Source: Fuerstiella sp. (lineage in GTDB: Bacteria; Planctomycetota; Planctomycetia; Planctomycetales; Planctomycetaceae). Taken from it: a stretch of 64,000 nucleotides of DNA. The number at the start of each line of letters is the position of its first letter. Position 1 is the stretch's first letter. The notes under the pieces are model-generated. The model had not been told where the DNA came from, made no database searches, and saw nothing but the letters and a program-made list of their open reading frames with translations. Both the position numbers and the translations under genes were made by a program. Positions 1 to 64,000 of this stretch are shown in pieces. Where the stretch lies: NCBI GenBank assembly GCA_022843805.1, contig JALHMY010000009.1, forward strand, positions 14,192 through 78,191. Reading direction: 5' to 3'.

Positions 1-665
1 GGGGCCGCTCTGTTTTTTTACCCCCCGCGCCCCACGTCTCCAAACAATGGTCGTCGGCAATTATCAAAGATCCTGTTGACGGCGCAGTGGTTGTCGGAAC
101 GACCGGCCTTCAGGGAGATGAACAGTCCGATCTCGTGCATCATGGCGGAAGCGACAAAGCTGTCCTCGCCTATGCGTTGTCGCACTATGCGTACTGGAAT
201 GCACGCTATCCGGAACTCGCGTTCCAGCCCGGGGGCTTTGGCGAAAACCTGACAGTTTCGGGTATGGACGAGAGCGATTGTTGCGTCGGTGACATCTTTG
301 AAACGGGCAGTTGTCTGTTTGAGGTGTCTCAGCCTCGCCAGCCCTGCTGGAAGCTATCGCGTCGCTGGGAAATACCGAGTCTTGCTCAGGAGGTTCAGGA
401 CGAGCGACGAACCGGCTGGTATCTGCGAGTACTGCAATCTGGGGAAATCAGAGCCGGAGAACTGCTAATGCTGTGTCAGCGACCGAATCCTGAGTTTACC
501 ATCGCCCGAGCCTTGGCCACCATGTACGCGAAGCCTCGAAGTTCGATCGATGATCTACAGCTTGCTAAGCTCCCTCAACTGTCCGAAGCGTGGAAGCAGA
601 ACCTCATATCACACACAACTCAGAATTCCCGAATCAAAGATGCGGAGAGGCTCACGGGGCATTGA
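1..665 (+). CDS. yiiM: MOSC domain protein, YiiM-type (5' end outside window)
   Basis: The reading frame is open from the window edge (codons in phase with position 3), so the true start lies upstream; the ATG at 87 is internal. The N-terminal stretch around the motif WSSAIIKDPV, followed by GDEQSDLVHHGGSDKAV, is the typical start of YiiM-like MOSC proteins. The conserved cysteine in RQPCWKLSRR is present; in this family it is the proposed site for molybdenum cofactor or sulfur binding. The C-terminal ~60 residues match the 3-alpha extension. The family is linked to reduction of N-hydroxylated compounds or Moco-related sulfur transfer. It converges on the nap cluster, a molybdoenzyme operon, but sits on the other strand, so a functional link is only suggestive. 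Confidence 0.8.
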   Translation, partial: GRSVFLPPAPHVSKQWSSAIIKDPVDGAVVVGTTGLQGDEQSDLVHHGGSDKAVLAYALSHYAYWNARYPELAFQPGGFGENLTVSGMDESDCCVGDIFETGSCLFEVSQPRQPCWKLSRRWEIPSLAQEVQDERRTGWYLRVLQSGEIRAGELLMLCQRPNPEFTIARALATMYAKPRSSIDDLQLAKLPQLSEAWKQNLISHTTQNSRIKDAERLTGH

Positions 666-686
666 TGGAAGGAATAGTTTGCATCT

Positions 687-1166
687 TCACACGCCTCGGT
701 GCTGAATTCGCACAAGGCGAAATCCGTTGTCTGAACGTTCCAGAGTGTCGATCCAGTTCGATTCTTCCCAGCGATAACGAACTTGAACGCGGGCAATGGT
801 TCCGGCCACCAGGGAAATCATCGCGGTCTTGAGTTGATCGGCCGATGCTACGGAACTGGCTGAGGTTCTCTGAGCGTTGGGGAGTCGCTGCATCAGCAGC
901 ACATTTGAGGCCAGCAATTCAATATCAGAGAAAAGTTGTTCAATCTGCTCTTTCGATAGCAGGCTTTCACACATGGGCGGCAATTCTGAAAGGTTAATGC
1001 CTCCATGATTCTCTGGGGCGGCCATTGGCCGCAACGCCTCCTGAGCGTGTCCGATGATCGGTTCGCGAGACGGCGCGGGGACACTGATGACGGGCGTCTT
1101 CATATCGTCGCGTGAAGGACGCAGGCGAAACCAGTCGCGACGGGACATTTTCGTGTTCTCTGTCAT
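687..1166 (-). CDS. Hypothetical protein downstream of napB
   Basis: A 159-residue protein I do not recognise. The N-terminus has a basic RRDWFRLR segment, the middle is helical and rich in Leu and Met, and no cysteine pairs, haem motifs or membrane spans are visible. It starts 8 nt after the stop of the napB-like gene and is therefore probably the last gene of the napDAB operon. The ATG at 1148 (MSRRDWF) with GAGAA upstream is an alternative start. A role in Nap maturation or electron transfer is a guess from position only. Confidence 0.6.
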   Translation of the reverse strand: MTENTKMSRRDWFRLRPSRDDMKTPVISVPAPSREPIIGHAQEALRPMAAPENHGGINLSELPPMCESLLSKEQIEQLFSDIELLASNVLLMQRLPNAQRTSASSVASADQLKTAMISLVAGTIARVQVRYRWEESNWIDTLERSDNGFRLVRIQHRGV

Positions 1167-1173
1167 CGAAGCA

Positions 1174-1962
1174 CTACTTTCTGATCTGTGGTCCGGGGAG
1201 AAACGTCGGTTCCGCGCTCATCAGAGTCTGCTCCATTGCAGCGGCTGGTGTGTGACATTGCTGGCAGTTGTTTCGCCATGGATGAGTTGTGCGAATGCCT
1301 TGTCGACCTTCGTAACCATGACAACTCATGCAGTCTGTTCGCATCCATGTGGTGTGCGGAATCTGTGGCGGGGCCCCCGGGAATGCTCGTGGTCCGGAGG
1401 TGGGAGCAGGCAGTCCGGCAAAAGAATTTTCTCGAAACAACTCGGAGGGCAAATGTCGCGAGTGACTTTCGACGTGGCACTGTGTGCAGTTCGTTAGAAA
1501 CTGATGCGACATCCGTGGTATTCGGATCGTTGAAGCGACGGCACCCGTCTGATGGCACGCAACGCACGCGGCATCCGTTTGCTGGTCAATGGAATGTGGC
1601 ACTGTTGGAGGTGCCCCGTTGAACGCACGATTTCGGCCGCGTTGCTCAAGGGCCATCAGTTTGTCTTCGAGAGTGATCTTGAATTCAGCCAGCGGCTCAA
1701 AAGTGGATTTCAGGGACGTTAGATGTGACTGCTGCATGTCGGTCCGTGATGTGGCGGCCATTTCAGAATAATGGGTTGCCCGGATCACGCCTTCTTCCGT
1801 TGGCCGACTCTGCATTCCTGGCAGGCTTGATCGTGAAGATGCGGAATCTGAAGCCGTGATCTTCATCGGTCCCTGGAGTCCCGTGAAGAATCCCACAACG
1901 GCAACGGACACTACGATAAATGCGATCAGCAGTGTGCGGCTCGGTTTTCGTCGGCGGCTCAT
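1174..1962 (-). CDS. napB: NapB-like periplasmic cytochrome c, four haem sites
   Basis: This is the predicted electron-transfer subunit of the periplasmic nitrate reductase. Residues about 9-29 form an N-terminal membrane anchor or signal after a basic MSRRRKPSR start. Four CxxCH haem c motifs start at residues 133, 159, 211 and 233. The last pair has the family hallmark HPWR-NNCQQCH of NapB. NapB normally binds two haems. Here an upstream block (about 117-171) repeats the pattern of the downstream block (about 197-245): each begins GAPP-x-(V/I)PH, then CxxCH, then a basic-aromatic segment and a second CxxCH. The gene therefore looks like an internal tandem duplication of a di-haem module. 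The start overlaps the napA stop by 4 nt, indicating translational coupling. Confidence 0.85.
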   Translation of the reverse strand: MSRRRKPSRTLLIAFIVVSVAVVGFFTGLQGPMKITASDSASSRSSLPGMQSRPTEEGVIRATHYSEMAATSRTDMQQSHLTSLKSTFEPLAEFKITLEDKLMALEQRGRNRAFNGAPPTVPHSIDQQTDAACVACHQTGAVASTIRIPRMSHQFLTNCTQCHVESHSRHLPSELFRENSFAGLPAPTSGPRAFPGAPPQIPHTTWMRTDCMSCHGYEGRQGIRTTHPWRNNCQQCHTPAAAMEQTLMSAEPTFLPGPQIRK

Positions 1963-4388
1963 GCGTGCACCTTACTAATGCGCACAGCGGCTTTCTTGTA
2001 GTCTGGCTGTTTCGAGAAAGGATCAACCGCATCAAGTGTTAAGTCGTTGATTAGTAGTGTTTCATCGAAAAACGGAACAAAGACGGTCCCCTTCGGTGGC
2101 TTTCCTCGCCCATCAATCCAGACTGATATTTCGAGTGACCCACGACGAGATTCCATTCTGATGCGATCCCCATTTTTCAGTCCGTAACTGGACGCGTCGT
2201 CGGGATGAAGTTCCGCATAGGCCCGTGGCATGGCGCGACTGAGTTCAGGAATCCGTCGCGTCATTGAGCCGGAATGCCAATGCTCCAGAACTCGGCCAGT
2301 ACACAGCATCAACGGAAATTCCGCGTCCGGCACTTCCGCTGGTGCGATCCACGGATGAAACCAGATTTGTGCACGGTCATCGTGAGTCGAGGAATGGTAG
2401 AACTGAATCTCTTTGCCTGCCGCCACGTACGGATCAGAACCTTCGGAGAAGCGGAACTGAGTTTCCTTCCATTCGCCATTGTGTTCGACAACGGGCCACC
2501 GCAAGCCTCTGGCCTTCACGTATTCGCCGTAGGGCGCCAGATCCTTGTGCTTGAAGCGAGTAAACTTTCGATACTCTTCAAACAGATGTTTGTCCACATT
2601 GGTGTCGTAGTAGTGTTCCCATTCCCAAATCGGGACGACACCTCCATCAGCGTCCTTGACCTCGAAGAGAAACTGACCATTTCGATCTTTCATTCCCTCG
2701 ACGCCGCGCGTCAGGAGTTCATGAGCGACTGCAATCGTCTGCCAGCAGTCATCGCGAGCCTCGCCGGGCGGATTTACCATTTTGAACCACTGCTGAGTTC
2801 GACGTTCAGAATTGCCAACCATTCCGTTTTTTTCAACCCACATGGCGGACGGCAGAATCAAATCGGCCAGTCGCGTTGTCGCGGTGGGATAGACGTCGCT
2901 GACAATCAGGAACTTGTCTTCCAGACCTGCCTTGCTGTCTCCCTTCGGGTTGAACAGCTTGTTCAGGTTGGGCAGAGTTTGTCCTGGATTCGTGACCTGA
3001 ACCCAGATAGTTCCGATGTCCCCGCCTTCGCTTGTCGGAGTACAGAAACTCTCCCACATTTTTACGGTGTGGTGTCCGGGAACTGAGTTGATTCGCCCCG
3101 GAGGAACCTGCCAAATTTCTTCTGCCTTGGTCCGATTCTCAGCGTCAGTGACAACTAGGCCCCCAGGCAGCGCGTGCGAAAGAGTTCCAACTTCTCGAAC
3201 TGTCCCGCAGGCCGATGGTTGACCAGTCAGGCTTGTCGGTGCATTGCCGGGTGTTCCAAAATGTCCGCTGAGCAGATGGATCCCGTGAACCATCGTATTG
3301 ATCGCAGTGCCGCGAGTGTGCTGGTTCATTCCCATACACCACAGCGATGTGATCCTGAGTTTCCGGTTGCCAAATAGATCTGCCAGCATCCGAATTTGAG
3401 AGGCAGGTACGCCAGACAATTGTTCGACATGCTCAGGCGTGTAAGTCTCAAGCAGTGTCTTGTATTCGGCGAACGAGATGACCTTTCCGTGCAAATTCGG
3501 ATTGGCATCATCCGGAGCCTTGAAGCTGCAGAATGAATCCACAAACTTCTGATCATAGGTGCCGTTCTTGATCAAAAGGTGAGCAATCCCGTTGGCGATC
3601 GCAAGGTCGCCGTGCCCTTTCATTTCGAGGTAATGCTGGCATGCTTCTGTGGTTCGAGTTCGCCGAGTGCCAATATCGATCAACGTCACCTTTTCCCCGC
3701 GACTGCGCCGGTCGATGACTCGTGAGAAAAGCACTGGATGCATTTCGGCCGGGTTATTGCCCCACATGATCAACACATCACATGCGTCCAGGTCGTCATA
3801 ACAGCCTGCGGGCTCATCAACGCCATACGTTGCCAGAAATCCTGTAACCGCTGAAGCCATGCAAAGCCGAGCGTTGGGGTCGATGTGATTATTTGACAGC
3901 CCGCCTTTCATGAACTTCTGGGCCGCATAGCCTTCGGGAATCGTCCACTGGCCGGAACCGTAGAAGGCGAATCTCTCCGGGGCTGCCTGAATTCGATCCG
4001 CAATGATCCGGATGGCTTCCTGCCAGGAAATTTCCCGATAACTGTCTCCGTCGCGCAGCAGAGGTTTGGTCAACCGATCTTTGCCATAAAGAGCTGCGCC
4101 GACGTGATAGCCTTTGACGCACAGCAAGCCCTTGTTCACGTCAGCATTGCGGTCGCCGGCAATGGCGACAACTTTGCCTTGCTGGACGCCGACCTGCACA
4201 TGGCATCCCGTGCCGCAGAAGCGACATGGGGCCTTCTGCCAGTCAACCCCCGTTGCTGGCTCATCAGCAAGGATCGGCAACGCAAAGCTGGCTCCTCCAG
4301 CGATGGCCGCCGCGGCAGCCATTGCGGAAGCCTTGATAAATTCTCGACGCTGAACAACACCGTCCTGAGTGTCAGGTTTACGACTCAT
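1959..4388 (-). CDS. napA: Periplasmic nitrate reductase catalytic subunit NapA
   Basis: NapA reduces nitrate to nitrite in the periplasm using a bis-MGD molybdenum centre and one [4Fe-4S] cluster. The N-terminus has a Tat signal with RREFIKAS followed by an Ala-rich hydrophobic stretch. Cluster cysteines are at residues 55, 58, 62 and 90 (CRFCGTGC and LLC). Cys176 in NARLCMAS fits the Mo-coordinating cysteine of the NapA family. The MopB C-terminal domain is present (GRVLEHWHSGSMTRR). At 809 residues it has full family length. It overlaps napD by 4 nt upstream and the napB-like gene by 4 nt downstream. Confidence 0.95.
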   Translation of the reverse strand: MSRKPDTQDGVVQRREFIKASAMAAAAAIAGGASFALPILADEPATGVDWQKAPCRFCGTGCHVQVGVQQGKVVAIAGDRNADVNKGLLCVKGYHVGAALYGKDRLTKPLLRDGDSYREISWQEAIRIIADRIQAAPERFAFYGSGQWTIPEGYAAQKFMKGGLSNNHIDPNARLCMASAVTGFLATYGVDEPAGCYDDLDACDVLIMWGNNPAEMHPVLFSRVIDRRSRGEKVTLIDIGTRRTRTTEACQHYLEMKGHGDLAIANGIAHLLIKNGTYDQKFVDSFCSFKAPDDANPNLHGKVISFAEYKTLLETYTPEHVEQLSGVPASQIRMLADLFGNRKLRITSLWCMGMNQHTRGTAINTMVHGIHLLSGHFGTPGNAPTSLTGQPSACGTVREVGTLSHALPGGLVVTDAENRTKAEEIWQVPPGRINSVPGHHTVKMWESFCTPTSEGGDIGTIWVQVTNPGQTLPNLNKLFNPKGDSKAGLEDKFLIVSDVYPTATTRLADLILPSAMWVEKNGMVGNSERRTQQWFKMVNPPGEARDDCWQTIAVAHELLTRGVEGMKDRNGQFLFEVKDADGGVVPIWEWEHYYDTNVDKHLFEEYRKFTRFKHKDLAPYGEYVKARGLRWPVVEHNGEWKETQFRFSEGSDPYVAAGKEIQFYHSSTHDDRAQIWFHPWIAPAEVPDAEFPLMLCTGRVLEHWHSGSMTRRIPELSRAMPRAYAELHPDDASSYGLKNGDRIRMESRRGSLEISVWIDGRGKPPKGTVFVPFFDETLLINDLTLDAVDPFSKQPDYKKAAVRISKVHA

Positions 4389-4669
4389 TGACCAGTCGTC
4401 TTTCCAATCGGAGCCACAACGTTATCGCAGGGCTCGTCTTCAAAATGAACAAAAACAACATCCACAAACGCGACACCAACAATGGACTGCAATCTGCGAG
4501 TCGTCTCTTCCAGCGAATCGGGATCGGTCGAATCAATCAGAATGGGTATCCGATGCGAGAACGATTCGCCTTCACAGAGCTGCACTCCCGGTATCTGCGC
4601 AATCTGCTTCGCAACGCCGGAAGAACCAGCGACGGCACAGTCAAGAGTGACAACAAGGCTTGCGATCAT
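4385..4669 (-). CDS. napD: NapD, chaperone for NapA Tat signal
   Basis: A 94-residue protein with the ferredoxin-like NapD pattern: MIASLVVTLD at the N-terminus, the IPGVQLCEGE segment and a C-terminal VDVVFVHFED strand. NapD binds the Tat signal of NapA and delays export until the cofactor is inserted. It is the first gene of the minus-strand nap operon and overlaps napA by 4 nt. The upstream intergenic region is shared with the divergent Rrf2 regulator gene. Confidence 0.88.
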   Translation of the reverse strand: MIASLVVTLDCAVAGSSGVAKQIAQIPGVQLCEGESFSHRIPILIDSTDPDSLEETTRRLQSIVGVAFVDVVFVHFEDEPCDNVVAPIGKTTGQ

Positions 4670-4683
4670 GAGAACTCATCTTT

Positions 4684-4758
4684 AGTCAGGAATGACTGCC
4701 ACTAGAATCCTGATTGCGGACTCATCTTGCAATTCCAGACAAAGAAGTCTACATTTGC
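4684..4758. promoter_or_regulatory. Divergent napD / Rrf2 control region with inverted repeats
   Basis: The gap between napD and the Rrf2 gene holds two dyads. AGTCA-ggaa-TGACT spans 4684-4697. GCAA-N4-AGAC-aaagaa-GTCT-N4-TTGC spans 4729-4758 and ends just before the regulator ATG at 4763. The left half TTGCAATTCCAGAC resembles the left arm of the hmp-side palindrome (TTTCAATTCTACAC, 11 of 14 matching). Binding by an Rrf2 protein is an inference; no footprint-quality evidence exists in sequence alone. Confidence 0.4.
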
Positions 4759-4762
4759 GCCC

Positions 4763-5212
4763 ATGATTTCGTCAACAGCGACATATGCACTTCGCGCGGT
4801 TGTCTACCTGGCCAGTCAGCCGGGTAAGTATGTTTGTCGATCGGAGATTTCCGATGCGACTCTCGTGCCGCACGAATACCTCCTGAAAGTGCTGAACTTG
4901 CTGGATGTGGCAGAGATTGTTGAGTCGCGTCGTGGGCCGGGTGGTGGATATCGCCTGCGTGTGTCGCCGGACGAATTGAGTTCGCTGCGTGTTGTGCTGG
5001 CGGTCGATTCCATACCTAGACTCAAGAGTTGTCCTCTTGGGATACCCGGACACAAAAAACTATGTCCTCTTCACAAGCTGCTGGATGAAGCCGCAAGGCG
5101 TGTCGAGGAGGCTTTTGCTGAAGTCAACATATCAGATCTCCTCCGGAAGAAGCGTTCGCGAGATTGCGACTTCACAAAGATTAACTCGGTCTTAACAGGC
5201 GTTGATGCATAA
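4763..5212 (+). CDS. Rrf2-family transcriptional regulator
   Basis: The start at 4763 (MISSTATYALRAVVYLA) gives the classical Rrf2 N-terminus; the ATG at 4727 would add 12 unconserved residues. The winged helix contains the wing signature SRRGPGGGYRL. Two cysteines in SCPLGIPGHKKLCPLH are candidate ligands for an Fe-S cluster, as in NsrR and IscR, although the usual three-cysteine spacing is not obvious. A second Rrf2 protein in this window (9662-10090) has the same CPLG-x7-CPLH arrangement, so they are probably paralogues sensing related signals such as NO. It lies divergent from napDAB and ends within the ATG of the tetrahaem cytochrome gene, so it is probably the first gene of that operon. 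Confidence 0.85.
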   Translation: MISSTATYALRAVVYLASQPGKYVCRSEISDATLVPHEYLLKVLNLLDVAEIVESRRGPGGGYRLRVSPDELSSLRVVLAVDSIPRLKSCPLGIPGHKKLCPLHKLLDEAARRVEEAFAEVNISDLLRKKRSRDCDFTKINSVLTGVDA

Positions 5213-5907
5213 TGGCGGGGTCGCGTGGCGTGATTATTTCGGTGATGTTGCTGGCAATGCTGGCAGGAGCCGCCGTAGCGGTGCAACTTCGAGCGTCGTC
5301 CGTTGTGGCAGACGGTGCTGTGGCGTCCGAACCGACGCCGAATGATCCACCGGCTGATCCTTCAGCGAGCCAAGTCGCAACGTCAGCGGTCCGTTCAAGT
5401 AGGGGCGAGGCTCAAAAGACGTTTTCGGTCACCATTCGCAAGCCAGCAGGACCGCCGCGAGTCGCTACGAATCTCAAAGATCTTCATGGTGAGGCAGTGA
5501 CAGTCGCCTGTTCAACGTGTCATTCAACACGTTCTCCCAATCTTCAAAACAAGACTTCACAATCTCTTGATGAATTTCACAGTGGAATGAAATTCTCACA
5601 TGGAACCGTCAGTTGTCTCTCATGCCACAATGCGGCCGACTATGACTCACTGCAGCTTGCCGACGGACATCGAGTCGAATTCACCGACGTTATGACTCTG
5701 TGCGGCCAATGTCATGGCCCGCAAATGAAAGATTTTGAACACGGCGTGCACGGCGGACTCAACGGTTACTGGGATCTGAGCCGTGGTCCGCAGCAGAAAA
5801 ACAACTGTGTGGATTGCCACAATCCTCATACACCGCAGTTCCCGAAGATGCAGCCCACATTCAAACCCAAAGACCGATTTCTCGAACAGTCGAGGTCAGA
5901 GCATTGA
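5212..5907 (+). CDS. Tetrahaem c-type cytochrome of a quinol:Nap electron-transfer module
   Basis: A 231-residue exported protein: hydrophobic N-terminus (residues about 7-25), a Pro/Ala/Ser-rich linker, then four CxxCH motifs (CSTCH, CLSCH, CGQCH, CVDCH). Further histidines next to them could serve as distal ligands. The ATG shares bases with the upstream Rrf2 stop (TAATG), and the downstream ferredoxin start overlaps its stop (TTGA), so the three genes are translationally coupled. Together with the next two genes it resembles a cytochrome/NrfC/NrfD complex. It probably passes electrons from the membrane module to NapAB, because no NapC-type gene is present. That assignment is by context. 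Confidence 0.75.
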   Translation: MAGSRGVIISVMLLAMLAGAAVAVQLRASSVVADGAVASEPTPNDPPADPSASQVATSAVRSSRGEAQKTFSVTIRKPAGPPRVATNLKDLHGEAVTVACSTCHSTRSPNLQNKTSQSLDEFHSGMKFSHGTVSCLSCHNAADYDSLQLADGHRVEFTDVMTLCGQCHGPQMKDFEHGVHGGLNGYWDLSRGPQQKNNCVDCHNPHTPQFPKMQPTFKPKDRFLEQSRSEH

Positions 5908-6875
5908 CCACTGACAACACTTCCCCACAAGAACCGCACGACGGCGAATATCTCAAACCTTTGCTTCCGATTCTCGACCAGCATTCGACTCGTCGCACGC
6001 TCCTGAAAACAGCCGGAGCTGCGCTGGGGCTCGCCGCATTTGGCGAAGCTCTGTCGCCGCTGATGGTGATTCCGGAAAACGTCTCCGTCGATGAATTCCT
6101 GCAGCAGCACTACAAAGAGCTTACTGACGAGGATAAAAAGAAAGTCTTCGCACGTCTTGAAGCCGAAACAAAAGAACGTTTCGGTGCAGACGTAACGATC
6201 ACAGATTCAAAACCAATTCCCGGTGTCCGTTTTGCGTATGCCATCAACGTCAGCAAGTGCAATGGCAACGGCAAGTGCATGGAGGCCTGTAACAAAGAAA
6301 ACAATCATCATCGAGGAGTTGATCAGTCATACATCCGCGTGCTGGAGATGACTAAAGGCTCTATGGACATGGAGAACGGATCGACAACGTACGATCACAC
6401 GGTTCCGCAGGACGACAAGTTCTACTTACCGGTGCAGTGTCAGCAGTGTGACAATCCTCCCTGCGTGTCAGCCTGTCCGATTGAGGCGACCTGGAAAGAA
6501 GATGACGGCATCGTTGTCGTTGATTACAACTGGTGTATCGGTTGTCGCTACTGTGAAGCCGCCTGTCCGTACCACGCCCGTCGATTCAATTGGGAACTTC
6601 CCGAGATTCCAGCGGAAGAAGTGAATCCGAATCAGGGATACCTGTCCAATCGCATTCGTCCTCAGGGGGCGATGGAGAAGTGTCACTTCTGTCTGCATCG
6701 AACACGCGAAGGTCGTGCTCCAGCCTGCCAGGAAGCCTGCCCAACCGGCGCACGTGTCTTCGGTGATCTGAATGACCCGGACTCTGCGATCAACTATGTC
6801 CTAAAGAACAAACGAGTCTTTGTGCTGAAAGAGGAACTAGGGACGAAGCCGAGCTTCTTCTACTTCTTCGATTAG
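5904..6875 (+). CDS. Tat-exported 4x[4Fe-4S] ferredoxin subunit (NrfC/DsrO-like)
   Basis: I chose the TTG at 5904, which overlaps the preceding stop as TTGA and has GAGG about 9 nt upstream; the ATG at 5814 would overlap the cytochrome gene by 94 nt. The protein has a Tat-like signal (STRRTLLKTAGAALGLAA). Four cysteine clusters follow: CNGNGKCMEAC, CQQCDNPPCVSACP, CIGCRYCEAACP and CHFCLHRTREGRAPACQEAC. This is the four-cubane arrangement of NrfC, DmsB and PsrB proteins. It should sit on the periplasmic face, relaying electrons between the NrfD-type membrane subunit and the tetrahaem cytochrome. Confidence 0.85.
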   Translation: MTTDNTSPQEPHDGEYLKPLLPILDQHSTRRTLLKTAGAALGLAAFGEALSPLMVIPENVSVDEFLQQHYKELTDEDKKKVFARLEAETKERFGADVTITDSKPIPGVRFAYAINVSKCNGNGKCMEACNKENNHHRGVDQSYIRVLEMTKGSMDMENGSTTYDHTVPQDDKFYLPVQCQQCDNPPCVSACPIEATWKEDDGIVVVDYNWCIGCRYCEAACPYHARRFNWELPEIPAEEVNPNQGYLSNRIRPQGAMEKCHFCLHRTREGRAPACQEACPTGARVFGDLNDPDSAINYVLKNKRVFVLKEELGTKPSFFYFFD

Positions 6876-6939
6876 CCTTGGACGGCACACGCTGTTTTTC
6901 AGAAACGCCCGGTATTCCCTTCAACTGGTTCCAGAATTC

Positions 6940-8205
6940 ATGACCGCCAACGCGAGGAAAAAGAGAAACGTCGCAGCACTGAAGCATGCGGTTCGCAGCT
7001 ATCCCGGTTTCCTGTGGTGGGGACTGGGGCAGGCAACCAACGGGGGTCTTGGATTCTACGTCTGGATGATCGTCCTGACGGCCATCGCCTTGGTCGGAGC
7101 GAACGCGTGGGCTCATCAGGTTGCGCGGGGCATGATTGTCACCAATATGACCGACCACGTCAGTTGGGGACTCTATATCGCGAACTTTACGTTCGGAGTC
7201 GGACTTGCGGCCGGTGGCGTCATGATGGTCATCCCCGCCTACCTTTACGATGATGAAGACATGCACAAAGTGGTGATCATCGGCGAAGCCGTCGCCATCG
7301 CTGCCATCGTCATGTGTACGCTCAGCGTTCTGGTGGATCTGGGACGCCCGGATAGATTCTGGCACTTGATGCCGGTCATTGGTCGCGTCAACTGGCCGGT
7401 GTCAATGCTCACCTGGGACGTGATTGTGCTGAACGGCTATCTCGTGATCAATCTGCACATCGTCGGTTACTTGCTCTACATGCGATATCTTGGTCGAAAG
7501 CCCAACCCAAAGTGGTATGTCCCGTTTGTGTTCCTTTCGATCATCTGGGCCATCAGCATTCATACGGTGACAGCGTTTCTCTACTGCGGTCTCGGTGGCC
7601 GTCCATTCTGGAATACGGCACTGCTGGCCCCGCGATTTCTGGCCTCTGCGTTCGTCAGCGGCCCCGCCTTTATCATCCTTGTCATGCGAATTCTCCGCAT
7701 CACGACCGGATTTGCGGCACCACCGAAGCCCGCACGGACGTTGATTCAGATCATTCGCGTCGCCATGACGATCAACCTTGTGATGCTGGCCAGTGAATTG
7801 TTTACACTGTTTTACACGGGCGGAGCCCACGGGGAGTCCGCGAAATATCTCTTCTTTGGAAGCCACGGGCACTACGGACTCGTGCCGTGGATCTGGACGG
7901 CCATCGCCTGCAACCTCATCGGCACGGGCCTGTTCTTCATGCCTGACGCGCTCGAACGCAGCAATACGCGAATTGCTGCCTGCATCCTGTGCATTGTCGG
8001 CATCTGGATCGAAAAAGGCATGGGTTTGATCATTCCGGGGTTTATTCCATCAACATTGCATGAGATCGTGGAGTACACCCCGAGTCTGACGGAATGGAAA
8101 GTCACCGCAGGGATTTGGGCCTTTGGGTTTCTGCTTTTGACCGTCCTGCTGAAGCTGATTACCACCGTTTTCGCTGCCGAGGCTCACAAGACCGAAATTG
8201 CATGA
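6940..8205 (+). CDS. nrfD: NrfD/PsrC-type quinol-binding membrane subunit
   Basis: A 421-residue integral membrane protein with about nine to ten hydrophobic segments, typical of the NrfD/PsrC/DsrP family that oxidises or reduces quinone without haem. Family-like features include the loop MTDHVSWGLYIANFTF and acidic residues between the early helices. It follows the ferredoxin gene by 64 nt. With that ferredoxin and the tetrahaem cytochrome it forms an apparent three-subunit quinol dehydrogenase. The most economical role is electron supply to periplasmic nitrate reductase encoded divergently. Confidence 0.85.
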   Translation: MTANARKKRNVAALKHAVRSYPGFLWWGLGQATNGGLGFYVWMIVLTAIALVGANAWAHQVARGMIVTNMTDHVSWGLYIANFTFGVGLAAGGVMMVIPAYLYDDEDMHKVVIIGEAVAIAAIVMCTLSVLVDLGRPDRFWHLMPVIGRVNWPVSMLTWDVIVLNGYLVINLHIVGYLLYMRYLGRKPNPKWYVPFVFLSIIWAISIHTVTAFLYCGLGGRPFWNTALLAPRFLASAFVSGPAFIILVMRILRITTGFAAPPKPARTLIQIIRVAMTINLVMLASELFTLFYTGGAHGESAKYLFFGSHGHYGLVPWIWTAIACNLIGTGLFFMPDALERSNTRIAACILCIVGIWIEKGMGLIIPGFIPSTLHEIVEYTPSLTEWKVTAGIWAFGFLLLTVLLKLITTVFAAEAHKTEIA

Positions 8206-8258
8206 ATGCAACTGCAGTTCATGACTTCATGCACCTTGCTCTTTCTCCGATTTCATGA

Positions 8259-8834
8259 TCATTCAGCCTGAATGCGTTTGGGTTCTAACGGGATAATCAC
8301 AACAAGCCCAGCTCGGCGATCTTTGGTGCTTTTGCGATCGGGCATATGGCATTTCAGGCAGTGATTGTTGAGCGTAATCGGTGCAGCCCGTCGATACTGG
8401 CTTGCGGTCGACTGTTCATGAGACGGCTTGCCAGACTTCAGGGCGACCACGGCCTCTTTTTCGAATTCGTCTCGGGCTACATTGTCGGTATTCATTGCTT
8501 GCCCTTCGACGACCAGCCATCGCAAAATCACGCCCTCTGCACCCTCGACATCGCGAAGAATTTCGCCCATGGCGGCGGCTGGAATCGGAAGCCCTTCGTC
8601 TTCACGGTAGTAACGATCATGCATCACTCGCAGTGTCGAGTGAATCGTCGTATGCAACGTCTTCGCCTGACGGCGAGCCTCCACAACGGTGAGGCAGGCA
8701 TCAGAGTTCGAGTTCTTCGACCCTGTTGGTGGAACGGTTGGCTCGTCTGCATACATCAGAGATCTGAAGCCCGTGATCGCCACGATCGCAAGGAAGCAAA
8801 ACACCAGGTTGATAAACAAAGAACGGCGCAGCAT
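8259..8834 (-). CDS. DUF3365 (Tll0287-like) haem c sensor/redox protein
   Basis: Start taken at 8834 (MLRRSLF), which directly precedes the signal/anchor and has a GGGGG purine run upstream; an ATG at 8870 adds 12 residues. The mature part has the Tll0287-like pattern: a long helix (TLHTTIHSTLRVMHDRYYR), the A-A-x-Y-R-R-A-A-P-I strand, and a single haem c motif CLKCH near the C-terminus followed by AGLVVIIPL. Such domains fold like PAS domains and bind a single haem. A close paralogue lies just upstream (8917-9546). The neighbouring NO genes suggest NO or redox sensing, which is inference. Confidence 0.75.
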   Translation of the reverse strand: MLRRSLFINLVFCFLAIVAITGFRSLMYADEPTVPPTGSKNSNSDACLTVVEARRQAKTLHTTIHSTLRVMHDRYYREDEGLPIPAAAMGEILRDVEGAEGVILRWLVVEGQAMNTDNVARDEFEKEAVVALKSGKPSHEQSTASQYRRAAPITLNNHCLKCHMPDRKSTKDRRAGLVVIIPLEPKRIQAE

Positions 8835-8916
8835 GCTGGCCCCCGAAAATGAATTCACCGAGATAGTCAAAGACAGACGCTTGAAACCGTCAGCTCGCAG
8901 GATCCAGCAATCCGTA

Positions 8917-9546
8917 TCACGGCTGCCCTGGAGCTTTGTCGTTCACTGGAATGCTGATCACCAGGCCTGCAATTTTTGGGGTCTTTGAAGGCTTGGGATT
9001 GAAGCCTGAGTGACAGCTCACGCATCCACCGTGCAGTGGAATCGGCGTGGCTCGACGATAGATGCCGTTGTCAACTGCTTCATAGGCCGGTTCACCCTTG
9101 CCGAGTTCCCGCGCTGCCAGCTTTTCGAATTCCGTCGACGGATCGTGGTTGATGCTCATGGCTTTCAAATTGACAGAAATCCAATTGGCCTTTGAGCCTG
9201 TTTCGCGTTCCAGATTCTCGAAGACATCTTCCATCGCCCGAGCGGGGACGACGGATCGATCCGCATGGAAATACCGGTCATGCATGACCTCCAGTGTGGT
9301 TGTGTAAATCTGATGCATTAACAGGGCTCGATCACGAGCAACCGCAAGTGGGATACGTGACCCCTCGTGAGCATCTTTGGGCTTCTCAACGGTGTCTGCC
9401 TTTGCTGTCTCGTCGAACTTCTTGTCACTCGGCTTCTCGTCGGCCCCAAACGACCAGGAAATCGCCAGCGTCAGAAATGCCAGGCATACGGATGCTGACA
9501 GCAATTCAGAAGGAGTAGTGTCAAACAGGCGAACAAGTTTTTTCAT
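8917..9546 (-). CDS. DUF3365 (Tll0287-like) haem c protein, paralogue
   Basis: The ATG at 9546 (MKKLVRLFD) has GGAGAA at a good distance and begins a signal peptide; upstream ATGs up to 9669 add an unlikely leader. The organisation matches the protein at 8259-8834: helix with TLEVMHDRYF, the motif YRRATPIPLHGG, a single CVSCH haem site, and the C-terminal AGLVISIPV strand. The linker is rich in Lys, Asp and Glu. It lies on the minus strand between its paralogue and the Rrf2 gene and may be co-transcribed with both. Confidence 0.75.
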   Translation of the reverse strand: MKKLVRLFDTTPSELLSASVCLAFLTLAISWSFGADEKPSDKKFDETAKADTVEKPKDAHEGSRIPLAVARDRALLMHQIYTTTLEVMHDRYFHADRSVVPARAMEDVFENLERETGSKANWISVNLKAMSINHDPSTEFEKLAARELGKGEPAYEAVDNGIYRRATPIPLHGGCVSCHSGFNPKPSKTPKIAGLVISIPVNDKAPGQP

Positions 9547-9661
9547 CAGTGTTCTCCGGGTGGGTGAGCTGGGAGACAAAGGGCGGAAGGTTTGGCAGTC
9601 AAGTTTCGGTTGATTCTTTGAGAACAGAAACATGAAGGATGACGACATTTGCTCAGGCCAT

Positions 9662-10090
9662 TCAATCACGACTGACGTCGCATAGCGGAACTATTCGGCT
9701 TTCAGAACGCAGCACTTGTCCGATCGTAACGCTGGCAAACGCCGTCTCCGTAGCAGCGTAGGCCTGGTCAAGTTGTTGATGAAGCGGACAGAGACTCGTG
9801 TGCGACGGAAGACCCAGCGGACAGTGTCGAATTCGCTCCAAGGGTGCCACCGCGTTAACAACGTCCAGAATGGTGATGTCATCAGGGGAACGAGAAAGCG
9901 AATAGCCGCCCCCTGGTCCGGACCGTGAGTGCACCAACTGAGCATGTACGAGGTCCTGAAGCACTTTGTGCAAATAACGCCGCGGTACCTTTGTCTGCTC
10001 ACACAACGAATCCGCCGGCTCTGATCGGCCAGCTTCTCCGGCCAGACAAGCGACGGTTCGCAGTGCGTATTCGGCAGTTTTCGAAAGCAT
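9662..10090 (-). CDS. Rrf2-family regulator, probable NO sensor (NsrR-like)
   Basis: A 142-residue Rrf2 protein starting [17 protein letters not shown] with GAGGGG upstream of the ATG. The wing motif [11 protein letters not shown] is present. The potential cluster region [16 protein letters not shown] has the same spacing as the regulator at 4763. It is transcribed divergently from the flavohaemoglobin gene. The shared region contains a perfect inverted repeat covering a promoter, the usual arrangement for NsrR-type repression of hmp. The two DUF3365 genes downstream may be in its operon. Confidence 0.85.
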
Positions 10091-10113
10091 GTGATCCCCT
10101 CAGATTTGGAATA

Positions 10114-10147
10114 TTTCAATTCTACACATTGACATGTAGAATTGAAA
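10114..10147. promoter_or_regulatory. Perfect 13-bp inverted repeat, probable Rrf2 operator
   Basis: TTTCAATTCTACA (10114-10126) and its exact complement TGTAGAATTGAAA (10135-10147) flank an 8-bp spacer. The site lies in the divergent gap between the Rrf2 gene and hmp and embraces a TTGACA hexamer. Protein bound here would block hmp transcription and probably autoregulate the Rrf2 gene. No second exact copy was found in the window; only the partial match near 4727-4740. Confidence 0.7.
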
Positions 10148-10156
10148 CGGTAAAGT
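10129..10156 (+). promoter_or_regulatory. Predicted sigma-70-type promoter of hmp
   Basis: TTGACA at 10129-10134 and TAAAGT at 10151-10156 are separated by 16 bp and read toward hmp. The -35 hexamer lies in the spacer and edge of the perfect inverted repeat, so operator and promoter overlap. The leader to the ATG at 10257 is about 95 nt. Confidence 0.5.
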
Positions 10157-10256
10157 CGAATTAAAGAGACACACAACCATCTCCTCGTATTCTCAACTGA
10201 TTTGTCGCCTCACCAATGCGGCAAATATTGCTCCTGAAACGATCGGAATTGTCCAT

Positions 10257-11486
10257 ATGCTCAGCGAAAACACCATTCAGATTGTAAAGGCCACTGCTCC
10301 TGCAGTTGCGCAGCACGCAGAAGCTATCACTCGACGCTTCTATTCATTGATGTTTGTCGGAAATCCCGAGGTAAAGGCCTTCTTCAATCAGGCACATCAG
10401 CATTCCGGGGGCCAGCAGAAGGCTCTAGCCGGGGCAATCTGTGCGTATGCGGCCAACATTGACAACTTGGGAGCGCTTGGACCGGCCGTCGAGTTGATTG
10501 CTCAGAAACACTGCTCGCTGGGAATTCAACGCGAACAATACCCGATTGTCGGGAAGCACCTCCTGGTGGCGATTCGTGATGTGCTGGGGGATGCCGCAAC
10601 CGACGAAGTGATCGCCGCCTGGGCAGAAGCGTATGGTTTTCTGGCTGAGGTCTGCATCGGTCGCGAATCTGAGATCTATCAGGAACAAGCATCTGCGTCG
10701 GGCGGGTGGAATGGCTATCGCAAGTTCCGCGTCGAACAAAGAGTTGTCGAATGTGAACATGTGACATCTTTCTACCTGAAGCCTTCGGATGGAAAGGCTC
10801 TGCGTGACTTCAAGCCTGGGCAATACATCACCGTCAATCTTCCGCACCCGACGACACCAACATCTCCTCGCAATTACAGTTTGTCGGATCGACCAGGCCT
10901 GCCTCACTATCGAATCAGCGTCAAGCGTGAAGCGGCCCCAACTCTCGACGCGCCTGCCGGATTGATCTCCAATCTGCTTCACGATCAGGTGCAAAAAGGT
11001 GACGAACTTTCCATCGGCCCGCCGTGTGGAGAATTCACGCTCGATACCTCATCTGCCGATGGTAAGCCCATTGTAATGTTGGCAGGTGGCATCGGAGTGA
11101 CTCCGCTCCTGAGCATGCTGAAAGCTCTGGCGAAAGATTCGACATCTCCCGTCTACTTCGTTCATGCATCTCAGAACAGCCGACTGCATGCGTTGGCTGG
11201 AGAAGTGCGGGAGGCGGCAAGTCAACGTCCTGCGATCCAGACACATTTTCGGTACGACGCTCCACTGGCCGACGACCTGAGCACAGGACGCTGTGACAGC
11301 ATCGGCCGCGTTGATCTTGAATTCCTTCAGACGATTCTGCCGACCAACGAAGCGCAGTTCTACTTCTGCGGTCCCAAGCCTTTCATGACGGGAGTTTACC
11401 GAGCCCTGAAAGACTGGCACGTTGACGAATCACGGATCCACTTCGAGTTCTTTGGACCTCGCCAGGAGATTAGTGGAGTTAACTAA
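10257..11486 (+). CDS. hmp: Flavohaemoglobin, nitric oxide dioxygenase
   Basis: A 409-residue protein of normal Hmp length. Residues 1-140 are a globin domain starting [17 protein letters not shown], with the haem-pocket region QKHCSLGI containing the proximal histidine. The central FAD domain has the RxYS-type motif PRNYSLSD, and the C-terminal NAD domain has [12 protein letters not shown] and CGPKPFM. It oxidises NO to nitrate with O2 and NAD(P)H in the cytoplasm. It is divergent from an Rrf2 regulator and is the first gene of an apparent NO-detoxification operon reaching at least to the HPP gene. Confidence 0.95.
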
Positions 11487-11562
11487 GCGGTGATCCGGCT
11501 GGTGTCAACCTCCCCAGACTCGAACGAATTTCAGGCACATTCATCCTGACCAGGAGCATGTC

Positions 11563-12882
11563 ATGCGGCCCTGCAAAATACCCCCGATTTTTTCTCTTCC
11601 CACATTGATATTGTTGCTGATGAACAGCACCTCCGCTGTCGCTTTTCAGGCGGTTGATGAGTTCGAAAAAGAACCCATTCTTTACAGTATATCCACGCCA
11701 GGAAATCGTGTCGAAGAATTGAAAGCCGCGATCGAGTCAGGACAAAGAACGCTCCAGAAAACTCCCGAATTTGGGTACCTGCCTGACTTGCTCAAGGCCC
11801 TCGAAGTCCCCGTTGAATCGCAGACGCTTGTGTTCTCAAAAACAAGCCTCCAGATGCGACGCATTTCGCCGCGAACTCCTCGCGCCATCTATTTCAATGA
11901 CGATGTCTACGTGGGCTTTTGCCAATCCGGCGATGTACTTGAGATCTCAGCCGTTGATCCCAAACTTGGAACGGTCTTCTATTCGGTTGATCAACACTCT
12001 CCCGATCAGCCCGCTATCCAGCGTCAGACCGAAAGTTGCCTCGTGTGTCACAGTTCATCCCGGATGGAAGGCGTGCCCGGTCATATCATTCGTTCCCTGT
12101 ATGTCGATGCGGGAGGTCAACCTCTTCTTTCAGCGGGCAGTCGCACAGTCGATCACACAACACCTGTGAAGGATCGCTGGGGTGGCTGGTACGTGACAGG
12201 CACTCATGGTGCTCAGAAGCACTTGGGTAATCTTGTGATTCGTGGTCGTGATGTTGAAGAGCCGGTCGACAACTCGGAAGGTCAGAATGTCACCGACCTG
12301 AAGTTCCGTATCAATCCCGATCGCTATCTCTCTGCCCATAGCGACATTGTGGCACTCATGGTTCTGGAGCATCAGGCTCTGGTCCACAATCGCCTCACAA
12401 AAGCCAGCTTTGAAACTCGTCAGGCTCTCGCTTACGACGAGTTGATGCGCAAGATGCTGGACAAGCCCGAAGGTGAGTTGCTGGAAAGCACAGTTCGCCG
12501 AATTCAAAGTGTGAGTGAACGTCTTGTCGAGGCTTTGTTGTTCGTCAATGAGGCAAAGCTGACTGATCCGCTCAAAGGGACATCAGGTTACGCAGAGCAA
12601 TTTGCCACACCAGGCCCCAAGGACGATCAGGGACGCTCTCTCCGAGACATGGATATGTCGACGCGAATGCTGAAGTACCCGTGCAGCTACCTGATCTATT
12701 CCGAAGCATTTGAGCAGTTGCCGACGGCAGCAAAAGACTGCGTGCTTCAGAAACTGTGGGACGTAGTTTCCGGAACAGACGTTTCTGAAAAGTACTCCCA
12801 TCTCTCACAAGACGATCGTCGAGCCATTCGAGAAATCCTGCTTCAAACAAAGCTTGACCTTCCGGACTACTGGAAGATTTAG
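11563..12882 (+). CDS. Exported monohaem protein of unknown function in NO operon
   Basis: A 439-residue protein with a signal peptide (hydrophobic residues about 8-27). It has one haem c motif, CLVCHSSS, near residue 160, and conserved-looking aromatic and Gly-rich segments such as DRWGGWYVTGTHG. I do not recognise the family. The C-terminal half is mainly helical with few cysteines. It lies 77 nt after hmp and 95 nt before the NO reductase gene on the same strand, so it is probably regulated with them. A role in periplasmic electron transfer or NO/nitrite chemistry is inferred only from the haem site and neighbours. Confidence 0.7.
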   Translation: MRPCKIPPIFSLPTLILLLMNSTSAVAFQAVDEFEKEPILYSISTPGNRVEELKAAIESGQRTLQKTPEFGYLPDLLKALEVPVESQTLVFSKTSLQMRRISPRTPRAIYFNDDVYVGFCQSGDVLEISAVDPKLGTVFYSVDQHSPDQPAIQRQTESCLVCHSSSRMEGVPGHIIRSLYVDAGGQPLLSAGSRTVDHTTPVKDRWGGWYVTGTHGAQKHLGNLVIRGRDVEEPVDNSEGQNVTDLKFRINPDRYLSAHSDIVALMVLEHQALVHNRLTKASFETRQALAYDELMRKMLDKPEGELLESTVRRIQSVSERLVEALLFVNEAKLTDPLKGTSGYAEQFATPGPKDDQGRSLRDMDMSTRMLKYPCSYLIYSEAFEQLPTAAKDCVLQKLWDVVSGTDVSEKYSHLSQDDRRAIREILLQTKLDLPDYWKI

Positions 12883-12977
12883 ACCTGTTCGTGCATCTAC
12901 CATCCGCCGGGACAGCCATCCTCACGTCGATACTCCCCCAATGAATCTTGTTCCAACAGTCGAAAGTCACCCAATCA

Positions 12978-15200
12978 ATGCGACGTCTCTGGATTGCGTT
13001 TACCCTCGTGATGTTTGTTTCATTTCTCGTGCTCGGGTGGGTCGGGACTCGAATATACGATGAGATGCCACCAATTCCGGATCGGGTTGTCACAACTTCC
13101 GGCGAAGAAGTGATTGGTCCTGGCGACATTGAGAAGGGTCAGAATGTCTGGCAAACGCTCGGTGGTATGCAGGTTGGCTCCATCTGGGGACACGGCAGCT
13201 ATGTGGCTCCGGACTGGTCTGCCGATTATCTCCATCGCGAAGCCATGTTCATTCTGAATCAATGGGCAGAAGTCGAATTCAACAACGACTTTGCCAGCTT
13301 GAGTTCGGAACGTCAGTCGCAATTGACAGGTCGATTGAAGGATCTGCTTCGAACAAACACCTTCGACACAACAACTCGTACAATCACTGTGGATCCTGTG
13401 AGAGCCGCCGCGTACAGGTCCATTGCAGCGCACTATCAGGACGTGTTTCTGAAGGGCGTTGTGGACTATGCTATTCCCGCTCAAACAGTCTCAAGTGAAG
13501 AACGAGCGCGTCAACTCAGTGCGTTCTTCTCGTGGTCGGCATGGGCCACAGTCACCAACCGCCCCGGCTTGACCGTCAGCTACACCCAGAATTGGCCACA
13601 TGAACCTCTGGTGGGAAATGTTCCAACTGGGGAATCGGTCGTCTGGACGGGCGTCAGCATCATCATGCTGCTGGCCGGAATCTCGGCCATGGGCTGGTGG
13701 TATGCATCGCGACGCGAAGACGGCGAGGCCATGGAAGTGCCTGCCGAAGACCCTCTGCAAAGCTGGGAGGCAACGCCGTCTCAGCGAGCGACCGTGAAGT
13801 ACTTCTGGACCGTAGCAGCATTGATTCTTGCCCAAATGGGGCTGGGGATTGTCACGGCTCATTATGGTGTCGAAGGGGACGGTTTTTACGGCATCCCGCT
13901 TTCAAAATGGTTGCCCTACAGTGTCGCTCGCACGTGGCATATTCAAATCGGACTTTTCTGGATTGCGACTGCGTGGCTGGCCGCAGGATTGTTTATTGGT
14001 CCGCTTGTGAGCAATCGTGAACCGACAGGACAGCGACTCGGAGTCAATGTTCTTTTCATCGCCCTGCTCGTGGTTGTTGTGGGTTCATTGGCTGGTGAAT
14101 GGTTGAGTGTCAAGAATTACCTGACGGACGAGGTGTCTTTCTACCTCGGTCATCAGGGATACGAATATGTCGATCTGGGAAGAGTCTGGCAGATCGGCTT
14201 GATGGTTGGACTGCTGCTCTGGTTGGTCTTGATGCTTCGAGCACTTTGGCCAGCTCTGAAGGGAGAAGGCGATCAGAAACAACTTGTTTTGCTGCTTGCC
14301 GTGTCCACCGGCGCGATTGCGTTGTTCTACGGAGCCGGATTGACATGGGGCCAACATACACATCTGACGATCGTTGAATATTGGCGATGGTGGGTTGTCC
14401 ATTTGTGGGTGGAAGGCTTCTTTGAAGTCTTCGCCACCACGGTGATTGCCTTCATCTTCATGCGTCTGAATCTGATTCGGCCACGCGCCGCGGCATCGGC
14501 CGCTCTGTTATCGGCCACGGTCTTTCTGTCCGGCGGCATCATCGGGACGTGTCATCATCTTTACTTCAGCGGCACGCCGTCAGTTGCTCTGGCCTGGGGT
14601 TCCGTCTTCAGCGCACTGGAAGTTGTTCCGCTGGTGCTGGTTGGTTTTGACGCGATGGACGACCTGCGACGATCGCGAACATCACCGTGGGTACAGCGTT
14701 ACAAGTGGCCGATCTACTACTTCGTGTCAGTGGCTTTCTGGAATATGGTTGGTGCGGGACTTTTCGGTTTCATGATCAACCCACCGATTGCCCTCTACTA
14801 CATGCAGGGACTGAATACGACACCGCTGCACGGACACGCCGCGTTGTTCGGAGTTTACGGAATGCTGGGTATTGGTCTCATGCTGGTTTGTCTGCGAATT
14901 CTTGTGCCGGGCGTCGAATGGAAAGAGCGGATGTTGCGTTTCTCTTTCTGGTCGTTGAATGGCGGTCTGATGGCGATGTGCGTGCTCAGTCTTCTGCCGG
15001 TTGGTCTGATGCAGACATCGGCCTCTGTTGAACATGGTTACTGGTATGCTCGCAGCAGTGAATTTCTGCAGACACCTTTGATGCAAACTCTGCGATGGAT
15101 GCGTGTTCCGGGCGACACCATTTTCTTCCTGGGAGCGGTCGCGCTAGTTCTCTTCGTTGCCGGCTTGAAGACCGGTCATTCATTCCGTCGAACGAAGTGA
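12978..15200 (+). CDS. norZ: Quinol-dependent nitric oxide reductase (qNOR)
   Basis: The ATG at 12978 (MRRLWIAFTLVMF) places a membrane helix at the N-terminus as expected; a TTG at 12948 adds ten residues. The N-terminal periplasmic domain resembles that fused in qNOR (GDIEKGQNVWQTLGGMQVGS, GHGSYVAPDWSADYLHRE). It is followed by about twelve further membrane helices of the haem-copper oxidase type. Histidines in AHYGVEG, WHIQIGLFWIATAW, HLWVEGFFEVFATT and GHAALFGVYG fit haem b and FeB ligands. It reduces two NO to N2O using quinol. Length (740 residues) agrees with single-subunit NorZ. Confidence 0.93.
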   Translation: MRRLWIAFTLVMFVSFLVLGWVGTRIYDEMPPIPDRVVTTSGEEVIGPGDIEKGQNVWQTLGGMQVGSIWGHGSYVAPDWSADYLHREAMFILNQWAEVEFNNDFASLSSERQSQLTGRLKDLLRTNTFDTTTRTITVDPVRAAAYRSIAAHYQDVFLKGVVDYAIPAQTVSSEERARQLSAFFSWSAWATVTNRPGLTVSYTQNWPHEPLVGNVPTGESVVWTGVSIIMLLAGISAMGWWYASRREDGEAMEVPAEDPLQSWEATPSQRATVKYFWTVAALILAQMGLGIVTAHYGVEGDGFYGIPLSKWLPYSVARTWHIQIGLFWIATAWLAAGLFIGPLVSNREPTGQRLGVNVLFIALLVVVVGSLAGEWLSVKNYLTDEVSFYLGHQGYEYVDLGRVWQIGLMVGLLLWLVLMLRALWPALKGEGDQKQLVLLLAVSTGAIALFYGAGLTWGQHTHLTIVEYWRWWVVHLWVEGFFEVFATTVIAFIFMRLNLIRPRAAASAALLSATVFLSGGIIGTCHHLYFSGTPSVALAWGSVFSALEVVPLVLVGFDAMDDLRRSRTSPWVQRYKWPIYYFVSVAFWNMVGAGLFGFMINPPIALYYMQGLNTTPLHGHAALFGVYGMLGIGLMLVCLRILVPGVEWKERMLRFSFWSLNGGLMAMCVLSLLPVGLMQTSASVEHGYWYARSSEFLQTPLMQTLRWMRVPGDTIFFLGAVALVLFVAGLKTGHSFRRTK

Positions 15201-15258
15201 GTTCATGATGGTCCCTGCCGCATCCCGGCAAAATAGTAGTTTTCCTAAGGAACAAGAC

Positions 15259-15612
15259 ATGGCGATTGAACACCTGCAACCCAGCGTTGTCACGCATTTA
15301 CCACTCGGTCCGGCTCTGGGCGAATCAGCAACGTCGACACTGGTCAAGACTGCTTCATTCGAGCTGATTCGAATGGTGCTTCCTGCCGGAAAAGAGATCC
15401 CTCCGCACAAGACACGCGGTGAAATTACGGTTCAATGCCTGGAGGGACGTGTCAGTTTTTCGTGTCACGGAACAACAAGAGACCTCCGTCCCGGCGATTT
15501 GCTTTATCTTGCTGCCGATGAAGTGCATGCCTTGAAAGCGGTTGAGACTTCGTCGTTACTTGTGTCGCTGGTGCTGGCAAAAGACCGGTCTCACTCTGAT
15601 TCACGGGGGTAA
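15259..15612 (+). CDS. Small cupin-domain protein
   Basis: Start at 15259 (MAIEHLQPSVV) with AAGGAA 9 nt upstream; an ATG at 15205 adds 18 residues. It is a single cupin beta-barrel: motif 1 is represented by PPHKTRGEITVQCLEG, with a His and Glu able to bind metal, and motif 2 by PGDLLYLAADEVHALKA. The substrate is unknown. It lies 58 nt after the NO reductase gene and 10 nt before the HPP gene, so it belongs to the same transcription unit; small cupins of this type often accompany NO or redox stress genes. Confidence 0.75.
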   Translation: MAIEHLQPSVVTHLPLGPALGESATSTLVKTASFELIRMVLPAGKEIPPHKTRGEITVQCLEGRVSFSCHGTTRDLRPGDLLYLAADEVHALKAVETSSLLVSLVLAKDRSHSDSRG

Positions 15613-15622
15613 TTCTATTTCT

Positions 15623-16189
15623 ATGCAGAACAGATTTACGAGCCGACGAACATCACGAGTTCGGCTTAGTCGGCGGATTGTCCTGATGGCGCGCAGGAGC
15701 CATCGTAAAGGATGTGACTTTCAACCCAAATTCTCTTCCACGCAGATGTTGCTGTCATGGGCGGGTAGCTTTCTGGGAATTGGACTGCTCGCTTATCTTT
15801 CTGTCGACAGCAAATACCCGCTGATCGCCGCACCGATGGGGGCTACCTCGGTATTGGTCTTTGGAGTTCCCCATAGCCCGTTAGCTCAACCAAGGAACGT
15901 AATCGGTGGGAATTTCATCGGTGCATTTGTGTCTGTGGCTCTGGGACAATCGTTCGGGACAGCTCCCTGGGTGATGGCAATGGCCGTTTCAACCACAATT
16001 GTTCTGATGAAGATCACTCGAACCGTCCATCCCCCTTCGGGCGCAGTGGCCTTGGTGGGCGTGATGTCTGAAGTCTCGTGGGACTTCTTGTTCGCTCCAG
16101 TCCTTGCAGGTTCTGTGTTGATCGTCGTTTGGACTTATGTCTTTAACAACTTGTCGCCCGGACGGTCTTATCCTACGCATTGGCTCTAG
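15623..16189 (+). CDS. HPP-family membrane protein, possible nitrite transporter
   Basis: The ATG at 15623 follows the cupin stop by 10 nt. After a basic N-terminus of about 40 residues there are four hydrophobic spans. The family motif VHPPSGAVALVGV lies in the loop before the last span, and PMGATSVLVFG fits the conserved first loop. HPP proteins of cyanobacteria and chloroplasts transport nitrite, which would suit an operon of nitrogen oxide metabolism, but this specific function is an inference. Confidence 0.8.
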   Translation: MQNRFTSRRTSRVRLSRRIVLMARRSHRKGCDFQPKFSSTQMLLSWAGSFLGIGLLAYLSVDSKYPLIAAPMGATSVLVFGVPHSPLAQPRNVIGGNFIGAFVSVALGQSFGTAPWVMAMAVSTTIVLMKITRTVHPPSGAVALVGVMSEVSWDFLFAPVLAGSVLIVVWTYVFNNLSPGRSYPTHWL

Positions 16190-16242
16190 ATCGTTTCAGA
16201 ATTTGCAAGTCGCAGCCGCCCATCTGTGCTTCGAGGATCGAA

Positions 16243-16602
16243 ATGCCAAGACCAAAGTCGCCACATGTTCGGGAACTTATTGTAAATTCCATCAATCAAG
16301 GAATGTCAGTCGCTGAAGCGGTGGAAACTTACCAGGTCGCGAGACGGACGATCTACTACTACCTGCAGCGTGCCCGATCTCAAACAGAGGCTCCGCTTGT
16401 AGTTCGGGCACGTACAGGACCCAGGTCAAAACTGGAGAACTATCGAAAAGCAATTCTTGCTGCCAGAAACGCGAATCCCGGTCTCTCAATGCGGGAACTT
16501 TGCGAACTCCTGAAGCTTCCCGTCTGCCCGAGTACTTTAAGTCGAACGCTTGCGGCATGGAACCTCGCGGTCGAGCATGAGAAGCATGATGAATCGGGTT
16601 GA
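16243..16602 (+). CDS. Homeodomain-like HTH protein, transposase-N-terminus type
   Basis: Start at 16243 (MPRPKSPHVRELIVNS). The first half is a helix-turn-helix of the kind found at the N-terminus of IS630-family transposases (GMSVAEAVETYQVARRTIYYYLQRAR). The second half contains a second HTH-like segment (PGLSMRELCELLKLPVCPSTLSRTL). No DDE catalytic domain follows, so it is either a stand-alone DNA-binding protein or a transposase remnant. Confidence 0.55.
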   Translation: MPRPKSPHVRELIVNSINQGMSVAEAVETYQVARRTIYYYLQRARSQTEAPLVVRARTGPRSKLENYRKAILAARNANPGLSMRELCELLKLPVCPSTLSRTLAAWNLAVEHEKHDESG

Positions 16603-16702
16603 AGCAAACTCAGACTGGCGTGTCCAGTTTAATAAGCATTAAGCAGCAGCGTTTGTTTGATGGTCCGTTCAGTGCAGGCACCATTGGCGGCATCGTCTAC
16701 CT

Positions 16703-17431
16703 CTAGCCCCGCTCAGGCACAGTGGCTGACTCAACTTTGCGTTTTTGCTGATGAATCACGCCATCTTCCATTTCGTAAATTGCATCAAACACTTCCAGAG
16801 TTCGCTGGTCATGAGTCACCACAATCACACCGGCCCCGTGCTCGCGGGCAACGTTGCGGAAGAGTTCCATCACCTGACGGCCGCGATGGCTGTCTAAGGC
16901 CGCCGTAGGTTCGTCGGCCAGGATTACACTCGGATGATTGGCGAGGGCTCTGGCCACGGCGACTCGCTGCTGCTGACCGCCTGACAGCATCGCTGTGCTG
17001 TGATCCAGACGGTCGCCGACTCCCAATTCGTCCAGCAGTTCGGCCGCGCGAGTGCGAGCTGCTCGACTGGTCATGCCGTTCAGTTCCATCGCAATCTGCA
17101 CGTTCTCAATGGCACTCAGGAAAGGAATCAGATTCGACTTCTGAAACACATATCCAATGTGCCGACGTCGAAAGCTGCGAAGATTGACGGCCGCACGAGG
17201 GCCATCCATCACCAGCGTGCCACCGATGCGAACCTGCCCCGAAGTCGGCGGATTGATCAGCCCAACGGCCGTGAGAAACGTCGACTTCCCGGAACCGCTC
17301 GGTCCCAGCAGGGCGATCACTTCACCTCGCCGGACCTGCACGCTCGCATCGCGCATGGCGACCACTTCGGTGTTGCCGCTTCCATAGATCTTGCTGATAC
17401 TGATGGTTTCAATCGCCAGTTCGTCAGACAT
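16703..17431 (-). CDS. ABC transporter ATPase, MacB/DevA (ABC3) type
   Basis: Start taken at 17431 (MSDELAIETISISKIYG); the longer frame to 17518 overlaps the permease gene. Walker A is GPSGSGKS, the ABC signature is LSGGQQQRVAVARAL, Walker B is VILADEPTAALD and the H-loop lies in VTHDQR. It energises the exporter formed with the FtsX-type permease (17437-18651) and membrane-fusion protein (18648-19829). The order MFP-permease-ATPase matches DevBCA-type exporters. Confidence 0.9.
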   Translation of the reverse strand: MSDELAIETISISKIYGSGNTEVVAMRDASVQVRRGEVIALLGPSGSGKSTFLTAVGLINPPTSGQVRIGGTLVMDGPRAAVNLRSFRRRHIGYVFQKSNLIPFLSAIENVQIAMELNGMTSRAARTRAAELLDELGVGDRLDHSTAMLSGGQQQRVAVARALANHPSVILADEPTAALDSHRGRQVMELFRNVAREHGAGVIVVTHDQRTLEVFDAIYEMEDGVIHQQKRKVESATVPERG

Positions 17432-17436
17432 TGTGG

Positions 17437-18651
17437 CTATCCCATCAGAGCATCGTTCGGGTTCACTCGCATGGCTTTCCAGATTCCCAGCAAACTGGAA
17501 AGCACGGAGATCACACACACGATGACCGCCAGTTGAATCAGATCGTCATTTGTCAGAACAACTCGACGAGGGAAATGCGGAAACAGCTTTTGTCCGACAG
17601 CCCACGCGATCCCGTATCCCAGTCCGCCCAGGAGTAGTGCCTGCTGCAGAATGAGTCCGAGGATCACATGGTTCTGAGCACCGATCAGTTTGAGCAACGC
17701 GATGGAGTGAATCTTGTCCAGCGTCAGTGTATACAGAATCAGCGCCATGATGATGGCGGCAATGATCGTCAACAGAACGCGAAACATCCCGAGTTGCCGT
17801 TTGGCTTTATCGACCATGCCCTGAACCAGCAATTCTTCCTGTCCATGTCGGCTGAAAACCGACACGTCGCCCCACGAAGATATGATCTTCTCAACTTGCA
17901 GCGGGTCTGCTCCCGGAGCCACCTTGGCAATGACGGCGCTCAAGGGCGGAGGTGTGACGCCCGGGAGTTCCGCTGTCGGCCGCGCGAGTTGCTCCGTGAG
18001 TGCCGGCTGGCTAAGAAACAGTTCGTTCTCCTGTCCACGCGAATCGCGCGCGGCACGTTCCAGTCGCACGGATTCGCCTGAGCTGTCGAATTGGATCGCC
18101 TGAGAATCCTGAATCGTGGTGAAGGCCATTCCGTCGCCTCCCGAACTCACCATGCCGGAAGTGATGCCAACGACGGTATAGGTTTCTTTGCCGAGTGGAA
18201 TTCGTTCACCGAGTTGCAGCCCCAGCGTTTTGTCAGCAACGATCTCAAAATGATTCTGCCGCAGGGCTCGCCCGGAAATCAGCGGCAGCCATTCGCCTTT
18301 ATCGACCGGCCAGCTCAGCCCGAGCACCGACATTCGTATCGGCTTGCCGTTGTGTTGCCGCTGAATCGTGTGGTACACGAATTCGCGGGAAGACTGAATC
18401 CCGGGGACAGCTTCAACTCGATAGACAAGCGACTTTGGCACGCGTGACACTTCGGCAAATGGACCTCGAGTATCCTTCTGCACGATCCACAAGTCTGCGT
18501 CGATGCGATTGATCAGCAGCGTGGCGTCTTCCAACAGGCCGCGATAGATCCCCGCCATGCCCATGACGATCATCAGCAGCATGCCGATACCGAGCACGGT
18601 CAGAATGAAGCGACCGAGATTGTGCCGGATATCTTTGATGGCAAGATTCAT
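17437..18651 (-). CDS. ABC transporter permease, FtsX/DevC type
   Basis: A 404-residue permease with one N-terminal membrane helix (about residues 14-34), a large extracytoplasmic domain, and three C-terminal helices with the FtsX-like ending. The sequence NLGRFILTVLGIGML at the start fits DevC-like permeases. Its start overlaps the end of the membrane-fusion gene by 4 nt and it is followed 5 nt later by the ATPase start. The substrate is unknown; DevBCA systems in cyanobacteria export glycolipids, and others export lipophilic compounds. Confidence 0.88.
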   Translation of the reverse strand: MNLAIKDIRHNLGRFILTVLGIGMLLMIVMGMAGIYRGLLEDATLLINRIDADLWIVQKDTRGPFAEVSRVPKSLVYRVEAVPGIQSSREFVYHTIQRQHNGKPIRMSVLGLSWPVDKGEWLPLISGRALRQNHFEIVADKTLGLQLGERIPLGKETYTVVGITSGMVSSGGDGMAFTTIQDSQAIQFDSSGESVRLERAARDSRGQENELFLSQPALTEQLARPTAELPGVTPPPLSAVIAKVAPGADPLQVEKIISSWGDVSVFSRHGQEELLVQGMVDKAKRQLGMFRVLLTIIAAIIMALILYTLTLDKIHSIALLKLIGAQNHVILGLILQQALLLGGLGYGIAWAVGQKLFPHFPRRVVLTNDDLIQLAVIVCVISVLSSLLGIWKAMRVNPNDALMG

Positions 18652-19829
18652 CGAATGACAACCTTCCTGCCTTCGATGCTTTTTGCAGCCGCTTCCGAAG
18701 GCAGCAAAATCTGCTCATCCGCAGCGACGCCTTCCAGGACTTCGACCTGTTCGCGGTTGCTGAGTCCCAGTTTGACCGGTCGCCACTGAGCCGTACCATC
18801 GAGTTGAACGAAAACGCCCGCCGTTCCTTCGCGCCACGTCACAGCGCCGGCTGGCAGAGTTTTCGCTTTGTCACGGCGAGCGGTCTCAATGTAGACTTCG
18901 GCCCGTTGCCCCACGGCCCAGTTGGTCGGCAGTTCCAGCACGCGAATGTCGACAGCGAACTCCCGAGTCTCGCGATCTGTTTCTCGGCCCAGACGAGCGA
19001 CCTCGCCGCGAAACGATTTGGCATTCTCGGATCGAAACGCCACGCGAGCCGGTTGTCCGACAGCGATACGAGACATCTCCGTTTCATCCACCCACGCACT
19101 AACCCACAGCACTTCGGTGGAGATCAAACTCAGCACCGGACTGCCGGGAACGGCAACGGCCCCGGGATCGCGATATCGCTGCACAATCAGCCCGGCAAAC
19201 GGTGCCGCGACGACTGTGTCAGCCAGTCTGGCCTGATGAAACGCCAGTGTGCTTTCGGCGACAAGCTCCTGCTGTTTGGCTTCGAGCAACGCGGCATCCG
19301 CACGGGCGACTCCGGCAAGAGCCACATCCATTTGCTCGCGTGCTTTGTCCATGTCTGTGGGGCTGGCCGCGTTGGATTTGATCAGCATGGCCACTCGCTC
19401 GTGATTCTGTTCGGCCTGTTTGAACACAGCCTGAGTCTGGTTCTGATCGGCTTCGAAGCGATTCAATCCCGCCTTCGCTGCAGCGACTCCAACTTTCGCC
19501 ATTTCAGCCTGTTGCTTGAGTTCCGTATCATCCAGTTGAAACAGCACGTCACCAGCTTGAATGGTATCGCCCTGGTCGACGCGAACATCCTGAAGCCGAC
19601 CTGATATCTTGGGACTGATGATCGCCTTCTGCTTCGCTTCCAAAGTCCCGGTTCCCATGACTTCGGCTACGATAGCACCTTCGGTCACCTCAACCACTGC
19701 CACGATAACCGGGGAAAAGCGAAGCCAGTAAATGGCTGTTCCAGCAACGACGCTGAACACCACCAGTTTTAGCAGTCTGGGCAGCCAGTTCGAGGCCACG
19801 ATTGACCGCTTGGTTTGCTGAGTTGACAT
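18648..19829 (-). CDS. Periplasmic membrane-fusion protein, HlyD/DevB type
   Basis: A 393-residue RND/HlyD-type adaptor: an N-terminal anchor at about residues 18-38, a biotinyl-lipoyl half motif around ISPKISGRLQDVRVDQGD, a long Ala/Gln-rich coiled coil (about 105-200), the returning half APFAGLIVQRYRDPGAV, and beta-barrel and membrane-proximal domains. It bridges the inner-membrane ABC complex to an outer-membrane channel not encoded here. It is first in the exporter operon and follows the leucine-rich-repeat gene by 36 nt. Confidence 0.9.
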   Translation of the reverse strand: MSTQQTKRSIVASNWLPRLLKLVVFSVVAGTAIYWLRFSPVIVAVVEVTEGAIVAEVMGTGTLEAKQKAIISPKISGRLQDVRVDQGDTIQAGDVLFQLDDTELKQQAEMAKVGVAAAKAGLNRFEADQNQTQAVFKQAEQNHERVAMLIKSNAASPTDMDKAREQMDVALAGVARADAALLEAKQQELVAESTLAFHQARLADTVVAAPFAGLIVQRYRDPGAVAVPGSPVLSLISTEVLWVSAWVDETEMSRIAVGQPARVAFRSENAKSFRGEVARLGRETDRETREFAVDIRVLELPTNWAVGQRAEVYIETARRDKAKTLPAGAVTWREGTAGVFVQLDGTAQWRPVKLGLSNREQVEVLEGVAADEQILLPSEAAAKSIEGRKVVIR

Positions 19830-19865
19830 TGTTGGACTCTTTCGAAGATTGGTGAGGATCTCTCG

Positions 19866-20504
19866 TCAGTAGCGAATTCTCACAGCGGGAATTGCCAGGT
19901 GCAATCGGTCAATGCCTTCCTGTGTCACACGAGTATTGACCACAGAGAGAAACTTTAGCCTCCGAAGGGCAGTCAAATGATCAATCCCGGCGTCCGAGAT
20001 GTTGGTGTCATTCAGGTAAAGCCATTCCAGTAACTCCATGTTCCTTATGTGCTTCAAACCACAATCGGAGATCCGGCAATGGTCAAGTCCCAGCACACGA
20101 AGTGATTTCATCTGCGAAAGACTGGCAAGCCCGACGTTGCTGACCTTGGTCTCATTAAGCATGAGTGATCGAAGTTCGGGCAGGTCCTTAATTGAAACCA
20201 GGGACGTATTCGTGATCTGCGTTTGGCTAACGTCCAGAAACAGCAAGTGCTTCATCACGGAAAGCTGAGTCACACCTATGTCAGTCACTTTACTTTGACT
20301 GAGATCGAGTCGCCGCTTTTCTGTGGTGCGGCAAAGCACTTCCAGCTCCGCATCGCCGACTTGGTTGCGAACAGTGCCTTCGGGCAATATGCCATTCTTG
20401 CTGTCGATTGACACATTTCCGTCAGCAGACACCAAGATTTGTGCCATGCAAACAACAAGAATTCCACTCTGAAGCCACAGCCAGCGAGATGAACTGTCAT
20501 GCAT
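19866..20504 (-). CDS. Exported leucine-rich-repeat protein
   Basis: The protein has a signal peptide (about residues 9-28) followed by five to six LRR units of about 24 residues, with the consensus L-x-x-L-x-L-x-x-T-x-I-(S/T)-(D/N)-x-G-L, for example LFLDVSQTQITNTSL and LEWLYLNDTNISDAGI. This repeat class is common in extracytoplasmic planctomycete proteins and usually mediates protein binding. It may be co-transcribed with the exporter genes downstream. Confidence 0.8.
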   Translation of the reverse strand: MHDSSSRWLWLQSGILVVCMAQILVSADGNVSIDSKNGILPEGTVRNQVGDAELEVLCRTTEKRRLDLSQSKVTDIGVTQLSVMKHLLFLDVSQTQITNTSLVSIKDLPELRSLMLNETKVSNVGLASLSQMKSLRVLGLDHCRISDCGLKHIRNMELLEWLYLNDTNISDAGIDHLTALRRLKFLSVVNTRVTQEGIDRLHLAIPAVRIRY

Positions 20505-20551
20505 GATACTCTCCCCCTCGATCCATTGACTGATGCCTCAGCATCATCATA

Positions 20552-20571
20552 ATATTCAAAAAATCGAATAT
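20552..20571. promoter_or_regulatory. ArsR-type operator candidate
   Basis: ATATTC (20552-20557) and GAATAT (20566-20571) form a perfect dyad with an 8-bp A-rich spacer, 34 bp upstream of the ArsR gene. The form ATTC-N8-GAAT resembles ArsR/SmtB operators. A second dyad TGATGC-ctca-GCATCA (20531-20546) lies nearer the divergent LRR gene. Autoregulation is inferred. Confidence 0.5.
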
Positions 20572-20605
20572 GTGAATCGACTGGTCTCAATATGGATCTA
20601 AGAGA

Positions 20606-21019
20606 ATGGCAGATTCTCGACAACAAAAGGCCACAGCAGAGCTGCTGAAGGCGTTTTCTCATCCGACCCGGCTGTCCATTCTGCAGGAGTTGCTGGCTGG
20701 TCCACGCTGCGTGACTGACATGGAAGAAATCCTTCCGGCAAGACAAGCCAATATCTCGCAGCATCTTGCTGTGCTGCGGAATGCCAGGCTTGTGGACTAT
20801 GCTCAGGATGGAGTTCTGAAATGCTACTACCTCTGTCGCCCGAGGTTGGTGAAGGAACTTCTCACGCTGGTTGGGCGTGATGAACCCATGGTGACTCGTA
20901 CGGCCGCAGAGATTAAAGCCGATAAGAAACGAATGGCAGAAATCAGTGAATCATCCCGGTCAGTTGGCGCGCCGGCCGTAGCGAGCAGCGGCGTCAAGCG
21001 GAAGTCGCGAGCCAGATGA
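20606..21019 (+). CDS. ArsR/SmtB-family transcriptional regulator
   Basis: A 137-residue protein with the ArsR winged helix: ELLKAFSHPTRLSILQEL, then CVTDMEEILPARQANISQHLAVLRNARLV. One Cys precedes the recognition helix and another lies in LKCYYLC, so thiol-based metalloid sensing is possible, but the classical ELCVCDL motif is absent. The C-terminal tail is basic. The stop overlaps the start of the desulfurase-methyltransferase gene by 4 nt (ATGA), so the regulator very probably controls that enzyme. Confidence 0.85.
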   Translation: MADSRQQKATAELLKAFSHPTRLSILQELLAGPRCVTDMEEILPARQANISQHLAVLRNARLVDYAQDGVLKCYYLCRPRLVKELLTLVGRDEPMVTRTAAEIKADKKRMAEISESSRSVGAPAVASSGVKRKSRAR

Positions 21020-22917
21020 ACAGGCAGATCTATCTGGATTACAACGCCAGCACACCGCTCGCTCCGGAAGTGGCCGAGGCTATGCGGCCTTTTTTAAGCG
21101 TGGCCTACGGAAATCCCTCCAGTCTGCACTGGGCGGGAAGTCCTGCTCGCGATGCTGTTGAGAAAGCCCGCTCTCAAGTCGCGGCCCTGCTCTGTTGCGA
21201 CGCAACCGAAGTCATCTTCACTTCCGGAGGAACAGAAGCGAACAATTACGCGATCAAAGGGGCGTTCTTCTCGGCGAAGGATCGAGGGGCTCCATTTCAC
21301 ATCATAACCAGTTGTATCGAACATCCGGCTGTGCTGGAGCCTTGTCGATTTCTGCAGGCACTAGGCGCCGAGATTACTCTTCTGCGGGTTGATCGTTTTG
21401 GTGTCGTCGATCCTGACGATGTGCGACGTGCAATTCGTCCACACACTCGGCTGATTACCATCATGCATGCCAACAACGAAGTCGGCACCATTCAACCCAT
21501 CGGGTCGATCGCTGCGATAGCCCGAGACCATGGAATCCCGTTGCACACGGATGCCGCTCAATCGGCTGGTAAGGTCTCCGTCGACGTTGAGTTATTGTCT
21601 GTTGATCTGCTTTCGATCGCTGGGCATAAGCTCTATGGGCCAAAGGGAGTCGGTGTCCTGTTTGTTCGTGAAGGAGTTCCGCTGGAGCCGTTGCTGCATG
21701 GAGCCGGGCACGAATCCGGTCGGCGAGCTGGCACGGAAAACATCCTTGAGATCGTCGGTCTGGGCGCAGCCTGCGAAGTGGCAGACGAATGTGTTGACCG
21801 TGGTATGGTGCGACAATTGCGGGACGAGTTCTGGGAGAGGCTTCGGGATGAGTTTGGTGACCGCATCGTTCTCAATGGTCATCCTGTCGATCGGCTCCCT
21901 AATACACTAAATGTCAGCTTTCTGGATCACGCCGGGTATGATGTTCTTGCTCAGCTTCCGAGCATTGCTGCATCAACAGGATCGGCGTGTCATGCTGGAG
22001 CGGCAACGATGAGTCCTGTGCTCGCCGCGATGGGAGCGTCATTCGAGGTCGGTCGGGGCGCTGTGAGATTCAGCTTTGGACGAATGACGACAGGTGATGA
22101 CATCAATGCGGCGATAGACCTTCTGGCAGGCATTCAAAGAACAGATGGAAAACGAAACATGAAGCCACTATCACAATACACACCGGACGAGATCAAAACT
22201 GCAGTTGCAGAACGATACAGCTCCGTAGCTACCAGTCCTGATGAGAAGTTTAATTTTCCGGTCGGGCGAAAGTTCGCCGAAAGCGTCGGGTACGTGGCAG
22301 CGGTACTGGACAGCTTGCCGCGGGGAATGTGGGAATCATTCACAGGTGCCGGTAATCCGCAGGCGTTCGTCGATGCGAGGCCGGGAGAAACGGTGCTGGA
22401 TCTTGGATGCGGAGCAGGACTGGACCTGTATCTGTATTCTCAAAAGGTTGGCCAGACGGGAAAGCTTTATGGGCTCGATCTTTCGGCGGACATGCTGAGC
22501 AAAGCTCGGCGTAATCTCCTTGAAATGGGCGTTGCAAACGTCGAGTGGCTCAATGCTCCGGCGGACCGGATTCCATTTCCAGACAGTTCGGTCGATCTGG
22601 TGACCGCCAATGGAATCTACAATCTGTCGCCGGACAAGGATGCGGTCATGCGAGAAGTTGCACGCGTTCTGAAACCCGGTGGTCGTACGATCTTCGCGGA
22701 AATTGTGCTGAAGAGTGAATTGCCGAACGAAGTACGCAGTGAAATCAAAGACTGGTTCAGATGTATCGGCGGGGCGCTCGTGGAAGGAGACTTCCTGCAA
22801 CGTCTGGTAGCCAACGGCCTGACAAACCCGGAAATCCTTTGGCTTGGTCGCAATTCGAGAACAGGTCACGAACTTTCAAACTGTGCCGTTATTCGGGCAG
22901 AAAAGGGCAGATCATGA
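21016..22917 (+). CDS. Cysteine desulfurase / selenocysteine lyase-like domain fused to SAM methyltransferase
   Basis: A 633-residue two-domain protein. Residues 1-375 are a class V PLP enzyme of the NifS group: IYLDYNASTPL start, TSGGTEANNYA, HANNEVGTIQP, HTDAAQSAGK, the Schiff-base lysine in SIAGHKLYGPKG, and the catalytic Cys in STGSACHAGA. The ACH context resembles selenocysteine lyases more than IscS (ACTS). After a short linker, residues 380-633 are a Rossmann methyltransferase with SAM motif VLDLGCGAGLDLYLY and upstream LPRGMWESFTGAGNP, a pattern of ArsM-like methyltransferases, but without the expected N-terminal cysteine pair. A sulfur, selenium or metalloid methylation role is plausible but unproved. 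It is translationally coupled to an ArsR regulator. Confidence 0.82.
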   Translation: MNRQIYLDYNASTPLAPEVAEAMRPFLSVAYGNPSSLHWAGSPARDAVEKARSQVAALLCCDATEVIFTSGGTEANNYAIKGAFFSAKDRGAPFHIITSCIEHPAVLEPCRFLQALGAEITLLRVDRFGVVDPDDVRRAIRPHTRLITIMHANNEVGTIQPIGSIAAIARDHGIPLHTDAAQSAGKVSVDVELLSVDLLSIAGHKLYGPKGVGVLFVREGVPLEPLLHGAGHESGRRAGTENILEIVGLGAACEVADECVDRGMVRQLRDEFWERLRDEFGDRIVLNGHPVDRLPNTLNVSFLDHAGYDVLAQLPSIAASTGSACHAGAATMSPVLAAMGASFEVGRGAVRFSFGRMTTGDDINAAIDLLAGIQRTDGKRNMKPLSQYTPDEIKTAVAERYSSVATSPDEKFNFPVGRKFAESVGYVAAVLDSLPRGMWESFTGAGNPQAFVDARPGETVLDLGCGAGLDLYLYSQKVGQTGKLYGLDLSADMLSKARRNLLEMGVANVEWLNAPADRIPFPDSSVDLVTANGIYNLSPDKDAVMREVARVLKPGGRTIFAEIVLKSELPNEVRSEIKDWFRCIGGALVEGDFLQRLVANGLTNPEILWLGRNSRTGHELSNCAVIRAEKGRS

Positions 22918-22991
22918 AACGGCCTTCGGTACGAAGTCTGAGACTGTGGTCTATGAAAGCAGTCTAGCTGGCATGTCTCCCCCACGGTGTT

Positions 22992-23451
22992 GTGGCTCCC
23001 ATCGCAAACGCGCAAGTACAGGTTGACGGCATTGATCAGTATTGCTCCATGCATAAGACAATCATAGAGCAGCAGGGACGCATCACACGGGAGTTTTTGT
23101 TGCAGAGACGTCACTTCTTTGGCGTAGGTGCTTTTGAGCGACGCAAGGGTGAGATCTCAATCTTTGACAGCAAGGCGGTCGTTACGTCGTTGGCAGTGAT
23201 GGCATGCCCGTTATCTTCAATGACCTCGCTGTTTTTTGTTGCAGGCAGCACTGTTCGTTGGAGGGCAGGTAACGGAATCACAGGAAGTCATGCTGCGTGA
23301 GGCAATTGATATCGAGAAGTTTGATCAGACACTTGCTGAGCAGGCAACAAAACGGGGTATCGATACCTACAAGCCCTTCATGTTTTCGGTCGAGTGCAAA
23401 TCTCAGAAAGTTCAACAGAAATTAATCAATGGAACATGCCACATCGAATGA
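22992..23451 (+). pseudogene. Frameshifted acetolactate decarboxylase-like (BudA-family) remnant
   Basis: Three successive reading frames give one plausible protein. The first (from 22992) contains FFGVGAFERRKGEISIFDSK, like the YGVGALxGLxGEVTxxDG segment of BudA-like proteins. A middle part in another frame reads VGSDGMPVIFNDLA. The last (23236-23451) reads AALFVGGQVTESQEVML and GIDTYKPFMFSVE, like the family C-terminal half. At least two frameshifts are needed, so the gene appears dead. Family assignment rests on remembered pattern only. Confidence 0.45.
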
Positions 23452-23902
23452 GCGAATCTGACTGATGATTAGCCCTTCTTGGAATTGCCCGCGAACGCAC
23501 CTCTTCGACGCTCCGGTGGTCACGACCGATGTTGCGAACGAGAGTTCGCTTCGCTACTCCGGTCCGACACGCCGAGGCAGCCAACAAGTTGATCTGCGAG
23601 GATTCGAATTACTGTCCGATTGCGTAGTCGAATTGATCGCACGTGCTTATTGCGGAAACTGTAAAGTTATCGCGACTGCAATTGATGCTGGACAAAAGAC
23701 GTTATCCGGCGCTATGAGTCGAGTTGTGAAAAACTCACAGGTGGAGGGATTCTTGCGGTTGCCGCGTGAGTGAATTTGTTGCTTGATTCGGTAATGTCAT
23801 ACATGGCTGTAAGAGCTGTTGCATGGTGTCTGAACACCGTCGGCGTCAAAACGGCAAAGCTTGCGGATGACCTGTGATTGATGGAATGTTCAATGGAGCG
23901 TC
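23452..23902. other. Gap without a recognised gene before the recombinase
   Basis: A 102-codon plus-strand ORF at 23465-23773 has no recognisable motif, no clear ribosome site and composition like random coding, so I do not call it. No repeat or promoter stood out. Confidence 0.4.
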
Positions 23903-24886
23903 ATGGATGATGAGCAATTACCTGGTAGGCCAGGCGAATACGGATTGATCGGAACGGCGGACTCTGAATTGCCTTCGCTCGTTGCGAATGCTGGCAGTGC
24001 GGCGAGGTTTGCCTTTGAGGAGTTCATTCATGGGCAGGTTCGGAATGTGCATACCCGTAAAGCGTACTTGCATGCTGTGAAGAGGTTTTCGGCGTGGTGT
24101 GGTGAACGGCGGCTGGAACTGGTGCGGGTTGCTCCGGCAGATGTGGGTCGATATCTGGATTCCATGACGGTGTCCACGCCGACTCGCAAGCTGCATCTGG
24201 CCGCGTTGCGAAGGTTCTTCGATGAACTGGTTATGCGGCATGTGGTGATTCTCAATCCGGCGTTGTCGGTGAGAACCGAACGGCACCAGGCTGTGGAAGG
24301 AAAGACGCCTGAAATCACGGTGGAACATGCTCGACGACTACTGAAGTGCATCAATGATTCTCACGACATCGGCCGTCGTGATCGAGCCATCATCGGCATT
24401 CTGATTTACACGGCAGCCCGTGTCGGGGCGGTGGCCAAGCTACGGAGATCCGACTTTTACGATATCGGCGACCAGTACTGCCTGCGATTTCATGAGAAGA
24501 ATGGAAAGGTCCGTGAGATTCCGGTGCGGCATGATTTGCAACTTGCGATTGCAGAATATCTGGATCGCACTGGTCTGCTGTATGCCGCTCCAGCATCTCC
24601 GTTGTTTCGCACAACGGTGAGACGCAGTCGGCGGTTGACGCAGAATGGCATGACAGCGGACGACATGGCTCGCATGATGAAACGACGTCTGCATGATGCC
24701 GGGCTTTCCAGGCGATTATCTCCCCACTCGCTGCGTGTGACCACGATCACGGACCTTCTGGAACAGGGAGTCCCACTGGCTGATGTGCAGTACCTCGCTG
24801 GACATGCTGATCCTCGCACGACACGACTTTATGACCGTCGACAGAGAAGAGTGACCCGGAATATCGTGGAACGCATCTCTGTTTAA
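23903..24886 (+). CDS. Tyrosine recombinase (XerC/phage-integrase family)
   Basis: A 327-residue site-specific recombinase. The N-terminal SAM-like core-binding domain occupies about residues 30-125 (FIHGQVRNVHTRKAYLHAVKRF). Catalytic residues are visible: Arg near 170 in AARVGAVAKL, Lys in the FHEKNGKVREIP hairpin, HSLR near 274, His near 298 in LAGHADPRTT, and the nucleophilic Tyr near 309 in RLYDRRQ. It lacks the extra insertion typical of integron integrases. It stands at the left boundary of the accessory region and is followed directly by palindromic repeats, so it probably moved at least part of that region. Confidence 0.88.
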   Translation: MDDEQLPGRPGEYGLIGTADSELPSLVANAGSAARFAFEEFIHGQVRNVHTRKAYLHAVKRFSAWCGERRLELVRVAPADVGRYLDSMTVSTPTRKLHLAALRRFFDELVMRHVVILNPALSVRTERHQAVEGKTPEITVEHARRLLKCINDSHDIGRRDRAIIGILIYTAARVGAVAKLRRSDFYDIGDQYCLRFHEKNGKVREIPVRHDLQLAIAEYLDRTGLLYAAPASPLFRTTVRRSRRLTQNGMTADDMARMMKRRLHDAGLSRRLSPHSLRVTTITDLLEQGVPLADVQYLAGHADPRTTRLYDRRQRRVTRNIVERISV

Positions 24887-24899
24887 GTGGTTGGGATTC

Positions 24900-24988
24900 G
24901 GGCGTTGCCCTTGCGGGCCGGGGAGCTGCTGGCTTCGCTGGACGCTCGGTCCTGCGGACTGCTTCGCACCCTGCGCATCCCTAACGCG
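24900..24988 (+). repeat. Palindromic repeat A, copy 1
   Basis: This ~90-bp GC-rich element begins GGGCGTTGCCC, continues through several short stems, and ends GCATCCCTAACGCG. It starts 13 bp after the recombinase stop. A second copy at 38904-38995 shares both ends and the blocks CGCTCGGTCC and GGACTGC. The ends pair with each other (GCGTT with AACGC). Confidence 0.75.
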
Positions 24989-25538
24989 GATGACCACAGT
25001 TGCACAGCGGGGCTCTGCCCCGGACCCCGGGATTTTCTTCAGGCATGGGCTCGCATCGAAGTGGCTGGGCTGCAGGATTGATGGTTGCGCTTTGGCGGGG
25101 ATTTGCGGTCTTTGGTACTGCCAGACCGCTGGGCAAAACCTTCCGACGACGTTGAATCATCACCCATTGCTGAAGAAAAACAGGCCAGCGTATTCGGTAA
25201 CAAAGTCACCGAATCACGCTGGCCTCAAACGTCACTCCGACGCTTCGGCGAGAGTATCCCTGACTGGTTGCGTCCCCGCAGAGCCAGCTTCCGTTTTCCC
25301 TCGCTCAGCCAGAATGCCACAGTTGCAGCATTCAGTCACTCCGCTTGATCACGAACCGGAATTGTGGCATGAACGTTGTCGGGATCTCTCCATTCGAGCG
25401 GAACGACGCTCAGGACTCGGGCAGTTCATTTCGGTCATCGCATTCCTCGACTGCAGCATCAGGCAGTGAACGGATGCAGATGGCGTGCATGAATCGGTTT
25501 TAGAAGAACCTATCCCGTCGTCGGCTTTCTCAGTGTAA
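24989..25538. other. Non-coding or degraded stretch with a 16-bp hairpin
   Basis: A strong inverted repeat at 25183-25224 pairs GGCCAGCGT-ATTCGGT with ACCGAAT-C-ACGCTGGCC, with one bulged base and a 9-nt loop. No T-run follows, so it is not a standard terminator; it may be the end of a small mobile element. A 51-codon ORF from 25314 (MPQLQHSVTPLDHEPELWHE) could be a fragment of a lost gene. No intact gene is supported. Confidence 0.4.
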
Positions 25539-25643
25539 CACGGCGTCAAGGTCCGACGCCTGCGGCGTCTGCTGCTTTCGCTGCGCGAAAGGCTCCACCT
25601 TGACTATGCCGTGTTGGCCCAACTGTGGGCCGCCGACGGGCCC
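25539..25643 (+). ncRNA. Structured element B, copy 1 (radC-motif-like leader)
   Basis: Outer stem CACGGC-GTCAAGGT pairs with ACCTTGAC-TAT-GCCGTG (ends at 25613). It encloses two hairpins, GACGCC-TGC-GGCGTC and CTTTCGC-TGC-GCGAAAG. It is followed by GGCCCA-actg-TGGGCC (25616-25631), whose right arm can instead pair with GGCCC at 25639-25643. The zinc-ribbon gene starts about 60 nt downstream. Compared with the other three copies, stems are kept while their sequences change. Confidence 0.65.
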
Positions 25644-25700
25644 ATCGATCAACTCATTGGCCAGGAAGACAGTCGGCTGAATGGCTCGGAGATGGAACCC

Positions 25701-25922
25701 ATGCAACAGTCACAAGTGATTCGAATCTCACAGGAAACCTACGCACAGATGTCCGAGAACTACGGCGGCTACTGCACCCAATGTGGTGACGAAGCCTCCG
25801 GAGTTGAACCGGACGCCCGCAAATACGTCTGTGAATCCTGCGGGGAACGAGCCGTGTATGGAATTGAAGAACTCCTGATCAGTGGACTCATTCAGTTCAC
25901 CGATGACGACGGCGAAGACTGA
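25701..25922 (+). CDS. Small zinc-ribbon protein
   Basis: A 73-residue protein; the ATG at 25701 has GGAG 9 nt upstream, better placed than the ATG at 25692 or the longer frame from 25611, which runs into structured element B. Two Cys pairs, CTQC and CESC, about 20 residues apart suggest a zinc ribbon. The C-terminus is acidic. It follows a structured leader and belongs to a series of small accessory genes. Function unknown. Confidence 0.65.
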   Translation: MQQSQVIRISQETYAQMSENYGGYCTQCGDEASGVEPDARKYVCESCGERAVYGIEELLISGLIQFTDDDGED

Positions 25923-26209
25923 CCAAACAGGACGCGAATCATTGGTGGCAAGTACTGCACCAGTGGCTCGCGTCCCCCCCTTTTTGCGCCGGCATTGCAT
26001 CAAGGTTGAAGGACGGTTTCCCATGCATGTCTCTGATTCTCGGTACTGTTCCGAACGCTGTTGCCGAACGTCGCTCTCTTCAAAATCCGAGTTGAATTTA
26101 TCGAAAGTCACAAGGCATCAATCGTCTGATTTCGCGGAGGTTTGATGCCGGTGGCGTGCATCGGTTTTCAATTAGTTTTCAGTGCCCCGTAACGATGAAA
26201 GGCATACCC

Positions 26210-26437
26210 ATGTCCAAACGAATTCGGTTGGCCTGCAGAGGATGCGACACAGATGAAGGCGACGGAATCGACAGCATTCCATCGACCTGGAGAGACGTGA
26301 CGGAGGTTCAGAGTCTGGCAGAATCCCGAAAGGTGGTTCCTGCGGACGACAAGACGAGATCCGCATTCGAATGGTACACACACCTCGGATTCTGCCCGCA
26401 TTGTCAGAAGTCGGAGGACACATCATGCCTTACCTGA
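26210..26437 (+). CDS. Small Cys-containing hypothetical protein
   Basis: Start at 26210 (MSKRIRLACRGC) with AAAGG 7 nt upstream. The 75-residue protein has CRGC near the N-terminus and CPHC near the C-terminus, a possible zinc-binding pair. It overlaps the next gene by 13 nt, so the two form a small operon. Family not recognised. Confidence 0.5.
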   Translation: MSKRIRLACRGCDTDEGDGIDSIPSTWRDVTEVQSLAESRKVVPADDKTRSAFEWYTHLGFCPHCQKSEDTSCLT

Positions 26438-26718
26438 TGCTTTGGCACGGACGAACGGATGCAAGCGAAGAGATGAATGCCTGGGGAGAAGATGGCCCTG
26501 TGTTTGGGCCGTTTCCATTTTTCCACATGACATACAACTGTGACATCAAGTTCAGCCACGAGGACGGACACGTGCTGAACATCGTGGATGACCTCGTCTA
26601 CTACGACGGCCGTTATTACGGCGACTGGTCAATCTTCGATCAGCCGGATGAAGAACAACGTTCTCGACTCATCCCGTTTGATCCCCAGAAGGCCATTCCG
26701 CCAGCAGATTCTGACTGA
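26425..26718 (+). CDS. Small hypothetical protein, aromatic-rich
   Basis: The ATG at 26425 has GGAGG 8 nt upstream. The 97-residue protein starts MPYLMLWHGRTDASEEMNAW and is rich in Phe, Tyr, Trp and Asp, with a PFPFFHMTYNC segment. Such proteins are typical of plasmid or mobile-element cargo next to ArdC and DUF932 genes, but I cannot name a family or function. Confidence 0.6.
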   Translation: MPYLMLWHGRTDASEEMNAWGEDGPVFGPFPFFHMTYNCDIKFSHEDGHVLNIVDDLVYYDGRYYGDWSIFDQPDEEQRSRLIPFDPQKAIPPADSD

Positions 26719-26752
26719 TCCATCTGCCTTCCTTCTGCCACTTCTCATTCTG

Positions 26753-26902
26753 CCACGGCGTCAAGGTCCGCGACCGCCGCTGGCGGCCGCTGCTGCTTTC
26801 GCTGCGCGAAAGACTCCACCTTGACCTGCCGTGGACGGCTCAACTTGTGAGCCTTCGGCAGGGCTCGAATTGCATTTCAATGCTGCAGATGCCGAATGCA
26901 GC
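26753..26902 (+). ncRNA. Structured element B, copy 2
   Basis: Outer stem CCACGGC-GTCAAGGT with ACCTTGAC-CT-GCCGTGG (26828-26834). Inner hairpins are CGCC-GCT-GGCG and CTTTCGC-TGC-GCGAAAG. Next come GGCTCA-acttg-TGAGCC (26837-26853), an alternative pairing of GAGCC with GGCTC at 26862-26866, and GCTGCA-N9-TGCAGC (26882-26902). The next gene starts 20 nt downstream at 26923. Confidence 0.7.
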
Positions 26903-26922
26903 CCAACGGGAGTTACTGACTT

Positions 26923-27219
26923 ATGGTCATCCTGCGAATTCATCGAGATACCTATCCACGAACGGACCACGGTCACACTTGGGTCGAACGCATCTGGTAT
27001 GAGAAGGACGGAAAACGCATCAGCCCACTGATTCCCTCAGCGGGATGTTGCGAACGACTGGGCTCGATGCCTGGCGGTCCCGTTCGATGCGATTTCGTGC
27101 GTGAAGAGAAACTCTACGCACCTGAAGGAGTCACTCGAACGGAGAAGACCGAAGAGGTTCATGACGACGGATTCTATCGAGTGAACTCGGTCAGCATTTA
27201 TCGCGATCCAAATCGTTAG
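26923..27219 (+). CDS. Small hypothetical accessory protein
   Basis: A 98-residue protein starting MVILRIHRDTYPRTDHGHTW with GGGAG about 10 nt upstream. It is charged, predicted to be mostly beta, with no cysteine pairs of a defined motif and no membrane span. It lies between copies 2 and 3 of structured element B. Family not recognised. Confidence 0.6.
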   Translation: MVILRIHRDTYPRTDHGHTWVERIWYEKDGKRISPLIPSAGCCERLGSMPGGPVRCDFVREEKLYAPEGVTRTEKTEEVHDDGFYRVNSVSIYRDPNR

Positions 27220-27306
27220 AACGGGTTCGCATCTGTTGTTGCAGATGGATTGCGACTGAAACAGATCAAGGACAGAGGGGACTTCCGCTCGGCCCTTCTC
27301 ATTGTG

Positions 27307-27454
27307 CCACGGCGTCAAGGTCCGCTCCCGCCGTTGGCGTCCGCTGCTGCTTTCGCTGCGCGAAAGGCTCCACCTTGACTTGCCGTGTCTGGCTCAAGAT
27401 TGGGCCGCCGGCAGGCCCGAATCTCATTCATTCGCTGCACACGCCGGATGCAGC
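27307..27454 (+). ncRNA. Structured element B, copy 3 (leader of ardC)
   Basis: Outer stem CACGGC-GTCAAGGT with ACCTTGAC-TT-GCCGTG (27382-27387). Inner hairpins are CGCC-GTT-GGCG and CTTTCGC-TGC-GCGAAAG. Next are GGCTCA-agat-TGGGCC (27391-27406), the competing pair GGGCC with GGCCC at 27414-27418, and GCTGCA-N9-TGCAGC (27434-27454). The ArdC start codon is 24 nt after the last stem, with its ribosome site in between. Confidence 0.7.
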
Positions 27455-27477
27455 TTTCCACGATTCGGAGAACAGAA

Positions 27478-28335
27478 ATGAAGAAGGACGAAGCAAAACA
27501 AATGGCAGAACAGGCCATCAAAGCGTTGCAGGAAGAACTCAAGGCAGGACGCAGCGAGAAACTGACTCAGTACCTCAATACAATGAGTCGATTCCACAAT
27601 TACTCGTGGACGAACAGTCTGCTGATCGCGATGCAAAATCCGGAAGCTACGCTTGTTGCAGGATTTCAGCGCTGGCTGAAGCAGGGCCGATATGTTCGAA
27701 AAGGTGAGAAGGGAATCGGAATCATGGCACCGCTCGTTTATCGCAAGCGGGATGAGTCTGGAGGCCATCAGCCCGGAGCATCACAGACGGCTGACGCAGA
27801 GGGCAAACGGTCCATCATGGGCTTCAAGATCGTCCATGTGTTCGATGTCACTCAGACCGAAGGTGATGAACTGCCAGAATTTGCAAAGATCGGAGGCGAA
27901 CCTGGACAACTTCTCGACTCTCTCGAAGAACTGATTCGCGCAAACGGAATTGTTCTCACATACGAAGTGTTACCGGGTGGAGCCCAGGGCGTCTCACGCA
28001 AAGGCGAAATCGGAATCTCAACGCAACTTGAGACTGCAGAACGCTTTGCCGTGCTGGCCCATGAACTGGCCCACGAATGGATGCATGATGCTGAACAACG
28101 CCAGTCACTTTCGAAGACGGTTCGAGAGACAGAAGCAGAAGCGGTTGCGTATGTTGTCTGCACTTCATTTGGACTCAATTGTTCCACACGCAGTTCGGAC
28201 TACATTCAGTTGTATCGGGGAGACGAAGCGACTTTGATGGCGTCACTGGACAGGATTCAAAAAACATCCAGCCGCATGATTCACTCGCTGTCACAGTCGA
28301 AAGAACAGGTCAACGAAGAATCGCTTGTCGCATAG
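27478..28335 (+). CDS. ardC: ArdC-like antirestriction protein
   Basis: The ATG at 27478 (MKKDEAKQMAEQA) with GGAG 8 nt upstream is preferred over the longer frame that enters structured element B. The N-terminal half is the ArdC ssDNA-binding domain (YSWTNSLLIAMQNPEATLVAGF, WLKQGRYVRKGEKGIGIMAP). The C-terminal half is an ImmA/IrrE-like zinc metallopeptidase with HELAHEW at about residue 194 and a downstream ETEAEAVAYVV glutamate motif. ArdC proteins protect incoming DNA from restriction. Its presence marks this region as mobile-element cargo. Confidence 0.85.
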   Translation: MKKDEAKQMAEQAIKALQEELKAGRSEKLTQYLNTMSRFHNYSWTNSLLIAMQNPEATLVAGFQRWLKQGRYVRKGEKGIGIMAPLVYRKRDESGGHQPGASQTADAEGKRSIMGFKIVHVFDVTQTEGDELPEFAKIGGEPGQLLDSLEELIRANGIVLTYEVLPGGAQGVSRKGEIGISTQLETAERFAVLAHELAHEWMHDAEQRQSLSKTVRETEAEAVAYVVCTSFGLNCSTRSSDYIQLYRGDEATLMASLDRIQKTSSRMIHSLSQSKEQVNEESLVA

Positions 28336-28711
28336 ACTTTCATCATGCCAGCATCGTTCACCGCAAACAGAGAGGCCGAAGTCGTTGCGTGCAGCAGCGC
28401 CCGAGGCTTCTCTTTACTTCTGTTGTCAGTATCGTCGGAATGACTTCATCACAGGTTCATGGCACGCCAACGGTCTCACCTTCAGGCTCGAACAAAGCTC
28501 TTAAGATTTCACATCAGCGTCGTCGGCTCCAGCGCGTGAACAGAAACAGGCTTCCAGCCACGACAGTCGCGTGCAGGGGAAACAGCAGGCACAGAGCGGC
28601 GAGGAACAGAAATAAGCTGGGCATGGATAAAATCTGCCACACCAACATCTGATTGTCAGCAGGTCCACATTTCTTTTTGCATTTCCCACACCAGCATGGT
28701 ACTGATCAGAG
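28336..28711. other. Gap without a supported gene
   Basis: The gap contains overlapping short ORFs on both strands, including a 62-codon Cys-rich minus frame at 28501-28689, but none has a convincing start signal or motif. No strong inverted repeat with a T-run was seen. Confidence 0.4.
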
Positions 28712-29005
28712 ATGATGAAATCTTACGTCGGTATTGTCAGCAAAAACGGAATTGAACTCTTCTACCCGGAGGATCCTGCCACCGTCCGATTTCTTTGGCG
28801 GCGTGTGCAGAGACAGAAAGGCAGAGTCGCCTGCGTCTGGAGCGTCCTGCCTGCGGATGCAGCGGAGTTGATTCAGATAGAAATCTCACTGGGGTGGACT
28901 CGCGAAGCGATGGACCATATGCAGCAGCATGCCCGTGAATATGGATTCATCGTTCCCTATCAGGACGAAGTTCCGGTTGTGGTTCAACACTGCCGGGCCG
29001 GGTAA
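28712..29005 (+). CDS. Hypothetical accessory protein
   Basis: A 97-residue protein beginning MMKSYVGIVSKNGIELFYPED. The second of the two adjacent ATGs is equally possible. It has an alternating beta/alpha pattern without cysteine motifs. It lies between ardC and the DUF932 gene on the same strand, consistent with cargo of the same element. Not recognised. Confidence 0.55.
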   Translation: MMKSYVGIVSKNGIELFYPEDPATVRFLWRRVQRQKGRVACVWSVLPADAAELIQIEISLGWTREAMDHMQQHAREYGFIVPYQDEVPVVVQHCRAG

Positions 29006-29355
29006 GTTGCTGTTTTCATTGCGAAAGACGGATGCAATTCAAGTCCCGCCAGGAAAACGTGACAATTCTGTAATATCGTGGTAAGGAATCGGCTATCTCA
29101 TTCTCTGCTGTTCCTTGTTCCACGCATCCCGAGTAAACCAACACCCGCCACTCGATTGACGTTGATGATGCGTCATCTCACGTGAATCGAGAGGGCGGTG
29201 GTGCCCAATGGTTTTCCGCCGGACTGAGGAGCGATTGCTCATAGTCTGGCCAGTCTTACTTATCGATCCAAAGTTGTGGCGTTCACCTGCCGGGTGCCGG
29301 TGAACGCTGTGACTTTGGCACCCGAAAACTCGATTCTTTCGAGGAGTATGGACTG
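29006..29355 (+). promoter_or_regulatory. Leader region of the DUF932 gene with stacked inverted repeats
   Basis: A long imperfect dyad around 29136-29203 pairs CACCCGCCA-CTCGATT with AATCGAG-AGGGCGGTGGTG. A stronger one at 29268-29318 pairs CCAAAGT-N5-CGTTCACC with GGTGAACG-N5-ACTTTGG around an 11-nt loop. A third, CTCGA-TTCTT-TCGAG (29329-29343), overlaps the GAGGAG ribosome site. This could be a structured mRNA leader controlling DUF932 translation or a recombination site. It is not sequence-similar to element B. Confidence 0.5.
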
Positions 29356-30381
29356 ATGGTTAATTTGACTCGCGCTAACCGAGAATTGTTTCGCCGGACT
29401 CCGGATGAAACATTTTCTTCGTTGAAAGAACTTCACGATCATTGTCGGCAGGAACGCCACTACTCAAGCGACCACTGGCAACGGCCTCAACTGCTGATGC
29501 CCAGTGTCCATGAGGACGGCTTGCAACTGAATCTGGAAACCGGCGAACACGTCAACCTGACGGACTGGTCGTTCAGCCAGTTGTGTCGCCTGTCTGGCAT
29601 GAGTAAGGAAACAGTGAACCGCTTTCATCCGGAAACGGCCAAAATGGCGTTTCGGGATACTCTGCCTTCCAGCGATAAGCCAATCCAGTTGCTGACAACA
29701 GGCCAGTCGGTTCGGTCTCTTCATGGCGTGTCCTACACGCGTCTCTGGAATTCTGAACTGCTGGAAGTTGTTCGGGACGTAGCGACGGATTTTCAGCCGC
29801 CACAAACGGCGTTCAATGGTGGCACGGGACTGTACTGTGGTGAACAGGACATGTTCTGTTTCCTGATTGATCCGACCGGCTGGGTGGAAATCGACGGCGA
29901 AGAATTCGCTCCCGGCTTCTTCGTCTGGAATTCCGAGGTGGGACGACGTTCGCTGGGAATGCAGTCGTTCTGGTTCCAGCGAATCTGCCAGAACCACATC
30001 GTGTGGGATGCGACAAACGTTGTCGAGTTCACTCGCAAGCATACCGCCAGTGTTCGTGAAGGTCTGAACGACATCCGTGACCACATCCGAACGCTGGTGA
30101 CCAAGCGGGATTCAAGGCGTGATACCTTCGCTGGCGTTCTTCGCAAGGCTATGGTGACGCGTCTTGGCTCTGATTCCGAGAACGTTCAGAAGGAGCTGAG
30201 CAAACACGGCATTCCGCAGCACTTCATCAAGGAAGCGATGGAGATTGCACGGGCTCAGGGTGGATTCACAATCTTCTCACTGGTGGATGCACTGACTCGG
30301 CTGACTCAACGGCTGAAATACGCTGCTGACCGAGCCGACGCGGACTACAAGGTCGCCCAATTGCTGGCGCTCGCGGCTTGA
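29356..30381 (+). CDS. DUF932 domain protein (plasmid/phage-associated)
   Basis: The 341-residue protein has the DUF932 pattern: a central SYTRLWNSELLEVVRDVATDF segment, FCFLIDP, and WNSEVGRRSLGMQSFWFQRIC followed by NHIVWDA. The C-terminus is helical. DUF932 proteins occur mainly on plasmids and phages, often beside antirestriction genes; their biochemical activity is not established. GAGGAG lies about 9 nt before the ATG and is partly in a small hairpin, suggesting translational control. Confidence 0.8.
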   Translation: MVNLTRANRELFRRTPDETFSSLKELHDHCRQERHYSSDHWQRPQLLMPSVHEDGLQLNLETGEHVNLTDWSFSQLCRLSGMSKETVNRFHPETAKMAFRDTLPSSDKPIQLLTTGQSVRSLHGVSYTRLWNSELLEVVRDVATDFQPPQTAFNGGTGLYCGEQDMFCFLIDPTGWVEIDGEEFAPGFFVWNSEVGRRSLGMQSFWFQRICQNHIVWDATNVVEFTRKHTASVREGLNDIRDHIRTLVTKRDSRRDTFAGVLRKAMVTRLGSDSENVQKELSKHGIPQHFIKEAMEIARAQGGFTIFSLVDALTRLTQRLKYAADRADADYKVAQLLALAA

Positions 30382-30392
30382 AGGGAATCATT

Positions 30393-30608
30393 ATGGACCC
30401 GCAAGCCACATGGGATGAATTGCAGGATGCCATTCATCGTGGAGATCAGGAAATCTCTCGCGAACGCGCCTTGTCCCTCCTGGGCTGGCTCGCCCGCGGC
30501 GGTTTCCCTCCGGTGACATCGACCGATCCAGCCATGGATACTGGTGCTCACCGGAACGCGGCAAAGGAATGTTGCCGCAAAGTTCTGTGGTCGATGGCAG
30601 AAGCCTGA
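30393..30608 (+). CDS. Small hypothetical protein
   Basis: A 71-residue protein starting MDPQATWDELQDAIHRGD with GAAGGG upstream; the ATG at 30378 is less likely. It is helical and acidic at the N-terminus, with a GWLARGGFPP turn. It follows the DUF932 gene by 11 nt, so it is probably in the same operon. Not recognised. Confidence 0.6.
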   Translation: MDPQATWDELQDAIHRGDQEISRERALSLLGWLARGGFPPVTSTDPAMDTGAHRNAAKECCRKVLWSMAEA

Positions 30609-30638
30609 TTCCACAACACCGTGTTCTGCAAACAGATC

Positions 30639-30663
30639 GACGGGTTTCACTGTGAAACCCGTC
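30639..30663. repeat. Perfect 11-bp hairpin GACGGGTTTCA / TGAAACCCGTC
   Basis: The two arms (30639-30649 and 30653-30663) are exact complements around CTG. No T-tract follows, so it is a weak terminator candidate at best. It lies between two small genes of the accessory operon and might attenuate or process the transcript. Confidence 0.45.
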
Positions 30664-30702
30664 TTCACTTCTTCAATGAGTTCGAAAGAAAGTCCAACGA
30701 CG

Positions 30703-31014
30703 ATGAGTACCAACACGAAAAACCGCACGCAGACCCGCGAAGTCAAGAAACGTCCTGTCCATGAGATTCGGATGGGACGCATTCGAGCCGCCATCTGGCC
30801 GAACCAGACAGAAGCCGGAGTGCGTCACAATGTGACCATCTCTCGCCTGTACAAAGACGGAGACGAATGGAAAGACACGACAAGCTTTGGTCGCGATGAC
30901 CTGCCACTGGTGGCCAAGGTCTGTGATCTGGCTCACACGTGGATCTACAATCAGTCCGGCGGCAACACGAATGGAAATGGACATTCCGATTCCGGCGACG
31001 ACGGTCACTCGTGA
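30703..31014 (+). CDS. Conserved-looking accessory protein with Ser/Gly-rich tail
   Basis: Start chosen at 30703 (MSTNTKNRTQTREVKKRPV); ATGs at 30676 or further upstream are possible. The core, with KRPVHEIRMGRIRAAIWPN, TISRLYKDGDEWKDTTSFGRDDLPLVAKVCDLAHTWIY, looks like a compact beta/alpha domain that I recall next to DUF932 and ArdC genes in planctomycete genomes, but I cannot give a family name. The C-terminal tail is Asn/Gly/Ser/His-rich and disordered. Confidence 0.6.
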   Translation: MSTNTKNRTQTREVKKRPVHEIRMGRIRAAIWPNQTEAGVRHNVTISRLYKDGDEWKDTTSFGRDDLPLVAKVCDLAHTWIYNQSGGNTNGNGHSDSGDDGHS

Positions 31015-31101
31015 TCGCCAGAATCAGATCGTGATTACAAGAATGTGAACCTTTTAAGGTGGAGAGCGGCACCACCAGCCACTCTCCTGATCTGTCCAAC
31101 G

Positions 31102-32352
31102 TCAGGGTTCCATTTCAGCCAGGCTATCGGCCGATGACTGATTGCCTGCCGGACCTCGCCGAGCTTTCAAAAGTTGCTTAAAGAACGCAGACAATTGTTC
31201 GTTCCGTTGATGCAGCCATGCCCTCGCAGCCTGCCACAGCTTTTTGGGCCGTAACGCTTCGACTTCCAGGGTTTGCACCGCCGTTTCCAGAGCCCCAACG
31301 CGTTCGCCCAGGGCACTGACCATATTCACATGATTATCTATGCGAGCATCAACTGTGCAAAAATGTTCAGCTGCTTGCGTTTCCAGTTGATCAAGCCGTG
31401 CGTCACTGGCAGTTTGCTGGTTGTTCATTGATTCCATGCGTGTGGCCTGAAGTTCGGCGTACTTCATGACCTGTTCCTGATGGTCGATCGCCTTCCTCTG
31501 CATTTCCCTCAGTCGACTGGCGAGCTGATCTATTCGCTGAGTCAGTCGCGTCATCGTCTGCTCAACCGATTCCATCTCTGCCTGATGTTGCTGTGATTCG
31601 TGAACCTGTGCCCGTTCAGAAGCAGTCATCTTCTCTGCAATGATGGTCAGTGCGTCCGAGTGATCCACGATCAACTTCAGCATACCGGAGATGCGTTCAT
31701 TGAATTCCGTAAACTGCTTTTGCGTTGCCGACGTTTGTCCCTTGGCAGATTCCGAAAGCAACGAAAGCTGCTTGTCGACTTCGTCCTTCATCAACTGCAC
31801 ATGAGCCACGATGTCATCATCAATCTTTGACTGGTGTCCTTCCATGCCCGTTTCGAGCAGTTCAACCAAAGCAAAGCCAACTCGCTGAGCTTCCTGATAA
31901 ATCGGACTTGTATCCAGCGATGGTGCGGTTGGCTTCGACGACTCAGTTGCCTTATGGCCGTTTCCTGCCACTGACGCAGAACGAGAGATCAGATTCTTCA
32001 TGACTGTGGACTCCGATAGGGGAATGAACGAGTTGGGAAAGGAACCGTGAAACGTGTTACAAAAATGCTCGAAATCATGCTTCGAGCCAAAACTCACGAT
32101 GCAGTGAACTTGCTGAGCACAAACGAAACAGAGACGGACGGATCTGGTGACTCGCATTCGATACACTCGAAGGTCACCCAGCCTCTGAACTCGCTTGCAA
32201 CCGCTTCTGATGACTGGGCGTTCGAGCAGCAGTCGCAATACGGCTCTTTGCGACTCCCAGCTCAGCTCATTGAGTTCCTTTTCTGCTTCAGGGCTGATGG
32301 CATCCATGCGGATTGTCATCTCTGAAACGTCCGGGACTTTCACCTGCGACAT
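31102..32352 (-). CDS. RelE-like domain joined to a long coiled-coil protein
   Basis: The ATG at 32352 has AAAGGAGG 9 nt upstream, which decides the start over 32361 and 32439. Residues about 20-105 look like a RelE-fold domain: ERPVIRSGCKRVQRLGDLRVYRMRV then SVRLCFV and IVSFGSKHDFEHF. The remaining ~300 residues are heptad-rich helices with many Gln, Glu, Met and Ala, and a short basic C-terminus. An internal ATG at 32001 (MKNLISRS) has its own GGAG at 9 nt, so a separate coiled-coil protein may also be made. No antitoxin gene is evident next to it. The protein could sense, anchor or tether a toxin domain. Confidence 0.6.
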   Translation of the reverse strand: MSQVKVPDVSEMTIRMDAISPEAEKELNELSWESQRAVLRLLLERPVIRSGCKRVQRLGDLRVYRMRVTRSVRLCFVCAQQVHCIVSFGSKHDFEHFCNTFHGSFPNSFIPLSESTVMKNLISRSASVAGNGHKATESSKPTAPSLDTSPIYQEAQRVGFALVELLETGMEGHQSKIDDDIVAHVQLMKDEVDKQLSLLSESAKGQTSATQKQFTEFNERISGMLKLIVDHSDALTIIAEKMTASERAQVHESQQHQAEMESVEQTMTRLTQRIDQLASRLREMQRKAIDHQEQVMKYAELQATRMESMNNQQTASDARLDQLETQAAEHFCTVDARIDNHVNMVSALGERVGALETAVQTLEVEALRPKKLWQAARAWLHQRNEQLSAFFKQLLKARRGPAGNQSSADSLAEMEP

Positions 32353-32652
32353 GATGGGCATCCTCCTTTTGGAAGTAGTCTCTTCTTCCCGCCACTTATT
32401 CAAACGGGCGAGCGCCACGCAGAAATCTTGAGAACTCAAAAAAGTCCGTGAATGCGTTGAGACTGGTGATTCAATGACCCTTCATCGTGTTCTGGCTCCG
32501 TGCTCCATTCGGGAGCGAATGGCAGAAGCCGAACCAGAAACCTTCAGAGATTTGCATGGGTTACGGTTTCGATAATTCACTGTGATATCCGCTGGAACGA
32601 TGAAACCCGTTGAAAACTTGCCTCAGCCGTCAGAACGAAATACGGTGGCTAT

Positions 32653-33555
32653 ATGGCGAAATTCAGGATTCCAGACCCCAGTCACAATTGGCCGACGCAC
32701 CGACAATTGGTGTTGCCCACTTTGGCAGTGATCTTCACCATAACGATCTGGTTTTGGGTTGAAGCTGAGGTCTTTGGCCTGCTGCTCGGTCTGTTGCTCG
32801 TGGTTGTGATGACCGGTCGAACCGCCTGGTCGAATCAGGCGTCTCCTGCGAACCTGTCGCTGCTAGAACTCCCGTTTGCACTGGCACGGGACGTGGACAC
32901 ATTCGCCCGCTACCAGTCCATGTCGGGGTCATTGGCAAAAATCAGCCGCGCAATGGACCCGATCTACCGTGAACTGGCTCTGGAATCACTGGACGACGCC
33001 AATCGCCGTATCAACACGCTGGCCGATGGACTCCTGATCTTCGAGGGTACGGAGACCTGGCGTCTTGTATATGAGCGGTTACTGCGAAGTCCCGGGTTGT
33101 ATCAGTATCGATCGGTTGCCTGGGTTCAATCGACAGCCTACTGGCAGGATGAGCCCGGTCGAAAGAGCATGGCCGTCAACTTTGAACTGCAGAAGTCCGG
33201 ACATGTCTCAATCGAGCGTATTGTGATCATTGCTGATGAACTGTGGCCGCTCGGGAACGTATGGCCGTCTGAAACGCTGCGTCAGTGGATCCACGAACAA
33301 CACATGCGTGGCATTCGAATCAGTTTTGTCAGAGTCTCTGCGATAGCATCGGAGCCGGAGCTGCTCGCAGATTTCGGCATCTACGGTTCTCGGGCAGTCG
33401 GGACACAGGAACTGGATGAGCATGCTCGGACCGTTCGCTTCCGGTTGAACTTTGATTTCGGTTCCGTGGCGGCAGCCGAGGAACGCTGGAATCGTTTGGC
33501 CGTGTACTCAGAATCTTTCGCAAGTTATCTGGATCGGTACGAAATGACCGACTAA
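32653..33555 (+). CDS. Membrane-anchored hypothetical protein
   Basis: A 300-residue protein with two adjacent membrane helices (about residues 19-60, including VIFTITIWFWVEAEVFGLLLGLLLVVVM split by a short turn) and a large soluble C-terminal domain. A SLLELPFALARDVDTFARY helix follows the anchor, and later RIVIIADELWPLGNVWP and GIYGSRAVGTQELDE suggest an alpha/beta fold, perhaps phospholipase-D-superfamily-like but without an HKD motif. It precedes an aminotransferase-like gene by 50 nt on the same strand, making a two-gene unit of unknown role. Confidence 0.65.
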   Translation: MAKFRIPDPSHNWPTHRQLVLPTLAVIFTITIWFWVEAEVFGLLLGLLLVVVMTGRTAWSNQASPANLSLLELPFALARDVDTFARYQSMSGSLAKISRAMDPIYRELALESLDDANRRINTLADGLLIFEGTETWRLVYERLLRSPGLYQYRSVAWVQSTAYWQDEPGRKSMAVNFELQKSGHVSIERIVIIADELWPLGNVWPSETLRQWIHEQHMRGIRISFVRVSAIASEPELLADFGIYGSRAVGTQELDEHARTVRFRLNFDFGSVAAAEERWNRLAVYSESFASYLDRYEMTD

Positions 33556-33605
33556 AGTGATCCTGTACCCGAGTCAATTGGTTTGGCTCGGCAGAAAGTA
33601 CAGGC

Positions 33606-34856
33606 TTGCGACCGCTCCTCTATCTGGATACGGCGCGGCTGGGCCAGACCTTACCGGCCGCACGAGATGCACAAATAGACTTCGTTCGACTCACGGCCGA
33701 AGAACCTTCAACGCTGTACTTCGAAGAATTCCTGAAACACGGCTACAACGCCTGGCCAAATTACTACCAGAGCCACTTCTCTGCCCTCAAAACCTGGGCC
33801 GGTGTTCGAGCACTCAAGCAGTCGCTCCGCCAATTGGCCGGTGCCCCCGATCACTGGAATGTGTTGCTCGCCAGTCGGTCACTATCGCTGGTCCAAATGG
33901 CCGCTCGCAGCATGTTTCAGACATGTCGTCACGTTCTGACGACCGACCTGAGCTGGCCCACCTATGAGGATGCCGTTTCAAGGCAGGCATTGGCCGCTGG
34001 TGCTCAAATCACAACGGTCCCGCTTCGGGACGCCATCTTCCGAGAAAGATGGACTGCAGACGATGTGGCGGCGTTCCTGGCCAGGTCATTCACCGAGAAT
34101 GGATGCGACGGGCTATTCCTGCCGGCCGTGGACCATTTGGGAGTTCGCATCCCCGTTCGAGCCATCGTTGAACAAATCCGAAACAGCCGTCACCTGCAGT
34201 TCGTTCTGGTCGATGCAGCTCAGGCATTCTGCCAGGTACCAATCGACGACAGTCTGGCCGTGGCAGACTTTGTTGTCACCGGGTGCCACAAATGGATGCG
34301 AGCCGGTCAGCCCATGGGAGTTGGACTGTTCGGTCAGACCGGAACTCGGCAATGTATCGGCGATACTCTGCAGGAAAGCTGTAGGGACGGATGTGACCTC
34401 GACCCGTTGCTGATCTTCACGGAACAGCTCGATGGAGGACAACTCACTGGGGACAGTGAAACTGTGAATCTGACTCCACTGTTTTCCGCCAGTGCCGCAG
34501 CAACGGAGCAACTCCGGCATCACGATCAGTCTTCAGCCAACGCTGATGGTTCATCCCCATCCGACGATCTTGCTGGCTTCACGACGCCAGACTTTCCTGC
34601 GAGGCTTAGCCACTGGATTCCAATTCAACCGCACGAAACGATGAGAAGCCGCATTACCCTCTTCGCCAATCCGCAGTCGATACGATATTCAAACGCGGCC
34701 GAGGAAGCTCGACGCGAATGGCTGGATCATGGATGTGTCGTGACGGCCTACGACAATGGCCGGGTTCGAGCATCACCGCCGCAGGCAATTTCATTGAACT
34801 CGTCAGTTCCAACGCATTCCGTAAAAATGCCACGGTTCTTGGCAACCCACCAGTGA
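33606..34856 (+). CDS. Class V aminotransferase-fold PLP protein
   Basis: The TTG at 33606 begins a frame that fits the NifS/kynureninase fold: YLDTARLGQTLP, the SRSLSLVQMAARSMF region, the Asp-containing VLVDAAQAFCQVPID and the Schiff-base lysine in VVTGCHKWMRAGQPMG. The desulfurase active-site Cys loop is not seen. The region after about residue 290 is low in recognisable motifs except VRASPP. It forms a pair with the membrane protein at 32653-33555. The substrate cannot be deduced. Confidence 0.7.
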   Translation: MRPLLYLDTARLGQTLPAARDAQIDFVRLTAEEPSTLYFEEFLKHGYNAWPNYYQSHFSALKTWAGVRALKQSLRQLAGAPDHWNVLLASRSLSLVQMAARSMFQTCRHVLTTDLSWPTYEDAVSRQALAAGAQITTVPLRDAIFRERWTADDVAAFLARSFTENGCDGLFLPAVDHLGVRIPVRAIVEQIRNSRHLQFVLVDAAQAFCQVPIDDSLAVADFVVTGCHKWMRAGQPMGVGLFGQTGTRQCIGDTLQESCRDGCDLDPLLIFTEQLDGGQLTGDSETVNLTPLFSASAAATEQLRHHDQSSANADGSSPSDDLAGFTTPDFPARLSHWIPIQPHETMRSRITLFANPQSIRYSNAAEEARREWLDHGCVVTAYDNGRVRASPPQAISLNSSVPTHSVKMPRFLATHQ

Positions 34857-35340
34857 ATTCATTCGAGTGCGATCAGGCAGATTCGCAATGGTCGTTTGCT
34901 ACTTCAGTTGAAGAGAAATTTGGGCGTTGTCCGTCGGGCTTGGGCTTGTCCAATCTGCGTTTTCGCCTGCACCAGTGCCCTCCGCTGTTGGAAGCGGCCG
35001 GCAACACATGGGGTAGATACGCATCAGCTTTCGCCTGAAGACTATCAGTCGCCACTTCGAGCAGATTGTGACCTCGATCGATCCAGAGCCTTTGGCGTTC
35101 TCGTCAGCGGTCATGGAGTCACCGATGTTTCTACTTCAGAGTTGAAATGGCAGGGTTACATTTCAGCGTGCAACCATAAGAAACGCACCATGCTTTTTTC
35201 CCGTTGCGCCTCTTCCACAGTGTCTACTCGCATCTTAAGTTGATGAAATTCGGAGAATATGTCGTCAGCTCTCCGTCGGCAGCAATTCGATTCACGCATA
35301 TTTGATTCTGTATCAAGCACTGTTCATCCTTCTTGGCACT
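34857..35340. other. Gap between convergent genes without a supported gene
   Basis: Plus-strand ORFs of about 60-115 codons overlap here, but none has a recognisable motif or good ribosome site. A frame from 34718 to 35038 continues past the aminotransferase stop and might be a shifted tail of it. No strong terminator was recognised. Confidence 0.35.
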
Positions 35341-36663
35341 TCAGACATCGCGTACTGGTGTAAACGCGGCAAAAATGGACTCAAGAACGAGCCTAATCCC
35401 GACCCAATCGGCAGAGTTCGCAGAGATGTTGCCACGGGTGGCAGAAGCGAGCTTCTTGCGAAACGCCGCTTGCAATCGTGGTTTGTCTAAGATTTCGCCC
35501 TGGTATTTCTCAAGCTTCTGGATGTATCCCTTCCATTGAACTGGTACGGGCTCACCCTCTGATGAGAGGATATCCATGCCGAAATAAAGCTCGATGCTGC
35601 CAGCGAGACCGTTGACATCAATATTGACGTTGCCTTGAGGGCCCAAAGTCGGATAGTTGGTCGCGTATGGAATTGGCGGATACTGAAGGATGCGAAACTG
35701 GTCAGGGAGCCTTACCGAATGCAATGCTCTCAAAGCATCAGCCGCCGCCGTGTCATTATCAAACAGGGCAATCACACGGTTTACGATACCGCTACCAATG
35801 AAGGCCTTGACGATTCTCACAAGGTTGCCCACGCCACCTTCCATGTTTGGTCCAGCAAAATCGATGAACGAATATAGAGAGACTAAATGAGGAAAGAGCA
35901 CTTCCAGCGACTTGGCAAGAAACTCAGCGTCGGTAGAACCTTCGGTTAGAACAATCGTTTTGGCGGTTGAAACAAATTCGCGCTGAATCGATACCCGAGC
36001 CCTATTTGCCAAGTCTTCATTGCCTTGGTAGTAGCCACCCGCAACAAGTTCTGAATAGTCGAGGACAACTGGAAATCTTTCATCTGAGTACTCCAGAACT
36101 GCTCTTATAAACAGTCGAGCATCACAACGTGGAAATCCAAATATGAACTCCTCGTCCTCTCCGTCCGCGATGAATTGCACAAGAGGATCAACAAGCGGTT
36201 TGTTTTCGTGAACCGCTGTTCGAATAGGAGCGCAACCAGAGGCTAAGAACGTCCCAATGCTCGCGCCCCATCGCTCAAAAGATAAGTTCGCGATGAATGT
36301 CCTGCGCTCTACATCATCTTCTAGCCACGAAGGCCCATAAAAGAAGGAATCGTTTTCTGCGTCAGAATCATCAAGCATCTCCCTGAGTCTTGTATCGAAG
36401 GCGATTCGCGATTGTTCTATCGTGAACCCCATTATGTCCAGTCTCTGCTTCGCTGCTGCTGCGTCAAGACGATACTCATAAACAGTTTCCAGCTCGTCAT
36501 CTTCTGGATCGATGCGGTCTGCTGCAGGATTACGGTCCCTCACTCGCCTCTGCGAAACTAGCCGATCGCTTTCGTCAAACAATGTCATCAAAACAGCATC
36601 GACATACGACTTGCTCCAAAGTAATGGGTGTCCCCCAATTTCAAGATGGCAGTAGCTTCCCAC
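35341..36663 (-). CDS. HEPN/Toprim-associated N-terminal domain plus TOPRIM protein
   Basis: A 440-residue protein. The N-terminus (MGSYCHLEIGGHPLLWSKSYV, then MTLFDESDR) matches the HEPN/Toprim-associated domain seen in defence islands. The TOPRIM-like core follows at about residues 240-330: the glutamate in VLTEGSTDAEFL, the FIDFAGPNMEGGVGNLV segment and the acidic pair in ALFDNDTAAADAL. TOPRIM domains of this class (OLD-like) act as nucleases. It lies among HEPN and Abi genes on the same strand, consistent with an RNA- or DNA-targeting defence role. That role is inferred. Confidence 0.75.
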   Translation of the reverse strand: MGSYCHLEIGGHPLLWSKSYVDAVLMTLFDESDRLVSQRRVRDRNPAADRIDPEDDELETVYEYRLDAAAAKQRLDIMGFTIEQSRIAFDTRLREMLDDSDAENDSFFYGPSWLEDDVERRTFIANLSFERWGASIGTFLASGCAPIRTAVHENKPLVDPLVQFIADGEDEEFIFGFPRCDARLFIRAVLEYSDERFPVVLDYSELVAGGYYQGNEDLANRARVSIQREFVSTAKTIVLTEGSTDAEFLAKSLEVLFPHLVSLYSFIDFAGPNMEGGVGNLVRIVKAFIGSGIVNRVIALFDNDTAAADALRALHSVRLPDQFRILQYPPIPYATNYPTLGPQGNVNIDVNGLAGSIELYFGMDILSSEGEPVPVQWKGYIQKLEKYQGEILDKPRLQAAFRKKLASATRGNISANSADWVGIRLVLESIFAAFTPVRDV

Positions 36664-36699
36664 GTTTTAGTCCACGCGATTAGTAAAAGGAAAATGGGC

Positions 36700-36923
36700 A
36701 CGCTTTTTGTCACGAAGCACAAGAGGACAGTGGGGTCACTGGCGAGTAGGGTGATGATTTCTTCGGCGACCTGAACCCGTCGCATTTTGGCTGTCGAAGC
36801 ATTGATTTCGACTGAGCCGTGAAAGGACTTCGGCTTTGACGGTTGCGGTGTAGGACCGGGCGTAAGCGAACCTGTCTTTGTGCCGACCATTTCTGCGATA
36901 TCTGCGATGCTTTGGTGAGACAA
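36700..36923 (-). pseudogene. Remnant of DUF499-like ATPase C-terminus
   Basis: The minus frame starting near 36923 contains a Pro-rich linker and then FHGSVEINASTAKMRRVQV and AEEIITLLASDP, like the C-terminal domain of DUF499-type AAA proteins found with phage-defence genes. The expected following strand and the whole ATPase are missing, and the frame continues into unrelated sequence to 36588. It is best read as a decayed fragment. Confidence 0.4.
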
Positions 36924-36941
36924 CTCTGCTCATTGAGACCT

Positions 36942-37772
36942 TCACGAATTCCTTTGGCCACTCAAGCTGGCGATCGCGGCTCGAAGGACCTGCAGGCAGA
37001 TCTCCGCAGTATGTTTGTCCGGTTCGAATCTGGAACTCATCTGTTGGTACGGATGGATGTAATTGCGAAAGTCGCGCAATGCGTGGCTAAACTTTCGGAT
37101 ATCCAGTTTCAGATAACCAAGCTCACAGGCTGCGTCGATTAGCTGAGCCAAAGACCAATCGGGAAACGCTTTGACCTTTCCCGATGAATCTTTCGGACTG
37201 CATGGAACCTGGTTGAATCGTCGAGGATTGGCAAGCGCTGTCCCAAGAAGGAGCCCCTCCAACACACTTCCGCACATAAAAATGGCGGCGAGCGGGGCAC
37301 CGGCTTTCAGGCTGCGTCCAGCTTCCGAATACCGCGAATTCAAAATTGGGATCAGAGTCGCTTCAATCGGAACCTTGTCGATGTTAACTTCCTTGAAGTC
37401 TTTCCCCAGAAATTGTGCTTCTGTTTCTTCTGCCGGATGATGCTTTCCCAGCAAACGACCTGCGATTTCCCGGCATCGAATGGCTGTCGAATTCTGCTTC
37501 GGGCTTGGCTCGGGATGTTTGTATGCCCACACGTCTATGAGTTCGGTCAGTATTTTTCCGACGACTGCATCGTTTTCAATTTCCCAAAACGCGCGCAACC
37601 TTTTTGCCTTTGAGTCGCCGTACTTTTCGTACATCGCGGCGTAAATATCTTTCCCTACAGACTCAGCGAACAATGATGTAAACGTTTGGTTGGTGAAGTC
37701 GAGCACATAACCACCAGACATTTCCAGCAATTCCTCGAACGGTTGTTTCTCGATGGTTTTCAGGCTGCTCAT
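36942..37772 (-). CDS. HEPN-like protein of an Abi gene pair
   Basis: A 276-residue protein. The C-terminal half contains FMCGSVLEGLLLGTAL and, near residue 242, HALRDFRNYIHPYQQ, an R-x4-6-H-type motif of HEPN RNases. The N-terminal half is helical with no family I can name. Its ATG overlaps the stop of the upstream Abi_C gene by 4 nt, so the two proteins are made together and probably interact. Ribonuclease activity is inferred from the motif only. Confidence 0.65.
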   Translation of the reverse strand: MSSLKTIEKQPFEELLEMSGGYVLDFTNQTFTSLFAESVGKDIYAAMYEKYGDSKAKRLRAFWEIENDAVVGKILTELIDVWAYKHPEPSPKQNSTAIRCREIAGRLLGKHHPAEETEAQFLGKDFKEVNIDKVPIEATLIPILNSRYSEAGRSLKAGAPLAAIFMCGSVLEGLLLGTALANPRRFNQVPCSPKDSSGKVKAFPDWSLAQLIDAACELGYLKLDIRKFSHALRDFRNYIHPYQQMSSRFEPDKHTAEICLQVLRAAIASLSGQRNS

Positions 37773-38707
37773 GTTTTGGGATTTCTGAGATCGTGGGTAT
37801 CGAATAAGAAAACGGCCAAGGTTGTCGCCGAACCAACGGCAAGTCTTGCGTGCCGAGTTGTCAGACCCTTTGCCGAACCATTCTTACCATGCCCGGTCCC
37901 GTATAGATTGCGCAGTTCAGCGAGTCCTTGAACTATCGTTGATAGATTGCCGAGTATCGCCTTCACCGTCTTTGCTCCTTTGACCTCTTCGGCAATGCCG
38001 TCCGGAATAAGTTGCAACTCTTCAAGTGCTCGTCGAACTAGGGGCAAAAGATCCGGACGGTCGGTCACAGGCTTCCCGCACGATTCAAGAATGGTATGGC
38101 ATACCGTCTCAATAAGCTCCTTCGCAGTTCCAATGGCAAGATCAGGATCGCTTTCGAGAGCTGATTCCATTCGATTGATTTGTCGATGGACATAATCGGC
38201 ATCAACTTGCTGCGCAACCATCCTTGCGGACCGAATCGCGTGCTGAGATGATGTCATTCGACGCGGGCCATAGATCGGTCTGCCCGAGATGGTGGTCTTC
38301 TCCACAAGTTCCCAACCATCGGACGCCAGATGGCTGTTGATCATGACGATGACAGCCTTGGCCTCATCACGATTCTCACGAACTACTGGATGCACTGTTT
38401 CCGCCAGGAATTGAAGAAATATTTCATCCGGGCCATTCAGAAGCTGGAGTCGATCGTCAGCAAATACCCAAGTGTCGTCCCAGTCGAGGTTGTTGATACG
38501 GTGCTGCCAAATATCGGCCTCGGCATTCGCGAAGCGACTGTCTGTCGAGGGCAGAGCAGTTAAGTCATATAAGCGATTCAAGAACTCAACGTCGTTCAGT
38601 TCTCCGCTCCAGCAGATACCTTCTCGAATGAGCGCACGCCGAATATCACGTCGAGTGATCTGACTTATTGAGCAAAGGTGTGTCGATGACGATTGCGAAT
38701 CTTCCAT
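37769..38707 (-). CDS. Abortive infection protein with Abi_C domain
   Basis: Start taken at 38707 (MEDSQSSSTHLCSISQ); an ATG at 38767 adds 20 residues. The C-terminal ~120 residues match Abi_C: helices around IGTAKELIETVCHTIL and the signature LAELRNLYGTGHG followed by LTTRHARLAVGSATTLAVFL. The RN-x4-TGHG region is the HEPN-like active-site motif. Such proteins abort phage infection, presumably as RNases. It is coupled to the HEPN-like gene downstream. Confidence 0.78.
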   Translation of the reverse strand: MEDSQSSSTHLCSISQITRRDIRRALIREGICWSGELNDVEFLNRLYDLTALPSTDSRFANAEADIWQHRINNLDWDDTWVFADDRLQLLNGPDEIFLQFLAETVHPVVRENRDEAKAVIVMINSHLASDGWELVEKTTISGRPIYGPRRMTSSQHAIRSARMVAQQVDADYVHRQINRMESALESDPDLAIGTAKELIETVCHTILESCGKPVTDRPDLLPLVRRALEELQLIPDGIAEEVKGAKTVKAILGNLSTIVQGLAELRNLYGTGHGKNGSAKGLTTRHARLAVGSATTLAVFLFDTHDLRNPKT

Positions 38708-38903
38708 GGTACGAGGATGACACCTTCCTTTAGTCGCAAGTTCACCTGATTGCCACGCGATATGCACTGCGACCCACGTGGATCGCTACCGCTCGGAGGA
38801 CGTCAAGGCAATTGATTGAACACGAGGGCGAATTCTAACTAATTCCCTGCGAAACAGAATCCACCATGCGTCGTTTAGCGAGTTTGCAGAACCAGCTTGC
38901 AAA

Positions 38904-38995
38904 GGGCGTTGCCCTTCGGGCCGGGCTGCTTCGGGCTCCGCTTTCGCTCGGTCCGGCACGCCGGACTGCATCGCCCCCTGCACATCCCTAACGCG
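38904..38995 (+). repeat. Palindromic repeat A, copy 2
   Basis: Same ends as copy 1: GGGCGTTGCCC at the left and CATCCCTAACGCG at the right, with shared CGCTCGGTCC and GGACTGC blocks. It is followed by a perfect hairpin CTCGCGTC-gga-GACGCGAG (39043-39061) and then structured element B copy 4 at 39108. Repeat A precedes repeat B in the same orientation at both places in the window. Confidence 0.75.
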
Positions 38996-39107
38996 ATCCT
39001 CGGAGGGAAATCAGGAGCGGCAGGAACTGTGTCCCGCAAAGACTCGCGTCGGAGACGCGAGCAACGAAGAACAAGCAAGAGCCGTTCGTCGGCAGTCCTG
39101 ATGATAT

Positions 39108-39241
39108 CACGACGTCAAGGTCCGCTCCCGCCTTTGGCGTCCACTGCTGCTTTCGCTGCGCGAAAGGCTCCACCTTGACTTGTCGTGCCTTCAGGACTCG
39201 ATGCCAACGCTGGCATCAGGGGCTGCAGCAAGCCGCTGCAG
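39108..39241 (+). ncRNA. Structured element B, copy 4 (leader of radC-like gene)
   Basis: Outer stem CACGAC-GTCAAGGT with ACCTTGAC-TT-GTCGTG (39182-39187): relative to the other copies, both partners of one pair changed (G to A with C to T). Inner hairpins are CGCC-TTT-GGCG and CTTTCGC-TGC-GCGAAAG. The next stem is GATGCCA-acgc-TGGCATC (39200-39217), different in sequence from copies 1-3 but at the same place, followed by CTGCAGC-aagcc-GCTGCAG (39223-39241). The RadC-like ATG is 38 nt downstream. Confidence 0.7.
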
Positions 39242-39279
39242 TTCACAATACAGAAACAAGGACATGGAGGAACAGAATC

Positions 39280-39738
39280 ATGAAAACCAGCAAGACTCGG
39301 AAAGGAGCCCGGTACACAGACACATTCATTCGCGAGGTTCGAGCCAACTATCAGCAGACTGCATCAATTCTCTTCACTATCAAGGGACCGAACGACGTGG
39401 CCGACTTTGTCAGGTCAGTGCTCACCGATAACAGTCGAGAACACTGCGTCGCACTGTATCTTGACGGAGCCCATCAAGTTGTCAGCTACTCGATCATCTC
39501 CATCGGCACAGCCAACATGGCGGTCGTTCATCCCCGAGAGGTCTTCCAGCGAGCCATCCTCGCCGGAGCCATTTCCATCATCATCGCCCACAACCATCCC
39601 TCCGGAGTCCTCACCCCCAGCGACGAGGACCACAAGGTAACGCAGCGACTGAAAGACGCCGGTGAAATCCTTGGCATCAAACTGCTGGATCATGTAATCG
39701 TGGCGGACTTTGCACATCTATCGATAGTCGGCACCTGA
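39280..39738 (+). CDS. radC: RadC-like JAB/MPN domain protein
   Basis: The ATG at 39280 (MKTSKTRKGARYTD) has GGAGG at 10 nt. The 152-residue protein has the RadC-type JAB metalloprotease signature AHNHPSG followed by a downstream Asp in SDEDHKVTQRLKDAG. The chromosomal RadC N-terminal domain is missing, as in the short RadC-like proteins of mobile elements. Their function is unsettled; association with antirestriction genes is common. It carries a structured leader shared with ardC. Confidence 0.85.
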   Translation: MKTSKTRKGARYTDTFIREVRANYQQTASILFTIKGPNDVADFVRSVLTDNSREHCVALYLDGAHQVVSYSIISIGTANMAVVHPREVFQRAILAGAISIIIAHNHPSGVLTPSDEDHKVTQRLKDAGEILGIKLLDHVIVADFAHLSIVGT

Positions 39739-39779
39739 TGTTGACTGCGATGCTCGGGGCCAGGTTTGACCGACTCCTC

Positions 39780-41093
39780 TCACTCAACATACACTCCGAA
39801 TCTCGTTCGATACTGAAGACCGTGATCCGTTCGAACTTCGACAACCAGGTAGTGCAATCCTCGGTAGCCGGTGTGCTCCCAGTGATCAAAGTTCTCGTGC
39901 TGACTCTGCGTACGAATCTCATAATCTGTGAAGTGATTCTCTCCATTCTTCGGGTCTTTCCCCCAAGCTTCCGATCCATGATTCTCGACTGAGCAACGAA
40001 TGGTGTATGGCAACTTCGGCATATAGGGCAAAAGAATTTGAAACCTCAGCGATTTTTCCTTCTTAAGAATTCTACTGGCCGCCTGATATTCTCCTTCAGA
40101 ATGTTGCCTTGCCGAATCAAATACGGTCGCGACTACCCGAGCAGGCTTTGGCCCGGGCGGCAGTAAACTCGAACTCTGCTGGCCAAGTGGAGTGCAAAGA
40201 AGGTAGTCCACTGCATGCAAACCACGCTGCTTGTAATTGATTGGCTTACCATCTGAGTTCGTGTGATTCGGCTGAACAAAAGGAACCATGGTTTCAGAGC
40301 CGCTCTGGACTACTGTCTTGGTGAATGTCAGCTCATCAGGAAAGTCGAGTGTGTCCAGCAGTTTTCCGCCGAGCATACTGCGATTGCGACCGGCAGCGTG
40401 CTGGAGTTTCGCAGCCACGTCCACATAGAAAGACGTTGCCGTCACTTCGTCCATGCCGGGGAATCCATAGGAACTCCACAGCACGTCGTTCTCGGCTCCA
40501 TGGTCTAAGCCAATTCGGATGCCAAAGTCGTGGTCGTAGCCCATCTCCTGAAGTCGCGGTCGAACCACTTGTTCCGCGAAGAACTGCAGCACTGCTGAAC
40601 AGTTTACGCCGTTTATGGACCCGTCTTCAGGCTTCTCCATTCGGCCACCAAAGTACGCCATCACGGCGTCCCCCATGATCCGATGGACGTGGCCGTCGAA
40701 GCAGCGAACGATTTGAATAGCTGTCTGGATAAAAGCGTTCTTTATCCTCCGAACGTCATGTAGCGGGTAAATCAGGCTGAGTCTGGTGGAACTTTCAATG
40801 TCCATGAACATTGTTGTGATGGAGCAGAAGCATGTTTCATCGGTTCCCTTCAAATGCAGGAAATCTGGATGATCGCCAATTGCAGGTGGTTGGGCGGGAC
40901 CTTTGCCGAACAGTGGACGCAGTGTTTGCTGCGTATTGTCGAGCGATATCACCTCGTGCGCAGCCGCCCTTTTCGATTCATTGAAACATTTCACGCTGTA
41001 TTGCGTGGGGCTGGCTATCAGCGGCGACTGCAATCCAATTTCGAAAGAACGCAATAGTCCATCCTGGAAACCCATCCGTGTCATTGTCTTCAT
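39780..41093 (-). CDS. pycC: Class III nucleotidyl cyclase, Pycsar PycC
   Basis: A 437-residue protein with GGGAG before the ATG. The cyclase domain (about 85-260) has both metal-binding Asp motifs, MFMDIESSTRL and HRIMGDAVMAYFGG. The C-terminal ~110 residues (from about 325) resemble the AGS-C sensor domain found on cyclases of nucleotide-signalling defence systems. In Pycsar systems such cyclases make cCMP or cUMP on phage infection and activate a membrane or TIR effector. The next gene upstream on the same strand (41115-41654) is the matching membrane effector, which makes the call strong. The base specificity cannot be read reliably. Confidence 0.82.
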   Translation of the reverse strand: MKTMTRMGFQDGLLRSFEIGLQSPLIASPTQYSVKCFNESKRAAAHEVISLDNTQQTLRPLFGKGPAQPPAIGDHPDFLHLKGTDETCFCSITTMFMDIESSTRLSLIYPLHDVRRIKNAFIQTAIQIVRCFDGHVHRIMGDAVMAYFGGRMEKPEDGSINGVNCSAVLQFFAEQVVRPRLQEMGYDHDFGIRIGLDHGAENDVLWSSYGFPGMDEVTATSFYVDVAAKLQHAAGRNRSMLGGKLLDTLDFPDELTFTKTVVQSGSETMVPFVQPNHTNSDGKPINYKQRGLHAVDYLLCTPLGQQSSSLLPPGPKPARVVATVFDSARQHSEGEYQAASRILKKEKSLRFQILLPYMPKLPYTIRCSVENHGSEAWGKDPKNGENHFTDYEIRTQSQHENFDHWEHTGYRGLHYLVVEVRTDHGLQYRTRFGVYVE

Positions 41094-41114
41094 CGTGACT
41101 CCCTCAAGAAAACA

Positions 41115-41654
41115 TCATGGTTTTGTAATCAGCACCCAAATCGAAGACAGACTGCCAATTGCAACAACGGCGATCGAAAGGTTGACTAGTCGATACTTGG
41201 ACTTGGCAACGCCACTCAAAACAAAGATGTGGCGAGACAGTTGTTCGACGATGTTTTCATCATCAAGCTTTGAAATGTTGAGCTGGTAAGTCTCGGCATC
41301 GTTGAGAGAAAGAACGTCACCCCAGTAGATCAACCCCACAGGTTTGGTTGCGCTCGTTTTCTTGTTCTTTGGGGACGACCTTGCGATAGGCTTGCAGTTC
41401 AACCTCGGGAGAATTGACCACACCGCCAGAATGAACCCAGCACATAGTGCGGCTGCGGCCAATAGCGAAATTACCCAGAATCCCGTTTCGGGATTTGGTA
41501 CGGCATGCACTCGTTCTGCATAGAGCACGCCCAGCAACGCGGTTGCCCAAGCGACAGTCAGAGCAGCCTTTGTGTCGGCAAAACGAACGTACTCATTCGT
41601 GTAGCTGTGGACGTTCCATAGAAAATCCACTCTTGATTGCCGCTCCTCTGTCAT
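41115..41654 (-). CDS. pycTM: Pycsar membrane effector PycTM (DUF5706-like)
   Basis: A 179-residue protein with an N-terminal helix containing the conserved-looking YTNEYVRFADTKAALTVAWATALLG, then a second membrane segment (GFWVISLLAAAALCAGFILA), a cytosolic part with GLIYWGDVLSL and a C-terminal membrane segment (LVNLSIAVVAIGSL). This is the pattern of DUF5706 Pycsar effectors, which bind the cyclic pyrimidine and damage the membrane. It precedes the cyclase gene by 21 nt on the same strand. Confidence 0.82.
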   Translation of the reverse strand: MTEERQSRVDFLWNVHSYTNEYVRFADTKAALTVAWATALLGVLYAERVHAVPNPETGFWVISLLAAAALCAGFILAVWSILPRLNCKPIARSSPKNKKTSATKPVGLIYWGDVLSLNDAETYQLNISKLDDENIVEQLSRHIFVLSGVAKSKYRLVNLSIAVVAIGSLSSIWVLITKP

Positions 41655-41796
41655 TTCAGCTCCGGATCGTCTCAGTCATCGCGTGTTCGCCAAGGCGACA
41701 TTTATGTTCAACTATAGCGAATTTAATCGATTTAAACGGAAGTTCAACCCCAACGAACTGAATTATTGCTCAGGCGAATAAAGTTTGTTAAGCTGG

Positions 41797-41815
41797 CGAA
41801 ACGAGTTCTGTTTCG
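41797..41815. promoter_or_regulatory. Dyad upstream of the XRE regulator gene
   Basis: CGAAAC (41797-41802) and GTTTCG (41810-41815) form a perfect dyad with a 7-bp spacer, 34 bp before the XRE ATG. An outer GTTT/AAAC pair extends the symmetry. It is a reasonable operator for the adjacent regulator and might also affect the divergent Pycsar genes. Confidence 0.4.
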
Positions 41816-41849
41816 ACGAATTCAGTAAACCTTTGCTGCGGAGTCATTC

Positions 41850-42254
41850 ATGTCGCTGTCACAGCGACTTCGAGAAACCCGAAAGAACGCTGGCCTCACG
41901 CTCGAACAGCTGGCCACCGATGCTGGAATTTCGAAGACATATCTCTGGGAGCTTGAACACGATGATGACGGCCAGAAGAAGCCGTCTGCAGACGTGTTGC
42001 TGAAAATTGCTGAAGCGCTGAAAACCACCATTGCGGAATTGCTCGGCCTTCCAGCTGTGCAGGTCAACAAGACAAAAGTCGATCTCAGTCGATCACTCAT
42101 AGAGTTTCGAGACTGGATGCAACAGATTGGTGAGGCCCTGACTCCGGAGGAGTTTCAGGACCTGGCAGCCATGAGATTTCGTGGTGGGCAGCCCAAAAAC
42201 AAAGACGGATGGCATGACCTTTATCGCACCTTGAAGCGTACGACAGGGAAGTAA
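41850..42254 (+). CDS. XRE-family transcriptional regulator
   Basis: A 134-residue protein with a Cro/CI HTH at residues 1-65 (RLRETRKNAGLTLEQLATDAGISKTYLWELE) and a C-terminal helical part. It is followed 4 nt later by an ImmA/IrrE-type peptidase gene, the usual partner that cleaves such repressors. The pair sits between the Pycsar genes and the large defence operon and may control either. Confidence 0.85.
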   Translation: MSLSQRLRETRKNAGLTLEQLATDAGISKTYLWELEHDDDGQKKPSADVLLKIAEALKTTIAELLGLPAVQVNKTKVDLSRSLIEFRDWMQQIGEALTPEEFQDLAAMRFRGGQPKNKDGWHDLYRTLKRTTGK

Positions 42255-42258
42255 TCCG

Positions 42259-43215
42259 ATGCCGCAAGTCTATCGCCGAGACCAATTGCATCCGCATGTG
42301 ATCGCAATTATGGATGAGACCGGCACCGAGGACCCGTTCGAGGCCGTCCGGGTCAAAGCTCGGGATGCTGTTTCGCAGTACCATCAATTCCTTGCAGAAT
42401 CCCCACCATTCAATATGCGGGCCTTCGCCAGTACATTCGGTCTGCATTGGTCGGATGACGATCCTCGTTACAGTGCCGATTCGGAAATCGCTCCCGAGTC
42501 AGATGGGCGGGTTGTCCTGAGAGTCAATAAGTCTCGGCCGGAAACTCGTCAGCGTTTCAGCATTGGCCACGAGATCGGGCACACTCTGTTCCCCGAGTAC
42601 GAACTTTCCGTTCAATGCAGAAAGGCCACCGACCGAACCTGGGCCGACCCAAACGATCTGATCGAGACCCTGTGCGACGCGGCGGCCTCAGAGTTGTTGT
42701 TCCCCATCCCATGGTTCTCCGATCGACTGCTCTCGATTCCGCTTTCCGCAGCGGGTGTCGCTGCGCTCGCTGAAGAATTCAAAGCATCCCCAGAGGCGAC
42801 CGCTCGTCGCTTTGTCGAACTCCACCATGAGCCGTTAGCTGCTGTCTTCTTCAGTTGGAAATTGAAGCCGACGGAGATTCGCAGTGTTAAGGCAAAAAGG
42901 AAGACAGGCTCGCTGTTTCCGGGAATGGAACTGCCTGGACCCGCTCCAATGCTGCGTGTTGATTATCGCATCATCAATGAACAATTCGCGACACGATGCA
43001 CCGACTACATCCCCGATGACAAGTCGATCCCAAGTGAAGGTCCGATTTATGATGCCTCGATGCTGCAAGTACCCCAGGAAGGCCTTCAAAAACTGGACTT
43101 TGGTCGGAAGGCTCGTTCCTTCCAGATTAGCGCACTGCCCATCTTCACAGCGGAGGAAGACGTTGGTCCAAATGGTGGTTGTTCCGTGGTGGCCATACTC
43201 AGGCCAGCCAAATAG
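42259..43215 (+). CDS. ImmA/IrrE-type metallopeptidase
   Basis: A 318-residue protein; GGGAAG lies 7 nt before the ATG. Residues about 90-150 hold the peptidase core with RFSIGHEIGHTLFPEYE (HExxH) and the downstream helix CDAAASELLFP that typically supplies the third ligand. A C-terminal domain of ~150 residues has no recognised motif. In ICE and phage systems ImmA-type enzymes cleave the adjacent XRE repressor in response to DNA damage; the same logic is inferred here. Confidence 0.85.
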   Translation: MPQVYRRDQLHPHVIAIMDETGTEDPFEAVRVKARDAVSQYHQFLAESPPFNMRAFASTFGLHWSDDDPRYSADSEIAPESDGRVVLRVNKSRPETRQRFSIGHEIGHTLFPEYELSVQCRKATDRTWADPNDLIETLCDAAASELLFPIPWFSDRLLSIPLSAAGVAALAEEFKASPEATARRFVELHHEPLAAVFFSWKLKPTEIRSVKAKRKTGSLFPGMELPGPAPMLRVDYRIINEQFATRCTDYIPDDKSIPSEGPIYDASMLQVPQEGLQKLDFGRKARSFQISALPIFTAEEDVGPNGGCSVVAILRPAK

Positions 43216-43454
43216 AAAGGCACGACACTTGTCGCGCTGGCTGGAGAAGGTAGTAGCGACATTTCCTTGCTAAACAGCCTGACGGATTCACGCAGAGGTC
43301 TTTTATCAGAATGAATAGCTCAGACCTGCGGTTGTATTGAGTTACCAAGTGCAGGGCCGTACTCTTCCCTAATGGATGTGGAGAGAGGTGTTTGTCGTAA
43401 TCAAGGATGGCCAGAACCAAAGATTATGATTGAGCCCAGAAATACCCATCCGTT
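43216..43454. promoter_or_regulatory. Probable control region of the large defence operon
   Basis: The 239-bp gap holds a dyad CGCAG-a-GGTC ... GACCTGCG (43291-43328) with a 22-nt loop. No confident -35/-10 pair or ribosome site was found; the first gene of the operon has no clear Shine-Dalgarno sequence. No ORF of note. Confidence 0.35.
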
Positions 43455-46400
43455 ATGGACGTCTTCCGACTCCGCGACACAATCATCGAACGATACTCTG
43501 ACTTCGTCACAAGCTTTGTGCGAATCAAAGATCCTTCGTTAAAGGCATTTGTTGCACAGCATATCGAGAGCGAATCGCTCTGGCCTGAACCGTTAATCCA
43601 GTTGAATCCGGCGTTTCAGAACGGGGGATGGATCGACGAGCTGGTTACTGAAGGGCTGCTCCACAAAGAGTGCTCCAAAGTCTTTCGTGTTAAAGACGTG
43701 ATCAAGGGCATCGACAAACCCCTGCGGTTGCACAAGCACCAGGTCGATGGACTTCGCAAGGCTCGCGAACGCAAGAACTACGTCCTGACAACCGGCACAG
43801 GCTCAGGCAAGAGTCTCTCGTATATCGTGCCGATTGTTGACCATGTGTTGAGGACTGGTCCCGGACGCGGTGTACAGGCCATCGTCGTCTATCCGATGAA
43901 TGCGTTGTGTAACAGCCAGTATGGGGAACTGCGAAAGTTCCTTCAGGAAGGATACGCAGAGGGTAAAGAGCCCGTTCGTTTCGCAAAATACACCGGTCAG
44001 GAATCCCAGGATGAGCGGCAGCTCATTGTCGACAATCCTCCAGACATCATCCTTACAAACTATGTGATGCTGGAACTCCTGCTGACGCGTCCGTTCGAAA
44101 AGAAACTTGTCGCGGCAGCGGCTGGCCTTTCGTTCCTGGTCCTTGATGAACTTCATACGTATCGAGGCCGGCAAGGGGCTGACGTCGCTCTGCTTGTGCG
44201 ACGCGTTCGGGAAGCTTGTCGGTCGCCGCAAATGCTGTGCGTCGGGACTTCCGCGACGATGTCATCCGCAGCCACTCCTGCAAAACAGAAGCAACAGATT
44301 GCAGAAGTCGCATCACGACTATTCGGTGCAGAAGTAACTCCGGACGCCGTCGTTGGGGAATCTCTCTCGCGGCAAACCCCACCGGTTGACGTGATCTCAA
44401 ATGCAGCGATTCTGAAGGCAAATATACTTGCCGAAGACTCCTCTATTCCTTCGACCTATGACGAGTTCATCAGGACGCCGCTGGCAGTCTGGCTGGAAAG
44501 CTACTTCGGGCTTCAAAAAGCAGTTGACGACAGTCTGGTGAGATCAAAGCCGCGAGCGATCTCTGGCGACAACAGTGCTGCTGCTGAACTCGCATCACTC
44601 GCTGGTGTCGATACTGAGACATGTGCGAAGGCTATTCGTCGTTGGCTGATGGCTGGTTACGCATGTGATCCGGATCCTGTGACGCAGAGACGGCCATTTG
44701 CGTTTCGATTGCATCAATTTATTAGTCGTGGAGACACCGTTTACGGGTCCCTCGAAGACGATGCGGATCGCGTTCTCTCTCTGTCCGGTCAGCAGTTTGC
44801 GTCCGAGGATCGAGAACGCATTCTGCTTCCAATGTGTTTTTGCCGAGAATGTGGCGCAGCTTACTATGCCGTCTGGAAGTCGGACGAACGCGGAGGAATT
44901 CATTTTGAGGCTCGCGAATTGAACGAGCGGATTGATGAACCGCCGCATCGAGAAGCCGGGTTCCTCTATCGTGATCCGGCAAATCCCTGGCCGCAAACCG
45001 ACGAAGAGATCATTCAGAGACTTCCGGACGACTGGCTCGATGAAGCCGGGGCAAAGCCACGACTGCGTAAAAGCCTCAGTGACGAGATTCCCGTCACCAT
45101 GCGGATCTCCACTGCCGGAGAACTTGCAGGCAACGGTCTGGAATTCCAATACACACGCACCCCATTCAGATTCTGCCTGGGATGTGGAGTTTCCTATCGA
45201 GTTCGTCGCGGAGCATCCGATTTCGCGCAGCTCTCGACACTTGCCAGTGGTGGCAGAAGTTCGGCCACCTCTATTCTGGGCCTCACTGCCGTTCAGTTGT
45301 TGAAACAGGAAACAACTCTCAGTGACCGGGCAAAAAAGCTACTGAGCTTCACCGATAATCGCCAGGACGCATCTTTACAGGCGGGACACTTCAACGACTT
45401 TATCGAAGTCAGCTTACTCCGTGCCGCACTGTTCAAGGCAGTCAGTAACAATCCTGAGGGTATCGACCACGATGAACTCCCGCTGAAAGTGTTTCGGGCA
45501 CTGAACCTGGACTTTGCTTTGTACGCAAGGGAACCGGGAGCGGAGTTTGCTCTTAAGAACGACACAGAAAAGGCTTTTCGTAATGTACTGGCCTATCGAC
45601 TTTACCGCGACCTGCGACGCGGCTGGAGAATTGCTTCACCGAATCTGGAGCAGTGCGGATTGCTGCAGATTCACTATCCATCACTTTCTGAACTTTGTGC
45701 ATCTGACAAACACTGGGCCAAAACGCACGGTGCCCTCGCAACCGCCAGCCCCTCTGCGCGTGAAGCAGTAACGCACGTTCTACTCGACTTCATGCGACGT
45801 GAATTGGCAATCGATGTCGATTTCCTGACTGCAGAGTTCTTTGAGCGATTGCAGCAACAAAGCGCCCAGCGGCTTCGAGAGCCATGGGCAATCGACGAAC
45901 AGGAGCGTGGTGAGTTTGCTGGAACGGTCTTTCCGCGTGCACGACGTCACGGGGAGAGGCAATTCAGTACGTTTCTGTCGTCCAGAAGCGGGTTTGGTCT
46001 TTTCCTGAAGCGCCCTGCTACGTTTCCGAACTACGGTTCGGCGTTGAAAACAAAAGATCAGGACGAGATCTGTCGCGACCTGTTTTCTGTGCTGGGAAAA
46101 ACCGGTTTTGTAGTCGCCGTGACCGAACCCGACGAACAGGGAATCTGTGGTTATCGCCTCTCTGCTGCTGCGATGAGATGGGTGAAGGGTGATGGAGTCG
46201 TAGCGTTTCATGATCCCATCCGAGTTCCAAATCCTCCTGTCGATGGAAGCGCGACCAACTCGTTCTTTGTCGATTTCTACCGCAAGTTTGCGTCCTCTCT
46301 TCAGGGACTTGAAGCCCGCGAACACACAGCTCAGGTTCCATATGCAGAACGTGAGAAGCGAGAAGAGCAGTTCAGCAAAGCACAGCTGCCGGTCTTGTTC

Positions 46401-49037
46401 TGCTCGCCTACGATGGAGCTTGGTGTTGACATCAGTGAGCTAAACGTCGTCAACATGCGCAACGTACCGCCAACTCCAGCGAACTATGCTCAGAGAAGTG
46501 GACGCGCGGGACGAAGCGGGCAACCTGCATTGGTCTACACATATTGCACGACCGGAAGCTCGCACGATCAGTATTTCTTCAGACAACCTGATCGGATGGT
46601 TTCCGGAGCAGTGAATCCACCTCGACTTGATCTGGCGAATGAAGATCTCGTTCGGGCCCACGTACATGCGGTCTGGCTGGCTGAAACGGGACAATGGCTC
46701 GGCAACTCCCTCACTGACCTACTGGATTGCGAAGGAGAGAAGCCGTCACTCCAGCTTCTTCCGAGTGTCCTCAACGGTCTGACTTTGCCTGGCACAATTC
46801 AACGTGCACAGAAGAAGTGTGAAGCTATCTTCGAAACGTTTGGCGATGAATTGCAGAAGGCCGATTGGTGGCATCCTGACTGGCTTGCTCGCACTCTCTC
46901 GAACGTACTCACTGAATTCGACAAAGCTTGTGATCGATGGCGAAGTCTGTTTCGGGCCGCGACGTCTCAGCTCACGTATCAGAATCAGATCATTGCTGAT
47001 GTGGCACAACGTGAACGATGGGATGAAGCGAAGCGCATACGCCGGGAGGCCGAGGCTCAGCGAGAGTTACTGACTGACGTCAAGAATGTCTCTCAATCCG
47101 ACTTTTACAGTTATCGCTACTTCGCTTCAGAGGGCTTCCTTCCCGGTTACAGCTTCCCACGACTGCCGTTGTCTGCGTTCATTCCCGCACGCAGGCGATC
47201 TCGCGGCGAAGATGAGTTTCTGTCCCGGCCTCGCTTCCTGGCAATCTCGGAGTTTGGCCCGCGCAGCCTGATCTATCATGAAGGTTCCAGGTACATCGTC
47301 AACAAAGTCATTCTGCCGGCAGAAGAACGCGACGCTCTCACAATGAAAGCCAAGCACTGCCAGCATTGCGGCTATATGCACGAAATCGCCTCCGGCCAGA
47401 ACGGCCCGGATCTCTGTGAATCCTGCGGAAGCTCCGCGCTTCAGCCGATCACGTCTCTGTTGCGACTTCAGAACGTTGCAACGACGCGTCGAGACCGGAT
47501 CAATAGCGATGAAGAAGAACGCACGCGAATGGGATATGAGATTCGCACGGGTCTGCGATTCAAGGAGATCAATGGCCAGCAGCGATACTCAAACGCCAGC
47601 ATAACGCTGAATGATGAGCCCTTGTTCTCTCTCCGATACGGCGATGCAGCAAGGCTCTGGCGAATCAACATTGGCTGGAAGCGGCGAGCCGACAAAGACA
47701 CATATGGCTTTGTGATCGACCTGGAGAAGGGCATCTGGGAAAAATCGGACCAGCTTCATGATCAGGACGACACGTCCGATGTCATGGGACCACGGCGGCA
47801 GCGAGTTGTACCGTTCGTTGAGGATAGACGAAACTGCCTGTTGCTCAGGCCAGAAAACCGACTCGACTCCGGAACGATGCTGTCGTTACAGACTGCACTG
47901 AAAAAAGCAGTTCAGGCAATCTATCAGCTTGAAGATAACGAACTGGCCTCTGAGTCCCTGCCGTCCGACAGTGATCGCCGTGAGATTTTGCTGTATGAAG
48001 TCTCCGAGGGCGGAGCTGGCGTTTTGCGGCGATTGATTGAGGATGGCTTAACAGAAGTCGCCCGTGAAGCGTTGCGGATCTGTCACTTTAATCCGGATAC
48101 TGGCGAAGACCTGAAGCACGCACCTGGGGCTCGCGAAGACTGCGTCGCCGCCTGCTACGACTGTCTGATGACATATGCCAATCAGCGAGAGCACAAGGAA
48201 CTCGACCGGGTTGTCATAAAAGATTTGCTGATGAACTTAGCCAAGACGCAAATGCACGTCTCTCCGGGGCCAGCATCGCCGGATGCGCACTTTGAACACC
48301 TGAAAAAGAGATGCGACAGCCAGCTTGAACGCGACTGGCTCGATTTTCTTCTGGCACGCGGCCTGCGACTGCCAAGTCACGCTCAAAGCCTGCCCGAACG
48401 CGCTCAGAAAGTCTGCAGCAAGATTGGTACGAAGCCGGATTTCTTCTACGAGAATGCGTCTGTCGCCATCTACATCGACGGCCCTCCGCATGATTTCCCC
48501 GAACGACAAACACGTGATGCACTCCATGTCGTTTCGATGGAAGACAAGGGGATCATGTGTATTCGCTTTCATCATCAGGAAAACTGGGCCTCTCTCACCG
48601 ACCAGTCACCGAATGTGTTCGGTACTGCTGCGCCTTTGACAATTCGACCGCAGTCAGCCGCAGCAAATTCGGCGGGCAAAGAATCTGTTGCGAAACCCGC
48701 GCAGGTGATGATTTCGCCAACGACAGGCGAATATCTCGACCTTGATCTCTATGAAGACCATTGGCATGGCCTTGTAAAGCAATTGGCGGCCGAACCAAAG
48801 CTCAACTATACGATGGAACCTGGTGGTGATATTTCCAGCAAAGGTCGCGTTGTTGGCCAGTATTCCATCGAGCTGAGAATCGGCGACAAGCGATTTTTCA
48901 TCATCGATAGTCGCTTGCCAAATGCCGCTGCTTTTGTCGAAGCGGCTAAACAAAATGGTGTCGATGCCATTGCAATCGATCCGATGGACAGTGAGGCTCT
49001 CAAGGCTATATTGAAGGCTCAGGGAGTTCACTCATGA
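43455..49037 (+). CDS. Giant SF2 helicase with DUF1998 and C-terminal nuclease-like domain
   Basis: An 1860-residue protein. Helicase motifs: Walker A TGTGSGKS near residue 112, DELH box near 230 (LVLDELHTYRGRQG), GTSATM, and QRSGRAGRSG near 1012. A zinc ribbon (CQHCG...CESCG) lies at about 1301-1324. The DUF1998 region holds YEVSEGGAGVLRRL near 1513 and CVAACYDCLMTYAN near 1563. At about 1620-1700 a PD-(D/E)xK/Vsr-like pattern appears: LERDWLDFLL, KPDFFYENASVAIYIDG, then a helix and MCIRFHH. DUF1998 helicases occur in DISARM (DrmA/DrmB), Druantia (DruE) and MrfA; size is closest to DruE. The stop overlaps the next start by 4 nt. Confidence 0.85.
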   Translation: MDVFRLRDTIIERYSDFVTSFVRIKDPSLKAFVAQHIESESLWPEPLIQLNPAFQNGGWIDELVTEGLLHKECSKVFRVKDVIKGIDKPLRLHKHQVDGLRKARERKNYVLTTGTGSGKSLSYIVPIVDHVLRTGPGRGVQAIVVYPMNALCNSQYGELRKFLQEGYAEGKEPVRFAKYTGQESQDERQLIVDNPPDIILTNYVMLELLLTRPFEKKLVAAAAGLSFLVLDELHTYRGRQGADVALLVRRVREACRSPQMLCVGTSATMSSAATPAKQKQQIAEVASRLFGAEVTPDAVVGESLSRQTPPVDVISNAAILKANILAEDSSIPSTYDEFIRTPLAVWLESYFGLQKAVDDSLVRSKPRAISGDNSAAAELASLAGVDTETCAKAIRRWLMAGYACDPDPVTQRRPFAFRLHQFISRGDTVYGSLEDDADRVLSLSGQQFASEDRERILLPMCFCRECGAAYYAVWKSDERGGIHFEARELNERIDEPPHREAGFLYRDPANPWPQTDEEIIQRLPDDWLDEAGAKPRLRKSLSDEIPVTMRISTAGELAGNGLEFQYTRTPFRFCLGCGVSYRVRRGASDFAQLSTLASGGRSSATSILGLTAVQLLKQETTLSDRAKKLLSFTDNRQDASLQAGHFNDFIEVSLLRAALFKAVSNNPEGIDHDELPLKVFRALNLDFALYAREPGAEFALKNDTEKAFRNVLAYRLYRDLRRGWRIASPNLEQCGLLQIHYPSLSELCASDKHWAKTHGALATASPSAREAVTHVLLDFMRRELAIDVDFLTAEFFERLQQQSAQRLREPWAIDEQERGEFAGTVFPRARRHGERQFSTFLSSRSGFGLFLKRPATFPNYGSALKTKDQDEICRDLFSVLGKTGFVVAVTEPDEQGICGYRLSAAAMRWVKGDGVVAFHDPIRVPNPPVDGSATNSFFVDFYRKFASSLQGLEAREHTAQVPYAEREKREEQFSKAQLPVLFCSPTMELGVDISELNVVNMRNVPPTPANYAQRSGRAGRSGQPALVYTYCTTGSSHDQYFFRQPDRMVSGAVNPPRLDLANEDLVRAHVHAVWLAETGQWLGNSLTDLLDCEGEKPSLQLLPSVLNGLTLPGTIQRAQKKCEAIFETFGDELQKADWWHPDWLARTLSNVLTEFDKACDRWRSLFRAATSQLTYQNQIIADVAQRERWDEAKRIRREAEAQRELLTDVKNVSQSDFYSYRYFASEGFLPGYSFPRLPLSAFIPARRRSRGEDEFLSRPRFLAISEFGPRSLIYHEGSRYIVNKVILPAEERDALTMKAKHCQHCGYMHEIASGQNGPDLCESCGSSALQPITSLLRLQNVATTRRDRINSDEEERTRMGYEIRTGLRFKEINGQQRYSNASITLNDEPLFSLRYGDAARLWRINIGWKRRADKDTYGFVIDLEKGIWEKSDQLHDQDDTSDVMGPRRQRVVPFVEDRRNCLLLRPENRLDSGTMLSLQTALKKAVQAIYQLEDNELASESLPSDSDRREILLYEVSEGGAGVLRRLIEDGLTEVAREALRICHFNPDTGEDLKHAPGAREDCVAACYDCLMTYANQREHKELDRVVIKDLLMNLAKTQMHVSPGPASPDAHFEHLKKRCDSQLERDWLDFLLARGLRLPSHAQSLPERAQKVCSKIGTKPDFFYENASVAIYIDGPPHDFPERQTRDALHVVSMEDKGIMCIRFHHQENWASLTDQSPNVFGTAAPLTIRPQSAAANSAGKESVAKPAQVMISPTTGEYLDLDLYEDHWHGLVKQLAAEPKLNYTMEPGGDISSKGRVVGQYSIELRIGDKRFFIIDSRLPNAAAFVEAAKQNGVDAIAIDPMDSEALKAILKAQGVHS

Positions 49038-51124
49038 CGCCAGTGAACGTCGCCCGGACCTTCTTTACCTCGGTCAACAAACTCAGCACCACTGACCGTG
49101 GACGCGTTATGGACTTTTTTGCAAAGTTCATGGAGGACCCATCCAGTCCCGGACTGAACTTTGAATCGATCCGCGGCGCAAGAGATTCCTCCGTCAAATC
49201 GGCCCGTATTACTCAGGACTTGCGAACCATCCTGTTTCAGAAGAACGGACAGGCAACACTGCTGTATGCCGGGCACCATGAAGATGCCTACCGCTGGGCG
49301 GAAGGACGGCGAGTCGAGCATCATCCGATCACCGGTGCCTTACAAATTGTCGAATCCACGGAATCCGTTCAGGCCGCTCTGCCGGACCCTGTCACAATCC
49401 AGGCACCTCGCCTGTTCGCTGCTTATGACGACGAGTACCTGATTAGCCTGGGCCTGCCTCCGGACTGGCTCACAGTGCTACGTCAGATCACCAATGAGGA
49501 TCAACTTCTGGGAGTTGCGACCCGTTTGCCAGAGGAAGTCGCCGAACGACTGTTGACACTGGCCTCCGGTGAACTGGTAACACCTCCCGTGCCAGTGTCT
49601 CCGGATCTTCCGTTGGATCAGAGCGAAGACAATCAGCGGCGGTTTGTCGTCATCAAAGACTCCACTGAACTACAATCCATTCTCGATCGCCCGATCGAAG
49701 ACTGGATTCGTTTTCTGCATCCATCGCAGCGAAGCTTGATCACAAAAGACTATCGAGGCCCCTCAAGAGTCTCCGGGGCTGCAGGCACGGGCAAGACGGT
49801 GGTCGGAATGCATCGCGCCCGTGCCCTCGCCGCAAAAGGTCTGAAAGTGCTGATGACATCTTTCGTCGGCACACTGTGCCGCAACATTGAACGCAATATG
49901 GATGTGCTCTGTGCGTGCACGCAGCAGGAATTTGACTCCACCGTTCGTGGTCGCATCACTGTCAACACGATCCACAAGATTGCATTGACGTTATTGAAGA
50001 AAGTTGACAGCCGGGTCAAGCCGGTCGATGACGAACAGCTTGAGAAGATCCTGAGCCGACGCAATTCGCAGTCAGGATTCCTGTTCGAAACAGGATTCCC
50101 TCTGGCCGAATGGAACGGCGTGATTGATCCTCAGGGAATCCAGTCGTGGGAACAATACCGGAGTGCGCCCCGAACCGGACGAGGCAAGCCTCTCACTGTC
50201 AAACAACGCCGTGACGCATGGTCGATTTTTCAGGGGGCCATCGACGACCTGCGACAGCAGGCACTTTACACATGGTCGCAGATTTGCATCAAGGCCGTGG
50301 AACTGCTCGAAAGTGGTCAGGTTGAAAGTCCTTTTGACGCCGTCATTGTCGATGAGGTTCAGGACCTGCAACCGCAGGAACTCAGGCTGCTGGCGGCCCT
50401 GACAAACAAGGCTCCTGAAAACTTGATGCTGCTTGGTGACGCCGGACAGCGAATCTATCCCGGCGGCTTTAGTCTCAGTCGCCTGGGAATCGACGTCCGA
50501 GGCCGCTCGACGATTCTGCGGATCAACTACCGCACAACGGATCAGATTCGCCGTTTCGCCGACCAGTTGATACCACCGAAGACCGACGACTTCAATGAAG
50601 CCGTTGAGGACCGTAAATCTCGCAGTCTGCTCACCGGTCCAGTTCCACAACTGCATGGCTGTCGCACCGAACACGAGCAGCAACAGTTCGTTGTCCAGAG
50701 AATCCGTGATGCGATTGCCAAAGGTCTACAGCCGCGTGAGATTGCCGTCTTTGCGCGCTCACACAATCAATTGAAGGGCGTGGCCAAAGCTGTCGCGGAC
50801 GCGGACATTGCCGTTCACAACGTCGGCGCGGGAAGCGAAGAAGGCGATTCCTCCGGAGTTAACTTCGCGACCATGCACCGAGCCAAGGGACTGGAGTTCA
50901 AGTTCGTCTTTGTCATCGGCTGCTCAAACGACATTGTGCCGCATCGTTATACCCTGACTCAACTCACCGATCAGGCCGACATTGATGCGGGGCTCGAACG
51001 TGAAAGACAGTTGCTCTACGTCGCAATCACACGAGCCCGAGACGAGGCGTTCATCACCTGGGTTGGTGAACCCTCTGAGTTCTTATTACCCCATATTCAG
51101 TCACAGAACGGAACGACGACATGA
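49034..51124 (+). CDS. RelE-fold domain fused to UvrD-type SF1 helicase
   Basis: A 696-residue protein. Residues about 1-100 have the RelE/ParE toxin pattern: ARTFFTSVNKLSTTDRGRVMDF, then SVKSARITQDLRTILFQ and LLYAGHHEDAYRWAEGR. After a linker comes an SF1 helicase with GAAGTGKTVVGMHRAR near residue 248, VDEVQDLQPQEL near 438, INYRTT and a C-terminal LYVAITRARDEAF near 661. UvrD family members unwind DNA 3' to 5'. Genes on both sides overlap by 4 nt, so it is an integral part of the defence operon. Whether the RelE domain is catalytic or structural cannot be told. Confidence 0.83.
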   Translation: MTPVNVARTFFTSVNKLSTTDRGRVMDFFAKFMEDPSSPGLNFESIRGARDSSVKSARITQDLRTILFQKNGQATLLYAGHHEDAYRWAEGRRVEHHPITGALQIVESTESVQAALPDPVTIQAPRLFAAYDDEYLISLGLPPDWLTVLRQITNEDQLLGVATRLPEEVAERLLTLASGELVTPPVPVSPDLPLDQSEDNQRRFVVIKDSTELQSILDRPIEDWIRFLHPSQRSLITKDYRGPSRVSGAAGTGKTVVGMHRARALAAKGLKVLMTSFVGTLCRNIERNMDVLCACTQQEFDSTVRGRITVNTIHKIALTLLKKVDSRVKPVDDEQLEKILSRRNSQSGFLFETGFPLAEWNGVIDPQGIQSWEQYRSAPRTGRGKPLTVKQRRDAWSIFQGAIDDLRQQALYTWSQICIKAVELLESGQVESPFDAVIVDEVQDLQPQELRLLAALTNKAPENLMLLGDAGQRIYPGGFSLSRLGIDVRGRSTILRINYRTTDQIRRFADQLIPPKTDDFNEAVEDRKSRSLLTGPVPQLHGCRTEHEQQQFVVQRIRDAIAKGLQPREIAVFARSHNQLKGVAKAVADADIAVHNVGAGSEEGDSSGVNFATMHRAKGLEFKFVFVIGCSNDIVPHRYTLTQLTDQADIDAGLERERQLLYVAITRARDEAFITWVGEPSEFLLPHIQSQNGTTT

Positions 51125-53967
51125 CGTTTGCAGTTGGCTCGCTCGTCAAAGCACGAGAAAGAGAATGGGTCGTCCTGCCGGAATCCAGCGACGATTTCCT
51201 GATCCTGCGACCACTGGGTGGTACGGATGCGGAACTCGCGGGCATCGACACTGGCCTGGAAGCTGTCACCCACGCTTCGTTTGACCTTCCGCAGGTTTCA
51301 CAGCTCGGCGACTTTCGCTCGTCTCAGCTTTTGCGAAATGCGATCAGACTTGGCTTTCGCTCCAGCGCTGGACCGTTCCGGTCCTTCGGTCGTATTGCCG
51401 TTGAACCGCGACCTTATCAGCTTGTCCCACTGTTGATGGCTCTCAAGCAGGATACCGTTCGAATGCTCATCGCCGACGACGTCGGTATCGGCAAGACCGT
51501 CGAAGCTCTATTGATTGCTCGTGAACTTCTCGATCGAGCCGAAATCCAGCGTTTCAGCGTCCTCTGCCCACCACACCTGGCTGAACAGTGGCAGGAGGAG
51601 TTGCGTGAAAAATTCCACATCGAAGCAGAGCTGGTCCTTAGCGGAACTGCCAAACGACTCGACCGCATCTGCGGCAATCGCTCCGTGTTTGAGGTCTTTC
51701 CGTTCACAATCGTTTCCATGGACTACATCAAGTCCGACTCCCGCCGCGACGACTTCATCCGTGCCTGTCCGGAAATGGTCATTGTCGACGAAGCTCATAC
51801 GTGTGCTGCTCTTGGGCAAAAGGGCAAATCTAACACACGCCAGCAACGGCATCAGGTCATTCGGGCTCTGGCAAAGAAGGAGGATCGACACATGATCCTT
51901 GTGACAGCGACGCCACACAGCGGAAATGAAGAGGGATTCCGATCACTTCTGGCCCTCTTGAACGCGGACTTTGCCGATCTGCCGGATTCACTGGCCGGAG
52001 ATGAGAACCGCAAACAGCGAGAACGACTGGCTCAGCACTTTGTCCAGCGTCGACGAGCCGACATCCGTCACTACCTGAAAACGGACACCGCGTTTCCGGA
52101 CCGCATGGAGAAAGAAGAAACCTATCAACTGGGTAAGACGTCGCCCTACATGCAACTGCTGCTGAAGCTGCTGAAGTATGCACGCGAAGTCGTCAAAGAT
52201 TCGGAGAACCTTTCAAAAGTACGTCAGCGAGTTCGCTGGTGGGCAGCTCTCGGCTTGCTTCGATCGCTAGCCAGTAGCCCCGCAGCGGCTGCGGCGACAC
52301 TCCGCAGTAAGTCTAAAGCCATCACTGCAGAGACCGCCGCTCAGGTCGATGAAATCAGCCGACCGCTGGTATTCGACGAAGACGCCGATGATGCCGAAGG
52401 CCACGATGACATCGTGGTCGGTTCCGACACGGCAGATCTTGAGCAAGGCGATGACGCGATCACTCGGGAACGTCGTCGACTACTGGACTTGGCTCGTGAG
52501 GCGGACGCTTTGCAGGGAGATAACGATCCAAAGCTGAAGAAGGTTGTGACTCTCGTAAAGGCGTTGCTGAAGGAAGGGCACCGTCCGATCCTTTTCTGTC
52601 GCTTTATCGCGACCGCCGAGTACGTCGCCGAACAGCTTCGAGAAAAGCTGTCGAAGAAAGAAACGGTCGTTTGTGTCACGGGCCTGATTGCTCCGGCGGA
52701 ACGGGAAGAACGTATTCGGCAGTTGAGAGATGTCGAGAGCTGCGTCCTCGTCTGCACGGACTGTCTCAGCGAAGGTATCAACCTTCAGCATGTCTTCGAT
52801 TCCGTAATTCACTACGACCTCAGCTGGAACCCGACGCGTCACGAACAGCGGGAAGGTCGAGTCGACCGGTTTGGACAGCACAGCAAAGAAGTGAAGGTCA
52901 TCACGTATTGGGGTGGCGATAACCAGATCGACGGCGTCGTGCTGAATGTGTTGATCGAAAAGCACAAACGAATTCGCAAGGCGACCGGTGTCTCTGTGCC
53001 GGTTCCAACGTCCAGCAATGCGGTTCTGGAAGCTCTCTACGAAGGCCTGCTGCTTCGAAACAGAAATCCTGAACAGATGCTGCTGTTCGATGACGATGAG
53101 CTGAAGCCGAAGACCAAAGAATTCGACGACGAATGGCAGAATGCTGCAGATCGCGAACAGAAGAGTCGTTCGCTTTTTGCCCAGCATTCCATCAAAGACG
53201 ACGAAGTCTTTCAGGAAGTCGCTGCAGTCCGAAACGCCATTGGTTCGTCGGATGATGTTACAAACTTCATGGCAACGGCGACGCAGGCACTACTTGGCTC
53301 TGTTTCGGAAGCAAAAGGCCGTTATCGATTCAACTTCGCGGATTCCAGCCGAGCCGTCCGGGAAGCAATCGGCAATCGTGAGCAGTTCTTCGCTCGCATG
53401 GATCCAAGTATCAGTGCCGACGAAATCTACCTCAGTCGTACCCATCCCATCGTGGACGGTCTGGCAACGTATGTTTTGGATACTGCTCTGGATTCGGCAG
53501 TCGATCACAGCCAGCGATCCGTCGCAGCTCGATGCGGCGTGATCTACACGTCTGCCGTGGAGACTCGAACAACGTTGCTGCTGGTTCGATTCCGTTACCA
53601 CATCCTGACAACCACAAAGGAAGAGACGACAGCACTGCTGGCCGAAGATTGTCAATTGGTTGGTTTCACCGGTGCCCCCGACAAAGCCGAATGGCTGACA
53701 CAGGAGCAGGCTGACAATCTTTTGTCTGCAACCCCGGAACAGAACGTCAACGACGACACAGCGAAGAACTTCATTCAACGAGTGCTAACAGGCTTTGATC
53801 CGCTTCGTTCAAAGTTGAATGACATTGCCATTGAACGCGGCAAAGAACTTCTGAAAGCCCACCGTCGAGTCCGCCAGGCCTCAGGCCGTCGTAACGTCAA
53901 ACACGACATCGAACCCCAAGTGCCACCGGATGTTCTGGGACTGTACGTATTTCTGCCGCTGGATTGA
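51121..53967 (+). CDS. SNF2-family helicase, DrmD-like
   Basis: A 948-residue SF2 translocase of the SNF2/RapA kind: DDVGIGKTVEALLIARELL near residue 119, LCPPHLAEQWQEEL, VIVDEAHTCAALG near 221, VTATPHSGNEEGFRSLL, then RPILFCRFIATAEYVAEQL, SEGINLQHVFDSVIHYDLSW near 548 and EQREGRVDRFGQ near 575. The C-terminal third is helical. The architecture resembles DrmD of class 1 DISARM, which acts with a methylase, but DISARM membership is unproved because the rest of the operon differs. It overlaps both neighbours by 4 nt. Confidence 0.85.
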   Translation: MTFAVGSLVKAREREWVVLPESSDDFLILRPLGGTDAELAGIDTGLEAVTHASFDLPQVSQLGDFRSSQLLRNAIRLGFRSSAGPFRSFGRIAVEPRPYQLVPLLMALKQDTVRMLIADDVGIGKTVEALLIARELLDRAEIQRFSVLCPPHLAEQWQEELREKFHIEAELVLSGTAKRLDRICGNRSVFEVFPFTIVSMDYIKSDSRRDDFIRACPEMVIVDEAHTCAALGQKGKSNTRQQRHQVIRALAKKEDRHMILVTATPHSGNEEGFRSLLALLNADFADLPDSLAGDENRKQRERLAQHFVQRRRADIRHYLKTDTAFPDRMEKEETYQLGKTSPYMQLLLKLLKYAREVVKDSENLSKVRQRVRWWAALGLLRSLASSPAAAAATLRSKSKAITAETAAQVDEISRPLVFDEDADDAEGHDDIVVGSDTADLEQGDDAITRERRRLLDLAREADALQGDNDPKLKKVVTLVKALLKEGHRPILFCRFIATAEYVAEQLREKLSKKETVVCVTGLIAPAEREERIRQLRDVESCVLVCTDCLSEGINLQHVFDSVIHYDLSWNPTRHEQREGRVDRFGQHSKEVKVITYWGGDNQIDGVVLNVLIEKHKRIRKATGVSVPVPTSSNAVLEALYEGLLLRNRNPEQMLLFDDDELKPKTKEFDDEWQNAADREQKSRSLFAQHSIKDDEVFQEVAAVRNAIGSSDDVTNFMATATQALLGSVSEAKGRYRFNFADSSRAVREAIGNREQFFARMDPSISADEIYLSRTHPIVDGLATYVLDTALDSAVDHSQRSVAARCGVIYTSAVETRTTLLLVRFRYHILTTTKEETTALLAEDCQLVGFTGAPDKAEWLTQEQADNLLSATPEQNVNDDTAKNFIQRVLTGFDPLRSKLNDIAIERGKELLKAHRRVRQASGRRNVKHDIEPQVPPDVLGLYVFLPLD

Positions 53968-54614
53968 TCTTTCTTCGTGTTGCGGGGCAATCGGTCTCTT
54001 GTCGTCTCCAAACTGAACTCAGCGAAATGTCAAAACACCCTTCATCACACATGGGCATCGGACGAGGCCGTTTCCGGAAGGCACTCCGGGCGGTGCTGCT
54101 TTCACAGCACGCGACGCCAAATGTGGAATCGCTGGTTCGTCAGGAACTGGGATGGAATTGTGTGTATTGCGGAGTCTCAGGCGAAGTGGAACGACTGCAA
54201 CTGGACCATCTCTGGCCTGAGGCGGAAGGTGGATGCGTTGTTATCGGGAATGTTGTCCCAGCATGTCCAACCTGCAATTCGGATCGTCGCGAAACACCGT
54301 GGCAGCATTTCCTTCGATCATCAGAACGAGTCCGAAACCGTCGCGATGCTGAGCAGGTCGAACGTCAGATTGACACCATCACTGACTACATGAACCGGCA
54401 CGATCAGGCTCGCCAGCCGGATCTTCATCATGTCCTCAGCCCCGAAGAACGGGCTCTTCTGGCAGACTTCGATCTTCTCCTGTCGGCAATTAGTGATGGA
54501 GCACTGGCTCGAACCGGGTACAAAAAGAAGTCGTCAGTGAAGTTCAATGAGCCGTGTCAGATGTTTAACGAGCTTGTGAGCGTGGCAAAGTCATTTCAGA
54601 AAGACAGTTCCTGA
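53964..54614 (+). CDS. HNH endonuclease
   Basis: The TTG at 53964 overlaps the SNF2 stop as TTGA; the ATG at 54027 (MSKHPSSHMGIG) is a good alternative because the HNH domain begins after it. The domain shows CVYCG near residue 65, LDHLWPEAEGG with the catalytic His, GNVVPACPTCNSDRR with the zinc-binding Cys pair and Asn. A helical C-terminal region of ~100 residues follows. It is the obvious candidate for DNA cleavage in the system, although the upstream helicase also has a nuclease-like domain. Confidence 0.85.
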   Translation: MIFLRVAGQSVSCRLQTELSEMSKHPSSHMGIGRGRFRKALRAVLLSQHATPNVESLVRQELGWNCVYCGVSGEVERLQLDHLWPEAEGGCVVIGNVVPACPTCNSDRRETPWQHFLRSSERVRNRRDAEQVERQIDTITDYMNRHDQARQPDLHHVLSPEERALLADFDLLLSAISDGALARTGYKKKSSVKFNEPCQMFNELVSVAKSFQKDSS

Positions 54615-54636
54615 TTGCGTTCACTTCATTCCCTCT

Positions 54637-54664
54637 GAGATTTCAAATCTCAAATTTCAAATCT
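54637..54664. repeat. Palindrome and direct repeat before the methylase gene
   Basis: GAGATTT-C-AAATCTC (54637-54651) is a perfect dyad. TTTCAAATCT occurs at 54641-54650 and again at 54655-54664, 14 bp apart. This is the only sizeable gap (79 bp) in the large operon, so the site could be an operator or internal promoter giving separate control of the methylase. Confidence 0.5.
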
Positions 54665-54693
54665 TCGCTGCTTAGTCCTCCGGAAAGTCTGTC

Positions 54694-57600
54694 GTGTCCA
54701 CACGATCAAAGAACCCCTTCTCCACCGTCACCTCCTCCGGCATGCTTCTGCCATTGGACCTGCTGGTCCGTATTGCCGACGGTGACGCCAATCTGCCGGG
54801 CCTCACTCCTGATGCGTATCACCTGCGATCCGGAGAACGCCTGAACGAAGCCGCCAGCCGAGCAAGGACACAGTGCAAGGCGGCCTGGGATTCGTTTCGG
54901 CGAAAGCTGGCTGCTCTACCTGCATCAGACACGGGCACAACACTCACACGCAACGAATGGCTGCTGCCGTTGTTTCAGGAGCTGGATTACGGTCGTTTGC
55001 AGCCAAAGCCAGCGATCGTCATCGATGAGAAGACTTATCCCGTCAGCCATCGCTGGGAGGAACACGTCCCGATTCATCTGCTGTCAGCAAAGATCCCGCT
55101 CGACAAACGCACGGCAGGAGTCGACGGAGCGGCCACTCGCAGCCCGTACAGTATGGTGCAAGAACTGCTGAACCGCAGCGGAAAGTTTCGCTGGGGCATG
55201 GTCTCGAACGGCCTCAAGCTGTATCTGCTCAGAGACAACAACAGCCTGTCGCGAGCGGCAAACGTCGAATTCGATCTCGAAGCCATGATGGACGGCGAAG
55301 TCTATGCCGACTTCATGCTCCTTTGGCTGCTTTGCCATCAATCGCGGGTCGAGATTCTGTCCACAGGGGTTGGTTCTCAGGCAACCAGAGAGAACTCAGA
55401 ATCACAAGGTGCTGGCAAAAAAGGGAACGCCAAAGGCAAGGCCAGCGGCAAGACTGCGAAGTCAGCCAGCCGCAAGACGGGGAAGCTGCTGATCGAAGAA
55501 GATTATCCCGAGTCATCCGACGTCGACTCTGAATCCGATCTCGACGAACTGGATGAATCGGACGCTGTCGAGCTGCCGGAAACATCGTCGCGTCCGGATC
55601 CTTCATCCTGCTGGCTTGAACGCTGGACCAAAGAGGCCGAATCACGCGGTACGCGAGCCCGGGAGAAGCTGCGAAGCGGCGTGGAGAATGCCATCAATGC
55701 TCTGGGAGCCGGGTTCCTGGAGACTCGCGGCAATGAGCAGCTCAAACAGCGGCTGACGACAGGAACACTCGACAAGCAGGACTATTACCGGCAACTGCTC
55801 CGCATGGTCTATCGGCTGCTGTTGCTGCTGGTGGCCGAAGAGAAGAAGGACGAGAATGGCCAGAACCTGCTGCATCCGCTGGGAACACCAGAATCCGTCC
55901 GCCAGCGATACGCAAAGTTCTATTCCGTCGGACGTCTGCGAGATCTCGCGGGCTTGCGTCGAGGGACTTCGCACACGGATTTGTTCGAATCACTGAAAGT
56001 GCTGTTCGAAAAACTGCGAGAAGGCTACGAACCGCTGGGAATCCCCGGTCTCGGTTCCTTCCTGTTCTCCACGACAGCGACACCGGATCTCGACAACGCT
56101 CATTTATCCAACGTCGCGATCCTGGAGTGCTTCAGGCATCTGAGTTACACCGACGACGTCAGTAAGAGCCGTCGAGTCGTCGACTTCGGCAACCTCGGCA
56201 GCGAGGAACTCGGCAGCGTCTACGAGTCCCTGCTGGAACTGCATCCGAAGATCAATACCGACAAAGGCCCATTCATTCTCGACAGTGCTGCCGGATCCGA
56301 ACGCAAAACAACCGGCAGCTACTACACTCCGACATCGCTCATCAACTGCCTGCTCGATTCTGCATTAGACCCGGTCGTCAACGACGCCATCAACGTCAAT
56401 GATGCTACTGAAGCCGAACGCCGTCTGCTGAACCTAAAAGTCTGCGATCCCGCTTGCGGAAGTGGCCACTTCCTGATTGCCGCCGCCGAGCGACTTGCTG
56501 TGCATCTCGCACGGCTTAGAACCGGCGACGATCAACCACCGACGATGGTTGTCCAGCACGCCAAACGAGACATCATCGGTCGTTGCATTTACGGGGTCGA
56601 CCTGAACCCGATGGCCGTTGAGTTGTGCAAGGTCAGCCTATGGATGGAGGCACTGGATCCCGGTCGACCGTTGTCGTTCCTCGACCACCACATCCAGTGC
56701 GGCAACAGCTTGCTTGGTACAACACCCGCATTATTAAAAGAGGGCATTCCCGACGATGCCTTCAATCCAATTGAAGGTGACGTCAAGACTGTCTGTGCCG
56801 AACTAAAACGGCAGAACAAGCGAGAACGCCAGGACCGTGAACGCGGTCAGGGACTGTTTGAATTTGAGCCTTACATCAAGCTTGGCAATCTGCCGTCCGA
56901 GTTCTCACGCCTGTCGAGCAGCAGTGATGACTCTGTCACGGATCTGGCTGCAAAAGAACGCCGCTACGCGGAACTGGTGAAAGACGCCAATTACCTTAAC
57001 GCTAGGTTACTTGCTGATCTTTGGTGTGCCGTGTTTGTCTGGAAGAAAAACATCAGCGATCTTGGAAAGCTCTGCCCTACTGAAAACGATTTCCGCAAAA
57101 TCGAAAACAACCCGCACAGCACGCTGCCGCACGTGAAGTCCGAGGTCCGGCATCTGGCTGATCAGTACCAGTTTTTTCATTGGCATCTCGCCTTCCCAGA
57201 CGTTTTTCAATTGCCGGAGGTAGCGGATAGGGCGGAGAACGAGCGGACTGGGTGGAGTCGCGGGTTCGATGTGGTGTTGGGAAATCCGCCGTGGGAGCGG
57301 TTGAAAGTTTCCGACATTGAGTTCTTCTCGCGCACCCGTCCCGACATTGCGGACATCTCGAACGCAGCAAAACGACGCAAGGCGATAGAGGAGCTTTCAG
57401 AGTCTGAAAAAGAGCTTAGCGACCTTTGGTCGGAGGAGTTGCGGATTGGAGCCGGTAAAGCCTCCTTCGTTAAATTTTCAAACGTGTTTCCGCTCACTGG
57501 GCTAGGGGAACTCAACACATTCGCTCTATTTGCCGAGGTTAATCGATCGTTGATTTCTCAGTGCGGACGTGCTGGGTTTATTATTCAGAGTGACATTGCA

Positions 57601-59610
57601 ACAGGAAAAACCTATCGGCACTTCTTTGCCGATTTGCTTGAGACCGGTCAACTTCGCTCGTTTTATGACTTCGTTAATACTGAGGGACTGTTCCCAAACA
57701 TCCACCGTACGCATCCGCACTTCTGCCTCATAACCTTGTCCGGCACGTCTGATCACCGGGAGTCAGATTTTGCTTTCTGGAACAGTAACGTTGGACATTT
57801 GGCCGAAGTTGATCGTCACTTCACTTTGTCAGCAGACGATTTGCGTACGGTCAATCCGAACACTTTGAATTGCCCCATATTCCACAGCAGCGACGATGCA
57901 GCCCTCTGTCTGTTCATCTATCGAAGTCTTAGTGTTCTTGACCGCGATGATGGTGAAGACAGCGGTTGGAAACCTCGCGTGACGTTCGTGTTTGAAATGA
58001 ACAAGCATTCGCATCTCTTCAAAAGCGCAGGTGAACTAATTCAACCAGGTGAGGCGGTAGATATCCAACATCAAATCGTAGATGCAAATGGCGACCAATG
58101 GGTTTCACTTTACGAAGCAAAGCAGATTCACCAGTTTGACCACCGATACGCGACATTCGGAGTGGCCGGTGACAAAGTAGATTCCCGTGATTGCACGATA
58201 CCTGAGCACCAACTCGCCGAGTTTGTTCCCCAACCGCAACAGCTGGTGAAATTGGTAGATTTTCGATCGGTAACGGAAAAACGCGAGATTCGAGACGCAT
58301 GGCTTCTTACGTACCGGGATATCACGAACTCTTCAAACGTTCGAACCAGCATCTTCTCCGCGTTGCCGTACGTCCCTATGGGCAATACGTGGACGCTAAT
58401 CATGCCAGATGTTGGTGCGGTGGAAGCTACCTGCTTTTTAGCCAACATGAACTCGTTTCCGAGTGACTACATCTCGCGCCGCAAAATCGGAGGTGCTCAT
58501 CTCAACTACTACATACTCCGACAATTACCTGTCGTTTCTCGCTCAGGATATCAAGTCGAATGTGGATGGGGGTCTACTGAACTTGCACAATGGATCATGC
58601 CTCGCGTGCTCGAACTGACATACACGGCTTGGGACTTGGAAGCGTTTGCATTGGACTGCCGTTACGACGGGCCGCCGTTCCGCTGGGATGAGGAGCGTCG
58701 GTTTCTGCTGCGGTGCGAGCTGGATGCCGCGTACTTTCATTTGTACCTCGGCGCGTCCGAAGAATGGGGCAACGACAACCCACAGCTCCGCGAGATGTTC
58801 CCCACGCCTCGCCACGCCGTCGAGTACATCATGGAAACCTTCCCCATCGTCAAACGCAAAGACATCAAACGCACCACCATCATCGACGAGAATGGCCAGG
58901 TCACCCAACCCGGCACCTACATCACCAAAGACACCATCCTCTCCATCTACGACGCCATGACCGACTCCATCCGCACCGGCGTCCCCTACCAAACCCGCCT
59001 CGATCCACCACCTGGCCCCCCCACTGACGCCGACGGCCATATCATACCTTTCGCCGAATGGACCACCGAGATTCGCGACCGGTACGCGGATGTCATCCAC
59101 CCACCGCGAGATCGGAGGGCGACGCCACGGCAGCTTCGCCGAGACCGTGGAGAAAAGATTCTTATCCTGCGTCTTCTGCTGGCAAAAGCACGTTCAGCGG
59201 TACAGGTGCAGGCGCTGGAATTGATGCTGCTGTTTGCTCTCAACGATGGACTCCGCCAACGCGTCGCTGAGAAGCGTTCAGCCACCCAACCGGCAGAGGC
59301 TCAGCCCTCCAGTTTTCGCTGGCTGCCGGGCTTGCAGGGACACCTTAATGCTCTGCAGGGCAAGAGCGTCGTTGCTATCGAGAAACGCAACGACTCCAAA
59401 TTCGTTACGCTGCTCAACGATTCCGGACTCGATGGTGCCATCGCAAAATCTCTGGCCCCGATCATTGACCAGGCGATCTCCGCATTCGAAGTCATCAAAA
59501 CGAAACGAGAGGCAGACGCCGCAGACCGCGAACTGACGGAACTGGAGCAACAGAAACTCTTGATTGACTTCGTTGAGGAGGGAGAGCTTGAAACACTTGA
59601 CACTCTTTGA
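54694..59610 (+). CDS. Eco57I-class DNA adenine methyltransferase, DrmMI/PglX-like
   Basis: The GTG at 54694 has GGAAAG 7 nt upstream. The 1638-residue protein has an N-terminal domain (about 1-220) with the pattern LNRSGKFRWGMVSNGLKLYLLRD seen in large Eco57I-type methylases. A Lys/Gly/Ala-rich then acidic low-complexity linker (about 230-290) follows. A helical block precedes the methylase with DPACGSGHFLIAAAERLAVHLARL near residue 584 and VVLGNPPWERLK near 862 (N6-adenine type). The rest is target-recognition-like, plus a helical C-terminus. No PD-(D/E)xK triad was evident, so it may only methylate. In DISARM and BREX such enzymes mark host DNA. Confidence 0.85.
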   Translation: MSTRSKNPFSTVTSSGMLLPLDLLVRIADGDANLPGLTPDAYHLRSGERLNEAASRARTQCKAAWDSFRRKLAALPASDTGTTLTRNEWLLPLFQELDYGRLQPKPAIVIDEKTYPVSHRWEEHVPIHLLSAKIPLDKRTAGVDGAATRSPYSMVQELLNRSGKFRWGMVSNGLKLYLLRDNNSLSRAANVEFDLEAMMDGEVYADFMLLWLLCHQSRVEILSTGVGSQATRENSESQGAGKKGNAKGKASGKTAKSASRKTGKLLIEEDYPESSDVDSESDLDELDESDAVELPETSSRPDPSSCWLERWTKEAESRGTRAREKLRSGVENAINALGAGFLETRGNEQLKQRLTTGTLDKQDYYRQLLRMVYRLLLLLVAEEKKDENGQNLLHPLGTPESVRQRYAKFYSVGRLRDLAGLRRGTSHTDLFESLKVLFEKLREGYEPLGIPGLGSFLFSTTATPDLDNAHLSNVAILECFRHLSYTDDVSKSRRVVDFGNLGSEELGSVYESLLELHPKINTDKGPFILDSAAGSERKTTGSYYTPTSLINCLLDSALDPVVNDAINVNDATEAERRLLNLKVCDPACGSGHFLIAAAERLAVHLARLRTGDDQPPTMVVQHAKRDIIGRCIYGVDLNPMAVELCKVSLWMEALDPGRPLSFLDHHIQCGNSLLGTTPALLKEGIPDDAFNPIEGDVKTVCAELKRQNKRERQDRERGQGLFEFEPYIKLGNLPSEFSRLSSSSDDSVTDLAAKERRYAELVKDANYLNARLLADLWCAVFVWKKNISDLGKLCPTENDFRKIENNPHSTLPHVKSEVRHLADQYQFFHWHLAFPDVFQLPEVADRAENERTGWSRGFDVVLGNPPWERLKVSDIEFFSRTRPDIADISNAAKRRKAIEELSESEKELSDLWSEELRIGAGKASFVKFSNVFPLTGLGELNTFALFAEVNRSLISQCGRAGFIIQSDIATGKTYRHFFADLLETGQLRSFYDFVNTEGLFPNIHRTHPHFCLITLSGTSDHRESDFAFWNSNVGHLAEVDRHFTLSADDLRTVNPNTLNCPIFHSSDDAALCLFIYRSLSVLDRDDGEDSGWKPRVTFVFEMNKHSHLFKSAGELIQPGEAVDIQHQIVDANGDQWVSLYEAKQIHQFDHRYATFGVAGDKVDSRDCTIPEHQLAEFVPQPQQLVKLVDFRSVTEKREIRDAWLLTYRDITNSSNVRTSIFSALPYVPMGNTWTLIMPDVGAVEATCFLANMNSFPSDYISRRKIGGAHLNYYILRQLPVVSRSGYQVECGWGSTELAQWIMPRVLELTYTAWDLEAFALDCRYDGPPFRWDEERRFLLRCELDAAYFHLYLGASEEWGNDNPQLREMFPTPRHAVEYIMETFPIVKRKDIKRTTIIDENGQVTQPGTYITKDTILSIYDAMTDSIRTGVPYQTRLDPPPGPPTDADGHIIPFAEWTTEIRDRYADVIHPPRDRRATPRQLRRDRGEKILILRLLLAKARSAVQVQALELMLLFALNDGLRQRVAEKRSATQPAEAQPSSFRWLPGLQGHLNALQGKSVVAIEKRNDSKFVTLLNDSGLDGAIAKSLAPIIDQAISAFEVIKTKREADAADRELTELEQQKLLIDFVEEGELETLDTL

Positions 59611-61537
59611 TGAGGAGGCAACGACTCTGTTGCCCGCGCCTGAACGGTCTGAGCCGCTCATCTGGATTCGCAAACTGCGCATTCTTGACGGACCATCGGC
59701 AGAGGCCAAAGAAATTCGTTCAATCCCGTTCAAACGCGGTCTGAACGTCGTCGCCACGGCAGAACATCCGGGTGATGACGAGATCTCCACCGTCGGCCAC
59801 AGTGTTGGCAAGAGTCTGTTGAGCCGATTCATCCGCTTCAGCCTCGGAGAACCCGGTTACGCAGAGCGGTCCGTTCGTCAGGCAATCATCAGCTTCTTGC
59901 CGCACGGGTACGTGGTCGCTGAAATCATGTTGGATGGAACGGCGTGGCACGTGGCTCGACCGATCGGCCTGGACTCGCCGAATTCAGCATCATGGTCCGC
60001 TTCCGTAGAGTCGGAACTCTTCGAATCGCAACAGCGTCGGCCGTATACGGCGTTTCTGGACGCAGTGCATGCGGCGGTCATCGCACCGTTGCCGGAAATA
60101 CGACTTCCGCATGCGGGACGTCCAATCGGGTGGACCGACCTGCTTGGCTGGCTGTCGCCCGACCAGGATTGTGCACACCAAACGCACGCCCAGTGGAGAC
60201 CCGGTGGTGTTGATCCGGCAAACCGTGGTCTTGCTATAGAAGACAACCACATCATCATTCGAACCGTGATGGACCTACTGACTTCCGAAGATTCAGGTCT
60301 TATCACCGCTCATAGAACGCTGCTCAGCCAGCAAGGACAACTGGGCAGGAAAATAGATCTCACAAAGGCCATCGTGAGTGCGCGTCTGCGTGACGCACAG
60401 GCGGCTGCCGAAGACAGCGAACTTCAGGGGATCATGGAAGCCGCCGTCCTGGAAAAAGATGCACGCGAACGTCGTGAGTCGCTTGAGCGGCTGTTGGATG
60501 AAGAACTTGAAGACGACCCTGTGCAAATATGGCGTGAGAAGAACTCGGCGTTACAGAGGACGATCGGTGCCACAACACAGAAGTTGACAGAGGAACAGAA
60601 CAACCTGGACGTTGCCAAGGCACAACTCGCCGTCCTTTTGGATGTAGATGGTGAATTGGAAGCCAGCGCAAAACTCGGTCGATGGTGTGATCTGTTTGCA
60701 ACTGAGGAAGAAGCTGTCGGCCAGGGTTGCCCAGGCAACACCTGCGGACCAGACGCCACCGCTCCGGATCCTCGCAGGGTCAAGGACGTCAAAGCGACGA
60801 TTCAGGAAGCGACCGGTCGCTGTGACAATCTGAAGCAGGAGTTGAAGCGACTTGAGCAGGATGCGGAGGTCAGCAAAACAGAACTAAAAACCGCTCGCCG
60901 CGAAGTCAATGCCTGGAGAAAACCACTCCAGGACAAGATTGCTCACTACGAGAACGTTGAGCGACTTGCCGGCGCGTATCGTCGTGCTGAAGAACAGTTG
61001 GGCCAGTTAGAAGGCCAGGGGCGTTCGATTAAGTCACAGATCCGCGACTCGCTGAAGACACGAAGGGACGCGGATCGCAACTATCGCGAAAATCATGAAG
61101 CCTTGAACCAGCGGTTCGCAACTGAACTCTCGGCACTGCTTGCTCAGGATGTCGATGGAACAATTCGCATCGACGCAAACGGTATCACCCCCCAGCCCGG
61201 CGCGGCAGCCCGAGCCCGTGGTGGTGCTCTTCGAACGTCATCCGTGTTTGCCTTCGACCTCGCCTGCCTTGCGGCCAGCATCGCCGGACTCGGTGCCCAC
61301 CCACGTTTCCGCCTTCACGATAGCCCCGCCACAGCCGACATGGAGCGGCCACTTTACCAGCGGCTCTTCAATGTGATCGCCACCATGGAAGACATCTTTA
61401 AAGACGGCGAGCCATCATTCCAATACATCATTACGACCACCACAGTGCCGCCGGAAAAATTTCTCAAGAAGCCATACCTGTCATTGCTACTGGACGGAAG
61501 AAAACCAGAAGGCTTCCTGCTGGGAAGGGAGTTTTAA
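59588..61537 (+). CDS. SMC/Rad50-like ATPase with central coiled coil
   Basis: The TTG at 59588 follows GGAGGGAG and overlaps the methylase end by 23 nt; the frame opens at 59564. The 649-residue protein has an N-terminal ATPase half with GHSVGKSLLSRFIRFSL near residue 70 as Walker A. A long coiled coil (about 245-510) is interrupted by GQGCPGNTCGPD, a possible Cys hook or hinge. The C-terminal half has LRTSSVFAFDLACLAASIAG and RFRLHDSP near 572 as signature/Walker B. The layout resembles DUF2326-like and Lamassu LmuB-type ATPases that sense or hold DNA ends. It is part of the defence operon by overlap. Confidence 0.78.
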   Translation: MKHLTLFDEEATTLLPAPERSEPLIWIRKLRILDGPSAEAKEIRSIPFKRGLNVVATAEHPGDDEISTVGHSVGKSLLSRFIRFSLGEPGYAERSVRQAIISFLPHGYVVAEIMLDGTAWHVARPIGLDSPNSASWSASVESELFESQQRRPYTAFLDAVHAAVIAPLPEIRLPHAGRPIGWTDLLGWLSPDQDCAHQTHAQWRPGGVDPANRGLAIEDNHIIIRTVMDLLTSEDSGLITAHRTLLSQQGQLGRKIDLTKAIVSARLRDAQAAAEDSELQGIMEAAVLEKDARERRESLERLLDEELEDDPVQIWREKNSALQRTIGATTQKLTEEQNNLDVAKAQLAVLLDVDGELEASAKLGRWCDLFATEEEAVGQGCPGNTCGPDATAPDPRRVKDVKATIQEATGRCDNLKQELKRLEQDAEVSKTELKTARREVNAWRKPLQDKIAHYENVERLAGAYRRAEEQLGQLEGQGRSIKSQIRDSLKTRRDADRNYRENHEALNQRFATELSALLAQDVDGTIRIDANGITPQPGAAARARGGALRTSSVFAFDLACLAASIAGLGAHPRFRLHDSPATADMERPLYQRLFNVIATMEDIFKDGEPSFQYIITTTTVPPEKFLKKPYLSLLLDGRKPEGFLLGREF

Positions 61538-61539
61538 CT

Positions 61540-61710
61540 GTGTCTGATGTAGTTCCGATCCGTCGATGTTGGGGCTCACCCCCGAACGACATTGAAGAAG
61601 AAGTCCCCAACCTGCCTCAAGCTCGGCGGCGAGGAGAGAGTGTTGTTTGGCTGCCAGCCAATCGCGACGGAGAACACACAAGAATCACTAAGGTTCATCG
61701 AAGAGGATGA
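61540..61710 (+). CDS. 56-codon ORF between ATPase and reverse transcriptase
   Basis: A GTG at 61540 lies 2 nt after the ATPase stop and about 9 nt after GAAGGGAG. The frame encodes VSDVVPIRRCWGSPPNDIEE and ends RGESVVWLPANRDGEHTRITKVHRRG before TGA at 61708-61710. It is acidic in the middle and basic at the end, with one Cys. Close packing and the ribosome site support translation; no homologue is known to me. It could be a small partner of the RT. Confidence 0.45.
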   Translation: MSDVVPIRRCWGSPPNDIEEEVPNLPQARRRGESVVWLPANRDGEHTRITKVHRRG

Positions 61711-61789
61711 GAAATGATCGAATGAAGCAATCCGGCACCGACGTATCGAAAAGATGCATTCCCCACTTTGATTATCAGGCCTCATCACA

Positions 61790-64000
61790 ATGGACGCACG
61801 TTCTCTTCCAGAAAGCTTCATCTCAATGGAGGAGATGTACCACGCCTATCGCAAGGCTAAAGCAGACACGTTTTACGAACGCTCACAACTCTGTGCCGTT
61901 GACTTCGTGAATTTTGAAAACAACCTGACCAACAATCTTGAAGAGCTTCGCAAGACGCTAACACGTCCTGTTCCCAAAGTGACTCGGAAGGGAAAGCAGC
62001 CGTTAGCGTGGTACGAGGATATAGCGTTCATCGGTCGCTACGCATTCATTCCTAAAGGCCTGAAGCCGGTTGATCCTGAAAGGAAAAATGGGCGTCCTAC
62101 AGATTCCCTCGTGTATTCTGATCCGTGGGATCAATGGAAGGCAAAACACAATCAGGCCCAGAAGTGCTTCAAAGCTGAGTTTCGTGCTGTCGCCCACATG
62201 AAAGTGGAGATGCTCGTCATTTGCGCGCTTTGGATCAACCTTGTCGGAGAGAAGTTTGATCGATGTCTTGACGCTTGCTGTCGCGGGTCGCGATTGCGAC
62301 GTATTAAGTCGCCGCAGAAGCCGTCTGTATCCGATCTCTCAGACGATGATCCGAATCCCGGTGTCTACCACAAAGACGCGGTAGGCAGTTTCTCACCTTA
62401 CTTCGAATGCTATCGGCAATGGCGAGATGAAGGGTTTCGGGCCATCAACGCCGAACTCGATGCCGGGCGACGAGTCGTCGCCGTCACCATGGATTTGGCG
62501 AAATTCTACCATCGAGTCGACCCATCATTTCTGCTGGATCAACGCTTTCTTGACAGCTGCCGATTTGAACTGCGAAACGGACAGGCATTGTCTGAAAACG
62601 AGGCATTGTTCACAAAGCAAATAATCGCAGCTATTGAAACCTGGGGTAAATCACTTCCAACATATGAAACGGATCAACCGATTGGGCTACCAGTTGGGAC
62701 GTCCGTGGCGAGTGTCATTGCGAATGTGCTGCTGGTTGAGTTCGACCGACTCGTTTGCGAGAAGCTGTCGCCCGTCTACTACGCGAGATACGTGGATGAC
62801 ATCTTCCTCGTTCTGCGTGATTCTGATCGACTGCTCTCGCGCGAAGACCTCGTAAACAAGCTCTGCAGTGAGATTGAACCATTGAGTCGTGATGATTCGC
62901 AGCAAGAGGAGGTACTTCGCCTTCGCCTTCCATACGCAGAAAAGAGCGTTCTGGAATTCCGGGGTGATAAACAGCGTGTATTCATTCTTCGTGGCGACAT
63001 GGGCCGCGACTTTGTTGAGACCATTCGAAGCAGAGTTGACGAAGTCTCCAGTGAATGGCGGCTTATGCCTGACCTCGAAGATATTAGTCGTTCACCAGCA
63101 GCACGAGTGCTTACGGCGAACAGAACTCCCAGCGAAGATGCTGACGCGTTGAGAAAAGCCGATTCGCTCTCCCTGAGGCGATTAGGGTTTGCTTCACTAC
63201 TTCGGAGCATGGATGCAGCCGCCCGAGACTTGCCTCCTAGTGAATGGCGAGAACAGCGTCAGACGAGATATGAGTTTGCCTGTCGCCACATCGTCACTCC
63301 ACTCCGGCTATTTGATTTTGAAAGCTACTTGGCCAGATTGATTTCGATTGCTGTGGAATGTCGCGACTGGCACTGGGCAAAGAAAATGGTGGCCCAGCTT
63401 GAGGTCACCGTAGATGAGTTGGAGAATAAGGTCGTCGCGGAGGCAGAGAACAGTCAGTTACTATGGGGAGGCTTCCGCAGGCATCTTAGAAAGTCCCTGG
63501 AGATCGCGGTCTACAGGTCGATGTCATGGAGTTCGGACGATGATGTGCGGGCAATCGAATTGATATCCGCCATTGATCGCCTGCAACCCGGTGCTGATGA
63601 CATGGATGAGTGGTTTGAAAAACTTCGACTCGGAAATCCTAGCACCAGTGCAAGGACACTTTGGGCCTGTGATCTTGGGAAACGCCCGTTCAAGGAATCT
63701 CTCCTCCAGTACGACGAAGGGGCGTCAGAGAAGCTTCAATCTCTCTCCACGCCTGAAGCGTCGCCGGTCTGGCCCGAAGAGAACTCGAAGCGAGCTGAAG
63801 CTGTCAAAGTAATCGTTTCGGAATTTGCTGCCCGACTGCCGCTTTTCAAGAAAGAGCTATTCTTCCGTCCTTTGCTCTATCCCACGCGTCCGCTGACTCC
63901 CGCTGAAGTCAGTGACTGTCTGCCAATCCTGTCGGAAGATGCGACGCAATTTGCATCCACTGTTCGTGCATTGCGTGGAACATTCGTCAAGGTAAATGGC
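61790..64000 (+). CDS. Reverse transcriptase, defence (DRT/UG) type, 3' end outside window
   Basis: The frame is open from a stop at 61769 to the window end; the ATG at 61790 (MDARSLPESFISMEEMYH) is the first in frame, giving 737 codons so far. RT motif A is VVAVTMDLAKFYHRVDP near residue 232, motif B is QPIGLPVGTSVASVIANVLL, and motif C is ARYVDDIFLVL near 333. No maturase (group II intron) domain or retron ncRNA was seen. A long helical region after the RT core and the large size suggest the UG1/DRT1 group, whose members carry a C-terminal nitrilase domain; that part would lie beyond the window. It is in line with the defence operon on the same strand. Confidence 0.85.
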   Translation, partial: MDARSLPESFISMEEMYHAYRKAKADTFYERSQLCAVDFVNFENNLTNNLEELRKTLTRPVPKVTRKGKQPLAWYEDIAFIGRYAFIPKGLKPVDPERKNGRPTDSLVYSDPWDQWKAKHNQAQKCFKAEFRAVAHMKVEMLVICALWINLVGEKFDRCLDACCRGSRLRRIKSPQKPSVSDLSDDDPNPGVYHKDAVGSFSPYFECYRQWRDEGFRAINAELDAGRRVVAVTMDLAKFYHRVDPSFLLDQRFLDSCRFELRNGQALSENEALFTKQIIAAIETWGKSLPTYETDQPIGLPVGTSVASVIANVLLVEFDRLVCEKLSPVYYARYVDDIFLVLRDSDRLLSREDLVNKLCSEIEPLSRDDSQQEEVLRLRLPYAEKSVLEFRGDKQRVFILRGDMGRDFVETIRSRVDEVSSEWRLMPDLEDISRSPAARVLTANRTPSEDADALRKADSLSLRRLGFASLLRSMDAAARDLPPSEWREQRQTRYEFACRHIVTPLRLFDFESYLARLISIAVECRDWHWAKKMVAQLEVTVDELENKVVAEAENSQLLWGGFRRHLRKSLEIAVYRSMSWSSDDDVRAIELISAIDRLQPGADDMDEWFEKLRLGNPSTSARTLWACDLGKRPFKESLLQYDEGASEKLQSLSTPEASPVWPEENSKRAEAVKVIVSEFAARLPLFKKELFFRPLLYPTRPLTPAEVSDCLPILSEDATQFASTVRALRGTFVKVNG

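Follow-up and report, generated by a model that had tools for sequence, protein, structure and literature searches.

A probable ARMADA variant of Fuerstiella sp. with ArmD in second place and an SMC-like ATPase gene overlapping the methylase gene

ARMADA is an anti-phage system related to DISARM that was named in 2025 (Bell et al. 2025 preprint, PMC12458937). The main text of the preprint describes it as a three- or four-gene system, assigns ArmD solely to Type II, places ARMADA apart from DISARM in its own tree, and shows phage protection for E. coli ARMADA II only. An ARMADA helicase is of the YprA family, carries a BrxA-like insertion after RecA1 and ends in a Vsr-type nuclease. In Type I its gene comes first, followed by those of a BrxHII/RapA-like SNF2 helicase and a PglX-like methylase, and in Type II (E. 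coli NCTC 12900; the reference used here is the E. coli plasmid NZ_CP139341, L144) all four proteins ArmA-D are encoded in the order A-B-C-D.

The window, that is, the whole stretch of 64,000 nucleotides of Fuerstiella sp. DNA analysed here, carries the following features:

41850-42254, + strand: XRE-family HTH repressor, CapH-like (Pfam HTH_19 8e-13; PADLOC capH 1.7e-15)
42259-43215, + strand: ImmA/IrrE (M78) protease, CapP-like (Pfam Peptidase_M78 6.5e-12; PADLOC capP 6.3e-26)
43455-49037, + strand: armC, YprA-family DEAD helicase with MZB/DUF1998 module, 1860 aa (Pfam, PADLOC, tree)
48312-48623, + strand: C-terminal Vsr/EDxHD-type nuclease domain of armC, model residues 36-139 (AlphaFold2, VIA-align)
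48750-49034, + strand: extra C-terminal domain of armC, model residues 182-276 (C-D-A-B loci only)
49034-51124, + strand: armD, RelE-like N-terminal domain and UvrD/GajB-like helicase, 696 aa (UvrD_C 7e-23)
51121-53967, + strand: armA, BrxHII/DrmD-like SNF2 helicase, 948 aa (SNF2 4.9e-16)
53964-54614, + strand: HNH endonuclease between armA and armB (HNH_5 9.4e-8)
54694-59610, + strand: armB, PglX/DrmMI-like adenine DNA methylase, 1638 aa (Eco57I 6.8e-20; PADLOC DrmMI 1e-60)
59588-61537, + strand: SMC/Rad50-like coiled-coil ATPase (methylase adjacency; AlphaFold2; PDB matches YydD Z 30.6, LmuB Z 25.9)
61540-61710, + strand: 56-aa ORF between ATPase and RT (no Pfam match)
61790-64000, + strand: UG5-class RT-nitrilase, cut by the window end (PADLOC RT_UG5-nitrilase 890 bits)

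The genes, strands and junctions given in the first-pass annotation agree with the ORF calls: there are 4-nt overlaps at 49034, 51121 and 53964, a 23-nt overlap at 59588 and a 2-nt gap at 61537/61540. Its domain assignments likewise agree with Pfam, PADLOC and NCBIfam. The ATPase starts at TTG 59588, preceded by a good SD sequence (GAGGAGG), and the 56-aa ORF may be no gene at all. Walker A/B motifs are intact in ArmC, ArmD and ArmA, as are DPACGSG and NPPW in ArmB, YVDD in the RT and CxxC..LDH..CxxC in the HNH protein. The XRE and ImmA pair is co-directional with the array and ends 239 nt 5′ of armC, a position from which the HTH protein may regulate the operon. Inside the array, neither sigma-70 promoters nor terminators gave a signal exceeding that of shuffles, and an Rfam scan of the window and the downstream DNA returned no RNA family.

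All four ARMADA proteins are encoded, in the gene order C-D-A-B. ArmC matches the Pfam models DEAD (2e-23), Helicase_C and MZB (9.4e-10), and in PADLOC it matches DruE (3e-105) far better than DrmA (2e-15); it joins in one protein the helicase and MZB/DUF1998 parts, which in DISARM are two proteins, DrmA and DrmB. In a tree with Type I references assigned by gene order and Druantia left out, ArmC groups with ARMADA Type I helicases, apart from Type II, with support of 100/100, and it is 46% identical to a Deinococcus ArmC of Type I order. The C-terminal Vsr-type nuclease that characterises ARMADA is indicated by the predicted structure (AlphaFold2 pLDDT 80) and a conserved acidic/His motif (E41, D78, D91, H95 and D104 in segment numbering); in VIA-align the domain resembles I-Bth0305I (Z 8.8) and Vsr 1cw0 (Z 7.4, rmsd 3.0 over 91), these Z values being moderate. 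ArmA matches the DrmD/BrxHII models expected of the SNF2 helicase, and ArmB the Eco57I, DrmMI and PglX models expected of the PglX-like methylase.

On the basis of ArmA-D with intact motifs and their fit to the definition in the preprint (PMC12458937, main text), 43455-61537 is probably an ARMADA variant with a core of Type I by sequence, in which ArmD stands second and the SMC-like ATPase is translationally coupled to the methylase. The first-pass annotation had rightly seen a DISARM-related helicase-methylase system, and it knew of no named system with this set; this last point has to be corrected, since the ArmA-D of the 2025 preprint (PMC12458937, main text) are precisely a PglX-like methylase and three helicases, among them a RelE-UvrD fusion. 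The Type I order of YprA, BrxHII-like and PglX-like genes is kept as C..A..B, with ArmD and HNH genes inserted. Compared with Type I, the present locus adds ArmD in second place, the extra ArmC domain, the HNH gene and the ATPase after armB; compared with Type II, its order is C-D-A-B rather than A-B-C-D, and neither its ArmC nor its ArmD lies in a Type II clade.

The C-D-A-B order, which is not described in the main text of the ARMADA preprint (PMC12458937), is found in the present locus and five other genomes (G178, G192, G323, G302 and G294), and a seventh, decayed case (G134) retains an ArmD remnant. The ArmD proteins of all six intact C-D-A-B loci form one clade (100/99), separate from Type II ArmD. 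A RelE/HigB-type match is present in 6 of 15 members of the ArmD family but not in the ArmD of the present locus, for which a phmmer search against PDB gave no RelE fold either; a profile built from 15 ArmD relatives gives a weak RelE match. The extra C-terminal domain of ArmC occurs in the present locus and in L125, L156, L157 and L158, is absent from ArmD-less Type I, and weakly resembles a PD-(D/E)XK nuclease (VRR_NUC, Z 5.9). Natural ArmC-ArmD fusions in G178 and G192 were considered and rejected: on this GC-rich DNA the long open frames that suggested them run out of frame, and armC and armD are distinct genes.

For ArmA, NCBIfam gives DISARM_DrmD at 2e-92, and the PADLOC model PDLC02853 matches over the full length with 870 bits. 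As that model is labelled DpdE, the Dpd system was considered; there are no Dpd genes nearby, no 7-deazaguanine insertion genes (DpdA and biosynthesis) were found among the genes scanned at the locus, and the family is ArmA in ARMADA loci; the model is probably mislabelled. The HNH gene, whose best-ranking NCBIfam models are IscB/Cas9d HNH, is found at the armA/armB position in the present locus only.

The partner of the coiled-coil ATPase is the methylase and not the RT, with which the first-pass annotation had grouped it. The methylase lies directly 5′ of the ATPase in 61 of 80 related loci, these being the best 80 of 271 found with patterns from an alignment of mostly methylase-linked members, for which reason no proof of what the ATPase does is drawn from this number. 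Among these 61 methylase-adjacent loci, the commonest overlap is 17 nt, and ArmA or ArmC is also visible on the examined DNA in 42. The same ATPase occupies the identical slot after DrmMI in some DISARM class 1 loci, and relatives also adjoin BrxL, HsdS and ResIII-type genes (type I R-M, BREX), so the protein is not specific to ARMADA. Nor is it needed everywhere, since the search found no match in ARMADA II or in most Deinococcus, Thermus and cyanobacterial ARMADA I plasmids, and the C-D-A-B locus G178 is without it; it is not mentioned in the main text of the preprint (PMC12458937). Among cultivated relatives, Paracoccus denitrificans DSM 413 (L096) has the closest ARMADA I locus that includes it. 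The supported branches of the ATPase tree force at least six context changes, and the present locus and a Myxococcal C-D-A-B locus carry ATPases of different clades in the identical slot, which together argue for repeated recruitment.

In its AlphaFold2 model (pLDDT 85) the ATPase is closest to YydD and LmuB (Z 24-26 for LmuB) and is also Rad50-like. With Lamassu LmuB and B. subtilis YydD it shares the ATPase fold, a short coiled coil, a cysteine pair near the tip and an altered Walker B, in which no catalytic glutamate follows the aspartate. Judged by fold and position, its role is most likely that of a slow ATP-gated clamp which would sense DNA ends or odd structures. The slot overlapping the methylase gene may have taken up such ATPases many times in ARMADA, DISARM class 1 and some R-M/BREX-like loci, an arrangement that would link DNA-structure sensing to self-marking.

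The array continues co-directionally for about 9 kb beyond the RT, with a 526-aa orphan (no relatives in plasmids or in 246 genomes of the phylum), HNH, ZacA, ZacB and ZacC; the ARMADA core sits in a large defence island, where the UG5 RT-nitrilase and ZacABC are separate systems. The full RT gene (L002:981-4160) encodes a 1059-aa RT-nitrilase matching PDLC03780 (RT_UG5-nitrilase) over residues 11-1057, and it shows nothing notably different from the DRT UG5 RT-nitrilase. Since UG5 RTs stand solo on E. coli and Sinorhizobium plasmids, the RT is an island neighbour, a known kind of defence gene, and not a part of ARMADA.

It could be supposed that helicases, methylase, ATPase and RT form a single composite system, in which a DNA product of the RT is sensed by the ATPase or the helicases; every gene is co-directional and tightly packed, and an RT also follows the ATPase in two further ARMADA loci: in L059, from a Desulfuromonadaceae MAG, a Drt1a RT-nitrilase lies 60 nt 3′ of it, and in L080, from Acidithiobacillus, the RT is a UG36. 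However, each of these RTs is of a different class (UG5, UG1/Drt1a and UG36), UG5 is found in none of the best 80 of the 271 ATPase loci, and a motif scan finds an RT in just 2 of 53 methylase-adjacent loci with at least 3 kb of downstream DNA, so that the RT as a system component is rejected on distribution and the composite system is very unlikely. Placement of the RT by proximity, which the first-pass annotation had allowed for, is therefore upheld.

The ATPase could also be the LmuB of a Lamassu/ABC-3C-like system in a chance position. In that case the 56-aa ORF would be its reduced middle component and the RT its effector. The fold is nearest to YydD and LmuB, LmuB is the only named PADLOC family of note (1.5e-10), and a small middle component, LmuC, is typical of Lamassu/ABC-3C operons (PMC10586767). 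This is nevertheless unlikely: by sequence the ATPase resembles LmuB only weakly, its partner is a DNA methylase and not LmuA/LmuC or YydB, the overlap and the methylase adjacency described above argue against chance, and no LmuA- or LmuC-like protein was found among the genes scanned, the neighbours being the methylase, the 56-aa ORF and the RT. A strict relative of DISARM class 1 that had fused drmA to drmB and dropped drmC is highly improbable, although ArmA and ArmB match DrmD and DrmMI and true DISARM loci have an ATPase of the same kind after DrmMI, because ArmC is unsplit, resembles DruE and groups with ARMADA I helicases; the absence of drmC/PLD and of separate drmA and drmB, already recorded in the first-pass annotation, is borne out by the single fused helicase and the lack of any DrmB- or DrmC-type gene. 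Druantia, which the helicase resembles by profile through DruE, differs in that the partners here are a methylase and an SNF2 protein, with no Druantia partner among the genes scanned.

DrmAB is recruited to 5′ overhangs and DruE to 3′ tails. In the ARMADA variant, ArmB would methylate host DNA and so mark self, as its likeness to PglX/DrmMI suggests, while ArmC and ArmA may load on phage DNA exposing single strands or ends and then translocate, the cutting presumably being done by the C-terminal Vsr nuclease of ArmC. ArmD could bring in another helicase along with a putative RNase, and the extra C-terminal domain of ArmC perhaps keeps it in place. The ATPase, built like LmuB and Rad50, would license the methylase-helicase complex after sensing DNA ends or odd structures. 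Direct rather than abortive immunity is expected, in line with the measurements on E. coli ARMADA II.

Taken jointly, the LmuB-like ATPase as an often recruited plug-in sensor for methylase-marked immunity, C-D-A-B as a distinct ARMADA I subtype whose ArmD proteins are a lineage of their own, and the replacement of the Vsr nuclease by an HNH gene in one lineage make up a tentative reading, somewhat less likely than not to be right. The locus and its relatives indicate a Type I subtype with its own RelE-UvrD helicase lineage, a nuclease domain swap between Vsr inside ArmC and a separate HNH gene, and a further methylase-coupled SMC-like component common to ARMADA and DISARM. Setting the RT apart corrects a reading that would place it inside the system. 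A sensor role of the ATPase, if real, would open to experiment the question of what, besides methylation, marks DNA as foreign to DISARM and ARMADA.

The core of the window operon is ARMADA. As this system is defined in the preprint by Bell and colleagues that names it (2025; PMC12458937), ArmC is a YprA helicase with a C-terminal Vsr nuclease, ArmA is a BrxHII-like SNF2 helicase, ArmB is a PglX-like methylase, and ArmD, found in Type II, is a RelE-UvrD protein; all four are present in the operon with their catalytic motifs intact. The first-pass annotation had recognized no named system with this set, which is now corrected for the core, while its ORFs, strands and junctions in 43455-64000 held up when the ORFs and junctions were re-examined. 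In the maximum-likelihood tree, ArmC of the operon joins the Type I helicases with full support, apart from Type II, whose reference is an E. coli plasmid with the order A-B-C-D; the ArmA tree agrees with it, the Type II row being very long there and its placement unsure. The PADLOC model PDLC02853, named DpdE, matches ARMADA ArmA over its full length (870 bits); it is probably mislabelled and may report false Dpd genes.

The genes of the operon are arranged as ArmC-ArmD-ArmA-ArmB (C-D-A-B), and the main text of the preprint restricts ArmD to Type II, where it is nearly always present and where many ArmCs end in inactive nuclease-like domains (PMC12458937). An ArmD search that covered 294 genomes from the same phylum and 237 from a second one gave five more C-D-A-B loci (genomes G178, G192, G323, G302 and G294), and searching those 294 genomes later for ArmA brought in G134, in which only an ArmD remnant is left. 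The ArmDs of the six intact C-D-A-B loci form one clade (100/99), to which neither Type II ArmDs nor stand-alone RelE-UvrD proteins belong. Moreover, the C-D-A-B ArmCs (the frameshifted G192 left out) have in common about 110 extra C-terminal residues, which ArmD-less Type I ArmCs do not carry. In the model of the ArmC C-terminus, a Vsr-like domain (Z 8.8 to I-Bth0305I and 7.4 to Vsr) is accompanied by another that is weakly PD-(D/E)XK-like (Z 5.9); since the extra domain co-occurs with ArmD, our guess is that it docks ArmD. ArmD-like proteins enter DISARM too, as in the DISARM class 1 locus L139:1-11794, where DrmB and DrmC flank a RelE-UvrD-family helicase. In L159:3160-11013 and L160:8607-16384, from lineages outside both ARMADA types, an ArmD-like protein directly follows a YprA-like helicase.

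The AlphaFold2 model (pLDDT 85) of the SMC/Rad50-like ATPase encoded after the methylase (59588-61537) has its best PDB matches in YydD (Z 30.6), Lamassu LmuB (Z 24-26) and Rad50 (Z 21). All of 44 relatives keep the P-loop lysine; of two cysteines close to the tip of the coiled coil, one is conserved in 37 and the other in 42; and Ser or Gly, never Glu, comes right after the Walker B aspartate. Like this ATPase, LmuB has an altered Walker B; a zinc-hook-like motif is often present in it, and its proposed role is the sensing of DNA ends or hairpins (PMC10586767).

A tblastn search of plasmids placed the ATPase after the methylase in rhizobial and Paraburkholderia ARMADA I loci. When 84,980 species were scanned, each represented by a single genome, 271 relatives came up; among the best 80 an ArmB/DrmMI-type methylase lies directly upstream in 61, a biased rate because the alignment behind the search patterns consisted mostly of methylase-linked members. 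In these 61 loci a methylase/ATPase overlap of 17 nt is commonest, and among the 45 that have 8 kb or more of DNA upstream, ArmA occurs in 41 and ArmC in 39. The ATPase is also found in DISARM class 1 (L037, L061, L094 and two loci of related genomes) and beside HsdS, BrxL, one Eco57I methylase and ResIII-type helicases; it directly follows BrxL in one locus (L038:7408-11525) and HsdS, the type I specificity subunit, in two (L054, L063). In an independent ArmA search, two of nine ArmA genomes of the same phylum carried the ATPase, several of the other contigs ending early; as only part of these genomes have it, the ATPase is optional. Supported branches of its tree force at least six context changes. 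The window ATPase clusters with planctomycete ARMADA and DISARM ATPases, and the Myxococcal C-D-A-B locus has an ATPase that groups with a second one from Myxococcota, so the same slot seems to have been filled independently in these two loci of one subtype.

The Vsr motif and the HNH gene were compared over ARMADA I loci with the ATPase that show the ArmC end and 1 kb or more of DNA downstream (from L013-L016, L019 and L032-L100). Among them, the motif is intact in 16 loci that lack an HNH gene and lost from 28 that carry one downstream; the two stand together in the present locus only. The HNH-bearing loci form one clade on the ArmA tree, therefore Vsr loss with HNH gain may be one swap event, and the Fisher p-value overstates the association. 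Three tested HNH genes match Pfam HNH_2, a family different from that of the HNH gene at 53964. The C-D-A-B locus of G178 has lost the Vsr motif, and no HNH match was found there.

The RT is a UG5 RT-nitrilase (890 bits), and UG5-like matches are rare (three of 294 genomes of the phylum, this one included). The earlier suggestion that it lies beside the helicase-methylase genes by proximity is borne out: on plasmids of E. coli and Sinorhizobium UG5 RTs stand alone, and none was found near the best 80 of the 271 ATPase relatives. Two other ARMADA loci have an RT of another class (Drt1a, UG36) 3' of the ATPase. We read the 3' side of ARMADA as a variable slot where defence RTs recur, the RT being outside ARMADA. 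In L059:9995-17355 (Desulfuromonadaceae), ARMADA I with the ATPase is followed 60 nt on by the Drt1a RT-nitrilase, then by a SIR2 gene of the type that accompanies short Argonautes.

The genome comprises 9.2 Mb in 172 contigs, the window being 64 kb of contig C9. The array runs past the window through the RT (1059 aa), a 526-aa protein, an HNH protein and then ZacA, ZacB and ZacC. An XRE + M78 protease pair (best PADLOC matches CapH and CapP) lies 5' of the operon, and further upstream are a Pycsar pair, an AbiJ-like gene and a HEPN/Toprim gene, the last two being additional members of the island. Together, the array and its flanking genes are a defence island.

Features around the operon (L002, DNA reaching past the window end)
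Window 21016-22917, + strand: cysteine-desulfurase-like aminotransferase (DndA/SspA-like) fused to a methyltransferase domain
Window 35341-38767, - strand: AbiJ-like protein (AbiJ_NTD3 + Abi_C) and protein with HEPN/Toprim N-terminal domain
Window 39780-41654, - strand: Pycsar system, PycC cyclase (PADLOC 1e-122) and PycTM effector (2e-28)
L002:4167-5747, after the RT: orphan 526-aa protein
L002:6741-12834 (C9:81741-87834), operon's direction: complete ZacABC (PADLOC ZacA 3e-84, ZacB 2e-114, ZacC 7e-255)

Pfam, PADLOC, plasmids and genomes of the phylum gave no match or relative for the 526-aa protein. ZacABC also adjoins ARMADA I in Mesorhizobium AR02 (L015) and the ATPase in L078. XRE + M78 protease pairs of this kind turn defence operons on upon DNA damage, so stress-induced expression of the operon is a reasonable guess.

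Individual members of the gene set are already known; their combination, a C-D-A-B arrangement that has an ArmD lineage of its own plus the ATPase after the methylase, is absent from the main text of the ARMADA preprint, whose supplements may list part of it. The preprint describes direct protection without cell death by E. coli ARMADA II, for which all four genes are required (PMC12458937). Among the relatives, DrmAB is activated by 5'-overhang DNA, unmethylated DNA being its stronger stimulant (PMC9142583), and DruE is a helicase-nuclease that loads on 3' tails (PMC13192584). In the present operon, ArmB would be the marker of self, ArmC-ArmA would track and then cut unmarked or aberrant DNA, ArmD would supply an extra helicase-RNase, and the ATPase may sense DNA structure and be tied to the methylase through gene coupling.
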